Origin: Asterochloris sp. CNOR1
Taxonomy: Eukaryota; Chlorophyta; Trebouxiophyceae; Trebouxiales; Trebouxiaceae
Assembly (NCBI GenBank): GCA_963969365.1
Contig: OZ017746.1
Coordinates: forward strand, 2,666,001-2,730,000
Reading direction: 5' to 3'
DNA: 64,000 nt
The notes under the pieces were generated by a model. That model saw nothing but the letters and a program-made list of their open reading frames with translations, did no database searches and was not told the DNA's origin. The translations under genes and the position numbers were made by a program. This document shows positions 1-64,000 of this stretch, one piece after another; position 1 is the first letter of the stretch; the number at the start of each line of letters is the position of its first letter.

Positions 1-3000
1 CTGCGACCAGTGACCGAGCTCGCCTTCGTGGGGGACCCAGGCGCTTGCGATCCATTCTGCAGAAAGGGGACAGAAATGGGGTAGGAGTGCCTGCCTTGTG
101 CAGACAGAATTGTCGGGCAGAGGATGCAGCAGGTCAAAAGGGGAGCACCACCAGATGTGAGGAGCCCAGGCAGGCTGGACAGAGACAGGGCGGGCTGGCA
201 AGTCAGAGATGCCCCACCAAGGCCTAACGCTCCAGTGTAGGAGTTTAGGTGTGCTGAGAGCCCAGGATGTGCCCCTCTCACCTTCTTGGCAGCCGGTTTA
301 CGCGTGGCTCCTCCGCTCTCGCTGGCTGGCTTGTCAGCGGCAGTGCGCGCCATGGCGGCCCAGTTCATGGGTTGCTGGCGGGAGGAGGGGGTCTGCTGCG
401 CACTGCCGCTGGGCTGCTGCTGCTGAGAGGCAGCAGCAGGCTCAGGATGGGTGCGATGCTCCTCGGACTCAGGCTCAGGCTCAAACCGCGCCTCCTCCTG
501 CAGGCAACAGGATGCCATCGGACGCAGCTCCAGGAATTCGAGAGCCCAAAGTACACATGCTGCTGTGCTGTTGGGCAGCAACAAGCTGAAACAGCTAAGA
601 TGTCTCGCTGCTGCGCAGCACGAGGTGTGCAATCTGAAGCATGTGTCTGAACTCTGCAGACTGAGCACACAGGTGATGCACCTGTGCCTGCATCTTGGTA
701 GGCGACCGGGGCTGCGCAGAGCGGGCGGGCCTCTGGGGCAGGGCCTCCCCTCCCTCGGCAGCGCTCTCCTGGGGTGCAGGTGGCGCCGCGGCCGCCTGCT
801 GGGGCTGCTGCCCCTCCCGCCCCGACCCGGCTGCCGGCTGCTGCTGGGGGGCTGGCACATCCCCCCCACTGCCGGCTGGTGCTGGCTTGGGCTTGGGGGA
901 TGGCACCTGCTGGGGTTGCTGCGGGGCCTGCAGGAGGCATAGGGACTGTTGGTCTGTGCCAAGGCATCTGAAGCAGCTGGCAGGCAGCCAGGATGAGCCA
1001 AATTGAACAGAGACAGCAGCATTGAGCAGCTCAGTGCCGCCCCATGCAGCTGATGCTGGACATGGATGCATGCTGAGAGCAGACAGAATCTCCGCACCTT
1101 GGCAGCTGGAGGCGGGGGCAGAGGTTGCTGCGCGGGCGCTGCCGGTTGGCGACTCAGAAAGTCAGCGGTAGAGTCCTGCAGCTGCTGCTGCAGAGCGCTG
1201 GGCCCACCTGCCCCACCTGCAGGTCCAGGCATCTGGAGTCAGCGATGCACGTAACAGAACACAGCAAGCAAGGTGCCAGCTGGCCACGCCATAGGCAGGT
1301 GTGCGCCTGACGTAGGTCAGCATGCATGCCAGGCTCCTTGTGAGGGAGGCCGCATGGCAGTTGCAGACAGCAAGTCAGCAGGCAGCCTGCACATGGCATG
1401 TGGGCCCGCCCGCTGCATGACTGTCACCCTGAGTGCTCATGTGCCCCAGCACAGGCGCAGGCTGAGGAGCAGCGCTGCGGTGGCCTGTCTCACAATTGGC
1501 CCTTTGGTCTGTTGTCAGCAGCCTGCTGATGCTGCTTGGCACACTACAAGCTTGATTGTCCGTGCACAGGCGCTGGCTGGGGAGCAGCGCCAAGGCTGGA
1601 TCACCTGCGTGCATGCCACCCATCGCAGGGGGCCCTCCCTGCCCACCGGCCCCACCAGCCGCTGCGACGATGTGCTCAGAGGGCAGGCCGGACCCTGGTC
1701 CTGAGTGCGCGCTGTGCATGCTGCCCATGTGCTGCTTCCCAAAGCCGTTCGCCTGCAGGAAGGAGCAGTGGACAGATGGTCCTGCAGCTCTGAAGGGCTC
1801 ACAAACACGGCTGTGCAACCTGGGACAAGCCAGGGTGCCAATGCTGTGCGTCCCAGGACTGCCTGCTTTGTGGATGCCAAGTGGCCCCACGACATTTTCA
1901 CAGGCGAGCCTCAACAGAGTGCTGCCTGGTGCCCATCCGGGGCACATGTCCCAGCAATGCTGCCCCCAGCTTGGTCCCAACAACGCTGCTCACCCCTGCA
2001 AACCCGCCCAGCCCATGCTCCACCCCAGAGTAACCATTCTCTGTGGGCCCACTCCCCAGCCCGCTCAACCCAGCAGAGGTCAGCCCCTGTGGCTGCTGCT
2101 GCTGCTGCTGAGGGCTGGGCTGGGGCAGGAAGGCGAACACATCATTCAGCACAAAGAAGCCCGAGTCCTGAGTGGCCAGGAAGAAGCTCTGCACAAAGCG
2201 CTTGTCCGGCTTGCCCTGCAGAGCAGCAGCAACAGGCCTCAGCACTCTCAGATCTGGGCTTCTAGGACCCACCTCAGAGCGGACATGCACACTGGCTCTG
2301 CAGCCCACAGCATAGCCCAGCAAGTCAATGCCGGACAGGGGCCTTTATGTACAGCAACTCATCATGGCTGCAGCGGCTGAACAGCCAGGCAAAGGGATGT
2401 TGATGGGGTGTGGCGGCTGCAGTGCGTGCTCTGTGCAGCAGCACACCTCAGTTTTGAGCGCTCCATTGACCTGCAGAAAGACGCCATTGGCCACGGAGTT
2501 CTGGGACTGCACGGTGTAGTCAGCGCGCCTGCCACCGCGCTCCGCAGACAGCGCCATCACCTTACTGTGGATAGCCTGTAGGCACCACATCGCCTACTTA
2601 AAGGGCATCAGGCAGCCACAGACGGGCGCTGGCTGGGCAGCATGCGGGGGCACACAGCAGGGCACTGCTGGCAGGCCCAGAAGCAAAGGGCTCCCAGGTC
2701 ATGCGGATATGGGCATGCAAGGCCCATGTGATGCTGCCTGCCGCATAAGGGAAGCCTGAGATAAGGCCAGGACCCCAAAGGGCAGCTGGGCACCTCAGAA
2801 CTTACATTGCCAGTGGTTTGACAGCGACAAGAGCATGCCAAGCCTCACTGTCTGGCCCTGCACGGTACTGCCGGTCTTCTCGCCACCCTGATCCTGGTTG
2901 ATGTAGGTCAGTGTGGAGGCCTCCGTGTAGAACCGGTGCAGGAGGTCGGGGGTGTTCGCCATCACGTGGTAATATTGGCGAGTGAACTCAGTCCCAACCT

Positions 3001-3110
3001 GCACCCAGGGCCCAGAGCTCACGTCCAGCAGCGATCCCGAGCGGGCTGGCCGCCAAAGATTGGCTCCAGAGGCCCCAATCTGAGCATCTTGAGAGATGAC
3101 CTGCCCAGGC
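1..3110 (-). CDS. G3BP-like NTF2-domain RNA-binding protein (3' part beyond left edge)
   Basis: An NTF2-like domain is spread over three exons read right to left. The first (2849-2998) gives VGTEFTRQYYHVMANTP and LLHRFYTEAS. The second (2447-2575) gives AIHSKVMAL and ends VFLQVNGALKTE. The third starts at 2215 with GKPDKRFVQSFFLATQDSGF and FFVLNDVFAFL, then turns into a Gln run coded by CTG/CAG triplets near 2090-2110. All three join in phase 0. Further left come Pro/Gln/Ala-rich exons and, near 310-380, PMNWAAMARTAADKP, which resembles the SYAS-type segment before the RRM in plant G3BP proteins. The RRM itself is not seen and would lie left of base 1. The family (Ras-GAP SH3-binding proteins) acts in mRNP and stress-granule biology. 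The 5' end is uncertain; an exon ending SGANLWRPARSGSLLD (about 3010-3105) is in phase, but its start codon is not identified. Confidence 0.75.
2090..2112. repeat. CTG/CAG triplet run coding polyglutamine
   Basis: About six CTG triplets in a row lie in the G3BP-like gene. On the minus strand they read as a Gln run just after the NTF2 domain. Confidence 0.7.
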
Positions 3111-3669
3111 CTAGCAGCAGCAGTGATGCAGTGATCTGCTCACAAGCTGAGGATCCGGGTACACGGCCTGTGACTGCGCAGGCCCTCCATGCTGTGAGGC
3201 TGGGTGCTGAGCGGCTGCCATTGTGACGCGCACAAGGAAGAGTGGGAGAGGCCTGCAGGGACAAGGGTGGCAAGCATCATGCTTGATCTGGCATTTGGGA
3301 GGCGCCTTATTGTGCCCAGCCATGCGGGAGGCAACTGTCACCAGTGATTAGCAGCACAAGCCCACCTGTGGGTGACTGGGCCTCTGAGAGGCTCAGGCTG
3401 AAGCAGAGACTCTCAGCAATGCAGAGGGGAGCAGCCAGAGTCGGCCAAACAAAAAGCTGGGGCTGCTTGTTTTAGATTTCTGACCTAGACAGCCAGAGAG
3501 GAGGCCCCAGCTTTCTCAGGTCTGCTCCCTGGAAACTTGCAGTGGGGCAGGCCTGTTATACAGACGTGCTTGAGAGCCCAAAGAGGTGAGCTGACTGCGA
3601 GGCCATGCTGCTGCCTTTTAGCCTATCCAAAGTCTGTGCTGAGGGTGCCCACCATGCATCTGGCTGCAG
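3111..3669. other. Gap between divergent G3BP-like and zinc-finger genes
   Basis: No convincing coding exon. It probably holds the promoters and first, non-coding or short exons of the two divergent genes. No recognisable promoter motif was found. Confidence 0.4.
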
Positions 3670-5408
3670 ATGCTCAAGCGCCGGGATTGGCTGCAAATGC
3701 GGGGCGAGGATGGGGGAGACAGCTCAGATGATAGCTCTGACAATGGGGATCATGCAGGTACTGCCATGCTGCCCGGCTCCAGCTGCCCATGATGTGCACT
3801 TGAATTGCTCAAGCTTCGGTCCACCATGCTACAGGGTCACCTGAAGATGCAGGCAACACTTCCTCAGAAGGCTCATCCTCTGGGTCAGGTGAGGGCTCCG
3901 CATTGCATCCTGCAAAGGCCCTCTCACCCCACTTGGTGAATGGCTGCTGTGTGGCAGCTTGTTGTTCACACGGCGCTGACTGATTGAAGCTGTACCTGCA
4001 CCCAAAACAGCACGTCAGATGTCCACTGCAATGTAGAGGACCTAGGGCCTGGCATCAGGCTTCAGGACCTGTCTGAGGATGACATGGATGGCTCAGATAT
4101 TAGCAGCCGCGGGATTGGGGGCAGTGCAGCAGGCGGCACAGAGTCTGCTGAGACCTATCCTGCTTTGGACTCCTTGCTGGAGTAAGCGTTGGTTCACTGC
4201 TGTCCGTGACCAACAGTCATGCGTCTTTGGCAATCTCATTTTGCAGCTCGGCAGCCAAAAGTGACGTCTTGTAATTCTGTGCAGGGACTGGCTGGACAGC
4301 AGTGTGGCACAGCACGTCAAGGTGACTCCTGGTGGGCTTAGCATATCCGACTGTTCCTGCTGGGTTCCTGTTCGCTTCACTCACCTGACCTGTGGAGTGT
4401 GTCTATGTCTGTGAGCTCTGATATGAGGCAGTGCAGTGCTGCAGGGTCCCCCCTTGAGGTGTCGCCTGTGCACGCAAGCCCTCCTCCTGAATGCTCCCGC
4501 TCTAGTGGCCCACCTCACCAGCAAAAGGCATGCCAAGCAACTGGCCGCTGCTGGCGGCACAGACCCAGCGGACAGCATTGACCATCTATGCTTTGCCCGG
4601 GATTGCATCCCTGAAGAGGATGAGGTAGGCTCAGGACTGCAGCGGAATTGTGGTTGACTGAAGTGCAGCTTTCTCGTGGCGCGCTGCCAGATGCTGCCAG
4701 CAGTATGTGGTGCGTCCATTTCTGTGGCTGGCAACATTGCTGTGCAAGTGCTCTCAAATACATGGCATGCAGCCGCCTTCATGAATCGTCAAGGTGCCTG
4801 CACAGGCTGTGAACAGAGCTCACAGTCTGACAATTGCACTGTCCCCTGCCACCCTGCAGGCAGTGGAGACGCATACTGAGCGCTTGGACAGGCTCAGGCA
4901 GGCCAGCAGCAAGCGGCAGCAGCGTGAGGCCAAGACCCAGCAGCTCAAGCAAAAAAGCAGTGCCAAGAAAAGGGCCAGGGCTAGCAGACATGACAAGCAG
5001 GAGCATAAGCGACCTGGCAAGCGCCAGCGCGCTCAGCTCAAGCTGGAGGTGTTGGGGCAGGCTGCCAACAACTCAGCAAACTGTCTTGCAGCAAGGGGCC
5101 CAGAAGCTCAGGCTCTGCCAGGGAACAAAGGGAAGCTACCAGCCGCAGCCCAAGCCCTGGTGTCCGCTGGTTCAGGCAAGCAGCCTGCTGGCAAGGTCAA
5201 ACAGTCTGGTGGCAAGGGCAAGGGCAAGGAGCCTGGTGGTAAGGAAGCTGCTGGGAGGAGTAAGTTACCTGCTGGCAAGCGCAAGCCACCTCCAAGTGAA
5301 CAGCAACCAAGCCCGCCCACGCCTGTTCAGACAGGTGCCCAGCCCAGATCGCAGCTCAAGCAGACAGTCAAAGTGAGCAAAAAGAGGCTGAAGCTCAAGA
5401 GCGTCTAG
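3670..5408 (+). CDS. U1-type C2H2 zinc-finger protein with Lys-rich tail
   Basis: Six exons join with consistent phases. The first begins MLKRRDWLQMRGEDGGD and is Ser/Asp-rich. Acidic exons near 3840-3890 and 4018-4181 (LQDLSEDDMDGSDISS) follow, then DWLDSSVAQHVK. The zinc-finger exon (from about 4445) carries CRLCTQALLLNAPALVAHL plus TSKRHAKQL, i.e. C-x2-C-x13-H-x5-H as in U1/matrin-type fingers. The last exon (4858-5408) is a predicted helix (RLDRLRQASSKRQQREAKTQ) followed by repeated Lys/Gly/Pro stretches ending VSKKRLKLKSV. An acidic N-terminus, one U1-type finger and a basic tail are typical of nucleolar or pre-ribosomal proteins, but I cannot assign a named orthologue. The ATG at 3670 follows a possible splice acceptor (CTGCAG), so it may be internal. 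Confidence 0.7.
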
Positions 5409-5451
5409 CTCTTGCTGCGCCACTACCATTTCATCATTGCATCGTCACAGC

Positions 5452-7644
5452 TCATTCTCTTTCAAAGGAATAAATGTCTCCCATTGGGCCAGAGCTTTGT
5501 TTCAAGATCATGTCAATGGCCGTGAGATCGTCATTATCTAGCGTGAGCTGCAGAGCTTTTTGGTTGTCTTCAATGTGTCTGACTCCCCGCACGCCTGCAG
5601 CATGCCATCATCACTTGCGGGCAACTGCATCACCGACAGTCAAGATGCTAGGCGGATGAGTTGCAGCCGCGAAGCCTGCAGCCACTGGCCTCTGCCATAC
5701 TTGCAGGCACATAGATTGCACACTTTAGCTTCCCAGTGATCAAACAAACTTTGGCAGTACCCCAGCGCCACTAATGTCACGAGCTAAGCTCACCCACAAT
5801 AGGATGCACCAGCCTCTTGCTGCTCTGCTGCATCACCCAAGCCAGCGCCACATTTGCAATGGGGGCAGTGTGCTTATCAGCGATGCCATGCAGCACTGCC
5901 AGCAGCTCTCTCCACAATGCCTGGCCCCCAAAATGGTTGACCACATTCCTGCACATGGCGGGGAAGCAATGCAAAATCAAGTATAAACTCTGCAAGCAGT
6001 TGCAGAGGAGGGAATGCATCATGCAGACCTTACCAGTACATCTTGAGAGATGAGGTGTTCAGGTCCACAGGCTTGTACTTTGTTTTGCCTGTGGTGCAGA
6101 GCACACAACAGTTGGCCAGCAGCAGCGTCGGCAGGCTGCATGACTGTCAGTGAGCCGCAGCAGCCACTGCCAGCAGCTTCCAGTCAGGCGGCCTGGTGCA
6201 CTGCTAGATGTCAGGGTAATGCACTAGCCCATGTGATCAAGCATAGAAGCAGGGCTCACCTAAGATGCCCTGCCTGGGTTTGGTCTCGAAGAAAGTGTCC
6301 GACAGTAGGCCACCCCCAAGGCTTCCGTACGTCAACAGATGAATGTCGTGTTGCTCACACAGCCGCAGCATGCCATGCAGGGGCCGCCTGTCCAACAGTG
6401 AGAACTGCACCTGCGGAGAGGCCCGTGAACTCTTTGAGATGCAAGGTTCAATGTACCCTTGTAGTCTTTCTGCAGCACTCATGCAGGGCTGCAAGGCCAA
6501 CACGATTAATGATCAGTGGCAATTGCTGTGTGATGGGCAATGCAGCTGGGCATGCACAGCAAGTGCCATCCTGCCTACATGCACCTGATTCGAGACGATG
6601 GGAATGCCTGCATCAAGAATCTGCTGCAGGCCCTCGCAGCCTATGTTGGTCAGCCCGATGCTTCTGATTAGGCCCTGCTCGCGCAGGATGTTCAGGGCTT
6701 GTGCTGTTTCGACCATCCCCTCCACACTGTAGTCCCACCAATGCAGCTGGACCAAGTCCAGCTGCTCCACCTGCACAGCAGCGCTCACACCTGGCCCCAG
6801 CTCAGGCCAGAGCTCTGGGATGCATGCAAGCCTCCTTGGGTTAGACACCAGCCTAAAAAGGGTCTGATGTGCATCAAGTAAAGCTTAGCCTGATAACTCA
6901 TCAGGTTTGATGTGCCTGGCCAGTCTCAATGACACACATAGCATCGCCACAGAGTTTGGGGAGCACATGAGGTGGCCAAGCCTCAGGAATGCTGTTGCTG
7001 CGCTCACAACAGGACACCAGGCTGTTGACGCACATTGCAATCACCTTCAGACTGGCCATCGACCTGCGGACTGCCTCTTCAATACTGTGTGGTGTTGGCG
7101 CCTCCTGGAAGATGTTGGGCACATACTTGGTTAAAAGCTGCACTGGGGCCTTGCCGGCCTGGCTCCACTCCCTCGCAAAGTCTCCCAGGATGCGCTCTGA
7201 CGGGCCATATATGTCAGCTGCACAGCCACACCAGCGGTCTGGACACAGTAGACGCCCCAATAGGCATTGTCAGTGGACAGTGAGGCAGGTAGCTTGAGGC
7301 ACATGCATGCAGCTGACAGCGCTACATGGCAGCACGAATAGTGCCTGTGTCAAAGGTTGTGCAGCCTGCCTCAGCGTGCGCCCAAAGCGTCTGGGGGGCA
7401 TCCTCCAATGCTTGCCTCCCATGCCCCCCAGCAAACGTCCAGCACCCCTGCATGTTGGCCAGGCAATGGCTGCACGTGATACGCATGTGCATGTGCATTG
7501 GCACAAGTTAGAGCTCACATTGATTATGGGAGCCAGCTGCAGACCATCTCTGAGTTTGACCACTCTATCTCTGATCACCGAGCTTGATGAGGCTGACATG
7601 ACTCGAACCGGGTCCATCAGGCTGATAATACAATGAATATTCAA
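5452..7644 (-). CDS. Aldo/keto reductase family protein
   Basis: Eight exons join in phase to about 370 residues with a full aldo/keto reductase TIM barrel. The catalytic tetrad is visible: Asp and Tyr in TTFDTADIYGPSE, Lys in VQLLTKYVPN, His in LDLVQLHWWDYS. Later conserved blocks are QGLIRSIGLTNIG, VQFSLLDRRPLHGML, LLTYGSLGGGLLSD, DLNTSSLKMYW, NVALAWVMQQSS and VRHIEDNQKALQL, ending GPMGDIYSFERE. This subfamily (NAD(P)-linked oxidoreductases of plants, algae and bacteria) is known by fold; the substrate is not established. Start: first ATG at 7644, with a second in-frame Met ten codons later. Intron 2 (7218-7344) has a GC donor after TTTGACACAG; only this donor gives TTFDTADIYG. The 3' end faces the zinc-finger gene 43 bp away. 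Confidence 0.92.
5470..5475 (+). terminator. Candidate AATAAA poly(A) signal of zinc-finger gene
   Basis: AATAAA lies 62 bp after the stop at 5408, inside the 3' end of the convergent aldo/keto reductase gene (stop at 5452). Confidence 0.35.
7218..7344 (-). other. GC-AG intron (aldo/keto reductase intron 2)
   Basis: The exon ends ...TTTGACACAG at 7345 and the intron begins GCACTA. The next exon starts CTGACATATATGG at 7217. The phase-1 join yields FDTADIYG, the conserved catalytic Asp/Tyr segment. The nearest GT donor would add four residues (GTIP in place of A). Confidence 0.85.
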
Positions 7645-8204
7645 TCAAGATGCTCACACATTTAGCCCTGGAAGGAGGCAGAGTTTCTGCCACGCTGTGA
7701 GACTCTCACTGCGTGAGGGTGGCTTGGCAACAATCGAAGCTGAGGCAACAGTGCCTGTCAGTGACCTCCCACTTGTCATTGTGAGCCCAAAACAGGCGAT
7801 CACGAGGGGCAGGAGGGAGCGCTGCTGATGGCTTCTGCAGAGTACCGCAGAGACTTCCTCAACCTTTGGTGGAGAAGGCGCTCACATGCTCCTCAGCCGA
7901 TAAGTGCAGCTCACCTTGCCCAATGCCCTGCGTTGAGGACCGCACCAGCAGATGTGGTGGCGGCAGCCATTGCAAGCTGCTCTGAACCATTGCCTGTAGC
8001 GCTTTAGACTGCAGCCAGCCAGCTGCTGGTGCTGGGACCCTGCCTCCATAGCTTTGCTATAGCTGTCGTGCTCATGGCAGAACTGAAGAGCAGAAGAAAA
8101 ATCCCCCTGCCTCTGCTCCCAGCCTTTATGAAAGTCTCAATTCATGAACAATCTTGCATTCAGAGTACTGTTGGACAGTCAAACAATGAGCGGCAAGGTC
8201 CAAC
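7645..8204. other. Intergenic: aldo/keto reductase upstream, RPL26 downstream
   Basis: Both neighbours are on the minus strand. No coding exon, RNA gene or clear motif was found. It should contain the RPL26 3' UTR and the reductase promoter. Confidence 0.5.
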
Positions 8205-9898
8205 TTAGTCCACCTCCTGCATCGCCGCGACCTCCTTTTCTGAGAACGTGCCTTTGGATGCCTCCTTGCCCTTGCCCTTGCGCTCCAGCAGGGCCTTCCT
8301 GTCCTTGTCCAGCTTGAGCTTGGTGATTGTGACCTGCACCGCGCAACATGCCAGGCTCAGCAGGCAGTCCAAAAGACCCGCTGTCGCACGGCAAGCAGCC
8401 TGCTGAGCTGTGTGGCCAGGCCTGCTGTGGGCAGGGTGACTGCCATGCTGCATCAGCACTAATACAGGTAAAGAGCAGCCCTGTACACCCCTTGCAAAAA
8501 CGTATTAGCCGCCCCTGTGTCCAACACGGACAACACGACAGCGCACCCTCCAGGCCTGCTGGCATCGGGCACACAGCCTACATGGCTGCCATCCACATGC
8601 ATTGATAGCACCAACAAGGGAGGCACAGCTCTTTCTTGGAATGCAGAATGGGGCAGTCACCCACAAACCAAATGTCAAAGAAAACAGCCCCAGACCAGGC
8701 CCCTCTTGGCAGTGGGCAACCAGAGCAAAGGCACACAGCGCATCAGCTCCTACCCCAGGACAGGGGGCACTGTCAGCATGCGCTGGCAGATTTCCTCCGA
8801 CACCTTTGCATTGTGGAACTGCTGGCCTGCATAAGGCACATGCAGCAGCGTGCAGGGCTCGTCGCTGCCTCCCTCATCACCAGCACGAGCTGCCAGCAGC
8901 TTCTGTGGTCAATCACCTTGCTTGGGTGGATGCCCACATTCACTGTTGCGCTGTTGACCTTCTCGCGAGTGATGCGCTCCACGTGGATCACCCACTTCTT
9001 CCTGTATACGGCCACCACCTTGCCCTCACGGCCCTGCAGGCAGCATGACTTCAGTAGATCCCACGCTACTGAGTGCAATTCCAAGCCAGCTTGTCATGTC
9101 ACGCCTGTTCCCTGCACGCTGCATGCTGCAGGTCAGGCAGCTAGCAGTGACAGCTGCATTGGCGTCTGGACCACTGTTCTTCCTGACACCAGCAACTCAG
9201 TCACACTTCTGAGTCCAGGACGCCTTTTCACGCGCAAAACATCATGCCTGCCCATCTGGCTGCCTCAGCCATGAGTCCCACAGGGTTCATAACAACTGCT
9301 TGCTTGGAACATGATGCTGCCGCGTCGCGCAGCTAGGTGACAGGAGAGCACTCCCACTGGCGACCAGCCAGCTGCTTGCCGGCATGCAGTCCCACCTTGT
9401 AGGTACCACGCACAACAGTGACCTCGTCATCCTTCCTGACAGGCACAGATCGCACCTGCAGAGGGCAGAGAGGATGCCTGAAGCCCTGCTGACAAGTCGT
9501 AAGTGCGCTTGACTGAAGTCTGCCCTTCTCTGCCAGGCAGACTAAGCCTGAGGTGCTTACCATGCAAGGATTGCAGCAGAGCTCTGCGGCAAGGCAAGCT
9601 GCTTCCTACAATACTTGAGCTGTGACAGCTAGCCACTGCCACCATCTTTCACTCACATTGTACTTCTGTCTAAGCTCAGAGTTCAAAGTTGCGCTCATCA
9701 GCTTCCTCCGCACATCAGAGGGTGCTGTAAAGTGAGCCTGCAGCGGAGCCAAGAGAAGGCTGGCATGGTGGCCAGTGCAGGAGGGCAGACAGGCCAGATC
9801 TATGCTGCCAGGCCAGAGGCTGCTGATGGTGATGTGCAACAGGAACCCACCTTGCGGGATTTCCGCCTGCTACTGGACACATTGGGTGAGAGCTTCAT
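8205..9898 (-). CDS. RPL26: 60S ribosomal protein L26 (uL24 family)
   Basis: Five exons (9851-9898, 9657-9737, 9396-9455, 8917-9033, 8205-8333) join in phase to exactly 144 residues; family members have about 145. The protein starts [16 protein letters not shown], continues [37 protein letters not shown] (KOW motif), [39 protein letters not shown] and [19 protein letters not shown], and ends AAMQEVD. It is a cytosolic large-subunit protein near the peptide exit tunnel. All four introns have GT donors and AG acceptors. The start is the ATG at 9898, 127 bp from the divergent PIG-Q start, so the two genes probably share one short promoter region. No odd residues seen. Confidence 0.97.
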
Positions 9899-10025
9899 GC
9901 TGATGCTCGCAATGTCAGGTAATGCCTGCCTTGCACCAGGCCCTCTTCCTCAATAGCAGCCGCAGGGTGACTGTTTTTCTGGACCTAATTAGTAAGTCAA
10001 TACCAAGTAGCTGTTCTACACACTG
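9899..10025. promoter_or_regulatory. Short divergent promoter between RPL26 and PIG-Q
   Basis: Only 127 bp separate the RPL26 start codon (-) from the proposed PIG-Q start codon (+), so promoters and 5' leaders must be packed here. The AT-richer stretch around 9985-10015 is the most promoter-like part. No TATA box is evident. Confidence 0.4.
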
Positions 10026-12809
10026 ATGCGCCTTACCATCTTCTGGGCTGTGCCTGACTGCCAGGCATGGACTTGTGACCGTGCGGTGTATGGCTGGGCA
10101 TTCCATACAGGGACCCGCTGGACTGTGGTTGCCTGTGCCATCATCAAACCCAACGCAGAGGTCCTTGACCGTCTAGGCGCTGCAAGGCTGTACTGGAGCA
10201 GTATCTGTCAGCAGACCAGCCTCAAGGAAGCACTTCCCAGCAGTTTAGGGACCTTTGTCTCCAGCACACGCGCTGAGCCAATAGCAGGTCCATCTGCAAC
10301 AGACACCAGCGCTGCCGCACATGATCTGCAGCTTTCGATTGCTATCGACAGCAGGTCTTGCAGAGGTGCCACCTTCAGCTACAAGGTAGCGTGCAGCCTG
10401 CAGGGCCAGCCAGTCAGGCCTGCCAGCTGCCGGCTGGTGCACCTGGCTGCAGCGCTGTCCAGCCCAGTGCATTACTGGCTGCCTGGCAGGCTCGCGAATC
10501 ACCAGCCGGCCACTCCTCTCACTAAAGCGCTGGCCCTCTGCAACTGCTGTGGCTGGCTGTCTTTCCAGCTGCAGTCACGCGGAGGTGTGCCACAACATCA
10601 GCCAGGGCCACTCCTACCTCTTCATGCTCCACGTGCAGCCAGGGGCTTGACAGCCCTCATCAGGAGCTCTTTTGCTGCACTCCAAGGGCCAGGTATGTCA
10701 ATGTACAATGCTGGCCCAGTCAATTTGGTGGCTTTCCAACTGCTCCGGGGAGGCCACACTGGTCTTGATACCAAGCCTCAAGCTGCAATTTGGAATTGTC
10801 CTGTCGGGGCACTGCAGGTGCTGATGCGGAGGCTTTGCGGGCCACAAACTCGGATATCAGGGTGGCCAATGCAGCTCAGCTCCGTGCCCACTCTGCGCAC
10901 ATGGCGAGCCTGATTCAGCGGGCTGCTGGCATGTGCAGTGGAGCTGTCCTGCTGTGGCACAGCCCACAGCTGTGTGCATGGGTGACCGCGACGGCTGCCT
11001 GGCTGGGGCAGCATGCCATTGCAGACACAGTCCACTGGCTCATGGGCGCACCTGCTGGTAGGCTGACCGGCTGCTAAGTGCCAAGGCAGAGAATTCAAGC
11101 GACATAGCTGATTGTGCCCGCCTGGATTCTCAATGCTTGACTTACCTACAGGGCTCAAAGTGCACACAGAGCTCAGCTTTCTGTTGGGCCGAGCCACGCT
11201 GTGGGTGCTGGAGCAGTCCCAGGCAGTGCTTGGCAGCTTCTTGCAGCCACAGCTGCCCGTACTCATGGGTGAGGGGATAGCATGGAGGCAGGGGCTGTCA
11301 TGGTAAAAATCAGTGCTGGCCAATGTGCAGGCTGGGGTTGAACACCAGAAGTCCTCCAGTCTGCTGCTGCTCTGCGGCCCAGCAGCCCCGGCAACATCCT
11401 GATCCTGCAGGGACCTGACTGGCATATGTCCTGCCGTGTCCCTTCAATGCCCCTGAGTGCTGCAGTGAAGGCTCCCGCATGGGTGTCTGTTCCCAAGCTA
11501 CAAGCGGAGATGCCGCCCTGAGCTCCACCTTCCTGGCTGCTGTGCAGCGGCCCTGGCCTGGACAAGTGTCCTGCAGGGCTTGGCAGGCGCCCTGGCCTTC
11601 CTGCACGACATCTGCGCTGTGCTGTCGTTGCCTGTGCTGGCACACTACCTGGGTGTGGCAACCCTGTACAACCGCCAGCAGCGCGCTACCAGGACCATGT
11701 GGCGCATGATGCGCGGCAAGAGGTAGGCATGTGGCATGCCTGGCTTCTGGACACACCTGGTGCTGGGCAGAGGGCGGTGCCCCTTCAAGCCTTGGGTGCA
11801 TCTGCAGCTGCAGCACCAACATTGGGGATGGCGCATGCAACCCTGGGGATGCACAGCTGCAGGGTTAGCTGGACGCACCACCCGCAGTCTGTCATGGCGG
11901 CTTGTCAGCCATGCTGGCCTGGCTGAATCCTCCATCACCCATCCAAGCTGCCCGCAGCTTGGCCAACAATGTTGTGGTCGCAAGTGCAAGCTGCCATGCA
12001 GGGATGCCCTGGATATGCTGCGCAGGCAGCTGCCCATTACTGCCTCCCGCCTGGCCGCCAGGCGGAAGGCCCAGGCAGCTGACTCCCAGCTGGAAGCTGA
12101 GCAGGTGGGGTTCAGCCCTGTAACCGTCCCAGTGTCACTGCAGCGTGCTGGCTTTCACTTGAGGGGCACAAACGTCACATCATCTGACACAGCTTGTGCC
12201 GTACACTAAAATCCACGGGCCACATGCCTGACGCATCTTGACTTGGCTGCAGACAGTGGTGGGCGTCCTGCTGTTTGCACCTCTCTTCTTCTTGCTGCCA
12301 ACTTCCTTGGTCTACTACCTCCTGGCCTGCAGCCTGCACCTGAGCTGCGCTGGTGTGCAAGCTGGTCTGCGGCTAGCAGTCCAGCTGCTGTTGCAGAACC
12401 CAGCCCATGCCATCTGGTGCTGGGTTGCCAGGCCAGGCGTGCTCTCAGGTGGGCACAAGTGTGCTTAGGAATCCTCCGGTTGTCCTGCAGTGTCTTCCAT
12501 GCTCAGTCTTGGACTGTGCCTTTGGAACAGTTGCAGTGCATCTTATGGGGCAGCTCTGTACTGAGCTCTGCTGTGCCTGCAGAAGACATCTTGTTTGAAG
12601 CTCTTGCACCTGAAAGTGCAGACCCTCATCAGTTTGAGGGCTGTGTGGTACCCAGCATGTTTGTGCTGCATGCCAAGAGAAAGAGACTGGACAGCATCCT
12701 CGCTGCATGGTTAAGGTCGAGCTTGGCGGCCTGTCAGATCTCCCAGGCTCCTTCTGCCCTGCTTCTAAAACTCTTCAAAGGTGAACTGATTTGTATGTCC
12801 TTTTATTGA
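10026..12809 (+). CDS. PIGQ: PIG-Q/GPI1, subunit of GPI-GlcNAc transferase
   Basis: The conserved Gpi1 core is clear and in phase. One exon ends IADTVHWLMGAPA, the next is GLKVHTELSFLLGRATLWVL...LPVLM, then ALAWTSVLQGLAGALAFLHD, ICAVLSLPVLAHYLG and TRTMWRMMRGKR. After a diverged RDALDMLRRQ...ADSQLEAEQ exon comes TVVGVLLFAPLFFLLPTSL and VYYLLACSLHLSC, then a tail EDILFEALAPESADPHQFEG to the stop at 12809. PIG-Q is a multi-pass ER membrane subunit of the complex that adds GlcNAc to phosphatidylinositol, the first step of GPI-anchor synthesis. The N-terminus (MRLTIFWAVPDCQAWTCDRA, then VYGWAFHTG) fits the family, but the exons between about 10190 and 10830 are only partly resolved; CHNISQGHSYLFMLHVQPGA near 10590 is one likely piece. 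The usual Arg-Val-Asp-Ser stretch before the last helices is poorly conserved here. Confidence 0.85.
12802..12807 (-). terminator. Candidate AATAAA poly(A) signal of RAD23
   Basis: On the minus strand AATAAA lies 54 nt past the RAD23 stop (12861). It overlaps the last bases of the PIG-Q coding region, whose stop is 12807-12809. Confidence 0.45.
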
Positions 12810-12860
12810 GGGTTCGAGACGCGCTGCATAGCAGTGGTGATGCCGAACGACTTGAATCAG

Positions 12861-15800
12861 CTAATCCTGGTTTTCAAACAGAAAGTTGGCTGCCAGCTGC
12901 TCGTTCTTATCGCAAGCCATGAAGGCCTGGAGGCAAGCATTCCTGTCAAACCCCAGTTGCTCAAGCCTGCTAATGGACTCCATCTCCTCAGCTGTCAACT
13001 CGATTTGCATTGGGGCACCCATGGCACCTGCATCAGTGCATGCAGGAGTGAGACACTATCACCACAGGCATGCTGCGCTCATCAGACGCAGCTGATGTCC
13101 CACCTTGCAGTAAGGCGGAACAACAGCTGCACCTGCATCTGCACCCAACCTTTTGGCAGCAAACCCTGCAGTGTCGAAGGCTATGCACTAAGGCTGCCAA
13201 AGGGGTCCCTCCAGCCCCAAGCCATGTAGACAGACAGTAGCCATGTATGAGGCTGTGTGGCAGAACACATGTACAGCACTCTGACAAGCAACACGGCATG
13301 ATGTGGCCAGGAGCAAAGACAGCAGTCTGACCTGCCCCACCCATCTGGGCAGCCAGCTCCTCCATGCTGGGCTCCCCAGGCGCCGCAGGCTCATTCAACA
13401 TGGCCAGGAACTCCTGCTGATTCTGGTTAATGGACTGCAGCAGCTGTGGGTTCTGCTTGCCCAGCTCCTGCAGCCACGCAGCACACATGCTCAGCAGCAG
13501 ATGTCACACAACGCATCCTGAGCATGGGCAGCCTCAAGCCATTGTTCTGCAAGACATGGGCAGCGCTATTGTTTGGACGACCCCATCAAAGCAGCCAGGC
13601 CACAGGCAACATGCCCACAGCAGCGTGCTCACAGATTCTTGAAAAACTGTGCATGCCCACCTGCAGCATGGGCTGCAGAATGCCAGGGTTGGCCTGCACC
13701 ACCGAGCGCAGTGCCTGAAACTGAGGGTGGTTGCGCAAGAACTCCAGACCAGCAGGGCCACCGCCGCCTGCTCCACGGCCGGCTGTGCTGCCGCCGCCTG
13801 CCCCGACCCCGGCCTGCAGGGGCACACGAGGGTTCAGGGAGGCTGACGTAAGTGCTGCAGCTATGTCACCGCGACCTCTGTCCAAGCCCTAGCATGCAGA
13901 GACAGATGGGCAGCCGGTAGAGCTGAGGCAAGTGAAACAAAGCTTTCATCCATAGAATACAGCTTTCTGCCAAGGAAGCCTGCTTGCCAGGACGCGCAGG
14001 GTGACTGCCGCCTAGCCCTTGAAATTTGGCATCTAGCTCAGATCGGTGCATCAATGGAGCGCATGTGCAGCAGAGGCTTGAACCAGGTACAAACAGGACT
14101 GATGTTTGATGTGCCATCCAAGACGAAGAAAATTGACCTGTTTGTGCAGGGCCAGATGCAGCAGAGTCGGAGGCTGAGTACTGGAGTTTAAGTGTGTGCA
14201 ACAGCAGATAGGCTGCTAAACTTGCCTGGGGGTTGAACATGTCTAGTGGCTGCGTGTTGGGTCCTGTTGGCTGCTGAGGCTGCTGCTGACCTTGCTGCCC
14301 CCCAGCGCCTGCTCCAGCCCCTGCACCTGCTCCAACCGTAGCTGCAGTGAATGATGGCCGATCAGGTTGCGGTATGAGCAAATTCATCAAGGTGACTTGG
14401 TACTGGGGGCATTGGTCTGTGATCTGGTGCCTGCCCTTGTGTCATGGCCAGGTCAGAGATGCAAGGGCAGGCAGCCCACATGCTTTGCAGGCGTCGCAAG
14501 CAGAGTGAGACTGGGTGGCAGCAGCATGACGGCTGCTGATGCTGACCCTGGCGCTGGGCTGCCTCCTCAGCGCCAGCAGGGATGCCCGTCATCAAGTACT
14601 CCACCGCCCTCTCTGGGTTGTTGAAGGCTGCCCTCATTGCCCGAACAACCTGGTCACGGTCGAAACCCATCTCCATGATCTGCACCAGGGAACACAGCAT
14701 ATCTGCAGTGGTGTTGAGCTGCAGCAGATCACAGAGGAAATCAGCACTGCAGCATGGTTGGCTTGCAAAGCATGTGCAGCAACTCTTGGGCGGTGGCCCA
14801 TGCTCTGAGAAGCAGGGCACAGCAGTTCAGTGCGGTTGCCTGGCTGTTGGGTGACAAGGATGGGCAGGAGCAGCAGTGTTAGAGGTCACAATGAGCATCG
14901 CTGCCTACAATTGCGTAGTGGGGGCAGTCAAGCACTCACCCCCTTTATGCTCTGCTCCAGGGCACTGCCTGTTGCCAGATTGGATGCTGCAGAGGCATAG
15001 GGGTCGCCACCTGCCGCTGCTGCAGTCTGGTCTGCAGAGGCGCTTCCAGCAGCAGCAGCTGGCGTCGCAGCAGCAGGAGCAGCACTTGCGGCAGGCCTGC
15101 AGGGGGACAGTGCCTCATCAGGGACCGCGCAGTCTTTAGATTCTGCAATGTGCACCTTCTTCCTGGGTGTTGGGCAATATGCAGGGTGCCATGATGCAGA
15201 ACCCACTGTGCAGCTCCTGTTGCTGTGGCCACAGCTGGCGGTGCGCTCACCTGCAGTGCAGGAATGGACTGCGATCAACGAAACGTGCCGTTTTTGCATT
15301 GCAAAGGACAGAGCAGAGTCAATAGCTGCCCGGCTTGAGCCACATCTGCCTTACCGCAGGAGCTGTGCTGCTTGCTGCCCCCGTGCCAGTGGAGGGCGCC
15401 GAGGCGGCGGCTGGCTTGGCAGCAGGGGCCTGCAGCCCAAAAGTTAGAGCTGCTTTCAGATCTCAAGATGCAGGTAAGGTCTTGTGCTGTGCACAGCTCA
15501 GCATTGTGCATGTTGCAGCTGCTCGCCTGCACTGTCCGGGAAGGTGAAGAGCGCGCTGTGGAACAGCCAGGCACTGGCAAGCAGATGCACACTGCACATG
15601 ATGCCAAGGGGTTCTAATGGCTTCGCCCAACCCACCTTCTTGACCATCACCACCATGAAGGTGTTTTCTGTGACCTTGTTTTCTGCCAGCGTGGTCTCAT
15701 CCTTCAGAACCTGCAGACATGGGCGGCACTTAGACCGCTGCCTGATGCCACACACAATTGCTGGGCTTCCTGATGCCGACAGTCTTCAGGGCACAGCACA

Positions 15801-16226
15801 GAAAGCCAGTGGAGATCGAGGTGGACCACATCTGTGCCAAAGCCAGGTGTGTGGCAGCATGTGGGCGCATCGGGACGCCTTGCTGGATCCCACCTTGCCC
15901 TGGAAGATGAGCATCTGGTGGGCTGCAGGGTAGGCTGTGCCCTTGTCCTGCTCAATCTTGGCCTTCAAGTCAGCAACCTGGATGGGCAGTCCCATGTGAG
16001 CCAACGCAGCATGTGATGCATGCAGCGGCCAGGCAGCTCAGGGGTTGGGATCGCACATGCCAGCATCAGTTGCAGGTTCCAGGGGTGTGGCGGGACAGGC
16101 TTACTGGAAAGGTCCAACCATGCCTCAGTGCAATCGAGCTGAACTCCAGGCAGGCATCACCTTGGTCTGCTCATCCACCTCCATGCTGAAGTTCTCGTTC
16201 TTCACTGTGCGTAGCGTGAGCTTCAT
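12861..16226 (-). CDS. RAD23: RAD23-type ubiquitin receptor / nucleotide-excision-repair protein
   Basis: The full RAD23 domain order is present. The ubiquitin-like domain comes from exons 16161-16226 ([20 protein letters not shown]), 15894-15977 ([19 protein letters not shown]) and 15636-15710 ([18 protein letters not shown], then VVMVKK). An Ala/Pro linker follows, with [23 protein letters not shown]1 is [19 protein letters not shown] (about 14530-14690). A GAGAGAG/Gln linker leads to the XPC-binding domain ([47 protein letters not shown]). UBA2 ([18 protein letters not shown]) ends at 12861. RAD23 delivers ubiquitinated proteins to the proteasome and stabilises the XPC damage sensor. The join between the 15355-15429 exon and the next one (about 14940-15090) is not in phase as I read it, so a small exon or a sequence error is possible there. 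Confidence 0.95.
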
Positions 16227-16504
16227 GGTGCCAACGCAGGCGTGCTCTATCTAGTCCCCTGTCAAGCTCCTGCCTGGAGCTGTTGATCTGATGGGAGCTG
16301 CAGGGCGCTGCAATTCTGCAGAAACGATTTACATCATAGGTCTGATTGTTAACAGGCCCATGTGACACCCTGTAACCTAAATCTAAGTCTCGACATCAAT
16401 TGTGAGGCTCCTAAAGGGGCACTCCTCAAGTACACACAGGAGAGACAGGTCCGCTGCTGCTGCTGCTGCTGCGAACACGCTGCTGCAGTCTCCCCGTCAC
16501 CACT
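16227..16504. other. RAD23 upstream region / left flank of LINE
   Basis: No gene seen. A CTG triplet run (about 16451-16470) is present. The exact 5' end of the neighbouring LINE and any target-site duplication could not be fixed. Confidence 0.4.
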
Positions 16505-17895
16505 ATGGCGAGAGATGGTCCTGTTCGCGCCTGCGCCGCGCAAGCTCGGTTGAGGACTCACGGCTGGACCCAGGCACTGAGGGATGGTGGTGCTGGCCGC
16601 ATGGCCGGTCCTGACTCTGGGAACAGGTCAGGGCTCCAGGCTGCTGCTGCCCCTGCTGTCCGGCGAGCACCACAGCCCACAAGATGCCGGCAGCAGGTCA
16701 AGCCCCCACAGCGGCAGCCTGGAGGCACCGTTGATGCCCTGAATTCTGCTCCTGCTGCTGCAATTGCTTCTTCAGTTGCATCACATGCACAAACTGCTGC
16801 CCCAGTCACCTCAGTTGCACCAGCTGCTGCCCCAGCTGCTCTAGTTCATGCCCCAGTTGCTGTAGTTGCACCTGCTGCTGCCCCAGTCGATGCTCAGGCC
16901 GTTTCGCTGCCCCAGTTTCAGTCTACTATGCTTTCAGAACACTCTGCACACCTTCAGGACCTCCAACGTCAGATGCAGTTCCTGAACAAGGACTTCCAGT
17001 GTCAGCTGCTCCAGCTACGGCAACAGCTACTGGACAGGGAGGAAGTCATCAGCCAGCTGCAGCACCAATTCATCAAGGTTCAGGAAGAGGTGCAGGGCAA
17101 CAGCCGGGGCTAGCTGCTCTTGGAGCACGCCGTGCGCACATGCCAGCGGCAGCAGGGCCAACAGCGGGTGCAGCCCTCCACCTCCCCCCCACTCCGGCAC
17201 ACGCCTCAGACACTGACACAGCCAGCCACACAGACCCCAGCACAGCCCCAGCCCCCAGTACAGCTACCAGTACAGCCCCAGCGCCGAGTACAGCCGTCAG
17301 CACAGCCTTCAGCCCAAAACACAGTACAGCAAGCAGCACAGCCACCACGCCCTCAGAGTGAGCTGACAGCGCTCATCCCCGGCTGGGCATGGCTGCAGCA
17401 GCCCGTCCAACAGCGCCCCATCGACATTGAGGAGGTGCCCCGCAGCGACATGGTACTGCCTGAGGAGCAAGAGAGGCGCAAGCGCAGCGCCAATGTGGTG
17501 ATGTATGGCCTCTCGGGGGAAAGCTCTGCATGCTTGAAGCAGGCAGCGGAGGAGGTGTTCCAGTCACTGAACCTGCACCACGCCAGACAGCATGTGGTTG
17601 CAGTGGAGCCCCTGCCTACCCAGGGTCCCCACCCCCCTGTGATTGTGCGTCTTGATGACCCTTACCGAGCACACGCCTGCTGCGCTCTAAGCGTGGCTTG
17701 CGGCGGCTCCCTGCACTTGCCAGGGTGTACATTGCTGAGCATCTCACCAGGATCCAACAGGCTGAGAAAGCTGCAAGGCAGCCCAGGTTTGATGCAGCTC
17801 GACAACTGGGCCGTGCCTTTTGGCGGGGCTGTGAAGTCATGTCGCACCGCAGAGAGGCCGCCCCTGGCTCTGCCCCTGAGGTCTTCGCCTGCTAG
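16505..17895 (+). pseudogene. LINE ORF1 (RNA-binding protein), broken
   Basis: The first part (16505-17113) is Ala/Pro-rich and then coiled-coil (SEHSAHLQDLQRQMQFLNKD, REEVISQLQHQFIKVQEEV), as in L1 ORF1 proteins. A TAG at 17111-17113 interrupts it; the same frame continues with a Gln/Pro repeat region and the ORF1-type motif RSANVVMYGLSGESS, then PPVIVRLDDPY. Near 17665 the frame shifts and goes on as ALSKRGLRRLPALARVYIAE, HLTRIQQAEKAARQPRFDAA and VFAC, with a stop at 17893-17895. ORF1 proteins bind the element RNA. Both lesions make this copy non-functional as read. Confidence 0.8.
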
Positions 17896-17934
17896 GGGTA
17901 CGGGGGCCGTGGCTTGCAACATCAATGCAAAATC

Positions 17935-19253
17935 ATGCAGTGGAACATGCATGGCGGCCTGGCCGGCAACAATAAGCATGATGCACTTGCTGTGCTTGCT
18001 GCAGAACACCCAGCCCTCATTTTGCTCACAGAAACGCATGCCAGCCAGTTTGACTATAGAGCGCCCAACTTGCAGGGATATGACTGCATTAGCAAGCCAC
18101 GGCCCCAAGCCCAGCAGGCGAGGCGGGGGCCGCCAAGGGGAGGCATTGCAGTTTTTGTTGCTGATGGCATCAGACAGCATGTTAAAGAGTGGAAAGTGGC
18201 TGATGATGGCACTTACGTCATCCTGGAGCTTGCTGCAAGACTGCTCCTGCCAGATGAGCGGACAGCATATCTGGCAGTGTGCTACGTCCCACCCAAAAAA
18301 GGCCGCCACGGCAACCTTGAGACATTTGATGACCTGCAGCGAGATCTGGCAGAGCTGCCCCTGGACAGCCCAGTCCTGACTGCAGGAGACATGAATGCCC
18401 ATACTGCAGGGTTGACAGACCTGTACCCAATGCAGGACATTCACAGTGATAAGGACTCGGGCTCTGATGACGATACTGAGCCCGAGGACTGGCCCGAAAA
18501 CTTTCTGACTGTGCCCCGCAGGAACATGCAACCCCCCAACACCAACAGCAACCACTGGGGCGAGGAATTCATCCAGTACCTGCAGGCCACAGGCCAAGCC
18601 ATCCTGAACGGCCGGGTACCAGGTGACCTCACCGGCAAGATCACCAGGCGAGACAAGCGGGGCCCGGGAAGCTTGCTTGACTACTTTGCTGCACGTGCGG
18701 CAGTGGCCAAGTATGTAGTGTCCCTGCAAGTGCTGGATGACCCCTCCAGCCTGCCGGTCCTCTGCTCAGACCACAACCCTGTCCTGCTCACCCTGACTGG
18801 AGGCAGCGTAGAGTGGGTAAACCCCCGACGCGCTGCCCCAAAAGGATTGAGCAACATCAGATACCAAGTGGGCACCCAGGGGAAGCTGCTTGCAAAGCTG
18901 CAGGCCGGACAGCAGACTACCTCACCCCGTGACTGTGCTGCAGCTGCCTACGAGGAGATCCTTGCCAGGGTGTCTGCTGCTGCAATGGACACATTCCCGC
19001 AACACAAACGGCCCTGCCAGGTACAGATGCCACCGTGGGCAGATGCAGAATACAGGCGGGTGAAACAGAGGCTGGCACGCGCCTGCCGGCCAATGCAAGT
19101 CTCTGCCTCTGAGCTAACTAGCCTGCAACACCAGGTGCAGGGTATGCGCAAGCACAAGAAGCACAACCACTTCAAAGCCAACAGTGCCAAACTTGAAGCT
19201 GCATGCAGGGCAGGGCACCAGTCCTTCTGGATACCCTTCAAGGTCCGGAAACA
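17935..19253 (+). pseudogene. LINE ORF2 endonuclease domain
   Basis: Starts about 40 bp after ORF1 at an ATG within KIMQWNMHGGLAGNN. APE-type endonuclease motifs are visible: QWNMHG, ILLTETHAS (catalytic Glu region), GGIAVFVADG, SPVLTAGDMNAH (GDxN) and LPVLCSDHNPVLL (SDH). A linker (KQRLARACRPMQVSASELTS) follows until the reading breaks at the inversion boundary at about 19254. The domain nicks target DNA for target-primed reverse transcription. It looks intact on its own; only the downstream RT is disrupted. Confidence 0.88.
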
Positions 19254-19649
19254 TGTGATGCTCCTGTAATTGGCCATGTCACATTTGTCACCAGTCTTGT
19301 GCACAGCCGTGATGATGCCCATGGATAGTGCATCAGGAATGTCACCCGCCAGCATAAGATTAAAAAGGTCAACATACTTGTCCAGCAGGGCCGGAGCTGC
19401 ATCCTTGAGCAGGTCTGCAGACAGGCCATCATGGCCCGCTGCCTTACCGCGCTTGGCCCGTCGCAGGGCTCTTTCAACCTCTGCGGCAGTGATGTCAGAA
19501 TTCAGTTGTGCCGCATCAGGGGCAGGGTCCCTGTAAGCTGGCAGTTCACAGGGGAACAGCTGAACAGGGGCACAGGCCGGCACCGTGCCATGTAGTTCCT
19601 GCATGTATGCCAGCTGTGTCTGGGCATTGACAAGGCATTGGGAGTCACA
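19254..19649 (-). pseudogene. LINE reverse transcriptase, inverted N-terminal segment
   Basis: This stretch codes on the opposite strand from the rest of the LINE. Read right to left it gives NAQTQLAYMQELHGTVPA, ITAAEVERALRRAKRGKAAG, HDGLSADLLKDAAPALLDKY, IITAVHKTGDKCDMANYRSI: RT motifs 0-2 (KAAGHDGL and the NYRSI block). The following RT motifs continue on the plus strand from about 19650. The edges carry TGTGA (19254-19258) and TCACA (19645-19649), an inverted 5-bp match. Confidence 0.88.
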
Positions 19650-21331
19650 CCGCCACTCAAAAAGGTGTTTGATTCTGTCCTAGAGTGCAGACTCACTACA
19701 TGGACAGAAGAGCATGGCATCCGAGCTGCCAGCCAGGCGGGATTTGGCCCTGACCAACGCACCAGTGATCAACACTATGTCCTCCACACTCTGCAGGACA
19801 AGTACTGCCGTGAAGGGGGACAGCTCCACTGCTGTTTTGTGGATTTCCGCAAAGCCTTTGACACTGTGCCCCGGGATGTGCTGTGGGCAGTGCTCAGTAG
19901 CATTGGTGTAGGTGGCCGCTTCCTGTCCTGCCTGCAGGCCATGTACAGCAAAGACTGTGCAGCAGTCAAGACAGTTGATGGCCTCAGCAAGCCCTTCAGA
20001 TGCCATCAAGGGGTGCAACAGGGAAGCCCATTGAGCCCAGCGCTCTTTGGTATCTTTGTTGACGCTCTGGAGCGTCTCATGCAGAGGAACTTTGGCCTCA
20101 ATGTGCCAGAACTTGATGGACATGCTGTTCCCCTGCTGCTATATGCAGACGACCTGGTGCTCATCAGCCGCTCAGCTATGGGGTTGCAAGGCCTGCTAGA
20201 CACATTGCATCAGTTTGCCGCAGACTGCAGGTCAGCATCAAGAAGACCGAGGTGCTTGTGTTCCAGCCGCGCAGGCCTGCGCTGGCCAGTCTGCCAACGC
20301 TTCACTACAACCGCAAGGCCCTGAAGAAGGTCCACCGGTTCAAGTACCTTGGACTTTCACTGGAGACACAGGGTGGATTCAGGGAGGCCATTGCACAACT
20401 GTGTGCAAGCGCACGCAGGGCTGCCTTTTCTGTGCGGCACCGATGTTGCCGGCAGGGCATCTCCAGCTTGGACTGCATCCTCAAGCTGTTCAACGCCAAG
20501 GTGCTGCCCATCCTGTCATACGGCTGTGAGGTTTGGTTCGGCACCTGCTGCAAGGACACAACCAAGCGGCGGTGGGCTGAGCCAGCCGAGCAGGTGCACA
20601 GGGATTTCCTGCGCGGCATCTTGGGCGTATCTCGGCGTGCACCTACCCCTGCTGTGTATGCAGAGTTTGGCGCATACCCGTTGGCTGTGCACTGGGCCAG
20701 GGTGGCGGCCCGCTTCCAGGTCCGTGCTCAGTGCATGGAGAATAACAGACCTGTGCGCTGGGCAGCCACATACTGGGGGGTCCCAGGCCCTGGCACAGAC
20801 GTGACTAACACTGAGGACATGGCTGCTGCAGCAGAGGTTTGCAAGTTCAAGGCTGGGTACAGCATCCCAGGGCCCATCCTTGTCCCTGAATACTTCCGTG
20901 AGGTGATGCTGCAGGAAGGCTTGGAGCCATACCTGCATCATGTCAAGATTGCCAACCACAGGCGGGCACTGGCCCGCCTAAGACTCAGTTGCAGTGAACT
21001 CAGGGTCTGCACAGACAGGATTATAAAGCCTGTGCGTCCACCCAGGGAGCAAAGGCTATGCCGCCTATGCTCCACTGGTGCTGTGGAAGATGAGTTGCAC
21101 ATCTTGACAAAATGCCCAGCCATGTCTGGTCTCTGTGCAAGCTGCCCTGAGCTCCAGCGAGAGCACAGAAATTTGGCCAGTGTGTTTGCAGGTTGCGATC
21201 TGCGCTCACTGGGCTGGTTCGCCTGCCAGGCCCTACACGAGCACAGCCGCTTGCTAGAGACCATGGGCCAGCCACTATGGCCTGCCGACTATGTACCACA
21301 GAGCAACCGCAGGCCTGGTCCCCGCCGATAA
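19650..21331 (+). pseudogene. LINE reverse transcriptase core and C-terminal domain
   Basis: Plus-strand RT motifs: PPLKKVFDSVLECRL, RAASQAGFGPDQRTSDQHYV, CCFVDFRKAFDTVPRDVLW (catalytic Asp), VQQGSPLSPALFGIFVDAL and the catalytic LLLYADDLVLIS. Near 20225 the frame changes and continues SIKKTEVLVFQPRRPAL, VHRFKYLGLSLETQGGF and LPILSYGCEVWFGTCC. A Cys/His knuckle follows (LCRLCSTGAVEDELHILTKC: C-x2-C-x9-H-x4-C), with the stop at 21331. Family, motifs and order are standard L1-type ORF2; the shift and the upstream inversion make it a pseudogene. Confidence 0.88.
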
Positions 21332-21410
21332 GTCCCTGGTTTGCGGAGTGACAGCTTGACAGGGTCATTGCGAAGTCTCCCTGTCAGCAACCTACTCTAT
21401 ATGCATGTTG

Positions 21411-21557
21411 TGCACAGCCCTGTGTGCTCGGCCCTGTGTGCTCGGCCCTTTGTGCTGAGCCTGTGTGCTCGGCCCTTGTGCCCAGCCCCTGTGCTCAGCC
21501 CTTGTGCCCAGCCCTGTGTGCTCAGCCCTGTGTGCCCAGCAGTTGTGCTCAGCCCAG
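21411..21557. repeat. Degenerate 14-15 bp tandem repeat at LINE 3' end
   Basis: About ten variant copies of a unit like CCCTGTGTGCTCGG / CCCTTGTGCCCAG follow the ORF2 stop by 80 bp. They probably form part of the LINE 3' UTR. Confidence 0.8.
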
Positions 21558-22059
21558 CTTACAGTTGTCGCAGGCTATTCAGCGAGGTATTGTTGAAATG
21601 GCAATTGTTGAAGCGTTGCACAGTAGGGGGCATCACTCCCATGTGGCTTGGCTGCGTGCCGGCCAGGCTGACAGGCGCCGCACAGCCGGTGGCGTGGTGG
21701 TATGGCTGGACCAACTTCAGCCAAGTTGGCCGACCTCTTTATCGGCCCTTGCCGCTGAGGTTGAGTGCTCGGCATGATTCTACCAGTGAAGCACCAATGA
21801 GCTATCCATGAAACAGTCGTCGGGCCCCCAGCTGTGGCCTATTGTACGACGATAATAGAACATCAAAGCGCGCCAAACCAGATTCGACCTTCATGCAGCA
21901 CTACCAGGTGCCATCTGCTGAGTACAGCACCTGCATCAACCATGTCATCAGCCTGGGGCTGGCTGAGACTACATAGCAATACTGCATGCCAGCTGCTCCT
22001 CAAACAGCCCCCCTTCCCTCAGAGCGGCCATGAATTAAGCCTGCAGACACCTGTCTGGT
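21558..22059. other. Unassigned region between LINE and mTERF gene
   Basis: No convincing exon. It may be more LINE 3' UTR or the promoter of the downstream gene. Confidence 0.4.
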
Positions 22060-25000
22060 ATGGTGGATGATCTCCAGTCAGTGCCAGTCTCTGCCCCGGG
22101 TGTGCACAGTTTAGAGACTTTGGGCCAGCAGGATGGAGCACCAGTCCCAGACGCAGCAGCTGGCTTGGCAGCAGCCATGCCTAACACTCCTGAGGAGGAA
22201 GCTTATATTCTCAAGTGCACCCAGCTCATCAATGCCCGTCATGGTGCGGCTAAGCCATAGAACACAGTCCAGGGTGAAGAAGCAGCTGCCAGGCTCTGGA
22301 AGGTAGGCGCTGTATGGCCTTTACTCCTGTTCTTATGGCGCCCTTGAGGCTTCCAAGGCCATGTCATGCACACACACGCGGTCTCGCAGACTTACTGTGA
22401 GCAGGAGGCGCCCCGGTGCCCTGATGGCGACCTCATGTCTCAGGCCAAGATTCTATGTGGCTTGTGGATGAGGCAGTGCAGCAGAATGGTGCTCGTTACT
22501 CGTTAATAGTGTGAGGTGAGAGGCCACTCCAGTGCTGTGTCTGAGATGCGCTCAAGTCCTGCATCCCAAAGTTTGGCCTGGTGTGTGCAGTGGTTATCTA
22601 TGCCACCTCAAGAAAGTCCGAAGACAGCAGTACTGGCGTGCCAGCATGCCGCCAAGTACAGATGGCTGGGCCAAGCACTGCCGCAACCCAGCCTTGTTGT
22701 TGACAGCTGTTTCCACAGCTTGAAACGGCTCAAGCCAACATAGCCAGCGCTGCTTGCTCTCAGGTCCTCTTCGATCTGATCAAGAACCCCCCTCATGGAG
22801 AGACGTCCCTTCATCTTCAATTGCTGCGAGTCGGCCTCTGCCTGCACTGCGCGGTGTGCGCCCCGCAAGTTCTGCTCTCCCGCAGTGCATTCTGTGAAGG
22901 GAAAAGGGCCAGCCCACGCCGGACCTCAGCTCAGTGCAAGTGGTTGCAGACATGGCTTACAATAGGTCATTAATTCCAGGTCAACACCCATGCTTCCATG
23001 CCCCTGAACAGGGCAGCAGCCTCACTGACAGAGGCAGTGTCAGTAAGGTCAGACATCAGACATTGAGGGACAGATCAGCTACCATCTGATTGGCACTTGA
23101 GTAACATGCCCATCTGCTGCAGGGCATTGTCAGCAGCCGCCATCCAGCCATGGACTGGGGAGCAGCTGGCGCAGCGGCTCCTGGTGGCCAGCATGCTGCA
23201 GGCCCTGCAAAGGATGCCAGCTGCTGAGGCCGCAACCCATGACGGCCTGCCTGCCATGAGCAAGCGGGCCGGCCTGCTCATGGCCCAGCACAGCACGCAA
23301 CTCAAGCCCTCAGGGCATGACAAGTCCAGGACCAAGTCTGCCGTTCAGACCGCTGAAGTGGGGCGCAGCGTGCAGGCAGCCATCGCCATCTTGCAGGGCC
23401 GAGAGGCAGGGCAGCGTGGCCTGCTGCTATCCCTCATGCACCAGAGTACAGCAGAGACTGGAGAGGAGTACTCTGCCCGCAGCATCACGCTGCCTTCCGC
23501 GTCCAGTAGGTGATCCACCTTGTGCAGTTGGCACGCTGCTGCTGGCTCTGCCTGCTTGAGAGTGGTGGCACTGTCATGGTGCTGCTGCAGCAGCTGTATG
23601 CTTGTGTGCTGTTCTGCCGTGTTCATGGGTTCCGACCTGTGACTGCTTCGTTCATAGAAGGGGGCTTTTGCCATGCTAGGCCCTAGGGAATGAGACGGGC
23701 CCTGATCGTGCCTACAGGATGGCTAACCACTCCTGGCAGCTGGCACAGCAGGCAGTGCTGAACAGGCTGACTCCAGAATTCGCTGCCCGGGCTATCCAGC
23801 AGCTCGACCAGCACATGCTGATGGCCTACACTCACAAGCTGCCGAACCGGCCCAAGTGGTTGCCAGCCACAGGGGGCAGCTTGTTCCTGACTGACTACCT
23901 GGCAGGATGGCGCCCAAAAGCAGCTGAGCTGCAGGTCAGCTGTCTTCCTTTCCTGTGTGCAATCGAAGAGACAAGAAAAGCTGCAGATCTGTATGCGCTG
24001 CTCTGCAGCCTGCACTGAAGTGCCAGCGTCTGGCCACATCGCCTTCCGCTGCAGGCTCCTCACAGCTTGCAAACGCTCCAGGAAACGCCTGGTCCTCACG
24101 GCCTCAACATTTTGCCACATGACCTCCTGCCTGCAGGCTGTTTCGCAGAGCCTGCAGTGGCAGCAGCAGGGCCACCAGTTTTTGAAGGTGCTGCAGCAGG
24201 CACGCCAGCTGGCCGGACATCTCCAAGATCTACACCCAGGCATCGGGCCCTACTCGCGAAACAACATTGTGAAGCGATTTGTGCAGACAGGGCTGCTGCA
24301 GCCAGGGCCCACAGCATCAGACAGCCACAGTGCGGCTCAGCACCATCAACCTTCGGCCCCAAAGTTGCAACAGGGCATACCGTCCCGTCGGAACAGGCCC
24401 TGGTAGGTAACACGCTTGGCAGCACAGCGTAGGAGACGTGACTGCCACCCTGCATAGCCCTGGACTGCAGACAAGCAGAGTCACTGTGGGCCATGCAAGC
24501 TGCTCAGGGCATGTCAATGCACCACTCAGCTTGATGATGCTGAGTCTAGCCTGCGCTAAGGTGCCTTCAACTATGTGCCCTGCAGGCGTCCAGCTGCTGC
24601 CTTGCCAGACTTAGCGGCGCCAGAGACCGACCCACGGGCTGTGCTAGACTTCCTGCACAGTATGCTGGAGTTCCCTCCACGGAGGGCCCTGCGAACAGTT
24701 GCCAGGCAGCCAGCACTGCTTTACCTAGATGTGTATGAGGATCTCCTGCCGGTCATGGCCTTTCTGGAGGAGCTGGGCCTCCCCTCACAGCAGTACGCTG
24801 CTGTCGTGAGACGGTGAGCTGGCAAACTCAAGAGTGTTTGCTGCACTTGGAAGCGGGCTGATGGCGGGCATGGGTGTAAGCTGCTGTCGCGAGACGGTGC
24901 GCTGGCATGTGCAAAGGTGTACAGGGCAGTCATTTGTGACCAGCTACCCTGCGCATCACAGGCATGGCTGGAACTCCTCTCACATCTGTGTGGCGGCGTC

Positions 25001-25862
25001 GCACAATTTGTGCTAGTGTGGCAAGCCACATGGCTGCTGCTTGTCACAAGGACAGGGTGCCACACAGAGATAGAATGGGGCAGCAGCAACCACTCGTTGC
25101 AGGTGCAGCCATGTCCAGATGCAGGTAGGGTGCTCTGTCCTGAGAGCATGTGGCTCCTGTCTGCAGGAACTCCTGGCTGCTGATGCAACCGCTGAGCCAG
25201 TTCCACCGCAATGTGGCGTACCTGCGAGGCCTCAAGTTTGAGGCCAGTCGCATTGCAACGCAGTTCACCAGGCAGCCCTGGTTGCTTACAGTCCCCATCA
25301 TGGGGCTGCACAGAGTCTGTAACGTGGTGGTCAGGCACCTTGATGGCAGCCTTGCGGTGAGCAGACACTCTCAGTGCAGCACAAGCGATTCAGTTTGACC
25401 ATGACCTGACCTTCTGACTAGATTGTTTGTGCCAGGCGGTCCTGCCAGAGAAATTGTGTGAGCCATTGGCTGTTGCTGCCCTGAGCTCACGCTCTCTGGG
25501 GTCGGCACAGGCCTACAGGGCTCTCAGAATGATGCTGGCTGGGGCTGCTGCAGGATGTAGCCTCTCACTACCCTGCTGTCATCAGGTCTCCAGACGAGCT
25601 GGAAGTTCGCATAGCATTGCTGCAGCAGCATGGCTTTAGTGTCATTCCGTGGCAGTCCTTCACACCTGGGATTGGCAATCTGTCGAGCACCAAGCTGCGG
25701 AACCCCCACCTTCCCAATCAGGTGTCCCTCAGAGCGGTAATTGCTTCATCGGAAAATGATCTCTGCAATCATGTGGACATGACTGCTGAGGGTCTCGAAA
25801 ACTTTCGCAAGGCCTGGGTGCTTCAAAAGAAAACCCGCTGGCAGCAGCCTCATCCAACCTGA
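22060..25862 (+). CDS. mTERF-family protein with long helical N-terminal region
   Basis: The mTERF part is exons 24595-24814 (LDFLHSMLEFPPRRALRTVA, YLDVYEDLLPVMAFLEELGL) and about 25167-25358 (NSWLLMQPLSQFHRNVAYLR, FTRQPWLLTVP), then AVLPEKLCEPLAVAALSS and SPDELEVRIALLQQHGFSVI to the stop at 25862. Upstream exons join in phase: GEQLAQRLLVASMLQALQRM (to about 23507), MANHSWQLAQQAVLNRLTPE and PKWLPATGGSLFLTDYLAGW (to 23934), and SQSLQWQQQGHQFLKVLQQA to SRRNRPW (to 24402). mTERF proteins are helical-repeat nucleic-acid-binding proteins of plastids and mitochondria. Exons left of about 23120, and hence the start, are not resolved; the ATG at 22060 (MVDDLQSVPVSAPG) is only a candidate, and the left part could be a separate gene. 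No transit peptide identified. The last intron's donor is unclear. Confidence 0.62.
24797..24907. repeat. Exon-edge echo in mTERF intron
   Basis: The 28 bp spanning an exon end and its donor (24797-24824, ending GACGGTGAGCTGGCA) recur at 24880-24907 inside the intron with three differences, the donor GTGAGC becoming GTGCGC. Confidence 0.75.
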
Positions 25863-26005
25863 TGATGGATTCATGCCAGTTCATTTGATTTATTTAACAC
25901 TGTTCTTGATGTCACCATCAGGTCAGAAAGGAGGGTCTGTGAAGCTGGACAATGCAGTGCAGTGTTGCTTGGGGTCAGCAAGGATCTTCACTTTTGTATG
26001 AGAGT

Positions 26006-26010
26006 TTACA
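26006..26010 (-). terminator. Candidate TGTAA poly(A) signal of adenosine kinase
   Basis: TGTAA, the usual green-algal polyadenylation signal, lies on the minus strand about 9 nt past the adenosine kinase stop. Confidence 0.45.
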
Positions 26011-26018
26011 ACTTGAAC

Positions 26019-28608
<2,590 letters not shown>

Positions 28609-28858
28609 ACTGTGATCTGGTTCTGCTTCAAAGGTGCGCCAGATCTTGAGGCTTGCTGCTTCAAATGAGTTCGCGACGCACTGATGTGCAAATGGCCAGG
28701 AACCAGAACCTGTGGCGGCTGTCGACTTCCTGAGGCCGGTCAACAAGAGTGAAAGCATCAGGCATTCATGTGGTCATATAGGTTGCAAGCCTCTCTCTCT
28801 CGCCAAGTGCAGATCTGATGTTGCAGGATCAAGGGGTTGACTCCCAGCTGGTGGCTTC
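28609..28858. promoter_or_regulatory. Divergent promoter region: adenosine kinase / GGCT-fold gene
   Basis: 250 bp separate the two start codons. No specific element recognised. Confidence 0.35.
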
Positions 28859-29458
28859 ATGGCACAGGGAGGCCAGCTCTACTTTGCCTATGGCGCAAAC
28901 ATTAACAGGGCTGTACTGGCAAAGCGCGGAGTGAAACCCCTGGACATCAGCCCCGCCAAGCTGCTGGATCCAAGCCTGGCCTTGTGCTTCCAGCATCGCG
29001 GCGGCTTTGGCACCCTGAAAGCTGCACAATGTCCATCAGACTGTGAGCAGCCCTGCTGCATTCACGGTCCTGTGCACGGGACAGCCATGCAAATAGACGC
29101 CGCTGGCTGGACTGCTCTGCGTGGCTTTGAGACTGGCTACAGAGTGCAGCATATTGAACTGGAAACATATGGCCCAAGTTGCAGGCTGCTGAAAGCGCTT
29201 GCCTTTGTGTCCCAGCGCCAGCTGATGCTCACACGGCCTGTGGCACCGCCAGCTCGCTACTTGAAACTACTGAGGGAGGGTGCTGCTCAGCATGGCCTGG
29301 ACCGCCAGTATCAGGCAAAGCTTGCTGCCTGTGTTGCCAGAGAGGCTGGTCCACTGCCCGATGAATATTTTGACACGCCGTCCAAATGGACAGCTGCAGG
29401 ATTCAGTGCTGCTGCTGTGCTTACAGGCATGGCATGCCTCCTGAACAAGCATAAATGA
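28859..29458 (+). CDS. Gamma-glutamylcyclotransferase-fold (AIG2-like) protein with C-terminal hydrophobic tail
   Basis: A single uninterrupted 199-residue ORF from ATG 28859. It opens MAQGGQLYFAYGANINRAVL; the YFAYGANxN motif is the hallmark loop of the gamma-glutamylcyclotransferase/AIG2 fold. FQHRGGFGTLKAA, IHGPVHGTAMQIDAAGWTAL and LRGFETGYRVQHIELE match the rest of the domain. After residue 170 (YFDTPSKWTAAG) it ends in a hydrophobic stretch FSAAAVLTGMACLL plus NKHK, which could be a tail anchor. The family includes enzymes acting on gamma-glutamyl amino acids or glutathione, but many members have unknown substrates. It lacks introns, unlike its neighbours. Its stop lies 6 bp from the convergent gene's stop. 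Confidence 0.82.
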   Translation: MAQGGQLYFAYGANINRAVLAKRGVKPLDISPAKLLDPSLALCFQHRGGFGTLKAAQCPSDCEQPCCIHGPVHGTAMQIDAAGWTALRGFETGYRVQHIELETYGPSCRLLKALAFVSQRQLMLTRPVAPPARYLKLLREGAAQHGLDRQYQAKLAACVAREAGPLPDEYFDTPSKWTAAGFSAAAVLTGMACLLNKHK

Positions 29459-29464
29459 TGATGA

Positions 29465-31643
29465 TCAAGTGAGAGTCAATGCAGCACTGACTGGACAACA
29501 CTGCAGAGTTTGTTGCTGCGACTGCGTTCGATGCTGCATGTTGGTCAGCCACTGGGGCCTGTGATGGCTGCATGACCAGGGCAAAGCAGCAATGCTGGAG
29601 TCAGCCACAAAGCGAGTGTCCCGCCACCATGGCGTCTGGCTCTCCCTCGTGTCTGCTGTTGGCCTCCACCCTCCACGCAGCCGGCCTCTTCCCTGCCGCC
29701 TCTCCTCCGGGTGCCTCCACTGACTGTGCGGTGGAGAGCTATCTGGAGAGGTGTAATGCCTGAAGCTGGCAAGGACGCCTGCAGCAGCACTAGCTGGGTT
29801 GAGCAGAGTGACAGGGTGGGTGCTGCCAGAACAGCAAGATGCAGGCACGCCCACAGCATGCAGGATGGCATAGAAGGAGGCGACAAAATCTATACCAGGA
29901 TGACAAACCTGCAAAGTACCATGGCTTGAGCCCGCCATAGTGCATCACTAGCGTGCGCTTGCCAGCCCTGGCAGCGATTGCTTGCCTTCCAGAGCAGCGG
30001 CGACACTGTGGGAAGTATCTCTGGGGCACGGGACCTAGCAGAGGCACGGGAGTGGTAAAAAGACTGGAAAAGAAGACAGGGACAATGCAGAATCTGACTC
30101 GTGTCGTCAAGAGTATAACCCTGAAGCAGCTCTGTTTGCTGCAGAGGCTGCCTTGCGGAGCCACAGAGCCCTGCAGCTGCCTCCTCACCTAGCTCAATGT
30201 TGAGCGCCTTGTTTGTGGCCCTCAGCAAACGGGTGATGGAGTGGCTGCCCCTGCCCAGGTCCCTGGTGAACACCTTGGCCCTCTCGTTCAGCCCCTTCTC
30301 AAATTGCGTGCGGGTGCTCCCAAACACCAGCTTGTTGGGTGGGATGTGGTCTGCAATGACGGCACTGCCCCGTTGGCCGCAGTGGTGGCACCCATCCCTG
30401 CAGCAGGCCATGTATGCTGGAGGCCGCCACCAGTTCGCAAGCCTGCTGGGGCTCCAGCTCCTTCTGGTCAGGGGACAAGTTCTGCATGGGGGGTTCTCCA
30501 GCGCATATCCTTGTGACAAGCCTAGCCGCAGCGGCATCGCCACAGTGTGGCGCTGCTGTGCCTGCCTGCAGTCCCACGCATGCCTGTCATCATGCTCGAC
30601 TGCAGTGCTGAGGCGGCCAGGTGTCGCACCTCTTCAGCATACGCAGCAGCTCCCGCCGGGGCACGTCTGTGGCGTACCCTCGCCCCGCTGCTGGCAGGGA
30701 CTCGCGTGCCATCGCGCCCGCATGGAACAGGTCGCTGGGCATCATGTTGCGGAAGCGCCCGCCTATCAGCTGCAGGCACAGGCTCAGGAGGTTCAGTGCG
30801 TGCCTCACTGCTGCCTCACTGCACTGTGGACAGAGTCACTGGAGGCTTCATGCAGCTGCGGCCCCCCCGTCCTGTGCCTGACACTGCCGTTGTTGGGCAA
30901 CGCCCAGGGGCATGCCCGGAAACTGCACCTGCATGCGGGGCACGTGTCACTGCCCTTGCCTGGTGCATGCGACACAGCCTCCATCGCCTGCAGGTCATTG
31001 CTCAGCAGAAGATGGAAGAGACCAACCACAAACAGTTGCCTGAAGCACTGGCAGGCACACAGCTGACCCACCTTGTACAAGGTCACGCCAGCCAGTGCAT
31101 CCAGCAGCAGGTCCTTGTTCCTGAAGGCCTCTGGTGGCGCGCCTTGCAGAGGGCTCCTGCCATCTCTCAGGTATGCCCTGGGGTGCAGGGAGACATGGCT
31201 GGCAGTGGCGCACACGGTGTGGAAAGACCCAGGCTGGAGTGCATCATATAGTCTGTGGCTGACCTGCAGTAGATGGATGCCTGGCCAGCCAAGGCTGAAG
31301 AGATGCCAACCCCCACGAGGCCCAATGCTGGAGCCATCACTGGAGTGGCACAGGACACTCGCAGCCATTGCCCTGCAAACTGCAGGCCACGAAGCTGGTG
31401 ATCATGGTGCAGGAGAGGCAGTGATGCCCTGCAAGCTGCCGTTCCAGGCATGCAAGCTGCAGTCAGTGTGACATGCCACAAAGCCTGCCTGGGTGCCAGC
31501 CAGGCCCAGGGTGAATGCTGAACCTGCCGCAGCAGCATGGAGAATGAAAGGAACTGCAGGGCGAAGGAACAGCCCCAGTCCCCTGCAATCACTGCGCCTG
31601 ATGGGTCAGCCAAGCTGATCTGGCAGCGACACTGAAATCTCAT
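29465..31643 (-). CDS. Unrecognised protein with CxxC...ADHIPPN...CxxC zinc-site-like motif
   Basis: Seven exons join in phase. Start MRFQCRCQISLADPSGAVIA (ATG 31643), then FSMLLRQ, FAGQWLRVSCATPVMAPALG and LVGVGISSALAGQASIYC (hydrophobic), SPLQGAPPEAFRNKDLLLD, LIGGRFRNMMPSDLFHAGAM, PPAYMACCRDGCHHCGQRGS, AVIADHIPPNKLVFGSTRTQ, RYFPQCRRCSGRQAI and HYGGLKPWYFAG. A last exon (GVLASFRHYTSPDSSPPH) runs to the stop at 29465. The two CxxC pairs flanking DHIPPN look like a treble-clef/HNH-type metal site. I do not recognise the family and assign no function. The last exon is less certain than the rest; an alternative reads through to 29790. The N-terminal part may be a membrane or transit segment. Confidence 0.62.
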
Positions 31644-31757
31644 GATGGCAAGCTTACTCGGCACACGTCTGCCAAGAACTTCCTGCTCCTGAAGGGCTCA
31701 TGTATGTGGGCTGCATGCAAATAGAAGCAAAAGGTGAGAGATCAGCTTCATCTTGCA
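31644..31757. promoter_or_regulatory. Very short divergent promoter (114 bp)
   Basis: It separates the start codons of the DHIPPN gene (-) and the cyclophilin gene (+). If both starts are right, promoter and leaders must overlap with coding sequence. Confidence 0.3.
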
Positions 31758-33552
31758 ATGGGAACGTTTTGCAATGCTCGCAGCTTTCAGGGCTGTCTGC
31801 ACCAATGTCCTCGTGTTGCCAGGTGAGTCTCCCGTCCCTGTCCTGCCCGAGCGTCAGTCTGACTGAAGGCTGCAATTCAGGCACAGAGGAAGTGTGCTCT
31901 GCAAAGCACAATGTCGAAAGGAGTCAGGAGCACAATGTCAGGGAGGGCTACTTCTTGCCACCAAAAGGCAAATGCACTCCCTACTGGCAGCATTGGTTGC
32001 CGGCCCCTTGCTTTTGGCCAGTGACTGCCGGGCCGCCACTGTGGCGCAGCAGCTGCAGAACAACATCAGCAGATTAGGGCAGTCCGGCGAAGATGAACCC
32101 AGCACAGAGATCACTCAAAAGGTGCGGCGTCCCCGCAGGCAACCTGCTTGCAGGGCCTTGTTCTGGCATGCATACTTATGAAGCCACCATCATGACGCTT
32201 GAGCCTGAACAGGGGCCCGTGTTGAGCAAGGATTAGTTAGGAGGCGTCCCTGCATGCTGGCTGCAGGTCTACTTAGACTTTGGTCTGTGCAAAAACGGGT
32301 ACCGGCAAGACCGCACATTGGGAGAGAGCGCCATCTGCACCGACTCGCAGTCCCTGGGGCGCATGGTCATTGGCCTCTATGGCAAGGCAGTCCCTCAAAC
32401 TGTCCAGAACTTCATCACTGCAGTGCAGCAAGGTGAGCCAGCTGTGGCATGCTGCATGCTGACAGCAGCTCTGGGGTGGCGATGCCAATGGCAATAGAGT
32501 GGCTGCTGCCGGGGAGGGGCAGTGCAGCAGAGACGGCAGCCAGACATACTGCTGACAGGCCAGCTGTAGGGTGCTGTCTTCAGTGATTGCCTGCCCTCAT
32601 GAGCTGCTCAAGACTCAACCGAACGCTCCCAGGCATAACGATTCAATGCTCGCCTGCATGTGTGGCCGAGCAGCACACGGCTGCCATACCCAAAAGAGCC
32701 TCACTAGATGATGCACAGCAAGATGACTGCAAGGAGCACCCACGCTTTCAGGCCTGTACAACCAGACCATCATCAGTAAGGTTCTCCCCGGGGAGTACAT
32801 TCAAATGGGGCAACAAGGCAGCCTACGAATGGGGCAGGTCGACTTCAGCAAGACCAAGACGCTTCAAACTAATGACGAGGTTCTCAAGTCTGCCAGCTTC
32901 AGGTGGGGCTTCCTGTTCAAACAGACTCTGCCTGCCTTCTGGCTGCACGGCTGGCAGACCCTAGTCAAGCAGATGCAGGCCTGCCTGCTGGCTGCTGAAG
33001 TTGCAGTGCCAGGTGTGGTTCCTCTCAATGCGCCCTGTCAATGATTGGCAGTGTGGATGGTAATATTGCTGAAATTGTGCTGACGGTGTGCTGCCCCTTG
33101 TGCAGCCTGCGGCACCGGCGGCCGGGCACAGTCTCACTGAGTCTAGCCACGTGTGACGATGACCCTGTATTCAAGCAGCGCAACAGCTATCACCCAACGG
33201 AATTTCAGATCACCACAGGTGATTTGCCTGGTTCTGCCTGCACCTATGCCAGCTGATAGCCAGAGATAGCCAATGCTTAGTCCTGTCAGTTGCCATCACT
33301 GCAGGGCCTGGCCCAGCAACAAGCCTGGACGGCGAGAACATAGTGTTTGGCCGCGTGCTGGAGGGCTTGGACACCATAAGTGAGATCCTGCAAGTAAAAA
33401 GATTTGGCCCGGCCAGCTCCAATGACAGAGTGGCGGCCTTCAACGCGCTGGCTGGCCTGCTCAGAGACAAGAGAGCTGCCCAAGCCAAGGCGCGATGGGG
33501 ACGGCCACTCAAAAGCATCGTGATCACTTCATCTGGGGTCATGGACGCCTGA
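31758..33552 (+). CDS. Plastid (thylakoid-lumen-type) cyclophilin-like protein
   Basis: Six exons (31758-31822, 31881-32121, 32267-32432, 32752-32902, 33106-33218, 33305-33552) give exactly 327 residues with all phases consistent. The N-terminus MGTFCNARSFQGCLHQCPRV is Arg/Ser/Cys-rich like a transit peptide. A second hydrophobic segment (MHSLLAALVAGPLLLASDC) ends in a Cys-Arg-Ala-Ala site, as in lumen proteins. The cyclophilin domain follows: VYLDFGLCKNGYRQDRT, GRMVIGLYGKAVPQTVQNF, TIISKVLPGEYIQMGQQG, RRPGTVSLSLATCDDDPVF, NIVFGRVLEGLDTISEILQV, RWGRPLKSIVITSSG. It resembles plant plastid CYP26-2/CYP28-type proteins. The catalytic Arg of classical cyclophilins is Lys here (ISKVLPG), so isomerase activity is doubtful. 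Confidence 0.9.
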
Positions 33553-33585
33553 GCCTCGAGGCCTGTGTCCTATTTGAGTCTGACT

Positions 33586-33590
33586 TTACA
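33586..33590 (-). terminator. Candidate TGTAA poly(A) signal of DDX24-like gene
   Basis: TGTAA on the minus strand lies 76 nt past the helicase stop (33666), just beyond the stop of the convergent cyclophilin gene. Confidence 0.4.
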
Positions 33591-33665
33591 AAGAGATACA
33601 AGGAGGGGAAAATTGATTCGATCTTACTCAGCTTGATATCAAGCCAGGTTTCGTTCCACAACCAG

Positions 33666-36600
33666 TCAATCAGTGCGTCGTTTCTGCCAGGTTGCCCTCA
33701 GGGCTTGAAGAGCATCAGGTCCGCTCTGATCCCTGCCAAAGGCAGCAGGAATGACCACAAGACCTGGCTCCTTTCTGCCACCACTCTTTCTCTCCAGCTT
33801 CTTACGCAATGCAACCTCCAGCGCAGCCTGCTGGATCTGCTGCCGTGACTGGGGCTTCTGGCTTTTCAGTTTCACCTTGCCTAAAGCAGTGGGCTGCTTC
33901 TGCACATCTCCGTTGCCTTTCTTGGCTTTGAGTGTGGAACTTCCGCGTCCGCTGTGGTCCCTGCTAGCCTGCAGCTTCTGAGCCAGGGCCAGCGCATGTC
34001 GAACTGACGGTCCCTGGTTGGCAGGAGTATGACTCGCCTCTGCAGTGTCCTCCTTGGCCTGATGGGCAGCCAGGGCAGCAGCTCCGCCCCCGCCAGTCAA
34101 GAAGCGGTGGCTGAACTTGGGGGCCAGGGGCTCAGACAGCAGCGCGCCAAGAGACTGCAGAGAATGTAGCAGGCAGCGCTCATCACTTTAATGTCCACCG
34201 GTGTTGCCACTCAGATCAAGTGTGTTCTTGACTTTCTCAGTCATCATCATTCAAGAAAGGGGCTGGCTCATATGACATGCAACCGCCGCCCATGCATGCG
34301 TGCACACCTGCTGCAGTTCGGCTGCTGCTGTGCTGTCAGTGGGTTGTGCCCTTCGCTTCCTGCGCTGCTGGCCCTCATCACCTGAGTCGGCCTCGCTGTC
34401 ATCGCTCAGTTCCACGCCCAGCTGCAGGAAGGTGCAAGCACTGCTGAGGTGCTTTCAGGCAGGTCACAACATGACCCCATACCAAGCAAGCAGGTGCAGG
34501 CACTCCTGTGGCCCACCAGCAGATGAGAAAGAGTCTAAGGAACAAGCGGTTGCCGTTCAGCATGACTGCAGTGACCTCAGCCATCTGCAGGAGCCCCTCT
34601 CTGGGGCAGATGCACGCACTGGCGTTGCGTGACAGATGGGCTGGCTAAGAAGCGCCAAAGAGAACCCAGCCAGAGTGCAGCATAAGAGTGACTTCATCAG
34701 GCCTCTGCCAACCTCTCCCAGAGCAGCACTCACGCTCCCACCTGCTCTGCATTCCTGCGCCTCCATGACATTTCAGCCTTCTGCTTGGACTGAGAATGCT
34801 GCACCTCGTCAATCTTCACAGCCAGCTTGACACGGCTGTGTACCTGCATCCACAGGCGCTGCATCGTCTCAGCAAATGTTGAGTTGTATGAGCCGGCTTC
34901 TGTCTGCGTGCGGGGTGAGGGGTGACAACAGGTCTGCTGCCGGTGCCCATACATAACCTGATGCTGTTGGCGGTCGGTGATAGACAGCATTGAGGGCATG
35001 CAGACGAGCGCCTGACTGCAGCAGCACCACAGCCAGCTACACACAGGCAGGCCGCCTGCCTACAGCAGCAGTGTCAGGGCAAGCATTGCAGGCCGGCATC
35101 AGTATGGCAGGACTGCTCACCGCCGGCATGAGCGATGTGTCAACAGGGAACTCTGGGGGAGCAGCCCGTTCCAGCGCCTGCCACAGTGCCTGGAAGCGCG
35201 TCTGCTCCTTGGGCCCGACCAGGGCGATGCTGATGCCCTCAGCCTGGCCGCGGGCCGTGCGCCCGCTGCGGTGCACATACACATCTGCCGAGGCGGGCAG
35301 CTGGTAGTGGATCACGCAGCGCACATCCTGGAGGCACAGCAGGATCAGGGCTGGGGGTGGGGCTGTGCTGAGTGCAGGCAGCAGGATGCTGCCAGGATGT
35401 GCATGAGGCCAGGGTGTCTCATATGCTGCCTGAAATCCAGGTACCAATCACTGCAGGCTCGGTCAGACAGACCTTGGGGGCATTGAGCCAGAGCTGCAAC
35501 AGCTGGGGACGGGCATAAGCGCCTGCCCCTTGATGAGAGCCACTAGCCTCCAGAGTACAGCCACCAGTACCAAAGTGACGAGAGAGTACACGTCTCCAAT
35601 AAGCACAGTATGCACAGCACTCACCAGGCTCCTGTCATGATGTCAATGCTCTTGACAGCAGTACCAGTGCCCACCGCACTTGCACACAAACACACAACTG
35701 ACCTTCAACTGGGCGTCCAGCCCCTGAGCTGCCACAGTCAAGCAACTAGACTTGGTTGAGAGCCAGCACAGCTAGACTCTCACCGAGCAGGCATGGGTCT
35801 CCGCCCCATCTGCATGTCCAGCACGGCCACATGGTCGACCAACCATAGCCAGGCATCCATACACAGCGTGCCCTCGCCTGCATGTCCTGCCTACATGCAC
35901 GGCAGCACCCATCACGAGGGCGATGGCGGATACAGCACCATGCTCACCTGAGTGTCCAGTCCCCTACTGGCCCTCTCAATAGACACAGCATGTCCCCATG
36001 GTGGAGGCCAAGGCCTCTCTGCAGCCATGTTGACGTCCTCGATTGTCAGAAAGGCAGGCATGCCCCTGACCTGGATGCTCAGCTCCCCGGCAGCTGCACA
36101 ACCACAAGACCATTCACCATCTAATGCATCCCCTCCCCCAAACACCTCCCCAGAGCTGGGCAGGGAAACATGGCTGGAAGTCCAGCCCCCTGGCAATCGC
36201 GTCGGTGACCCACAGACACGGCCTCTCCCCACACAGATGTCCGGGTGCCCCTGGCAGCCGTCTTGATGGTGAGACCCATCGGTAGTGCAGACACCTGGTG
36301 CCCTCAACTGAGGGTCACGCACATCTAGCCACAGACCAGACTGGGGGTCAACACAGTGCTGGACGTGGAGACTCTCCGCAGGCATGTCCCTCACCTGGAT
36401 GTCCAGGCCCCTGGCAGCCACATCAGTGGCAATCATGACCGCATGGGGATCCCCCTTGAAGCGGTCCAGCGCCTTGAGGCGCTGTCGCTGCTGCATGGAG
36501 GCGTGCAGCGCCAGCGCAGGCAACTGCAGCAGGCGCAGCAGCGCGGCCAGGCGCCGGACAGTGGAGATGGCGTTGACAAAGACGAGGGTGCGCCCAGGGT

Positions 36601-39566
36601 GCTGGGCCAAGATGTAGTACAGCACTGCGTCTTGCTCCTCCTCGGAGCAGGAGACGTACGCCTCCACCACCTGCAGGTGCGGCAGCAAGGCCGTCATGAG
36701 GTGCAGCAGCAACAATCCTTTGTCAGACTGCAGCAGCTGGCAGCGCAGGACAAAGCAGTGAAGCTCGTGTCTCAGGTCATGCTGCCTGGCACTGCCATTG
36801 CATAATTCAAAGCATGGTACATCAATTGATGACTGACTGTTGCTGCGCTTCTGGCAGCCACGTGCATCTAGGTCTGAGAGCTTGTTGATGAAGTGCACAT
36901 TCAGGCCCCCGGCACTGGCAGCCCACCTTATCGGCCAGCTTGCGGGTGCTGGTGAGGTCCACCACCTTGGGCTTGGCCCGAAAGGGCAGCTGGTCCATGA
37001 GGGAGTCCAGTGTGGCACTGCCAGAGGAGCCACCACCTCCTGCAGGCACGCAGCAGGACGCTGTCTGCCTTTGATGGCCACTTAGGGAAGCTGGTGCCAC
37101 TTGGAGGCACCACCTGCTGGTTGTGAATGTGATGCCTCCAGTCCTTGCAGATGTGCTGCACAGGGCAGCAGCACCAGATTTGAGCCACGATGAGAAGAAG
37201 GAGGCCTTGCCTGGGCCTGGGCCGGTGCTAAGGGATAGCGGCTTCTGCCTTGTCAGGGCTGGCTGCAAGCTCATCACGTGCACTGCACGCCTGTTGTTGC
37301 CGGTGGCAGCTGCCCTACATGTGCCTCGGCTGCTGCAACCCCCTGCACTGCTGCCAGATTCAGTGTACCTTTGCGCAGGCGCTCTCTCAGGCTGGACGGC
37401 AGCGTCAGGGTGGCTGAGAAGACGAAAGTCTGGATGAATTTCTTCATGAACTTCTGCACAGGGACGTCCTCTGACTGCTCAGCCTCTGCAGCTTCAGCTT
37501 GTAACCTGTCATCTGCTGCAGGCCCCTCTGCCACTGCGTCACCAGCCGCGGCAGGCTCAGCCCCGTGCTTGGGCACCTGTTCCAGGATGCTGCTCAGCTC
37601 CTGCAGGATGCGCCAGATGTCAGGCGTGTGCTGGCAGTGAGCCCATCAGTGCTGAAGGCGCAGTACGATAACATTCATATCACGCAGCAGTCTGCAGTAA
37701 GATGATCTGCCGCGCGTCACAAGAGGCCGAGTGTGGTGTGCCAGCATGCTGTTGTTTGTCACCCTCCAGCTGAAACCCTCCAGGCAGCGCTGCAAGCTGG
37801 GAGCACCCCTCCCATATGCTGAAATAGCTGAAGGAGGCGGAGCTGTCCAGCCACAGTACTACATGCAAGGCGTCACCTGGAAGTGCCCCTTCTGCACCAT
37901 GCGGTCAGCCTCGTCCAGCACCAGAAAGCGCAGCCCGCCCAGGGCAGTCAGGTGGGCGTGGCCCCCGCGCATCAGCTCCCACAGGCGCCCAGGGGTGGCG
38001 ACGATGACCTGCACGCAGAAGTGGAACCTGCAGTGCATCTGCAGTCCCAGTTGCACGACCGCTGGAGCTCACGGCTGCCACCACTCAGAGCAAAGCTTGC
38101 TGCAGCACGTGGCAGCCTGAGCTAGCCTGCCAAAGAAAGCATAGGCAGGCCTGCCACCCACACTGGCATCGCACAGCAGGCTTGCTCGCCCACCTCGGGC
38201 TGCTTCCTGAGTAGGCGCTCCTGTTTGGCCATGCTGATGCCGCCAACAATTGGGACCACCCAGATGCCGCAGGACTTCCCAATCTTCTGCAGGTGGTCAC
38301 ACACCTGCAGGCAAATGGCTGTCCTTGCCAGGCATCAGTCTCCTGGGAGTCCTTTGCAGTAAGCCAGATGGATTGGTCAGGCATGATGTGCAGGACAAGC
38401 AGCAGGCCTCTACATGCGAGCAGCAAACAGGTGCATGAAGCCTGTGCTGCTGCCAGGCCCACCTGCAGGGCAAGCTCTCTGGTGGGCGCCAGAACAAGGG
38501 CCTTGAGGTCCTTGGGTCCACGTCTGGCAACTCCTGCCTGCCGCTCTGCCATCAGGAGCTGCATAATGGGCAGCCCAAAAGCCAGCGTCTTGCCGGAGCC
38601 CTGCAGAGATCTGCCACTTCTCAGCAAATGGAGCAGCATGTTTGTGGCGCTGCATGGCAACACACAGGTCAGCTGCCTGGCCTCAAGCACAGCTGCATCC
38701 TGTCTTGAGCGGGGCTTCCATGGCGCATGTGAACTCCCCCTTCATTGATCAGGCACTACAGCTGCCTGCACTACAGCTGCCTCCTCTGGAGAGCAGGCCT
38801 CAGCACAGCTCATCAGAGCTGCACGCCTGGGGCTGCAGCCTGTGCAGATTTGACGCACAACAGGCGCCAACAAAAGTCAAATTCTGCGCACCGTCTGGGC
38901 TGCCCCAATGATGTCACGGCGATCCCGGATGGCTGGCAGCAACGCCTCTTCCTGAATGGGCGTGGGCATGCTGAAGCCCAGCTGCGCAATGGCGGTTTCA
39001 ATCTGAGGTGCCAGCTGCAAGTGTTTCCAGCTGCTGATGTCTGCACCAGCCACGGCAGGGGCCTGCTCAATTTGGGCGGGAGCAGGGGCGGCCTTGGCGA
39101 CCTTGGCTTTCTTCTGCCGCTTTGCTTTGGGCGCCGTGCCTGCCTCGCCTGCGTCTGACTGCTGCAGCGATGCCTTGAGCTGAGCACTCATGCGCTTCAG
39201 CTGCGCCATCTGGGCTTGCAGCTTGTCCACATGTGTAAAGCTGTCCTGGGACTTGCGCTTCTTGCAACCCTTGTCCTTAGGCTTCAGCTCAGATTGGTCC
39301 TGGCCTGCCTGAGCAGCAGCAGCCCTGGGGGCGGCGGCTTCCCCGCCATTTGCTCCCAGGCTGCCATCTGGTGCAATTTGCTGATTGGTGCCAGGCACAG
39401 TCCCTTTTAATTTTGGCTTGAGCACCTCCAGGCCCATGAAACCCCCCTCCTGTGCCCCAACCAAAAGATCATCGCCTGCTTGCACTGGCTCCCAACTCTC
39501 TGCTGACTGCAATGACTCAACTTCAGTGTGGTTAGCGCCACTGAAAGTCATCCGGGCCCTGCCCAT
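33666..39566 (-). CDS. DEAD-box RNA helicase, DDX24/MAK5 type
   Basis: All helicase motifs appear in order from right to left: Q-motif [17 protein letters not shown], motif I ([15 protein letters not shown] across an intron), Ia [60 protein letters not shown], then [34 protein letters not shown] and [22 protein letters not shown]. Features of the DDX24/MAK5/RH13 branch are the N-terminal [32 protein letters not shown] block, the acidic insert before motif III, and the C-terminal [20 protein letters not shown] and [18 protein letters not shown]5 works in 60S ribosome assembly in the nucleolus. The start could also be 39662 (an in-frame ATG adding MAFTQHLRHLLQNTCKAPRR...). The intron after motif V holds five decayed copies of the motif-V exon end. 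Confidence 0.93.
35786..36424. repeat. Exon-edge echo array in DDX24-like intron
   Basis: The real exon end coding VAARGLDIQ plus donor spans 36378-36424. Imperfect copies lie at 36235-36275, 36172-36207, 36053-36106, 35941-35982 and 35786-35835, all within the following 1,067-bp intron (35328-36394). Copies keep pieces such as GGCTGCCAGGGGC, CTGGACATCCAG and GACATGCCTGC (minus strand). Confidence 0.8.
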
Positions 39567-40808
39567 GGTGAAAGCTCGCAAATGAACCTGTTGAAACGTA
39601 TGTCTCCTGGGCGCCTTGCAGGTGTTCTGAAGGAGGTGGCGTAAATGTTGTGTGAATGCCATGCTGCCTGAAGCCGCAAACAGCCTTAGTTTCTGTCTGT
39701 CAGTTGGGTCAGGGCAGAGTATTCAGACATCATTACAGATTTGTGTGTAAGCTCTGAGTGGTTGGCATGGGCCAAGCATGCACAAACCCCATCTAGCCAC
39801 CTGAATGTCATTGGCCTAGGGTGGGACATCTTGCATGTGCACTACTTCGGAAGATGATAGAGTGTTTTGACTGGAGTGCCACCAAGCATGTCCTGCAACC
39901 GCCGCTGCAACTGCCTTTGAACAGGGCAGCATCTGCCCGTGGGCTTGCAACGAGCCAACTATGACAGGCCACCCTACGATAATAGGGAGTCTCTGAACTT
40001 CATACCTGCTACAGATGTGCAGCAGCTCTGACAGAGCGAGGTCTGAGGGCCAGTGTGTGATGGAAGTAGAGGGCAGGAAGGTTAAGTAGGTAGCTGCAGA
40101 TGATGGGCCTGCTGACGGGCTGAGGCCAGCCAGTACAGATGGGTCTGGTAGGTCTTTGAGTTGCTGTGCCGCTGTCTCCTTCACTCTGTATGCGCTTTGC
40201 TCAAGTACGACTGAGTTGCTGTGGCTGAAAGCAGGAGGTACTAGCTGGTGAATGGGACCCAGATGGAAGCATGAGGAACCCTTGTCTGATGCACAGAGCC
40301 TGGTGTTCAGGCATCCACCTGCCTATGGGCCGAGGTAGGTTAGGCGCCAAGACTTGTGCACAGCATGCGCTGCAATGCTGCGAATGCTGCAACAGGCCGT
40401 GGCTGTTGCTCTGCAACCTGTTGCCCGCGCTGCAGCGACTTGCTCGAGGTTTTTGCGGGCATGGCAGGCTCGTATGCAGAGGTAGTCATCCTAGCAGCCT
40501 GGGAACAGCAGCTGCTGACCTCAGTGCAGAGGACTGACTGTACATCTTTCTCTCCAAGAGCTGAGCTGCTGCCCACAGGGCATCAGAACTGGTTGGCTGG
40601 CCTTCAAATGTGGCGCATATGTCTGGCGTGAGAGTGCGTCATCCTGGGTCTACAGCACTGCATTTATCGGGCCCTCCCATTAAAGGCTACCTGTACCCTC
40701 TACACATGAGAGGCTCACCTTGTTGCATGTTGTTTTTGACATAAAGTCTGGCAGATCCTGACTTCTTGATTAGGTTTTCATTAGAAATGGTGTCCCCTTT
40801 TCCCACAG
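39567..40808. other. 1.2-kb region between DDX24-like and SYLF genes
   Basis: It should hold the helicase promoter and the unseen first exon(s) of the SYLF gene. Two open stretches (plus 40356-40631, beginning MHSMRCNAANAATGRGCC; minus 39816-40184) look mildly protein-like but match nothing I know. The AT-rich, pyrimidine-rich run 40730-40808 looks like the end of an intron. Confidence 0.4.
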
Positions 40809-42797
40809 AAGCTTTTTCGCCTTGCGGAGCACGTCAAGTCAGCGCGTTGTGAGCACCAATACTTGTCTGTTCCACATCTTTGTCTGTCCACAGTCAAAGA
40901 CTTAACGCTCAAAGCAGGCTCAGAATGGCAGAGCTCCTCCAAGTTGGTCCAGGTGAGTCTGCTGTGACCCAGACGCACTCGGCCTGTTGTGCACGGGGCC
41001 ATTTGTGTAAGCTCACGATCTGAACCATTGCAGGCCTTGCCCGGGGCCTGGACACGCCGGATGCAGTCCAGCTGATCTCGTGAGAGTCCTGACAACATCA
41101 GTCTTGCTCTGTTTCTGTTGCGCACAGCTGACTGCAGCCTGCCACCACCGCAGGTACCTGACCAGCACGCCGGAGAGCAGGAACGTCTTCTCAGAGCTCT
41201 TGAGCAAGGCCAAGGTGGGGAGTTTGCAGCTGCTTTGTAATCAGATTGCGGTGGTGCAGCTGCATTACGTAAGCTGACGCCGGTCTCATTGCCCAAGCCC
41301 ATCCTCAGATCCAGCTGACTGTTGTAGGGCCTAGTCTTCCTAGAGTTTTACAAGGGCGGTGTGGTGAGCCAGCCTGACTTGTGAGGAGCCACCTCCAGCA
41401 CACCTTCTTATGGTAAATGGTCCCTGCAGTTCTTCTTCGGCATCCAGCGTGGCAATGGCCTTGCCATGGCTAAGCTCCCCAGTGGCCAATGGAGTGCGCC
41501 TGCATTCTTCAACTGGGGTGCCGGCGAAGCAGGCCCCACGCTAGGTGAATGCCCTGCAGCAGGCATGTGTATGCATGTAGCAGACAGGTGGTGGCTCGGC
41601 CACATGCATGCTGCTTTTGTAGGAAGCAGCTTGCTGGTGTTTGAAGCTGGTTGTGATTTGCTTCCTCACTCAGCCGCTTGTTCATGTCTTGCCTATCTGT
41701 GGTTCCTCTCTACCTTCAGGTCTCTCTCATATTTACAGTGTGATTGTTTTGAACACTGGGGAGGCGCTGAAGCAGTTCACAACCTCAGGGCCCAAGTTCA
41801 AGTTTGGTGCTGGCCTGGAGGTAGGCAATGTGCTGAGCTGGCCAAGACATGAGCATTGACTGCCTTTCATCTTGAGCTTCCCTCGGTTCTGCAGGTCGAC
41901 TATCTTGCCAGCAAAAGCATTGGCCAGGCCAAAGGTGGGCGCCCTAGACTGGTGATGTGGATTCTGCGCATGCTAGTGCAGCCTGGTAGCTTCCTGCAGT
42001 GCAGCTGCACAGAAGTGAAGCTCAGAAATGCTACTGCAGACCTGCACAACATGAGTGGCCGCGACGCTCACGATGTGCACAAGGCGCTGATGATGGCCAC
42101 AGACGGCCCCAAGGATGCATTAGTCTTCAACCTCTCCAAGGGCCTGCTCATTGACTTCACATTGTCAGGTGTGGTACAGCACTGAATGCATGGCCATGCT
42201 GCGTTCTGGCAGTCCAGACTATGCCAAGCTTTGCTCACAACCACATGTTCCGCCGCCACCTACGTTTCTCACCTCATTCACCGCCCCCGCTGCAGCTGGC
42301 TTTGTCTCACAGGACATCTCCATGAATGAGCAGATGTACCCAGACGTGGAACCTGCCACAGCTGAGAACGTGAGTGCTGCCCCCTGCTGATAGTACAACA
42401 GCAAAGCATGGGTTGTCTTTAGCCTAGCCCGCATTGCAATGATGAGGTGCTGTGCCCAGGTGCTGCTCTGCCCCTCCTGCACCGCAAACTGACTGGAGCT
42501 GTGCAGGTCATGAAGGAGGGTGTGCCCAGGCCCAAGATGGCAGAGCCTCTGTTCCGGGCGTTGCTTGGAGTCGATTCTGATGTGGGCCATCTGGAAGCCA
42601 CCTCCCCGTGCAGTGAGTCAACTTTCACTTTGGCAATCTCATGTGCACATGAGAACAGCTTGGGCAGCTTGAGGGCAACCTGCTCAGGTGTATGCTGGCC
42701 TGCAGGTACAGCAACTGCAGCTCACGCAAACACAAATGGGGCTCACGCAAACACAAACGGGGTTGACACTGTTGGCACTACCAGTAAAAAGGTCTGA
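40809..42797 (+). CDS. SYLF/Ysc84 (DUF500) lipid-binding protein (5' exon not found)
   Basis: Exons read KLFRLAEHVKSARCEHQYLS, YLTSTPESRNVFSELLSKAK, GLVFLEFYKGGV, FFFGIQRGNGLAMAKLPSGQ with WSAPAFFNWGAGEAGPTLG, HIYSVIVLNTGEALKQFTTS with GPKFKFGAGLE, DALVFNLSKGLLIDFTLS, AGFVSQDISMNEQMYPDVE and VPRPKMAEPLFRALLGVDSD. The last exon codes the repeat AHANTNGAHANTNG and ends TTSKKV at 42797. The block order matches the SYLF domain (SH3YL1, yeast Ysc84, plant FYVE-DUF500 proteins), which binds phosphoinositides and acts in membrane and actin traffic. A TAG lies upstream in frame of the first listed exon, so an earlier exon with the start must exist. The segment 41896-42060 is only partly resolved. Confidence 0.85.
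42725..42766. repeat. 21-bp tandem duplication in SYLF last exon
   Basis: Two near-identical copies around GCTCACGCAAACACAAA code AHANTNG twice in the C-terminal tail. Confidence 0.75.
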
Positions 42798-43259
42798 GCT
42801 TGTGAGATGGATGTGTGAGAAGCAGGGTGAGCTGATTCTGGTGGCTGCTGTACATTGCGGGAGGATGTCAATCTTTTTTCTGTTGCTGAGTACTGCTCCT
42901 GCTCCTGCTTCTGCTTTGGTGTGGAGTCAGTACATCGTCAGATACTTTGCAGTGAGGCATACTTTTGTGCCATGAAAAACACATGTCCTGTAACATGCAT
43001 GTCTCTGCAGCTGGGAGTGTGGAGGTGATTCTTCTTTGCTGCCTCTTCCCATCTTTCTGCAGCCGCCTGTGTATGCACTGCAATTCAGAGTTGTGGGTGC
43101 AATCGCGGCGGGGCTCAAGAACTAGCCAATTGTTCATTTCAAGCCTTGCATGCCACATTGTGCAGCTGGCATGCTAGACAGAGGGTGTCTCTTGAATACG
43201 CACAAGTGCTGGGCTGGGGAGAGATCACTGCAGACTGAATAACAGGTAACTTAGAACTG
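42798..43259. other. Convergent intergenic region, SYLF / hyccin
   Basis: No coding exon or RNA gene seen. It holds the two 3' UTRs. No clear poly(A) motif. Confidence 0.5.
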
Positions 43260-46114
43260 TCATTGTGGCAGGACAGCTGGCAGCTGTGCTACCAATGCTT
43301 GCGTCAGCAGGAGGCCCTCAGGGCTGAGCTGCTGCAGCATGCGCACATGCAGCACCAGAATGGCACCTGCATGGCAGAGAGCGCCTCATGAGGTTGCATG
43401 GCAAGCACTGCAATGCCCCAAGACATGTGATGCAGCCTATGCTCCTCACAAAGCTCATGGCAAGTCAGCTGCATGCTGCCTGAAAGCACAGGCAGAGCAA
43501 TTGCTTTGCAAACAGGTCACATAACCAGCACTGACCTATGATGGCCTTCCTGAGGGGCTGCGCTGCATCCCGTTTTGCTGTGCCTCCCACCACCTTGGGG
43601 CTGCCCACCAGAGGCATGGAGATGGCAGGCACCAGCGTGCCACTTTGGTGGCTGTACATCCGCAGCCTGTACAGCCCATGCCCCAGCCCCTGGCACAGCG
43701 GCTCCAGCAGCTCCTGAGAGAGCTGCACCCGCACCTGTGGGGCTGCCCCTGCTGTGCTGGCGCTGGGCTGAGCGCTGTCGCCTTGCGGGAAGGGATGCTG
43801 ACACTTCAGCTCCTCCTGCAGCTCACCAGAAGTAGAGTTTCAGCTTGCAGGCCAAGGCCTGGGGCATGCTCTAAGAGAGCTGTCTATGGCAGGCTGCATG
43901 TAATGTGCTGCACCTCACATGCATGCAGGCAGGCTGCAGTGGCCACATTGCATTCCTGGACAACAGAGCCGGGAGAAGCCAGCAGGTGAAGGAACCTTGC
44001 AGCCAAGCAAGCTCCAGGCTTCCAGCCTGCTGCCGAACCCCTCACACGGAGGACTGTGGCTGCTTCAGCTTGAGCCCATGGGCACCCGTGCACAGCCAGC
44101 CGAAAGGCTGTCTGCGCAAACTGCTCCAGGCAGGCGTCGCTGAAGGTGGTCATCCAGGTGCACCAGCTGTGCAGGGCGCTGGCAGCCACCGCCGAGCGCT
44201 GCCAGGCGCGCACGCCGTGCAGCCTCCGAGGCGCCTGCAGCCAGCACTGACACCGGTGGGCAGTGCTACAACGCTCACCAGAGCTGCCTTGTGGTCTGCC
44301 TGTCAGATGTGCTGCATCAAGCGCTGAGGGCTGTGTGTGCGCGACTGGCATCCCTCTGTGCAACTCAGAAGTGAGGGTCTCGGGGCTGCAGCGCCTGCAG
44401 GTCCTTGCTCCCAGTTGTGCCGTCAGCCGGATGCTCACCGTCTCTGAAGCGGCAAACAGGGCAGCCACCCCTGAGGGCGTGATGCTCTGCGTGCGGGCGC
44501 TGCGCTGGAAGGTGGACCCCTCCCGCGCGAGGGGCTGCGTGTCCTGCGGCAGCGTCGGGGCTGCCCCCGCAGCCAGCTGGTGGTACACCGAAGGCTGGGA
44601 CAGGTCTGCGGCCAGGAAGGTGTCCCTCGTGGCTGCCTCCACCTCGTGGATGGCCACCAGGCAGGCCTGCAGCAGCAGTGTGCATCTGCTGTACATCTGC
44701 TTTGCACAGCAAAGGCCAAAGATCTTGCTGCATGTGGCGGTGGTGCGCAGCAGGGCGGAGGGATCCTGAGGTGCCAGGTTGGCTGGAATGCTGTGCTGGA
44801 ATGGCAGCTTGAAGATCCAAGATGGCACAAGCCGAAAGCCTGGGATGATGCATGGCACCTCTGCAGGCCAGGAGGCCGGTAAGGGCAGCACACACAGGGC
44901 CTCACCTCCAGGCCAGGCATGCCCTGCCCTTGGGCCTGCCCCACCAGGTGAGGGTGCAGCAGGTAGCGTGCGGCCAGCTGGGGAGCACACCAGGCCACAT
45001 AGCGCTGCAGCAGCCGTGCGGCTGTGTCGGTGCGATACCACTCAAACAACCAGGCACAGACAGGGTCGCCCTCCCGCCCAAATGACGGCTGATGCACCTG
45101 GCTCTCCATCTGCAACTGCACTGCTGGCGCACCTGCAGTCAGCAAGGTGGGCTGCAAGAAGCCGGGCATGCATCACAGACTCTGCAGCTGGGCTGCCGTG
45201 CCTGACAGTCAACAGATGCCACATTATCTCTGGGTTGTGCCAGCAACAGGCGGCAAGTGTCACATCAGAACTGCTTCTCCTCAACCCCTGTCAAAGCACA
45301 GAGTTGCGCCAGACAGCAGGCGGTCAGCAGCCGGCAGGTGGCCCACCTGCGAGCTGCCACAGCGGTGAGGCAGGCGCTGCCTGGCCCTGCAGCCTGTCCG
45401 CGTGGTGCTGCAGGGCCTCCACCAGCGGCTCGCGCAGCAGGGAGTCGCTGGCAGCCGCGTGGGCCAGCTGCTGTAGCAGTTGTGCCAGCCCTTCTGCGCT
45501 CTGCTCAGGCGTCAGAGCCTCAGCGAGGCTGATGCTGCTGGTGCTCTGCAGGTGGTGACCGAGACGCACTGGAGCAGGCCAGGGGCACCCAAGTGAAGAG
45601 CACCCAGCAGTTTTGTGACAGCCAATACTCTGTGGTGGTGTGTGGCTGATTGCAGGCACTGCTGAGCATACTCTTCTGTGGCACCTGTCTCCCAGAAAGC
45701 CATGACTCCCTCACCAGGCCATCCTGATCTTGAGTAGAACCATTTGTTAGAGGGAACGGGGTGCCTGCCGCATGCCTTGCGGCGGCAGGCTGCCGCTGCC
45801 ATTCGTCGGCGGTGGGGGTGTCTACCTTGCTGGGCGAGGGGACTGTTGGTGTGCTGGCAGCGCTGCTGGCCCCTGCCACGCTGCCGTTGCTGCTCTGCAG
45901 CGTGGTCCTGACTTGCAGCAGAGCTGCAGGGGTACTCTGGACACCCTGCACAAGCAGCAGCAGACAGTCCTTGGCATACCGCCTGCAAGCCACTGCCTGA
46001 GCTGCAGGATTGCTTTGGGCAGATGCTGGCACGATTCCCGCTCCTCTGCCTGTTCTGTGCTACAGCATGCGCATAGCATGTCACAGGTGGGCCTTGAGGC
46101 TCAGCGAGACTCAT
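43260..46114 (-). CDS. Hyccin/FAM126-like subunit of the PI4-kinase complex
   Basis: Read right to left: MSLAEPQGPPV, AVACRRYAKDCLLLLVQGV with a Ser/Pro-rich stretch, AEALTPEQSAEGLAQLLQQL, DPVCAWLFEWYRTDTAARLL with QRYVAWCAPQLAARYLLHP, CLVAIHEVEAATRDTFLAA with DLSQPSVYHQLAA, PSGVAALFAASETV, SALHSWCTWMTTFSDACLEQ, VRVQLSQELLEPLCQGLGHG with YRLRMYSHQSGTLVPAI, and AILVLHVRMLQQLSPEGLLL to the stop at 43260. The LSQPSVYH core matches the LSKPSVYH hallmark of hyccin. Hyccin, with TTC7 and EFR3, holds PI4K-IIIalpha at the plasma membrane; plant homologues exist. Domain identity rests on a few motifs. Several internal boundaries, especially 44000-44450, are approximate. Confidence 0.8.
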
Positions 46115-46462
46115 GGCTGCACCAGCACTAGAACTTCAATTCTGCAGGCACCTCACTTTGACAGGAAACCTACCTCGCTGATGCGCTCCCCTGGCTTACA
46201 AGGGTGGTTTGGCAGATGGCTTGTGGCTGCCTGAGAAACCGCAGAACCGTTCATTCCGTGTTTCCACCAGCAGCCGGCATCTACGAGCCCAGCACGGACG
46301 GTATCCCTTTCAGCTATGTGAGGCAATGCTGCAATGTGCTGGATGCCTGGAAAGGCGCTCAAAACCTCAGTCAACTTTGACGCTCGTTGACCACCTGAGA
46401 GCCAGAAGAACGTGCAGGACCACAGCAGTGGCAGTGGACTTGTACGACTCTTGCTCGTTTCC
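46115..46462. promoter_or_regulatory. Divergent promoter region hyccin / PI31
   Basis: 348 bp between the two start codons. No coding sequence, no clear motif. Confidence 0.35.
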
Positions 46463-49400
46463 ATGGCGCCCACAAAAGAGAGTTTGGAGGCCATCATCAG
46501 GGCTGCAAGGCGAGAACAGCTTTGGCTGCAAATTGCACTGTTCTTGTACACAGGGGCTGCATCCCTGGCTCCAACGCTCCAGGCTCAGCTGTTGACATCA
46601 AGTCCTTCTGTGCAGGCCTACACTGACATCCAAGTATGACAGTCTGGCCTTTGCTGTCCACGCCTTCATGCTGGCAGATGGCTACAAACTGGTGGCTGTT
46701 GGTGACCATGCTGAAAGGCAGCTTGCAGGTGAGAAGTTCAGCCAGATCTTGTGGGTCTGTTCAGAGTTCCAAGGGACACCTCATCCAGACATGTGAGGCT
46801 GTGCAGAACCTGCTCCCCATGAAACGCTGAGGCCAAGTGTCGATGCGCTGCAGACAGCCGAACCCCCAAGGAGGTTGATGTTGCTGGCTGGAACAGCTCG
46901 CAGGAGAGCTTCTCGTTCCAGTATGTGGACAGCACAGGCGAGTTTGCTGTGTCTGATCCCGCCTTCCAGTCTCACTGTGCACGATGCTGATGCATTTTAT
47001 GGCCCCATGCCGCTGCTATAGCTGAGAGCAAGCAGCCAACGCAGCCATGACCGGTCTTTGCTGCACGCCGATGCAGGGTTGTGCTGAGGCTGGCCATGCT
47101 CCAGATGCTGGGGGGCCTGAGCTGCTGGTGCAATGGCTGTCCAGCCTGGGTCAGCCTGCTGGTTTGCTGGTGTAATGGCTGTCCAGCACAGATTGAAAAT
47201 GCCTGGATGTGTCTGTGCTGATGCAGGCCATGCCCAAGCTGCTGCTTCACTGCCTGTACAGCCTGGCCCATCCCGCAAGATTGTTGGTGCAATAGCTGTC
47301 TGGCATTGAGTATTACGCTTCATTGCGCTGCAGGCCGGCGCACGCCTGTGCTGGTGCAGGCTATGCCGATGGGGCCCAAGCTGCTGGTGCACTGGCTCTC
47401 CACAAGGGAGCAGACTGACCCCCAGACCCTAGAGCTGGACGTGGACCGCTACATAGCCAACATTGACACCGACGGTGAGCCCCTGGGTCTTGCTGTCCAT
47501 CAGCACTCAGTCAGGGAAGCGATTTTGCATAGTGTGTCGCTGCAGCTTGCGCGCGCCGCATGCTGCTGCACTGGCACCAGGGACCAGCCCTGCAGGGGAG
47601 TTCCTCCAGCGCCGCGACTGGCCAGCGCCGCGACTGGCCAGACTGTAGAAGCTGGCACTTCCATAAGCGATGATGGTGAGGCTGGAGTGTGATGTGTAAG
47701 GAGAACTACGATGAGGCTCTGAAGCGACGTGCTGCACTGCCTGCTGCCTGCACAGGCATGAGACGTAAGCCGCCCCTTTCATCTGTCAGCCGTGCAGACC
47801 ATGCTGACATCGCTGATGATGGTGAGTCCAGGCTGCTCTGCCAGCTGCTTTCCAACCTGTGGCAGGTAAATTGCCCGCTGCCTGCACACCATGCCAGCAG
47901 CATGCCATGTCGCAGGCAGAAGCGCCAGCTATACAGGTTCTGACTTCTCCTGACAAGGCCCTGTGCTGCCAGCAGGAGTAGCCGCAGATGCAAGTCTGCG
48001 TAGTCCTGCACGTGCAGCCCCTGAGACTGCCTGGCACTGGATCCAGTCATCTCAGGCCCTCAAGCAGATAGTCCAGGCAGAGCGCTGCACAATCTTGCAT
48101 TCTGCTGGCTGGCTTTTTAACGCGCGGCTGATGTTGGGGCTGCTGCAGTCTGCAGCAGCAGCCACCTGCCCTCTCAAAAGCCATTGACAGTCTCCCTCTG
48201 CCAACAGGCGCCTTTGTTTATGCAAACTCAGCTGAAAGCTCCAGTCATGGCTGCAGACATTGTGGCTGGCTTCCGCCACCTGGACGAGCTGTGTGAGAAG
48301 CTAAATGAGTGCTTGTATGCCACCACGGCAAAGCCGCGGACATCAGCAGAGCTGCGACAGAGCAACCGCACAGAGGGGCAGAGCTCAGGCGCTGCCAGGG
48401 GTGGCAAACAGGGGCCGGGCAGCGCCGGCCCTGCAAAGCCAGGGCCACACCCCGCAGAGGGTTCTCTGCGAGAGCCCAACTTCAGTGAGTCTGCCTTCTG
48501 CAGATGCTCTCAGGCTCAAGCCTGCCAGTTGGTCTGCTTGCTGGGAAGGCACACATGCCTCCAAGCTCCAAGACAAGGCTGCACAGCAAACCCCCCCCCC
48601 CCCCTCCCTGGCCCTAAGCTGCGACCTTATGCTGCCCTGTCCCAGGCTGCAGCTGACGATGTCGCATCCTGTGCACTGCACTCCGTGACCAGATGTGAGG
48701 GGTTGGCAGGGGCCAGCCCATGCCGCCTTTTACAGGCCCTTTGTGTGCTGCCGCTTGGTGATAAGGCATGAGCAGTGCCAGGTGGACAGCCCATGATGCT
48801 CTGCGCACCCCTTCTCTGCAGGCAGTGGGCCTGCTCCGCCGGAGGGGCGCATCCCAGCGCTGCTTGGGGATTTTGGCAGGGGCGACATGATCCCTCCGGG
48901 GCTGCCGCCGATGCCACACCTGCCGCCCGGCTCTGGGGACTTCATCCCCCCCGGCAGCGGCATGATGGTCGGCCCGGACCACCCCATGTTCAGGCAGGGC
49001 AGGTGCGCAGGCTGCTGGCAGGCATCCCCGCCGCTGCCCGCCTGACCTGCCTGCCACTAACTGCCATGGCTGGTACTGGATCTGTCTGGATGCAGTACCC
49101 CTGCCGATGTGCGGCAAGGCTCTTATGTCCAGCACATGCTCTGCTGCTGCCGCCAGATGCTGCCAGAACAGTCTGACTGCAGCAAAGCTGCCAGCAAGGT
49201 GCCCACCACACCCACCTGGTGCTCTGCTGCTGCAGGCCAAGGCCGGGCCCGGGCCTCCCCGCGCATGGTGGGGGGGTGCCCGGCATGCGCTGGGACCCCA
49301 TCGGCCCGCCCGGAACCCCAGTGAGTCCCACGCCCTTGGCCCCTGCACCCACGTCTGGTGCACCAGGTGCCGTTTACTACTGGTGGCAGTGTCAGGGTCA

Positions 49401-49631
49401 CAACCCATGCAGGAACCCCTTTCCTGGCCTGCGGAACTCTTGCTGCATGAGCAAGCCAGAGATGTCATGTCTGGTTGTCGTTTGCACGTCGCCCTGGCAT
49501 AACCATGCTGCATCGCTTTGCAGGGCTTCCTGCCAGATGACCTGCAGCGCCCTCCCCCTCCGGGCCAGGTGCATCCAGACCTTGCTCCTCGTGGGTTCCG
49601 TGGCCCTGACTGGGACAGCATGTACGGGTGA
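46463..49631 (+). CDS. PI31: Proteasome inhibitor/regulator PI31
   Basis: Eight exons (46463-46509, 46616-46728, 46854-46937, 47334-47474, 48257-48484, 48822-49002, 49236-49320, 49524-49631) sum to 328 residues with every phase consistent. N-terminal FP domain: MAPTKESLEAIIRAARPTLT, SKYDSLAFAVHAFMLADGYK, VDVAGWNSSQESFSFQYVDS, TGRRTPVLVQAMPMGPKLLV, GFRHLDELCEKLNECL. The C-terminal half is Gly/Pro-rich: GRGDMIPPGLPPMP, VPGMRWDPIGPPGTP, GFLPDDLQRPPPPG, ending GPDWDSMYG. The terminal M-Y-G fits the hydrophobic-Tyr-any (HbYX) motif by which PI31 docks on the 20S proteasome. Introns 1 and 3 have GC donors. Intron 3 contains decayed copies of exon 4. An additional small exon in the long intron 4 (47475-48256) cannot be excluded. 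Confidence 0.93.
46510..46615 (+). other. GC-AG intron (PI31 intron 1)
   Basis: Exon 1 ends AGGGCTGCAAG; the intron starts GCGAGA and ends GTGCAG. The phase-2 join gives RAARPTLTSKYDSLAF, as in the family. No in-phase GT donor nearby. Confidence 0.85.
46938..47333 (+). other. GC-AG intron (PI31 intron 3)
   Basis: Exon 3 ends GACAGCACAG; the intron starts GCGAGT and ends CTGCAG. The phase-1 join gives DSTGRRTPVLVQAM. The intron also contains the PI31 exon-4 echoes. Confidence 0.8.
47081..47403. repeat. Exon-edge echo array in PI31 intron 3
   Basis: Exon 4 (47345-47403, with core AAGCTGCTGGTGCACTGGCT) has decayed copies upstream in its intron at 47081-47144, 47157-47187, 47211-47262 and 47281-47305. 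Confidence 0.78.
47606..47641. repeat. 16-bp tandem duplication in PI31 intron 4
   Basis: Two identical adjacent copies of CAGCGCCGCGACTGGC. Confidence 0.8.
48591..48604. repeat. Run of 14 C in PI31 intron 5
   Basis: Homopolymer tract within the intron between 48485 and 48821. Its length may be variable or miscalled. Confidence 0.9.
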
Positions 49632-50087
49632 CAGTAGCAGTGTACGCATCGGCCTTCCTTTGTATGCATCACACTCAGACTTCCTCTGGCATCCAATCAC
49701 TGCTCTGCCACGTCTTCCCGCACCCTTGCGGACTGACACCATGAAGTTCGAGACTGGAATGACAACGCCTCCAATGACAACCCAGCCGCACCTGCCTTGC
49801 CTTGTTTGCGCTCCCCAATCAACACCCTGCAGAAGCCCCTCTACTCCCCACTCAGCATGTCATGGCTTCTGAGCTCCGACCCTCTGAGTCTTGTCAATCA
49901 TGCACCATGTTACACGGCATATATCCATACCAGCATGCATTTGTGAGCAGAAGACAGCAAAGTCATGGAGGGTCTGGGCTGTGTCACATGTCACAGGGCA
50001 CCTGCACATCCTCAGCTGGCCAGCTCCCACATACGCAAGTGCACAGACTGGAATCACACGAGGGCTGCTTGAGCACAGCCAGCCTGC
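49632..50087. other. Convergent region PI31 / pyruvate kinase
   Basis: No gene recognised. It holds the 3' UTRs. Confidence 0.45.
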
Positions 50088-53000
50088 TCATTTCTCACGG
50101 TCACCAGAAAATCGTGAAGGTATTGCTGTACGTTTGGGGCTGAGCTCTACCTCAGGAGAGATCACAGATGTTGCACCACCAGTGAAGGAGGGCTGTGAAC
50201 TGAAGCTGGCCCCTCCCTCTCCAGCAAACTTCAGGAAGTCAGCATGGGACCCTGCAAGGACATGTGGCTTGCCTTGCTGCATCACTTTCTGGCCAGGACA
50301 TTAACAGGCCCTTCTAAACATATAGGCCAAGACACACAGCTGTGTAGCAGGCACGCTTTGTTGGCCAAGCTCATTGTGACCACTTTGTCTAGGGCTGTTG
50401 CCACTCATCACTCCAAGGCGCCCAATGAGTCCAGCGATGAGCACAGTGAGCTACCTGTGCGCTGCCCCATGCCCTTGCCCTGACTGTCCATGGTAACCAC
50501 TTTCAGAACCAAGTTCCCTCCCATGCTCAAGACACAGACTATGTGAGCGCTGGCCTTGCAGAACCCCTTGCTGGCTGCCGCCTTCACAGCCTCCTGCAGG
50601 TACCACAGATAGCTGTCAGGTTGCGCTGTGAGCACTGGTCCCACATACTGGCGCTGGGCCAGCCGGTGAGTCCAGCAAAAGCGCTGGGCCAGCCTGTGAG
50701 TCCAGGGACATGAGCAAGCGAGGGACATGGACGTCCATGTGTGCAGGCAGCAGCAGGAAGAACGGCAGAGGCTGACCTCCAGCATGACATCACTGTTGCC
50801 GGGCACTGGCGCCGCCAGCATCGGAATGACACCTGCATGGGCGCAACTCTGCTCAGCGCAAGCTCCTTTCATGGGTGTGCTGTTTAAAAGGCACAAAAGG
50901 CATGTACTGCAGCCACCACAACCAGAGGTCAAGGTAAAATGTTGCACAGCCAGCGCCTGCCCCGCGTGACAGTGCACGCTTGCGCGAAGCTGCGGCCGCT
51001 CAGGCCCACAATGCAAACAAGCAGCAGGCATGCAGTGCAGCCGCAGATCTGCAGGACTGCAGGTAGCAAAGCCATGCACAGCAGGCATGCATTGCAGCTC
51101 GATAGCAGGCAGCACCCCCCACCCCGCATGATGAGGCACTGCCGCGCCAGGCTGCGACCGCTCAGGTCCCAGCTCAGAGAGTTGCTCTTCAGCGTGGGTA
51201 CAACCAGCGTGACAATGGGCATGGTTGGGCGGTACTTGGCAATCAGGCTGGCCGTGCGCCCCGAGTTGGCATACACAATGATCAAGCCGGCCTGCAGGGT
51301 CAGGGCTGGGGGCATCTACAGGACACAACATACATGGCAGGCCGCGGTGGCACTCAAGCCTGGCTAGGCTTGGCCAACAGGCACGATTTGGAGGAGCCCA
51401 GCATGCAGCAGCCAGGCAGAACAAGCAGTAGGGGCTTGTCTGGGATCCAGCACCTCCTGCTCGTGCGGCTGGGTGGCATGTCAGCAGCTCACTTGAATCT
51501 TTTCAGCGCAGCGCACTGCCGTTGAGGCAATGCTCTCGACCTTGTTCATCCAGCGGTCAGCATTCAGAGTCCTCGGTACTGCCGCTGCAGGCAGTCCAGC
51601 AGCAGTGAAAACCCAACCCTTCACAGGCATGACAACGAGAGGCACTTCAGATGCTTGCAGCACACTTCTGCAGACTGCAAATTGTGGCTCTGAAGCCCTG
51701 CGCTCCATTGGGAGGACTGTCGTTCAGCACGGCAGGCAGTGCTTGCCAGGAGCAGATTGCAGCAGGGTGACGACCATGGGCAGCAGTGCATGTGGAATGC
51801 CTCACCTCCTGCCTGGGCCTTTTTAAGTTGCTGCTCGCTGAAGGCACGGGGGATGGAGCCAAAACTGCTGACCTTGGGCATGCCCAGGCGCTCATAGGAA
51901 GCTGACTGGGAGTGCACAGGGCCAGAGGGTCGTACACCTGCAGCAGGAAAGGACCTACTGATGCCCCAACTGCCACCTTAGGTGCTGCCGGCTAAACCCA
52001 CTGCTGTGGCACATGTGCCTGCAGCACCATCTTAGCAGGTCCTGGTGTTCAGCTTGGCTTGCATCAGGCTCAACCTGACAGCTGCAGGAGGGCAGACCAC
52101 AAGCCTCAAATGCCACTGCACTGTTGGGCCGCCTCAGGCGCCTGCACACCAACCTCTGTCAGCCCGGGGGGGGAGCTGCCCAGTCTGGCCTGTGGCTTCC
52201 AGCTCCTGGCTGGCACGGGACTCCCGAGCCAGAGGGGACACGGCCCCTCCACCGCCTGCCGCTGGCGTGCTGCGAGGGGGCAGGGGGGCATCACTGCGCG
52301 GGGGGCGGAGCGAGGGGCCTGCAGGCACCAAGGGACCAGAATCCCTGCTCAAGCAAGCGCGGGGTCGAGCCTGCTGCAGGCCACCCTGCGACGGCGCTGA
52401 CAGCCGTGAGCAATGCAGGTATGAGGTTGAGAGGCTCCAGCCTCCTGACACTGGAGAGATCAGGCCAAGTGCGGCACCAGTCCGCCGGCCCAGCGAAGGA
52501 CACAGTGACGCCCCTGCCACAGCGCCAGAGTACCCCAGCCGCTGGGCATGTGTCAGCGCACTTGCCTGGCGGCTCGCTGTCCAGCTTCAGCAGGTCGTCC
52601 TGGCTGCCCATGTCGATGTCATCTTGCTGCATCCGGCCAAGCAGCACTCACGACTCAGGTTTTGTGAGGCACTGCCCAGCACACAGCACCAAGGTGATGC
52701 AGTATGCTCCTAGACACAGCCAGCCCAGGGGCACATGCAGCTCTAAGCGCAAGATGTTGTGCAGGAGCACAGTGCCACTCAAGGCACCGCCAATCTGCAA
52801 CTTGGTGCTGGCTGTCCAGGTGATAGGCAACAGGCTGACGCAGGCATGCGCATCTGACAAAAGCGTCATGCAGCGGGCACGCCCAAGCACGCTTGCTACA
52901 GGCTGCTTGCCTCTCAGCTCACCAGCAACTCAGCATGCAGCCAGGCCCTTGTGGCAATGCTCGACCAGCAGCCAACGGCCCTCAGCCGAAAGCTGTTGAC

Positions 53001-56000
53001 AGTTACCATCCAGACTCTGGCTGCTCAACAACCAGGCTGCTGGGAGCCTGGCTTACCGCCATGGAGTCTGCCATCAGCCACTCGAAGTGCGCATCGTGGT
53101 TGTACACCAGCTCCGCCTGGCGGCAGATGTTGAGCACCGTCTTCACGGTCAGCACTGGGTATTTCCCCCGCAGGGTCTCCGCCCCCAGCATGACCCCGTC
53201 CACACTGTCCAGCACCAGATTGGCCACATCAGTGGCCTCAGCCCTGCAGACGGGGAGGAGGGTGAGCTGAGCTGCAGGGGCCACCAAGCGTGGGTGTACA
53301 GGGCGGCCACACATGTGGGGCAAGCCGGAAGCCTCAGCCTTGCAGCCTGAGCTCATTGTTGAAGGGCTCATTGAGACTGCTGCCTGAGAGGGATGGCAGC
53401 TGCCTGAGCCTCATCAGCCAGCCAGCACTCATGATTGGCCACCTCTCTGGCCTCAGGACTGCAGCAGTGCCGCAGGTTCGACTTGCAGTCCATAGAGCCT
53501 TTGCTTGTTGCAGGCAGCAAGGGACCAACCTTGCAGGCCACCAAGTGCAGCGCCTGTGGGCTCAGCACTGCAGGTAGGTGGGTGGTACTCTTGTTGGGTG
53601 TGCAGGAGGGCAGCACGGGCAGACGCCTGCTCCTGGTTACAGGCAGAAAGCCCTAGCCCCACAGCATTGCTGGTTGCTTTGTCACTATACAGCGTGACAC
53701 AAACAAGGTAGCGATATCAGAAAGTACAGCATCAGCAGGGGCTGCAGCTGTGCAGGTGGGGCAGGCAGAGAAGGCCCCTGTAACAAGACCTACAAGGTAC
53801 AGCATTCATATCACAAGGTCACGGATCGTAGCTATCTGGCCCCTGCATGTCACCTCTCCCCTCTCAGCACACAGTTGGCTGAAGCAGCAAACTGCAAGCC
53901 TGGCCAGCCGCATGCTCATTGCCCCAGCACCACATTGCTGCCAAGTCTGCCAGGCCTGTGCAGACCTCAGGGGCTGCCGGCACTGCCATCAACCTGTCAT
54001 CATGCAACCACACCCACATGAGCCTGGGGCGTGTACTCTTGCCATCTCCAGACCAGCAGAGAGCACCATGCCGGTGCACAGGGGCAGTGCCTGACCTGGT
54101 GGGCCGTGGCGCTGAGACCATCGTGTCCACCAGGCGCGTGACGATGCAGGGCTTGCCCAGCAGGTTGCAGCGGCTGATGCAGCTCTTCTGAACGAGGGCC
54201 ATCTTCTCAGGGACCACGTCCAGCCCCAGGTTGCCGCGGCTGAAAATGACGCCATCCGCTTGCAGGCAGATGGCCTCAAAGTTGAGCAGGGCCACGCGGT
54301 TCTCGACCTGCAGAAGCCCGCAGGGCAGAGGGTGGCGTGGGCTGCGGCTAGAAGGGGAGGGCATCACCTGACAAGCATTATGCTGACATGTATCGTGCTG
54401 ACGGGTGTCGTGCGACAGGCGTTGTTCCAACAGGCACGTTGTGACAGGCAGTCTGTGACATCCAGATGAGCAACAGGTTGGGGGATGTTTGACACCCTGG
54501 GGTGCATCGTAGGGCATGCCAGGCGGGCTCATGCATCACAGGGCACTCCACAAGCCAGAAATTGACGGTGCTGCATCCGGTGCATGGCAGTATGGCCACC
54601 TCTTGCAGAGAGGTTTCACAGCCTACCTTGGCCAAGATCTTGGTCTGCTCTAGGCTGAGCTTGTCCAGGAAGTCCCTGCATAGCAGCACCGCATTGCTGC
54701 ATCTGGTGCAGTCGAGCTCAAACTGTGCCATAGGCTGCTGCTGCCGATGCTGCAAGCATGCGAGGCTCTTCAGTAAGCGTCAGGGCCAGGCGCATTGTGG
54801 CGGGGGCTTGTGCGCCAGCCAGTGGCCCAAAGATGTCTGCAGTGGACGCAGGCCTGCTGTGGCGGCTGCCCCTTTGCAGCCTACCATACTCCAGCAGTGT
54901 CTGCGCTCGCAGCACATAGCACACAAGTGGCCCAACTGCTGTGGCGGCCCCCAGACTGCAGCCTGCAGGCGTCCGCTTGGCATCTGCTCTTGCACAGGGC
55001 AGTCCTGCTTTGGCGGCTGTGAGAGGGCAGCATGCAAGGTGGCAGGGTGCCAAGAGCTTGAGGGTGCCTTGAGTTGATGCGACGCACTAGCCCTGCTCGG
55101 AGCATCAGCTCGGTCTGAGCTTTGACCATGTGCACAAGTGCCTGGCACCGGACTTCCCCACCTCATGTCCTCCACGTCCTGCCCATCTTTGGTGAAGGTG
55201 AGGGAGATGAAGTCGATCTCATGCTCCTCTGCAATGCTGCGGATGGCGGCCACATCATGCTCGCTCAGCAGGGGCAGGTCAGCCTGAATGTTGCTGATCT
55301 GCAGGGAGGGCACAAAGTTAACTGCAGCCGCTGCATCTCCAGCTCATGCACCAGGGCTGGTGTGCAGGGCAGCAACAGAAGGTCTCTCACATGGACATCT
55401 AACCCTCATGCTGCGACGTGCAGCATTGTAACAGCGCACTGCTGGCACAACTGCCGCTTGCGAAGGCAGCATGTCAACTTGTCTGCCCCCTCACCTGTTC
55501 GCTGTCACTGGAGTGGATGACGGTGAGCAGGCCGTCCAGCATGGCATCGTTCTGGGCCTCGCACACAACATTCTCGCCCTTCACAGACCTGTGCGCGGGT
55601 CACGGGTGTCACACATGCTGCCGTAGCCCCCATGCAGGAGCTCACTCGGTGCTCTGCGTACCTGACTTCCAGAAACAGGGAGGACTCATCCGCGCCATTT
55701 GCAAGGTACCTGAAGCAGGATAGGCTCAGGTGCTTCACTTGCTTCACTGTGCAGGTGGCTGCAACAGGGTATGCTTCCCTTTGGCCACCCCCCAGCGGTC
55801 TTCACGCAAAGAGGTACAGGTGCCAGCATGCCGACCCGGATGATGTCAAGTGCAGCTGTGCGTGAGGCTCACTGGTGCTCCAGCGGGCCGTTCACAACTT
55901 CACCAAGTACAGCAGGAGCATCAGAGCACTCGCCTGCCCACAAAGACAGTGTCGCCGGGGGACACCATGGTGTGGAAGTTGGGATACGTGATGGGGAGGC

Positions 56001-57165
56001 AGCTGCTGGACGCCTGAGCTGTAGGGCTGGTAGTCACAGTCACCTCTGCACCCTTCTTGATGGCAAACCCCTGCAGGGACACCGCTGCATGCTTTGCATT
56101 GGTCTCGCCGTCATACCACAGAAGGTGCACAGGCTCGCTTCCGTGCTAGCATGCTGCAGCCACAAGCATCCGTTTCCCAGGCACACACAGCTGCGGCAGC
56201 TGCCTGAGCGGGGGGGGGAGGGAGGGAGAGGGCAGCCCTGGCATCTCACTGCCCCACCCCCTTTGTGCTGCTGGCTGGCGGCGCAGGCACCGCCTGCCTT
56301 GCAGCGTGCAGCACCACCAACCAGGTCCTGTACAGACGCTGCAGACAAGGCAGGCCCTGCTCCACCTGCTCATGCACGGGCCACCCGTCCTCGCTGAGGG
56401 TGTAGGTCCGCCGAATCATGAGCTCCCGCCCCAGGGTGTCCACCAGCACTGCGCACAGGCGCCGTGTCCGCCTCACAGCCTGCTCCAAATTGCGCAGGGA
56501 CTGCTTGTGATACTCCACAGGGCCCCACTGCAGGGCAGTTCCTCCAGACTGAGTGCTCATGTGAAGGCTTGCACCTAGAAGAGGCAGTGCCGCTGCTGGT
56601 AAGCATCTGCAGATGCCAGCTCGCTGCAGCCGCAAGTTTTGTGCAAACACCAGCTTCAGCAACTAGGCATCATCTTACAGCTCATGCGCTGCAAGCTCTA
56701 GTTGGGTATGTGCATGCACTCCTGCAAGCTCCGGGTCTACATAGACACAGCAGGCTGAGTGCAGCAGGACGCTGCTGAAGGCTAGTCCAGTGAGTGTCAC
56801 CGTGAGATCAATTCTGGCGCAGGACATCCCAGCCTCCAGCAGGGCTATCATATCATCCACCTCATGGCATGCCGGGCCCAGGGTGACAATCACTGCAGCA
56901 GACGAGAGCCTACTGTATTGGGGTCGGCAGCAGCTGCAGGTGCTTCTGAAGCAGGCAACCAGATTGGGCAAGCCTTCATGCAGGAAACAGCAAGATCTGC
57001 GCAATCACATGACACATCATTACAAGTCAGCCAGGACTGGGGAGGCTCACCTTTGGTTCCAGCAATGTGTGCTGCAGGCTCTGCTGGCTCCAAAATGCTC
57101 GGCAAGTTGCCGTGAGGGACCCAGTGAGTCTTCGCCTTCACTGCACTGGCCCTCAATGCCGGCAT
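50088..57165 (-). CDS. Pyruvate kinase, plant cytosolic type
   Basis: Exons from right: MPALRASAVKAKTHWVPHGN...IAGTK (57053-57165), VIVTLGPACHEVDDMIALLE with AGMSCARIDLT, WGPVEYHKQSLRNLEQAVRR with RRLCAVLVDTLGRELMIRR, GFAIKKGAEVTVTTSP...DTVFVG, YLANGADESSLFLEV, SVKGENVVCEAQNDAMLDGL, ISNIQADLPLLSEHDVAAIR with EIDFISLTF, DFLDKLSLEQTKILAK, VENRVALLNFEAICLQADGV with FSRGNLGLDVVPEKMALVQK, RAEATDVANLVLDSVDGVML, VESIASTAVRCAEKIQ, AGLIIVYANSGRTASLIAKY, GVIPMLAAPVPGNSDVMLE, and QYVGPVLTAQPDSYLWYLQE to VLKVVTMDSQGKGMGQRT. The catalytic Lys (AKVEN) is present, and RGNLG is normal for plant cytosolic enzymes. It makes pyruvate and ATP in glycolysis. There is a Ser/Pro-rich insertion in the C-domain (51850-52650). 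The last exon (to 50088) is phase-consistent but unconserved. Confidence 0.93.
50651..50705. repeat. 30-bp-period duplication of a pyruvate kinase splice acceptor
   Basis: Two copies, 50651-50675 and 50681-50705, differ at one base in 25. On the minus strand each ends GGCTGGCCCAG then CGC, so the acceptor of the QYVGPVL exon is present twice, 30 bp apart and in frame. Confidence 0.8.
50961..51166. repeat. Exon-edge echo in pyruvate kinase intron (LSGRSLARQ exon)
   Basis: The exon end coding DLSGRSLARQCLIMRG (51127-51166) recurs as a decayed copy at 50961-51005, reading GLSGRSFAQACTVTRG, 162 bp into the following intron. A second pair (51024-51041 and 51081-51098) lies between them. Confidence 0.8.
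53217..53573. repeat. Exon-edge echoes in pyruvate kinase intron (RAEATDVAN exon)
   Basis: The exon start with acceptor (53217-53249) is echoed upstream in its intron at 53430-53464 (about 27 of 32 bases the same), 53328-53345 and, weakly, 53537-53573. Confidence 0.75.
54368..54460. repeat. Degenerate ~15-bp tandem repeat in pyruvate kinase intron
   Basis: Variants of a unit like CACGACACCCGTCAG repeat about six times on the minus strand, between the VENRVAL and LDKLSLEQ exons. Confidence 0.65.
55710..55933 (-). other. GC-AG intron (pyruvate kinase)
   Basis: The exon ends GTCTTTGTGGGCAG and the intron starts GCGAGT; the next exon starts GTACCTTGC. The phase-2 join gives VFVGRYLANGADESS, the plant pattern. 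The GT a few bases on is out of phase. Confidence 0.85.
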
Positions 57166-57355
57166 GATGCAGGTTGAGTCAATCCAGCAGCATGCGGTTA
57201 TCGGCCGAGTTCAGAAAAGGATTTAGAGTTCCCTCAGTCAAACGTGTCTGTGGCACCGCCATAGCCAGCTTGTAGAGCCTTCCAACAGCAGTCGGCACGC
57301 AAGTTTGCTGGTATGCGCTCTTTGAACATCAGTTGACCTGACGTTAGCCACCAGC
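57166..57355. promoter_or_regulatory. Divergent promoter region pyruvate kinase / ankyrin gene
   Basis: 190 bp between start codons. No motif identified. Confidence 0.35.
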
Positions 57356-60300
57356 ATGATGAACAGCGACAGCCACCTGCTCCCTCTACATCATGCACTC
57401 CGCGGGTATTCTGGGCCGTCGTGCAGCGTTCCAGTCAGCCAACAGCTACATGAGCTGCAAGTGATGTTGGCAGCAGGCATCAGCACTCAGTCTGTAGACA
57501 GAGATGGACTGACGCCACTGCAGGTCGCAGCACAGACTGGACATAGCGGTGCTGTCAAACTCCTGTGTGCAGCAGAGCATGCACCTTCAATGGAGCAATG
57601 CAGCCGGGGTCTGCTGCACGCTGTGGGCTTCAAGGGCCCTTCAGCCCCTAAGTGTGGTGCGTGAACACCTGTGTCCCTGCATGCCCCCCCAGCTGCTGGC
57701 ATGCTGTGCTGCTGACTGGCGGTCACCCCATTTGAATTCATCAGGGCAGCCCACCGATCTGCATGCCGCATCTCTTCCTAGATCAAGATCTGCTCACACC
57801 CTGCTTTCATGCAGACATGATCCGTGCGCTGGCTAAAGCTGGCGCAGACATCAATTACACAGGCTTGTGCAGAGAGCAAAAGCGCCCTGCGCTGCACGCT
57901 GCGGCTGAGACATGCCCCTCGGATGTGGTGAAGACGCTGCTGGACATGCAGCCTGATTTGAATGCAAGATGGGACGGGGAGACGGCCCTGCACGTGGCTG
58001 CCAGGCGGGAGAAGCAGAACAAGTCTGTCCTGGAAGCCTTGCTGAGGGCTGGCTGCAACACGTGGGCACGCACAACCCCCGAGGGCCTCACCGCCAGAGA
58101 GCTGGCAGAGTCTGCTGGCAACAGCAAGCTCGCAGTTGTGCTGGTAGCTGCAGAGGCAAAGGCGGAGACTGACAGGTGCCACTTGCGTCTTCTGACTGGT
58201 TCACCCATGGCGCACTGCTGTGTCCTGAGGGCCTGCCAGCAAGCTCAAGCATCTGCTGCTCCCTGGCACCGGTGACGCCCTTCATAGCCTGCCTGCCCAG
58301 CAGCACTGGTGATCTTACAATCTGCCTTGCAGTGAGGCAGGTGGACAGGGCGGGGACGTGCCTGGCGGCACAAAACCTTGTGCGGCCACTCCTGCATCAA
58401 TGAGGGACAACCCAGCAGCTGATGACGCCTCAGACCAGGTGCTCACACACCGGCAGCCATGCTGAGTGGCTCTGCAGCTGCACACCAGGCTGCTTCGTGC
58501 CAGCATACATGGTAAGGGTGCAGGGAGGGCTTGCGCCTCCGGAACTGGATGCCCGACTGTCATTGTCCCCAGTTGCCATTCAGCACCACTGAACCTGTCC
58601 TGCAACGCTTCAGGATGATGCCACCCTGGGCTCACACCTGGACAGCCCGCTGAAGAAGCTGCAGCAGCAGCTGACGCAGCAGGCAGCACAGCTGAGAGGA
58701 AGGTGTGGTGAATGCTGCTCCTGCTTTCAGATATCACAGTATGTTCACGTCTTGGCCTGCTTGGCCTGCCCAGCCTGGGGTGAGTGCCAGGGTGTAGATC
58801 ACCTGCTGCTTCACATGCACCTGCGACTCATGTGCAGGGAGGGTCAAGTTCAGGAGCTGCAGGGCCAGCTGGCAGAGGCCACTGCACAGCCGAGCCACGG
58901 CACCAAGGCACAGCTGCAGCACTCGCTGATGGCAGCTCAGGTACCAACGCTCTAGCAGCGTGTCGCTGCATGTTGACTCTGCAGAGGGGTTTTTGCCAGG
59001 CTGGATGTGTGAAGCCAGCCTGCCAAGTGTCCTCTCAGGTCGGCTGACGTCCCGCGTTGCTGGCTCTTATGGAAGGCAACCTGACAGTTGCAATTGTGAC
59101 CTTGCATGTGCACCAGGGCCAAGACAATGGCATTGAATGCAGGTCTACGCTGACAAGGCTTCCAAAGCCATGCATGACATTCGCCTGGAGAATGCCACAC
59201 TGAGGGAGCGCCTGCAGGCCTCAACAGCACATCAGGCAGCTGACACAGCCGCCTGCCAGCAGCTGCAGGGCCAGCTGGCCAGGGCACAGGAGGGCATGCT
59301 GCAGCTGGAGGCTCAGCAGGCCGGCCACGCAGAGCAGCTGGCAGATGTGACAGGGCAGCTGGCAGGGGTGCAGGTGCAGCTGGAGGCAGGCCGCACGGGC
59401 AGGGAAGCACAGCAGGCACAGCAGCAGGAGCTGTTGGCGCTCAGAGAGCAGCTGGCAGTCGTGCAGACGGAAAGGAATGCTGCAGCAGAGCTGCAGCAGC
59501 AGGCGGCCTCGCAGATTGCGCTGCTGAGGAGCAGGTCAGTTTCTGCAGGCCCCTGTTGTCAGCAGGCATGGCGCTTGCACCTGCCTGCCCTGACTGGCAG
59601 CACTGGCTGGGTCCACGTGCCTTGCTTGGAGGCAGTCGTGGGTCACCGGCAGCAGCAGAGACCATGGCTGCCACACTTCACTTGTCCTAGCTGTCAGCAG
59701 AGGTGCCAAAAGCACTGCTTCTGCTGCAGGGAGGTGGAACTGGGCTCGCTGCGACGCATGGTGAGGGAGCTGCAGGGCATGCAGCGTGGTGCAGACGAGC
59801 TCAGAGCGGCAGATGAGGTGATGGTCCAGCCTTCAGGCATTTGGAGAGGGGCTCACTATGCAGCTTGCAAGCATCTGGCACTGGAGCCGGAGTCCAGCTG
59901 TAGCAGGTTGTGTTGCTGGGGCTCAGCATTGCATTGCCAGCGGCCTGCTGCATGGGCCCTCATGGTTTTGGGAGAGGTGGGCATGCAGCAGGTCTAGCTC
60001 CCTGTTGTCTGCAGGTCCGTCAGAAGGAGCATGAGGGTGAGCTGCAGCAGGTGGAGGATGAGGCCAGGCAGCTCCGAGCAGCACTGGCCCAGTCGACAGC
60101 GACGCATAGCCGCCTAGAGGCAGCCCTGCAGAGTGACCTGGCCCAGGCTAGGGCTGAGCTCAAAGAAGCTACAGCAGGCAGGCTGGCTGCCTCCACAGCC
60201 CGCTCTACTGCAGACCTCAAGGTGACTGCTCACAGTGCATTCCCAACATCCATGCTGTCGATCTCCGCACGCTACACCTTCTTTGGCACACGAGACGCCA

Positions 60301-60806
60301 TGTGCAGTGGAACATGCCTGCATGGATGGCCTTCCCCATGGCTTGCTGATCCATCCTCTGTGGCCTGCAATGCAGGCCCAGGCCCTACAACGCGAACTGG
60401 CGGCCGCAGCGGAGATGAGGCGGCAGCTGCACAGCCGCCTGCAGCATGATGCCCAGCAGCACATCAAGCGGAATGCCAGCCTTGAGGCAGGCACCTGCAA
60501 GCTCAGGGAAGACCTCATTGCTGCGCAGCAGAAGGTGAGCAACAGTTGAAGAGCGACTTTGCCCCTGGTCAAGCCAAGCTTGTCTGGGAATGTCTGTTTG
60601 ACGTGCAGGTGAAGCAACTCGAGAGACATGTGCAGCGCCTCACAGGAATTGACCCCACCCAGCCCAGAGGCTGTGATCAGCAGGCTCTGTTGACGAAGGC
60701 TGCCCTGGACGCAGCTTTGGCAGCAGCTCTCCATGGCACAAAAGTGGAATGCTCTGAGATTGGTCACAGCAGCCTTGATCAGCATCTGTGGCCATCAGTG
60801 ACTTGA
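57356..60806 (+). CDS. Ankyrin-repeat protein with long C-terminal coiled coil
   Basis: ATG 57356 opens MMNSDSHLLPLHHALRGYSG. Ankyrin repeats follow: DRDGLTPLQVAAQTGHSGAV, DMIRALAKAGADINYTGLC with RPALHAAAETCPSDVVKTLL, WDGETALHVAARREKQNKSV, EGLTARELAESAGNSKLAV. After a Gly/Pro linker (EAGGQGGDVPGGTKPC) exons joined in phase form a long coiled coil: LKKLQQQLTQQAAQLRGR, REGQVQELQGQLAEATAQ, KAMHDIRLENATLRERLQAS, QAGHAEQLADVTGQLAGVQV, REVELGSLRRMVRELQGMQR, EGELQQVEDEARQLRAALAQ, AQALQRELAAAAEMRRQLHS, VKQLERHVQRLTGID. The stop is at 60806. Such proteins act as scaffolds; no specific function can be assigned. The junction after the first exon (about 57580-57815) is uncertain. Confidence 0.82.
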
Positions 60807-60862
60807 CTTCTAAAAACACTCAAGATTATGCAAATCTGTGCTCTTGCATCGTGGGCATGGCA

Positions 60863-60867
60863 TGTAA
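60863..60867 (+). terminator. Candidate TGTAA poly(A) signal of ankyrin gene
   Basis: TGTAA 56 bp past the stop at 60806; an AATAAA follows near 60901. Confidence 0.45.
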
Positions 60868-61166
60868 GCCAGAGTATAGACATTCCTGCTGGAGCACAAT
60901 GAATAAATGGCAAGGAGAACAGATCAATTGTCAAGCTGCCAGAACCTTTACAATGTTGCAATGTGCATCCTATACATGAGCCTGGGGTTGAGGGATGAAG
61001 TTCTTTCTGCGTAGAAGTTGAGGTTGTCACAGGGTATACACTGTGACAGAGGGAATGCCGTCGGGCTGGGTTCCTTTGGTCGATACTGGGAAGTGACTTG
61101 CACTGCGGTCTTCGAAGGAGGGGGAGCGGTAGTGTGCTGAGGTCTGCAAGGCCAGCGCATAAATTG
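60868..61166. other. Convergent region ankyrin gene / small membrane protein
   Basis: No coding exon seen. The 3' UTRs of two convergent genes. Confidence 0.45.
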
Positions 61167-62220
61167 TCAAACAGAAGGCAGGCCATGTTCTGTAGATGGA
61201 TCGTAAGCTGCTGTAAGCCACCGGGTGAATTGCTCCATTGTTGAGCGGCGGCTGTTCTGACGGCGGTCTGCTTCTGCTACGGCTGCTGCCTTCTCACCAG
61301 CCACCTTGTCTGACTCAGCCTCTGATGCTGGGAAGATGATGACAGCTACATCTTCAGCTCTGCACAGCACAGCGCCAGTCAGCGGGGGTTCAGGCTTCAG
61401 TGATCAGCTCTGTTGCAAGGGCGTCTAAGCAATGCAGCAGCAGGGAATCATTTATCAGCAAGGCTGTGGCAGCACCGACCGGCGTGCAGACAGGCATTAC
61501 AGACGACTATGCTTCAGCTAACCAAGCTGGGGCGTTTGGTATGCCGCCAACATGCAGGACGGCTTCTGAAGCACAAAGCAGCAAGCCAAAGAGGGAGGGC
61601 AAGACCCTGAAGGCAGTACAGTGCCTCATGGGGTGGCTGGCAATGCTGCATTGCCAGCCATCAGCAAGACTCAATCAGCAGTCAGCACGACTCACCCGTC
61701 AGGCTGAGTGACTACGATTGCCTGGGTCTCAGGGACCATGGTGACGTCCTGTCTGCCCTCCCTGCGTGCCTCCACGCTTTGAAAGTAAGCAAGGTTCTCG
61801 TGTTGGGTGGCCTTGATCCGCATCACAGCCGCCACAGTCAAAGCTGCCATGCTGACGCAGACAACAAAAGCCGCCATGCAGAAGGCCACCACCAGCCTGC
61901 AGCAGAGGAAGGCAGTACGGTTTAGGCTGCTCTTTGCAACTCCAGCAGCAAAGAGCTTATCAATTGCAGACCACATTGTCACTATATGTGCGCTCACACA
62001 TGATGCAACAGCCACATCTCTGCAATAATGTGGCACCACATGCAGGCCTGTGTTATATCTAGCTCTGTGCAAGGCATGCCACTCACGGGACATGAGACAA
62101 AGTGTCATGTGAAACCTGGGTGGGCACCGCTGTGGGCAGGCTACCTGGGGCTGGCGCTGCAGCCAGCAGACCAGCACTGATCCAGGGCACAGGCCCTGAT
62201 GCGGAGACATTAGGTGCCAT
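61167..62220 (-). CDS. Unrecognised 175-residue single-pass membrane protein
   Basis: Three exons (62087-62220, 61696-61896, 61167-61359) join with matching phases to 175 residues. N-terminal part MAPNVSASGPVPWISAGLLA is Ala/Pro/Ser-rich. Residues 45-70 are one hydrophobic helix (LVVAFCMAAFVVCVSMAALT, VAAVM) followed by basic/polar MRIKATQHENLAYFQSVEAR. A soluble tail contains VAVIIFPASEAESDK, EKAAAVAEADRRQNSRRS and the end TAAYDPSTEHGLPSV. One helix with positive charge after it suggests a small membrane protein; the compartment is unknown. No family recognised. Splice phases are the main support. Confidence 0.65.
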
Positions 62221-62928
62221 GGAGGCCAATGCCTCAGAGAATAGGCAGTAACGCGCCTCAGCGGTAGCAGATTTTGCCAGATAGAAGAGTAGAGGCTGCA
62301 GGAGTATTGATGAAGCTCTGTGAGACCAGGGCACCTGCAGTCTGTAAAGGCATGCGAGGCAAAACTCTGAGTCGCCAGGCACAGCTGGCTCTGCTTGTGA
62401 AGAGTACCTAAGCTGAGAAGAGAAACTAGCAAAGCCAGGCAGAAGTACTTTGGGGGCTTCTTGGGTTTACACTGGGCTGTGAAGTAAGTGGGGAGATGGT
62501 CTCGGAGTCATTGGCCTCCCCGAGCTGTTCAATTTACATCGTGACAAAGCCCGGCACTCGATGGTCACCGTTAAATCCGCATAAAGAGGAAAAAAAAGAA
62601 AATTGCCCGCCGGGCCCAGCTCACCATCTTTGCGCACACCAGAAGCTCACTGACGTGGCCTTCGAGCTGTACTTGCTTGCAGAGTCTGGCGGGAACCACT
62701 TACTGCTAGTCAAAACCTTGGGCTTGCCTGGCAACACTCGGCAGGCCTAACCGTCCTGTATGTTGGCGGCCTGCAGATGAGCCTCTGAGGATCTGCCATG
62801 TTTCAAAGCCACGCTAAGCTGATTGCATTGCTGACGGGCAGCCACCCAATCTAGCACAGAGAAAGACCAGAACAAACACAGAATTCATTTTTCAGCAAGC
62901 GAGGCAATGTGCAGAGCAACAAAAAAGA
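62221..62928. other. Intergenic 0.7 kb between two minus-strand genes
   Basis: No convincing exon. It includes an A-rich stretch near 62588-62602. It should hold the promoter of the small membrane protein and the 3' UTR of the right-hand gene. Confidence 0.45.
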
Positions 62929-64000
62929 TCAACTCAGAGGGGGGAACAGCCTGTTGATCATGACATGAGCAGATGCAGTGGGCCCTGCTGGTGTGTGCAC
63001 GCCGTGCGTGGGGCAGCCACAGGCGCCGCACATGAGCATCATCCAACTGTAGGCCTGCTGCTGGGCTGCAGCGTCAGGCATTGCCACATATGGGCAGGCC
63101 GCGTCCACCATGATCTGTCCCTGCAGCAAGAGGGGTGCAGCGCTTCAGCAGTCCTGGACCCTCAGTTTCATAACTTGAGAGCATGTGCCGCGGAGGCTCA
63201 GCATCGTGCATCAGGCTATATCTGACGGCAAGAGCTCTGTGTTATGCAGCAGGAGTTTTGTAAGAGTGGATACCTGGGTGGTGGCCTGCCACTGAAGGCC
63301 GCCTGCAGGCAGGCTGCCGTGCACTCTCCGGGTCTGCTGCTCCACCCAGCCCAGGGCAGGTTCTGCTGAAGTCGACTCACACCCACAGCCAGCGGCGGAC
63401 AAACCAGCTGATGGGGCTGTCTGCAGAGCTACCCGGCCTGACCAAGAGCGTTTGCGTGTTGGGGTGCATGGCAGCAGCTCCGGCTGGCCCTCGGGCTGTT
63501 TCATGGCAATGGTAGACAGGCCGCAGGGGCACTTGGCATGCCAATGGGACTGCAGCTCCCTCAGGTGCGCCTCGCGCTGCTTCACCCAATGCTGCAGCTG
63601 CTGCATGTTGCGCTCCTTGAGCTGCGGACAGACGCAGACCAGATGTCAGGTTTGTCCAACAAGGCCGCTTGAAGCAGCATGCCTGGTGCTACACCAAGAT
63701 AGTGCTGCTTAGTGGTGGTGCTGCATTCATGCTTGTGGCATCTGAACGAGCAAGAGAGGCAAGATGTCCCAGCTGAGCATTTGACAAGACACAGAAGTGT
63801 TCGGCCCTGCGGCAGAGTGAGCAGCACAGCACTGAGCCCTCACCCGCAGCGCCATGTGGTGCTGGCTGGCCTGCACGAGCGCTTTATGGGCACTGCTGCC
63901 AGCAGAGTGCATCAGATGCGCCACCGCCGCCACAGCAGCCTCCCCCTCGTAGCCAGCAGTTCCAGCAATGACTACTCTGCCACCAGGCACATCCACACGG
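62929..64000 (-). CDS. Unrecognised gene, 3' part (5' end beyond right edge)
   Basis: Three exons are visible. The right one (about 63853-64000, cut by the edge) reads DVPGGRVVIAGTAGYEGEAA, VAHLMHSAGSSAHKALVQAS. The middle (about 63275-63620) starts LKERNMQQLQHWVKQREAHL, probably coiled coil, and continues with low-complexity sequence. The last (62929-63125) reads GQIMVDAACPYVAMPDAAAQ, QQAYSWMMLMCGACGCPTH and ends MINRLFPPLS. Donors (GTGAGG, GTATCC) and acceptors (CGCAG, TGCAG) fit. I do not recognise the protein and infer no function. Confidence 0.6.

Follow-up and report, generated by a model that had tools for sequence, protein, structure and literature searches.

Changes in intron length are usually attributed to transposons or small indels. 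Tandem exon duplication, which gives rise to alternative exons, leaves exon copies with their splice sites in the neighbouring intron, and the genome paper of Chlorella variabilis NC64A may mention intron repeats resembling adjacent exons. Single cases of duplications crossing an exon-intron junction are already published. In the Rogers model of intron gain by tandem duplication, as set out in the accessible part of PMC3443670, an intragenic duplication doubles the splice signals and one copy becomes part of an intron. In the potato RdRp gene the branch site, AG and exon start all lie within a duplicated unit that runs across the acceptor boundary, and the upstream exon piece becomes intronic; the accessible part of the paper also describes a further 83-base tandem duplication within an intron of this gene (PMC4974935). 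Introners and introner-like elements are likewise a source of intron sequence at the DNA level (PMC9860276, PMC4457414, both in their accessible parts).

The window analysed here is a 64,000-nucleotide stretch of Asterochloris sp. CNOR1 (contig OZ017746.1, positions 2,666,001 to 2,730,000), in which several introns hold copies of the adjoining exon edge, here called exon-edge echoes. Whereas the Rogers model (PMC3443670) derives a new intron from an exonic AGGT, we read the present cases as an existing intron that is lengthened and an extra site that decays. The potato gene (PMC4974935) offers one recent case and a new intron; here there are many cases of various ages, at donors and acceptors, and the probable outcome is growth of introns. 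Exon copies in the neighbouring intron are shared with tandem exon duplication, but the present copies are incomplete and, as they decay, show no coding constraint. Introners place one sequence in many genes (PMC9860276, PMC4457414), whereas an echo resembles its own exon far more closely than introns of other genes do; edges matched their own intron and not swapped ones, and thus do not form one family in many unrelated introns. The accessible part of the Coccomyxa genome paper (PMC3446292) describes no exon-edge echoes. Nor do the titles and abstract openings among the matches listed in our search, and an earlier description in print is possible.

The assembly comprises 56.4 Mb in 21 contigs, with a GC content of 55-62% per 4 kb of the window. 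For the Asterochloris genome, the accessible part of PMC6652019 gives 56 Mb, a GC content of 56-62% in 98% of the genome, and nine introns per gene. Our gene models, with 11.4 introns per gene on average, are home-made, self-trained without RNA data, and include some false exons; the gene finder set holds 821 predicted exons, 396 of them confident. In five named genes (Table 1) 69 introns were predicted, of which 36 were kept after curation, some being fused over doubtful exons and others dropped; testing both sides gave 72 edge tests. Each query consisted of 60 exon and 20 intron bases and was run against 1000 length-matched foreign introns as controls, which sets the floor of the test at p=0.001. 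A wider sample contained 317 introns in 264 kb, and held-out stretches another 53. Swapped introns, reverse complements and the held-out stretches served as controls on the echo matches.

The copies of exon edges noticed within introns in the first-pass annotation are confirmed, six edges in six introns reaching p<0.01 where 0.72 would be expected from the 72 tests. Seven introns in four genes plus pyruvate kinase had been named; six introns in five genes stood, and the remainder went unmatched. Introns of the mTERF (24814-25166, one copy), adenosine kinase (27114-27612, four), DDX24-like (35328-36394, five), PI31 (46925-47333, three) and pyruvate kinase (53244-54092, one) genes reach p=0.001, and a second pyruvate kinase intron, 50833-51122, has an echo at p=0.005. 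Ten of the 14 copies at p=0.001 cross the junction, and the other four touch it or sit in the exon start. Further, weaker copies (p 0.016-0.15) are present in DDX24, PI31 and pyruvate kinase. The reverse complements of the six echo edges gave best scores of 7-10, and Tandem Repeats Finder listed no array in any of the six. Minisatellite arrays consist of many short, near-identical head-to-tail units, whereas the DDX24 copies are diverged and lie at uneven lags of 160-686. The annotated placement of copies beyond the donor or before the acceptor holds, but trivially so, because an intron copy has no other possible place.

Table 1. Positions in the window of conserved exon edges and of their copies in the adjoining introns.
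Feature	Position	Strand	Remarks
mTERF-like gene, exon end and donor, conserved copy	24793..24824	+	junction 24813/24814; score 24.5, p=0.001; mTERF Pfam match
mTERF intron, decayed donor-edge copy	24876..24907	+	lag 83, GT kept
Adenosine kinase acceptor edge, from the final intron bases into the exon start, conserved copy	27067..27127	-	exon confirmed by solved adenosine kinases
Adenosine kinase intron, acceptor-edge copy	27137..27164	-	lag 47, p=0.001
Adenosine kinase intron, acceptor-edge copy	27190..27219	-	lag 97, p=0.001
Adenosine kinase intron, intron end only, up to CTGCTGCAG	27298..27317	-	lag 184, p=0.001
Adenosine kinase intron, 61-base acceptor-edge copy	27342..27402	-	lag 275, AG kept; inside false exon 27322-27405; skipped by solved relatives
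DDX24-like helicase donor edge, exon end ...GGACATCCAG, conserved copy	36378..36418	-	Helicase_C match
DDX24 intron, donor-edge copy	36220..36259	-	lag 160, p=0.001
DDX24 intron, exon-end copy up to junction	36174..36195	-	lag 221, p=0.001
DDX24 intron, 41-base donor-edge copy	36054..36094	-	lag 324, GT kept, p=0.001
DDX24 intron, donor-edge copy	35943..35965	-	lag 447, GT kept, p=0.001
DDX24 intron, donor-edge copy	35699..35736	-	lag 686, p=0.001
DDX24 intron as curated, 1067 bases	35328..36394	-	predicted mini-exons within judged echoes or spurious
PI31-like gene, acceptor edge with exon start, conserved copy	47327..47402	+	junction 47333/47334; PI31_Prot_N barely over cut-off
PI31 intron, acceptor-edge copy	47060..47099	+	lag 267, p=0.001
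PI31 intron, exon-start copy	47112..47143	+	lag 259; 47112-47132 at p=0.001
PI31 intron, exon-start copy	47213..47234	+	lag 133, p=0.001
Pyruvate kinase acceptor edge CTGCAG/GGCTGAGGCC..., conserved copy	53209..53249	-	
Pyruvate kinase intron, acceptor-edge copy	53422..53464	-	lag 215, AG kept, p=0.001; the 16-base exon predicted within it (53443-53458) is considered false
Pyruvate kinase donor edge of intron 50833-51122, conserved copy	51122..51171	-	p=0.005
Pyruvate kinase intron 50833-51122, donor-edge copy	50960..51008	-	lag 163, p=0.005

The gene finder built exons from several copies (27322-27405, 47077-47149, 53443-53458 and short ones between 35473 and 36018). Copies were thus mistaken for exons in four of the five genes. 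In two of these, adenosine kinase and the helicase, solved relatives expose the error, as they continue straight over the inserted stretch, without room for the copies. The copy-derived exons in PI31 and pyruvate kinase were judged false by eye. In the curated cases, all from one genome, a single intron contains all copies and the protein needs no second intron.

It is very improbable that the copies are functional, either as alternative or mutually exclusive exons or as decoys for regulated splicing, although several are read as exons and matches that include the splice dinucleotide often preserve it (GT 10/12, AG 17/24). At such divergence intact dinucleotides need no selection, and the solved adenosine kinase and helicase relatives speak against such a role. 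In 51 echoes, mismatches at codon positions 1, 2 and 3 amount to 66/471, 66/467 and 104/461 (14.0, 14.1 and 22.6%), and the 14% at the first two positions is far from what a constrained coding copy would show. The silent share of differences, 87/231 or 0.377, lies slightly over the 0.299 of free decay (binomial p=0.012), which would favour function, but the extra third-position changes are explained by the exon's own silent drift. The codon-position pattern fits an intron copy that decays freely and an exon that drifts at silent sites. Codon-position mismatch and silent share both failed to indicate coding constraint on the two copies, and functional alternative exons were rejected on the codon-position mismatch.

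In the wider sample, 53 of 317 introns (264 kb) carry an echo at p<0.01, where about 2% would be expected, and in the held-out stretches 8 of 53 do. Intron-to-flanking-exon similarity no better than chance would contradict the annotation; this was checked on the sample, and the claim survives. The copies are in direct orientation and reverse-complement copies are near chance. At scores of at least 14, the 317 introns gave 22 own-intron and 1 reverse match at the donor edge (0.85 expected from swapped introns), and 29 and 2, respectively, at the acceptor edge (1.32 expected). It should be noted that one reverse-complement donor match scores at least 18 where 0.03 would be expected, and that the acceptor side of one held-out stretch, C5, had 0 own and 4 reverse matches (of 20) at p<0.05. 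That base composition, splice motifs or our home-made gene finder created the echoes is scarcely credible. The self-trained models do contain false exons, but effects of composition, motifs and gene calling are covered by the comparisons with swapped introns, reverse complements and held-out stretches, and local direct repeats found without any annotation number 131 at scores of at least 16, against 1 at lags of 3000-3585. We confirm that exon-edge echoes are real.

Echo introns have a median length of 443 bases, compared with 277 for the others. Introns of 90-130 bases show no excess (5/119 per side at p<0.05, 0/16 at p<0.01), and among those of at least 600 bases (n=46) 15% and 28% have an echo at p<0.01. 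Five in six of the 317 introns are without a detectable echo, and detectable local direct duplicates make up 3.6% of intron bases. The earlier proposal that such duplication is a main way introns grow is thus not borne out by 53 of 317 introns and 3.6% of intron bases, a count that older duplicates would escape. Shifting of splice sites, also proposed there, is a conjecture, and no moved site was encountered in passing.

We consider tandem duplication across the splice junction, with selection keeping one copy, to be probably the best explanation. In brief, small tandem duplications would arise along the genome. Where a unit spans a junction, the intron would acquire an additional splice site followed by a fragment of exon; selection would continue to act on the copy that adjoins the exon, and the intron copy would be released and decay at the neutral rate. 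The outcome would be a longer intron with an exon-edge echo, and repeated rounds would give several copies per intron. An echo should stay readable longer than an equally old intron-intron duplicate, because only one of its copies changes freely. Repeated tandem duplication with one copy selected, as the first-pass annotation had it, is supported by the same-strand excess, junction anchoring, free decay and longer host introns that we observed; the tandem step itself and its rate we infer.

Most lags fall between 60 and 390 bases, and roughly half between 80 and 140. The junction is crossed in 30 of 42 matches (71%), compared with 1279 of 1734 (74%) in simulated tandem duplications, and exon windows at least 40 bases from the junction gave 13 matches where 8.5 were expected. 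Break repair or template switching could instead paste 15-50 nearby bases into the intron without forming a tandem unit. Break-repair insertions often yield inverted copies, but here these number 1 and 2, which is near chance, whereas direct ones number 22 and 29, and by reasoning, random templates would not hug the junction as 30 of the 42 matches do. An intron-side reach of at least 30 bases was seen in 0.31 of acceptor and 0.50 of donor matches, in 0.40-0.65 of the tandem simulation and in only 0.08-0.11 (8-11%) of the short-insertion simulation. The observed reach thus lies nearer to the tandem model, although the acceptor value is under both tandem simulations (0.44, 0.65). Short insertions would agree with the short exon shares and with the flanks of short, highly identical pairs at the same lag, where similarity next to the core is 0.48-0.51, against 0.47-0.48 in the control. 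This near-absence of flank similarity counts against tandem units, since a young unit should show some. Near-complete units were found in 19 of 93 families, mostly at short lag; among the pairs listed are some complete units, for example one outside genes (position 82300 of stretch C12, lag 91, 98%). After simulation, short insertions as the cause of the missing flanks ranked second to tandem duplication, and we regard them as an unlikely source of the echoes.

The duplication process extends beyond exon edges, as local repeats above the far-lag control are also intron-intron, exon-exon and intergenic. It appears improbable that duplication itself, and not survival alone, is more frequent at splice junctions, for instance because of R-loops or nucleosome edges. 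Edge windows are matched in 4-9% of tests and intron-internal windows of similar target length in 50 of 3393 (1.5%), but because the exon copy decays more slowly, matches at edges are bound to be detected more readily, and the simulated comparison is not normalised for that. With the 396 confident exons, 20 pairs join a junction-spanning and an intron sequence where random placement gives 7.5, as a focus on junctions would have it; with all 821 predicted exons the enrichment disappears (16 against 14.7), and the intergenic and exon-exon repeats also argue against such a focus. Pairs with any junction number 28 against 23.0 at lags of at least 60, and 22 against 14.6 for short blocks (p=0.017). 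The random-placement tests conflict between annotations, and therefore we make no claim of junction targeting.

The exon part of the unit is short, which would also suit a focus on junctions. Relative to the lag its median is 0.22, compared with 0.38 from random breakpoints (Mann-Whitney p=2e-4); none of 32 junction-touching matches has more than 80 exon bases, against about 22% in simulation, and exon windows 20 bases in reach, once chance matches are subtracted, 0.29 of the rate at the edge, against 0.81-0.83 simulated. Among 335 adjacent exon pairs, two clear cases of long copies hiding as confident exons were found, with about 64 and 70 exon bases. Under tandem duplication, exon parts shorter than random breakpoints predict perhaps reflect a splicing-fidelity filter, by which units that carry a large exon part or insufficient intron would be removed. 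We tentatively speculate, while holding it rather doubtful, that introns in this lineage grow steadily through tandem duplications across junctions and that the survivors have passed this filter, with an exon part no longer than about 80 bases and sufficient intron (54 bases at the 10th percentile), since the spliceosome must tell the true site from its twin.

The conserved exon serves as a reference copy, and therefore duplications too old to be recognised inside introns stay readable; through it, one genome suffices to estimate the rate, age and size of duplications. The intact-looking splice sites of the copies mislead gene prediction. Should splicing fidelity underlie the size bias, the echoes would be a natural experiment on splice-site recognition, and if the filter reading is true, echoes collected genome-wide would amount to a mutational scan of the exon and intron context that defines splice sites, and to a clock of intron growth.

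Gene models came from a purpose-written gene finder (both strands, phase-aware, self-trained) applied to 264 kb of the 56.4 Mb, 21-contig genome: the window (contig C1, 2666001-2730000; GC 55-62% per 4 kb), contig C2 at 3.0-3.1 Mb and contig C12 at 2.2-2.3 Mb. At convergence it predicted 66 genes comprising 821 exons and 755 introns; median intron length was 158 bases, and the splice-site consensus was CAG/GTGAG (donor) and TGCAG/G (acceptor). The acceptor varies unusually little over the full set of 755 introns: the three positions preceding AG are T in about 87%, G in 92% and C in 98%, a uniformity that self-training may have sharpened. Pfam supports the gene names of the first-pass annotation: PfkB (adenosine kinase), mTERF, DEAD with Helicase_C (DDX24-like helicase), pyruvate kinase and, at 22 bits against a cut-off of 21, PI31_Prot_N.

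Exon-edge echoes, decayed direct copies of an exon edge inside the adjoining intron, exist in this region, as had been reported for these genes. The 69 predicted introns of the five genes were curated to 36, some being merged and some omitted. In brief, 60 exon and 20 intron bases from each edge were compared with the remainder of the same intron, with 1000 length-matched foreign introns as controls. Both sides taken together, 6/72 tests gave p<0.01 and 10/72 p<0.05. In mTERF the edge reached p<0.01, and a copy at a distance (lag) of 83 bases retains 29/32 bases. The adenosine kinase intron holds four copies at p=0.001, one consisting of the intron end only, and edges at p<0.01 were found in DDX24-like (five copies) and PI31 (three copies). 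In the wider set of 51 echoes described below, splice dinucleotides covered by the match are intact in 10/12 donor and 17/24 acceptor copies.

Features in the sampled sequence (window positions unless a contig is named)
Position	Feature	Observation
16601-21257	Predicted LINE-like gene	Endonuclease-like and reverse-transcriptase-like stretches in translation, judged by eye
21408-21555	14-base minisatellite TGTGCTCAGCCCTG	About 11 copies, just past the LINE-like gene
27322-27405	Echo called as adenosine kinase exon	False exon
27342-27402	Adenosine kinase copy	61 bases, acceptor included
35473-36018	Echoes called as short exons in this stretch	
38753-38782	Perfect 15-base tandem duplication	DDX24 intron; presumably young
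47077-47149	Echo called as exon	
47606-47641	Perfect 16-base tandem duplication	PI31 gene, edge of low-confidence predicted exon; presumably young
50833-51122	Pyruvate kinase intron	Edge p=0.005
53244-54092	Pyruvate kinase intron	Edge p<0.01, one copy
53443-53458	Echo called as exon	
C12:2200001-2300000	Echo-rich stretch	About 3x the echo frequency of window and C2; 14/16 genes affected; introns longer

A first survey took those predicted introns that were 90 bases or longer (567 of 755). Scores of at least 14 were reached by 23 donor edges against their own intron, one against the reverse complement and 0.48 expected from introns of other genes; for acceptors the figures were 19, 0 and 0.9. 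Because the gene finder had called echoes as exons, the survey was redone with 396 confident exons and 317 of the 335 gaps between them (at least 90 bases). Own matches at p<0.01 then occurred at 8.2% of donors and 10.7% of acceptors, against 0.9% and 0.6% for the reverse complement; one reverse-complement donor match scored at least 18 (0.03 expected). An echo on either side was found in 53/317 introns against about 2% expected, so that intron-to-exon similarity in the 264-kb sample exceeds the chance level of swapped introns. With parameters fixed, held-out stretches gave 4/20 (C5), 3/15 (C18) and 1/18 (C12 at 1.0 Mb); on the C5 acceptor side there were no own matches, and 4/20 reverse matches at p<0.05 and none at p<0.01. 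By region the counts were 6/76 in the window, 12/124 in C2 and 35/117 in C12 at 2.2-2.3 Mb, where introns are also the longest of the three. The latter is possibly a duplication-rich chromosomal domain; the 1.0 Mb stretch of C12 showed no raised frequency.

Short tandem duplication across exon-intron borders had been suggested as the origin. Duplication of a junction-crossing unit would necessarily leave an exon part touching the junction, and 30/42 matches cross it, compared with 1279/1734 in simulated tandem duplications. In a sliding scan (score at least 13), windows across the junction matched in 13/315 donor (0.7 expected) and 29/315 acceptor cases (2.4), and the first 40 exon bases in 17/314 (0.8) and 18/314 (1.75). 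Twenty exon bases deeper the counts were 4/304 (0.8) and 7/305 (0.85), and at least 40 bases into the exon 13 in total against 8.5; windows inside introns gave 50/3393 against 9.8. Similarity reaches at least 30 bases on the intron side in 31% of 29 acceptor and 50% of 22 donor echoes, nearer to simulated tandem duplication (40-65%) than to short insertion (8-11%). Some complete duplicated units survive, which, with the direct orientation, points the same way.

The exon parts are too short for the simulated tandem duplications. Their median ratio to lag is 0.22 against 0.38, and none of 32 junction-touching matches has an exon part above 80 bases (about 22% simulated); one of the 42, which did not touch the junction, extended past 130 bases. 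Another two copies, of about 64 and 70 exon bases, were hidden among confident exons (335 adjacent pairs checked) and change nothing. Lags below 60 occur in 2/44 exon-involving pairs versus 12/26 intron-intron pairs. A splicing filter would explain both features: if twin sites shared a long stretch of exon, or if the unit lacked the length for a branch site of its own, mis-splicing would follow and the duplication would be lost. A mutational bias may instead be at work. Short, highly identical repeat pairs have dissimilar flanks and may include another mechanism.

Among 51 echoes, mismatches at exon-derived positions number 66/471, 66/467 and 104/461 for first, second and third codon positions, and silent changes 87/231 (0.377, against 0.299 for free change). 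This is the pattern expected from free decay of the copy (about 14%) plus silent exon drift (about 8-9% at third positions), but not from two coding copies under constraint. A single burst of formation is ruled out because divergence at positions 1 and 2 ranges from 0 to about 0.35 (42 echoes with at least 10 scorable sites).

Local direct repeats are not confined to exon edges. At lags of 15-600 and scores of at least 16 we found 131, against one at lags of 3000-3585; at scores of at least 15 there were 162 and 6, forming 93 families after removal of overlap, in introns, exons, junctions and intergenic DNA. Over-representation of junctions is annotation-dependent: with all predicted exons, 16 cases compare with 14.7 expected, whereas the confident exons give 20 and 7.5.

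Tandem duplication is an established source of introns (review PMC3443670), and in potato a duplication over an intron-exon boundary is described that left the upstream one of the two exon pieces within an intron (PMC4974935). Among the open-access matches listed, none was found to describe exon-edge copies occurring widely as a side effect of intron growth. Introns with an echo have a median length of 443 bases versus 277 without (317 introns); echoes at p<0.01 occur in 15% (one side) and 28% (the other) of introns of at least 600 bases (n=46), and their excess is absent at 90-130 bases. Detectable local duplicates (score at least 15) account for 3.6% of all intron bases. An echo above the chance level can be detected on about 8% of edges, and the scoring scheme should lose echoes at around 0.3 substitutions per neutral site; therefore roughly one edge in four would gain a surviving echo per change of a neutral site. 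This rough rate suggests a real contribution to intron length, while the data do not make such duplications its main source; they had been proposed as a main way introns grow.

At four places, echo copies had splice sites and open frames sufficiently intact to be called as exons (see table). The adenosine kinase call is false because solved relatives join the flanking exons directly, across the echo-bearing intron; the DDX24-like intron behaves the same way. Automatic annotation of this genome may contain false exons built from echoes.
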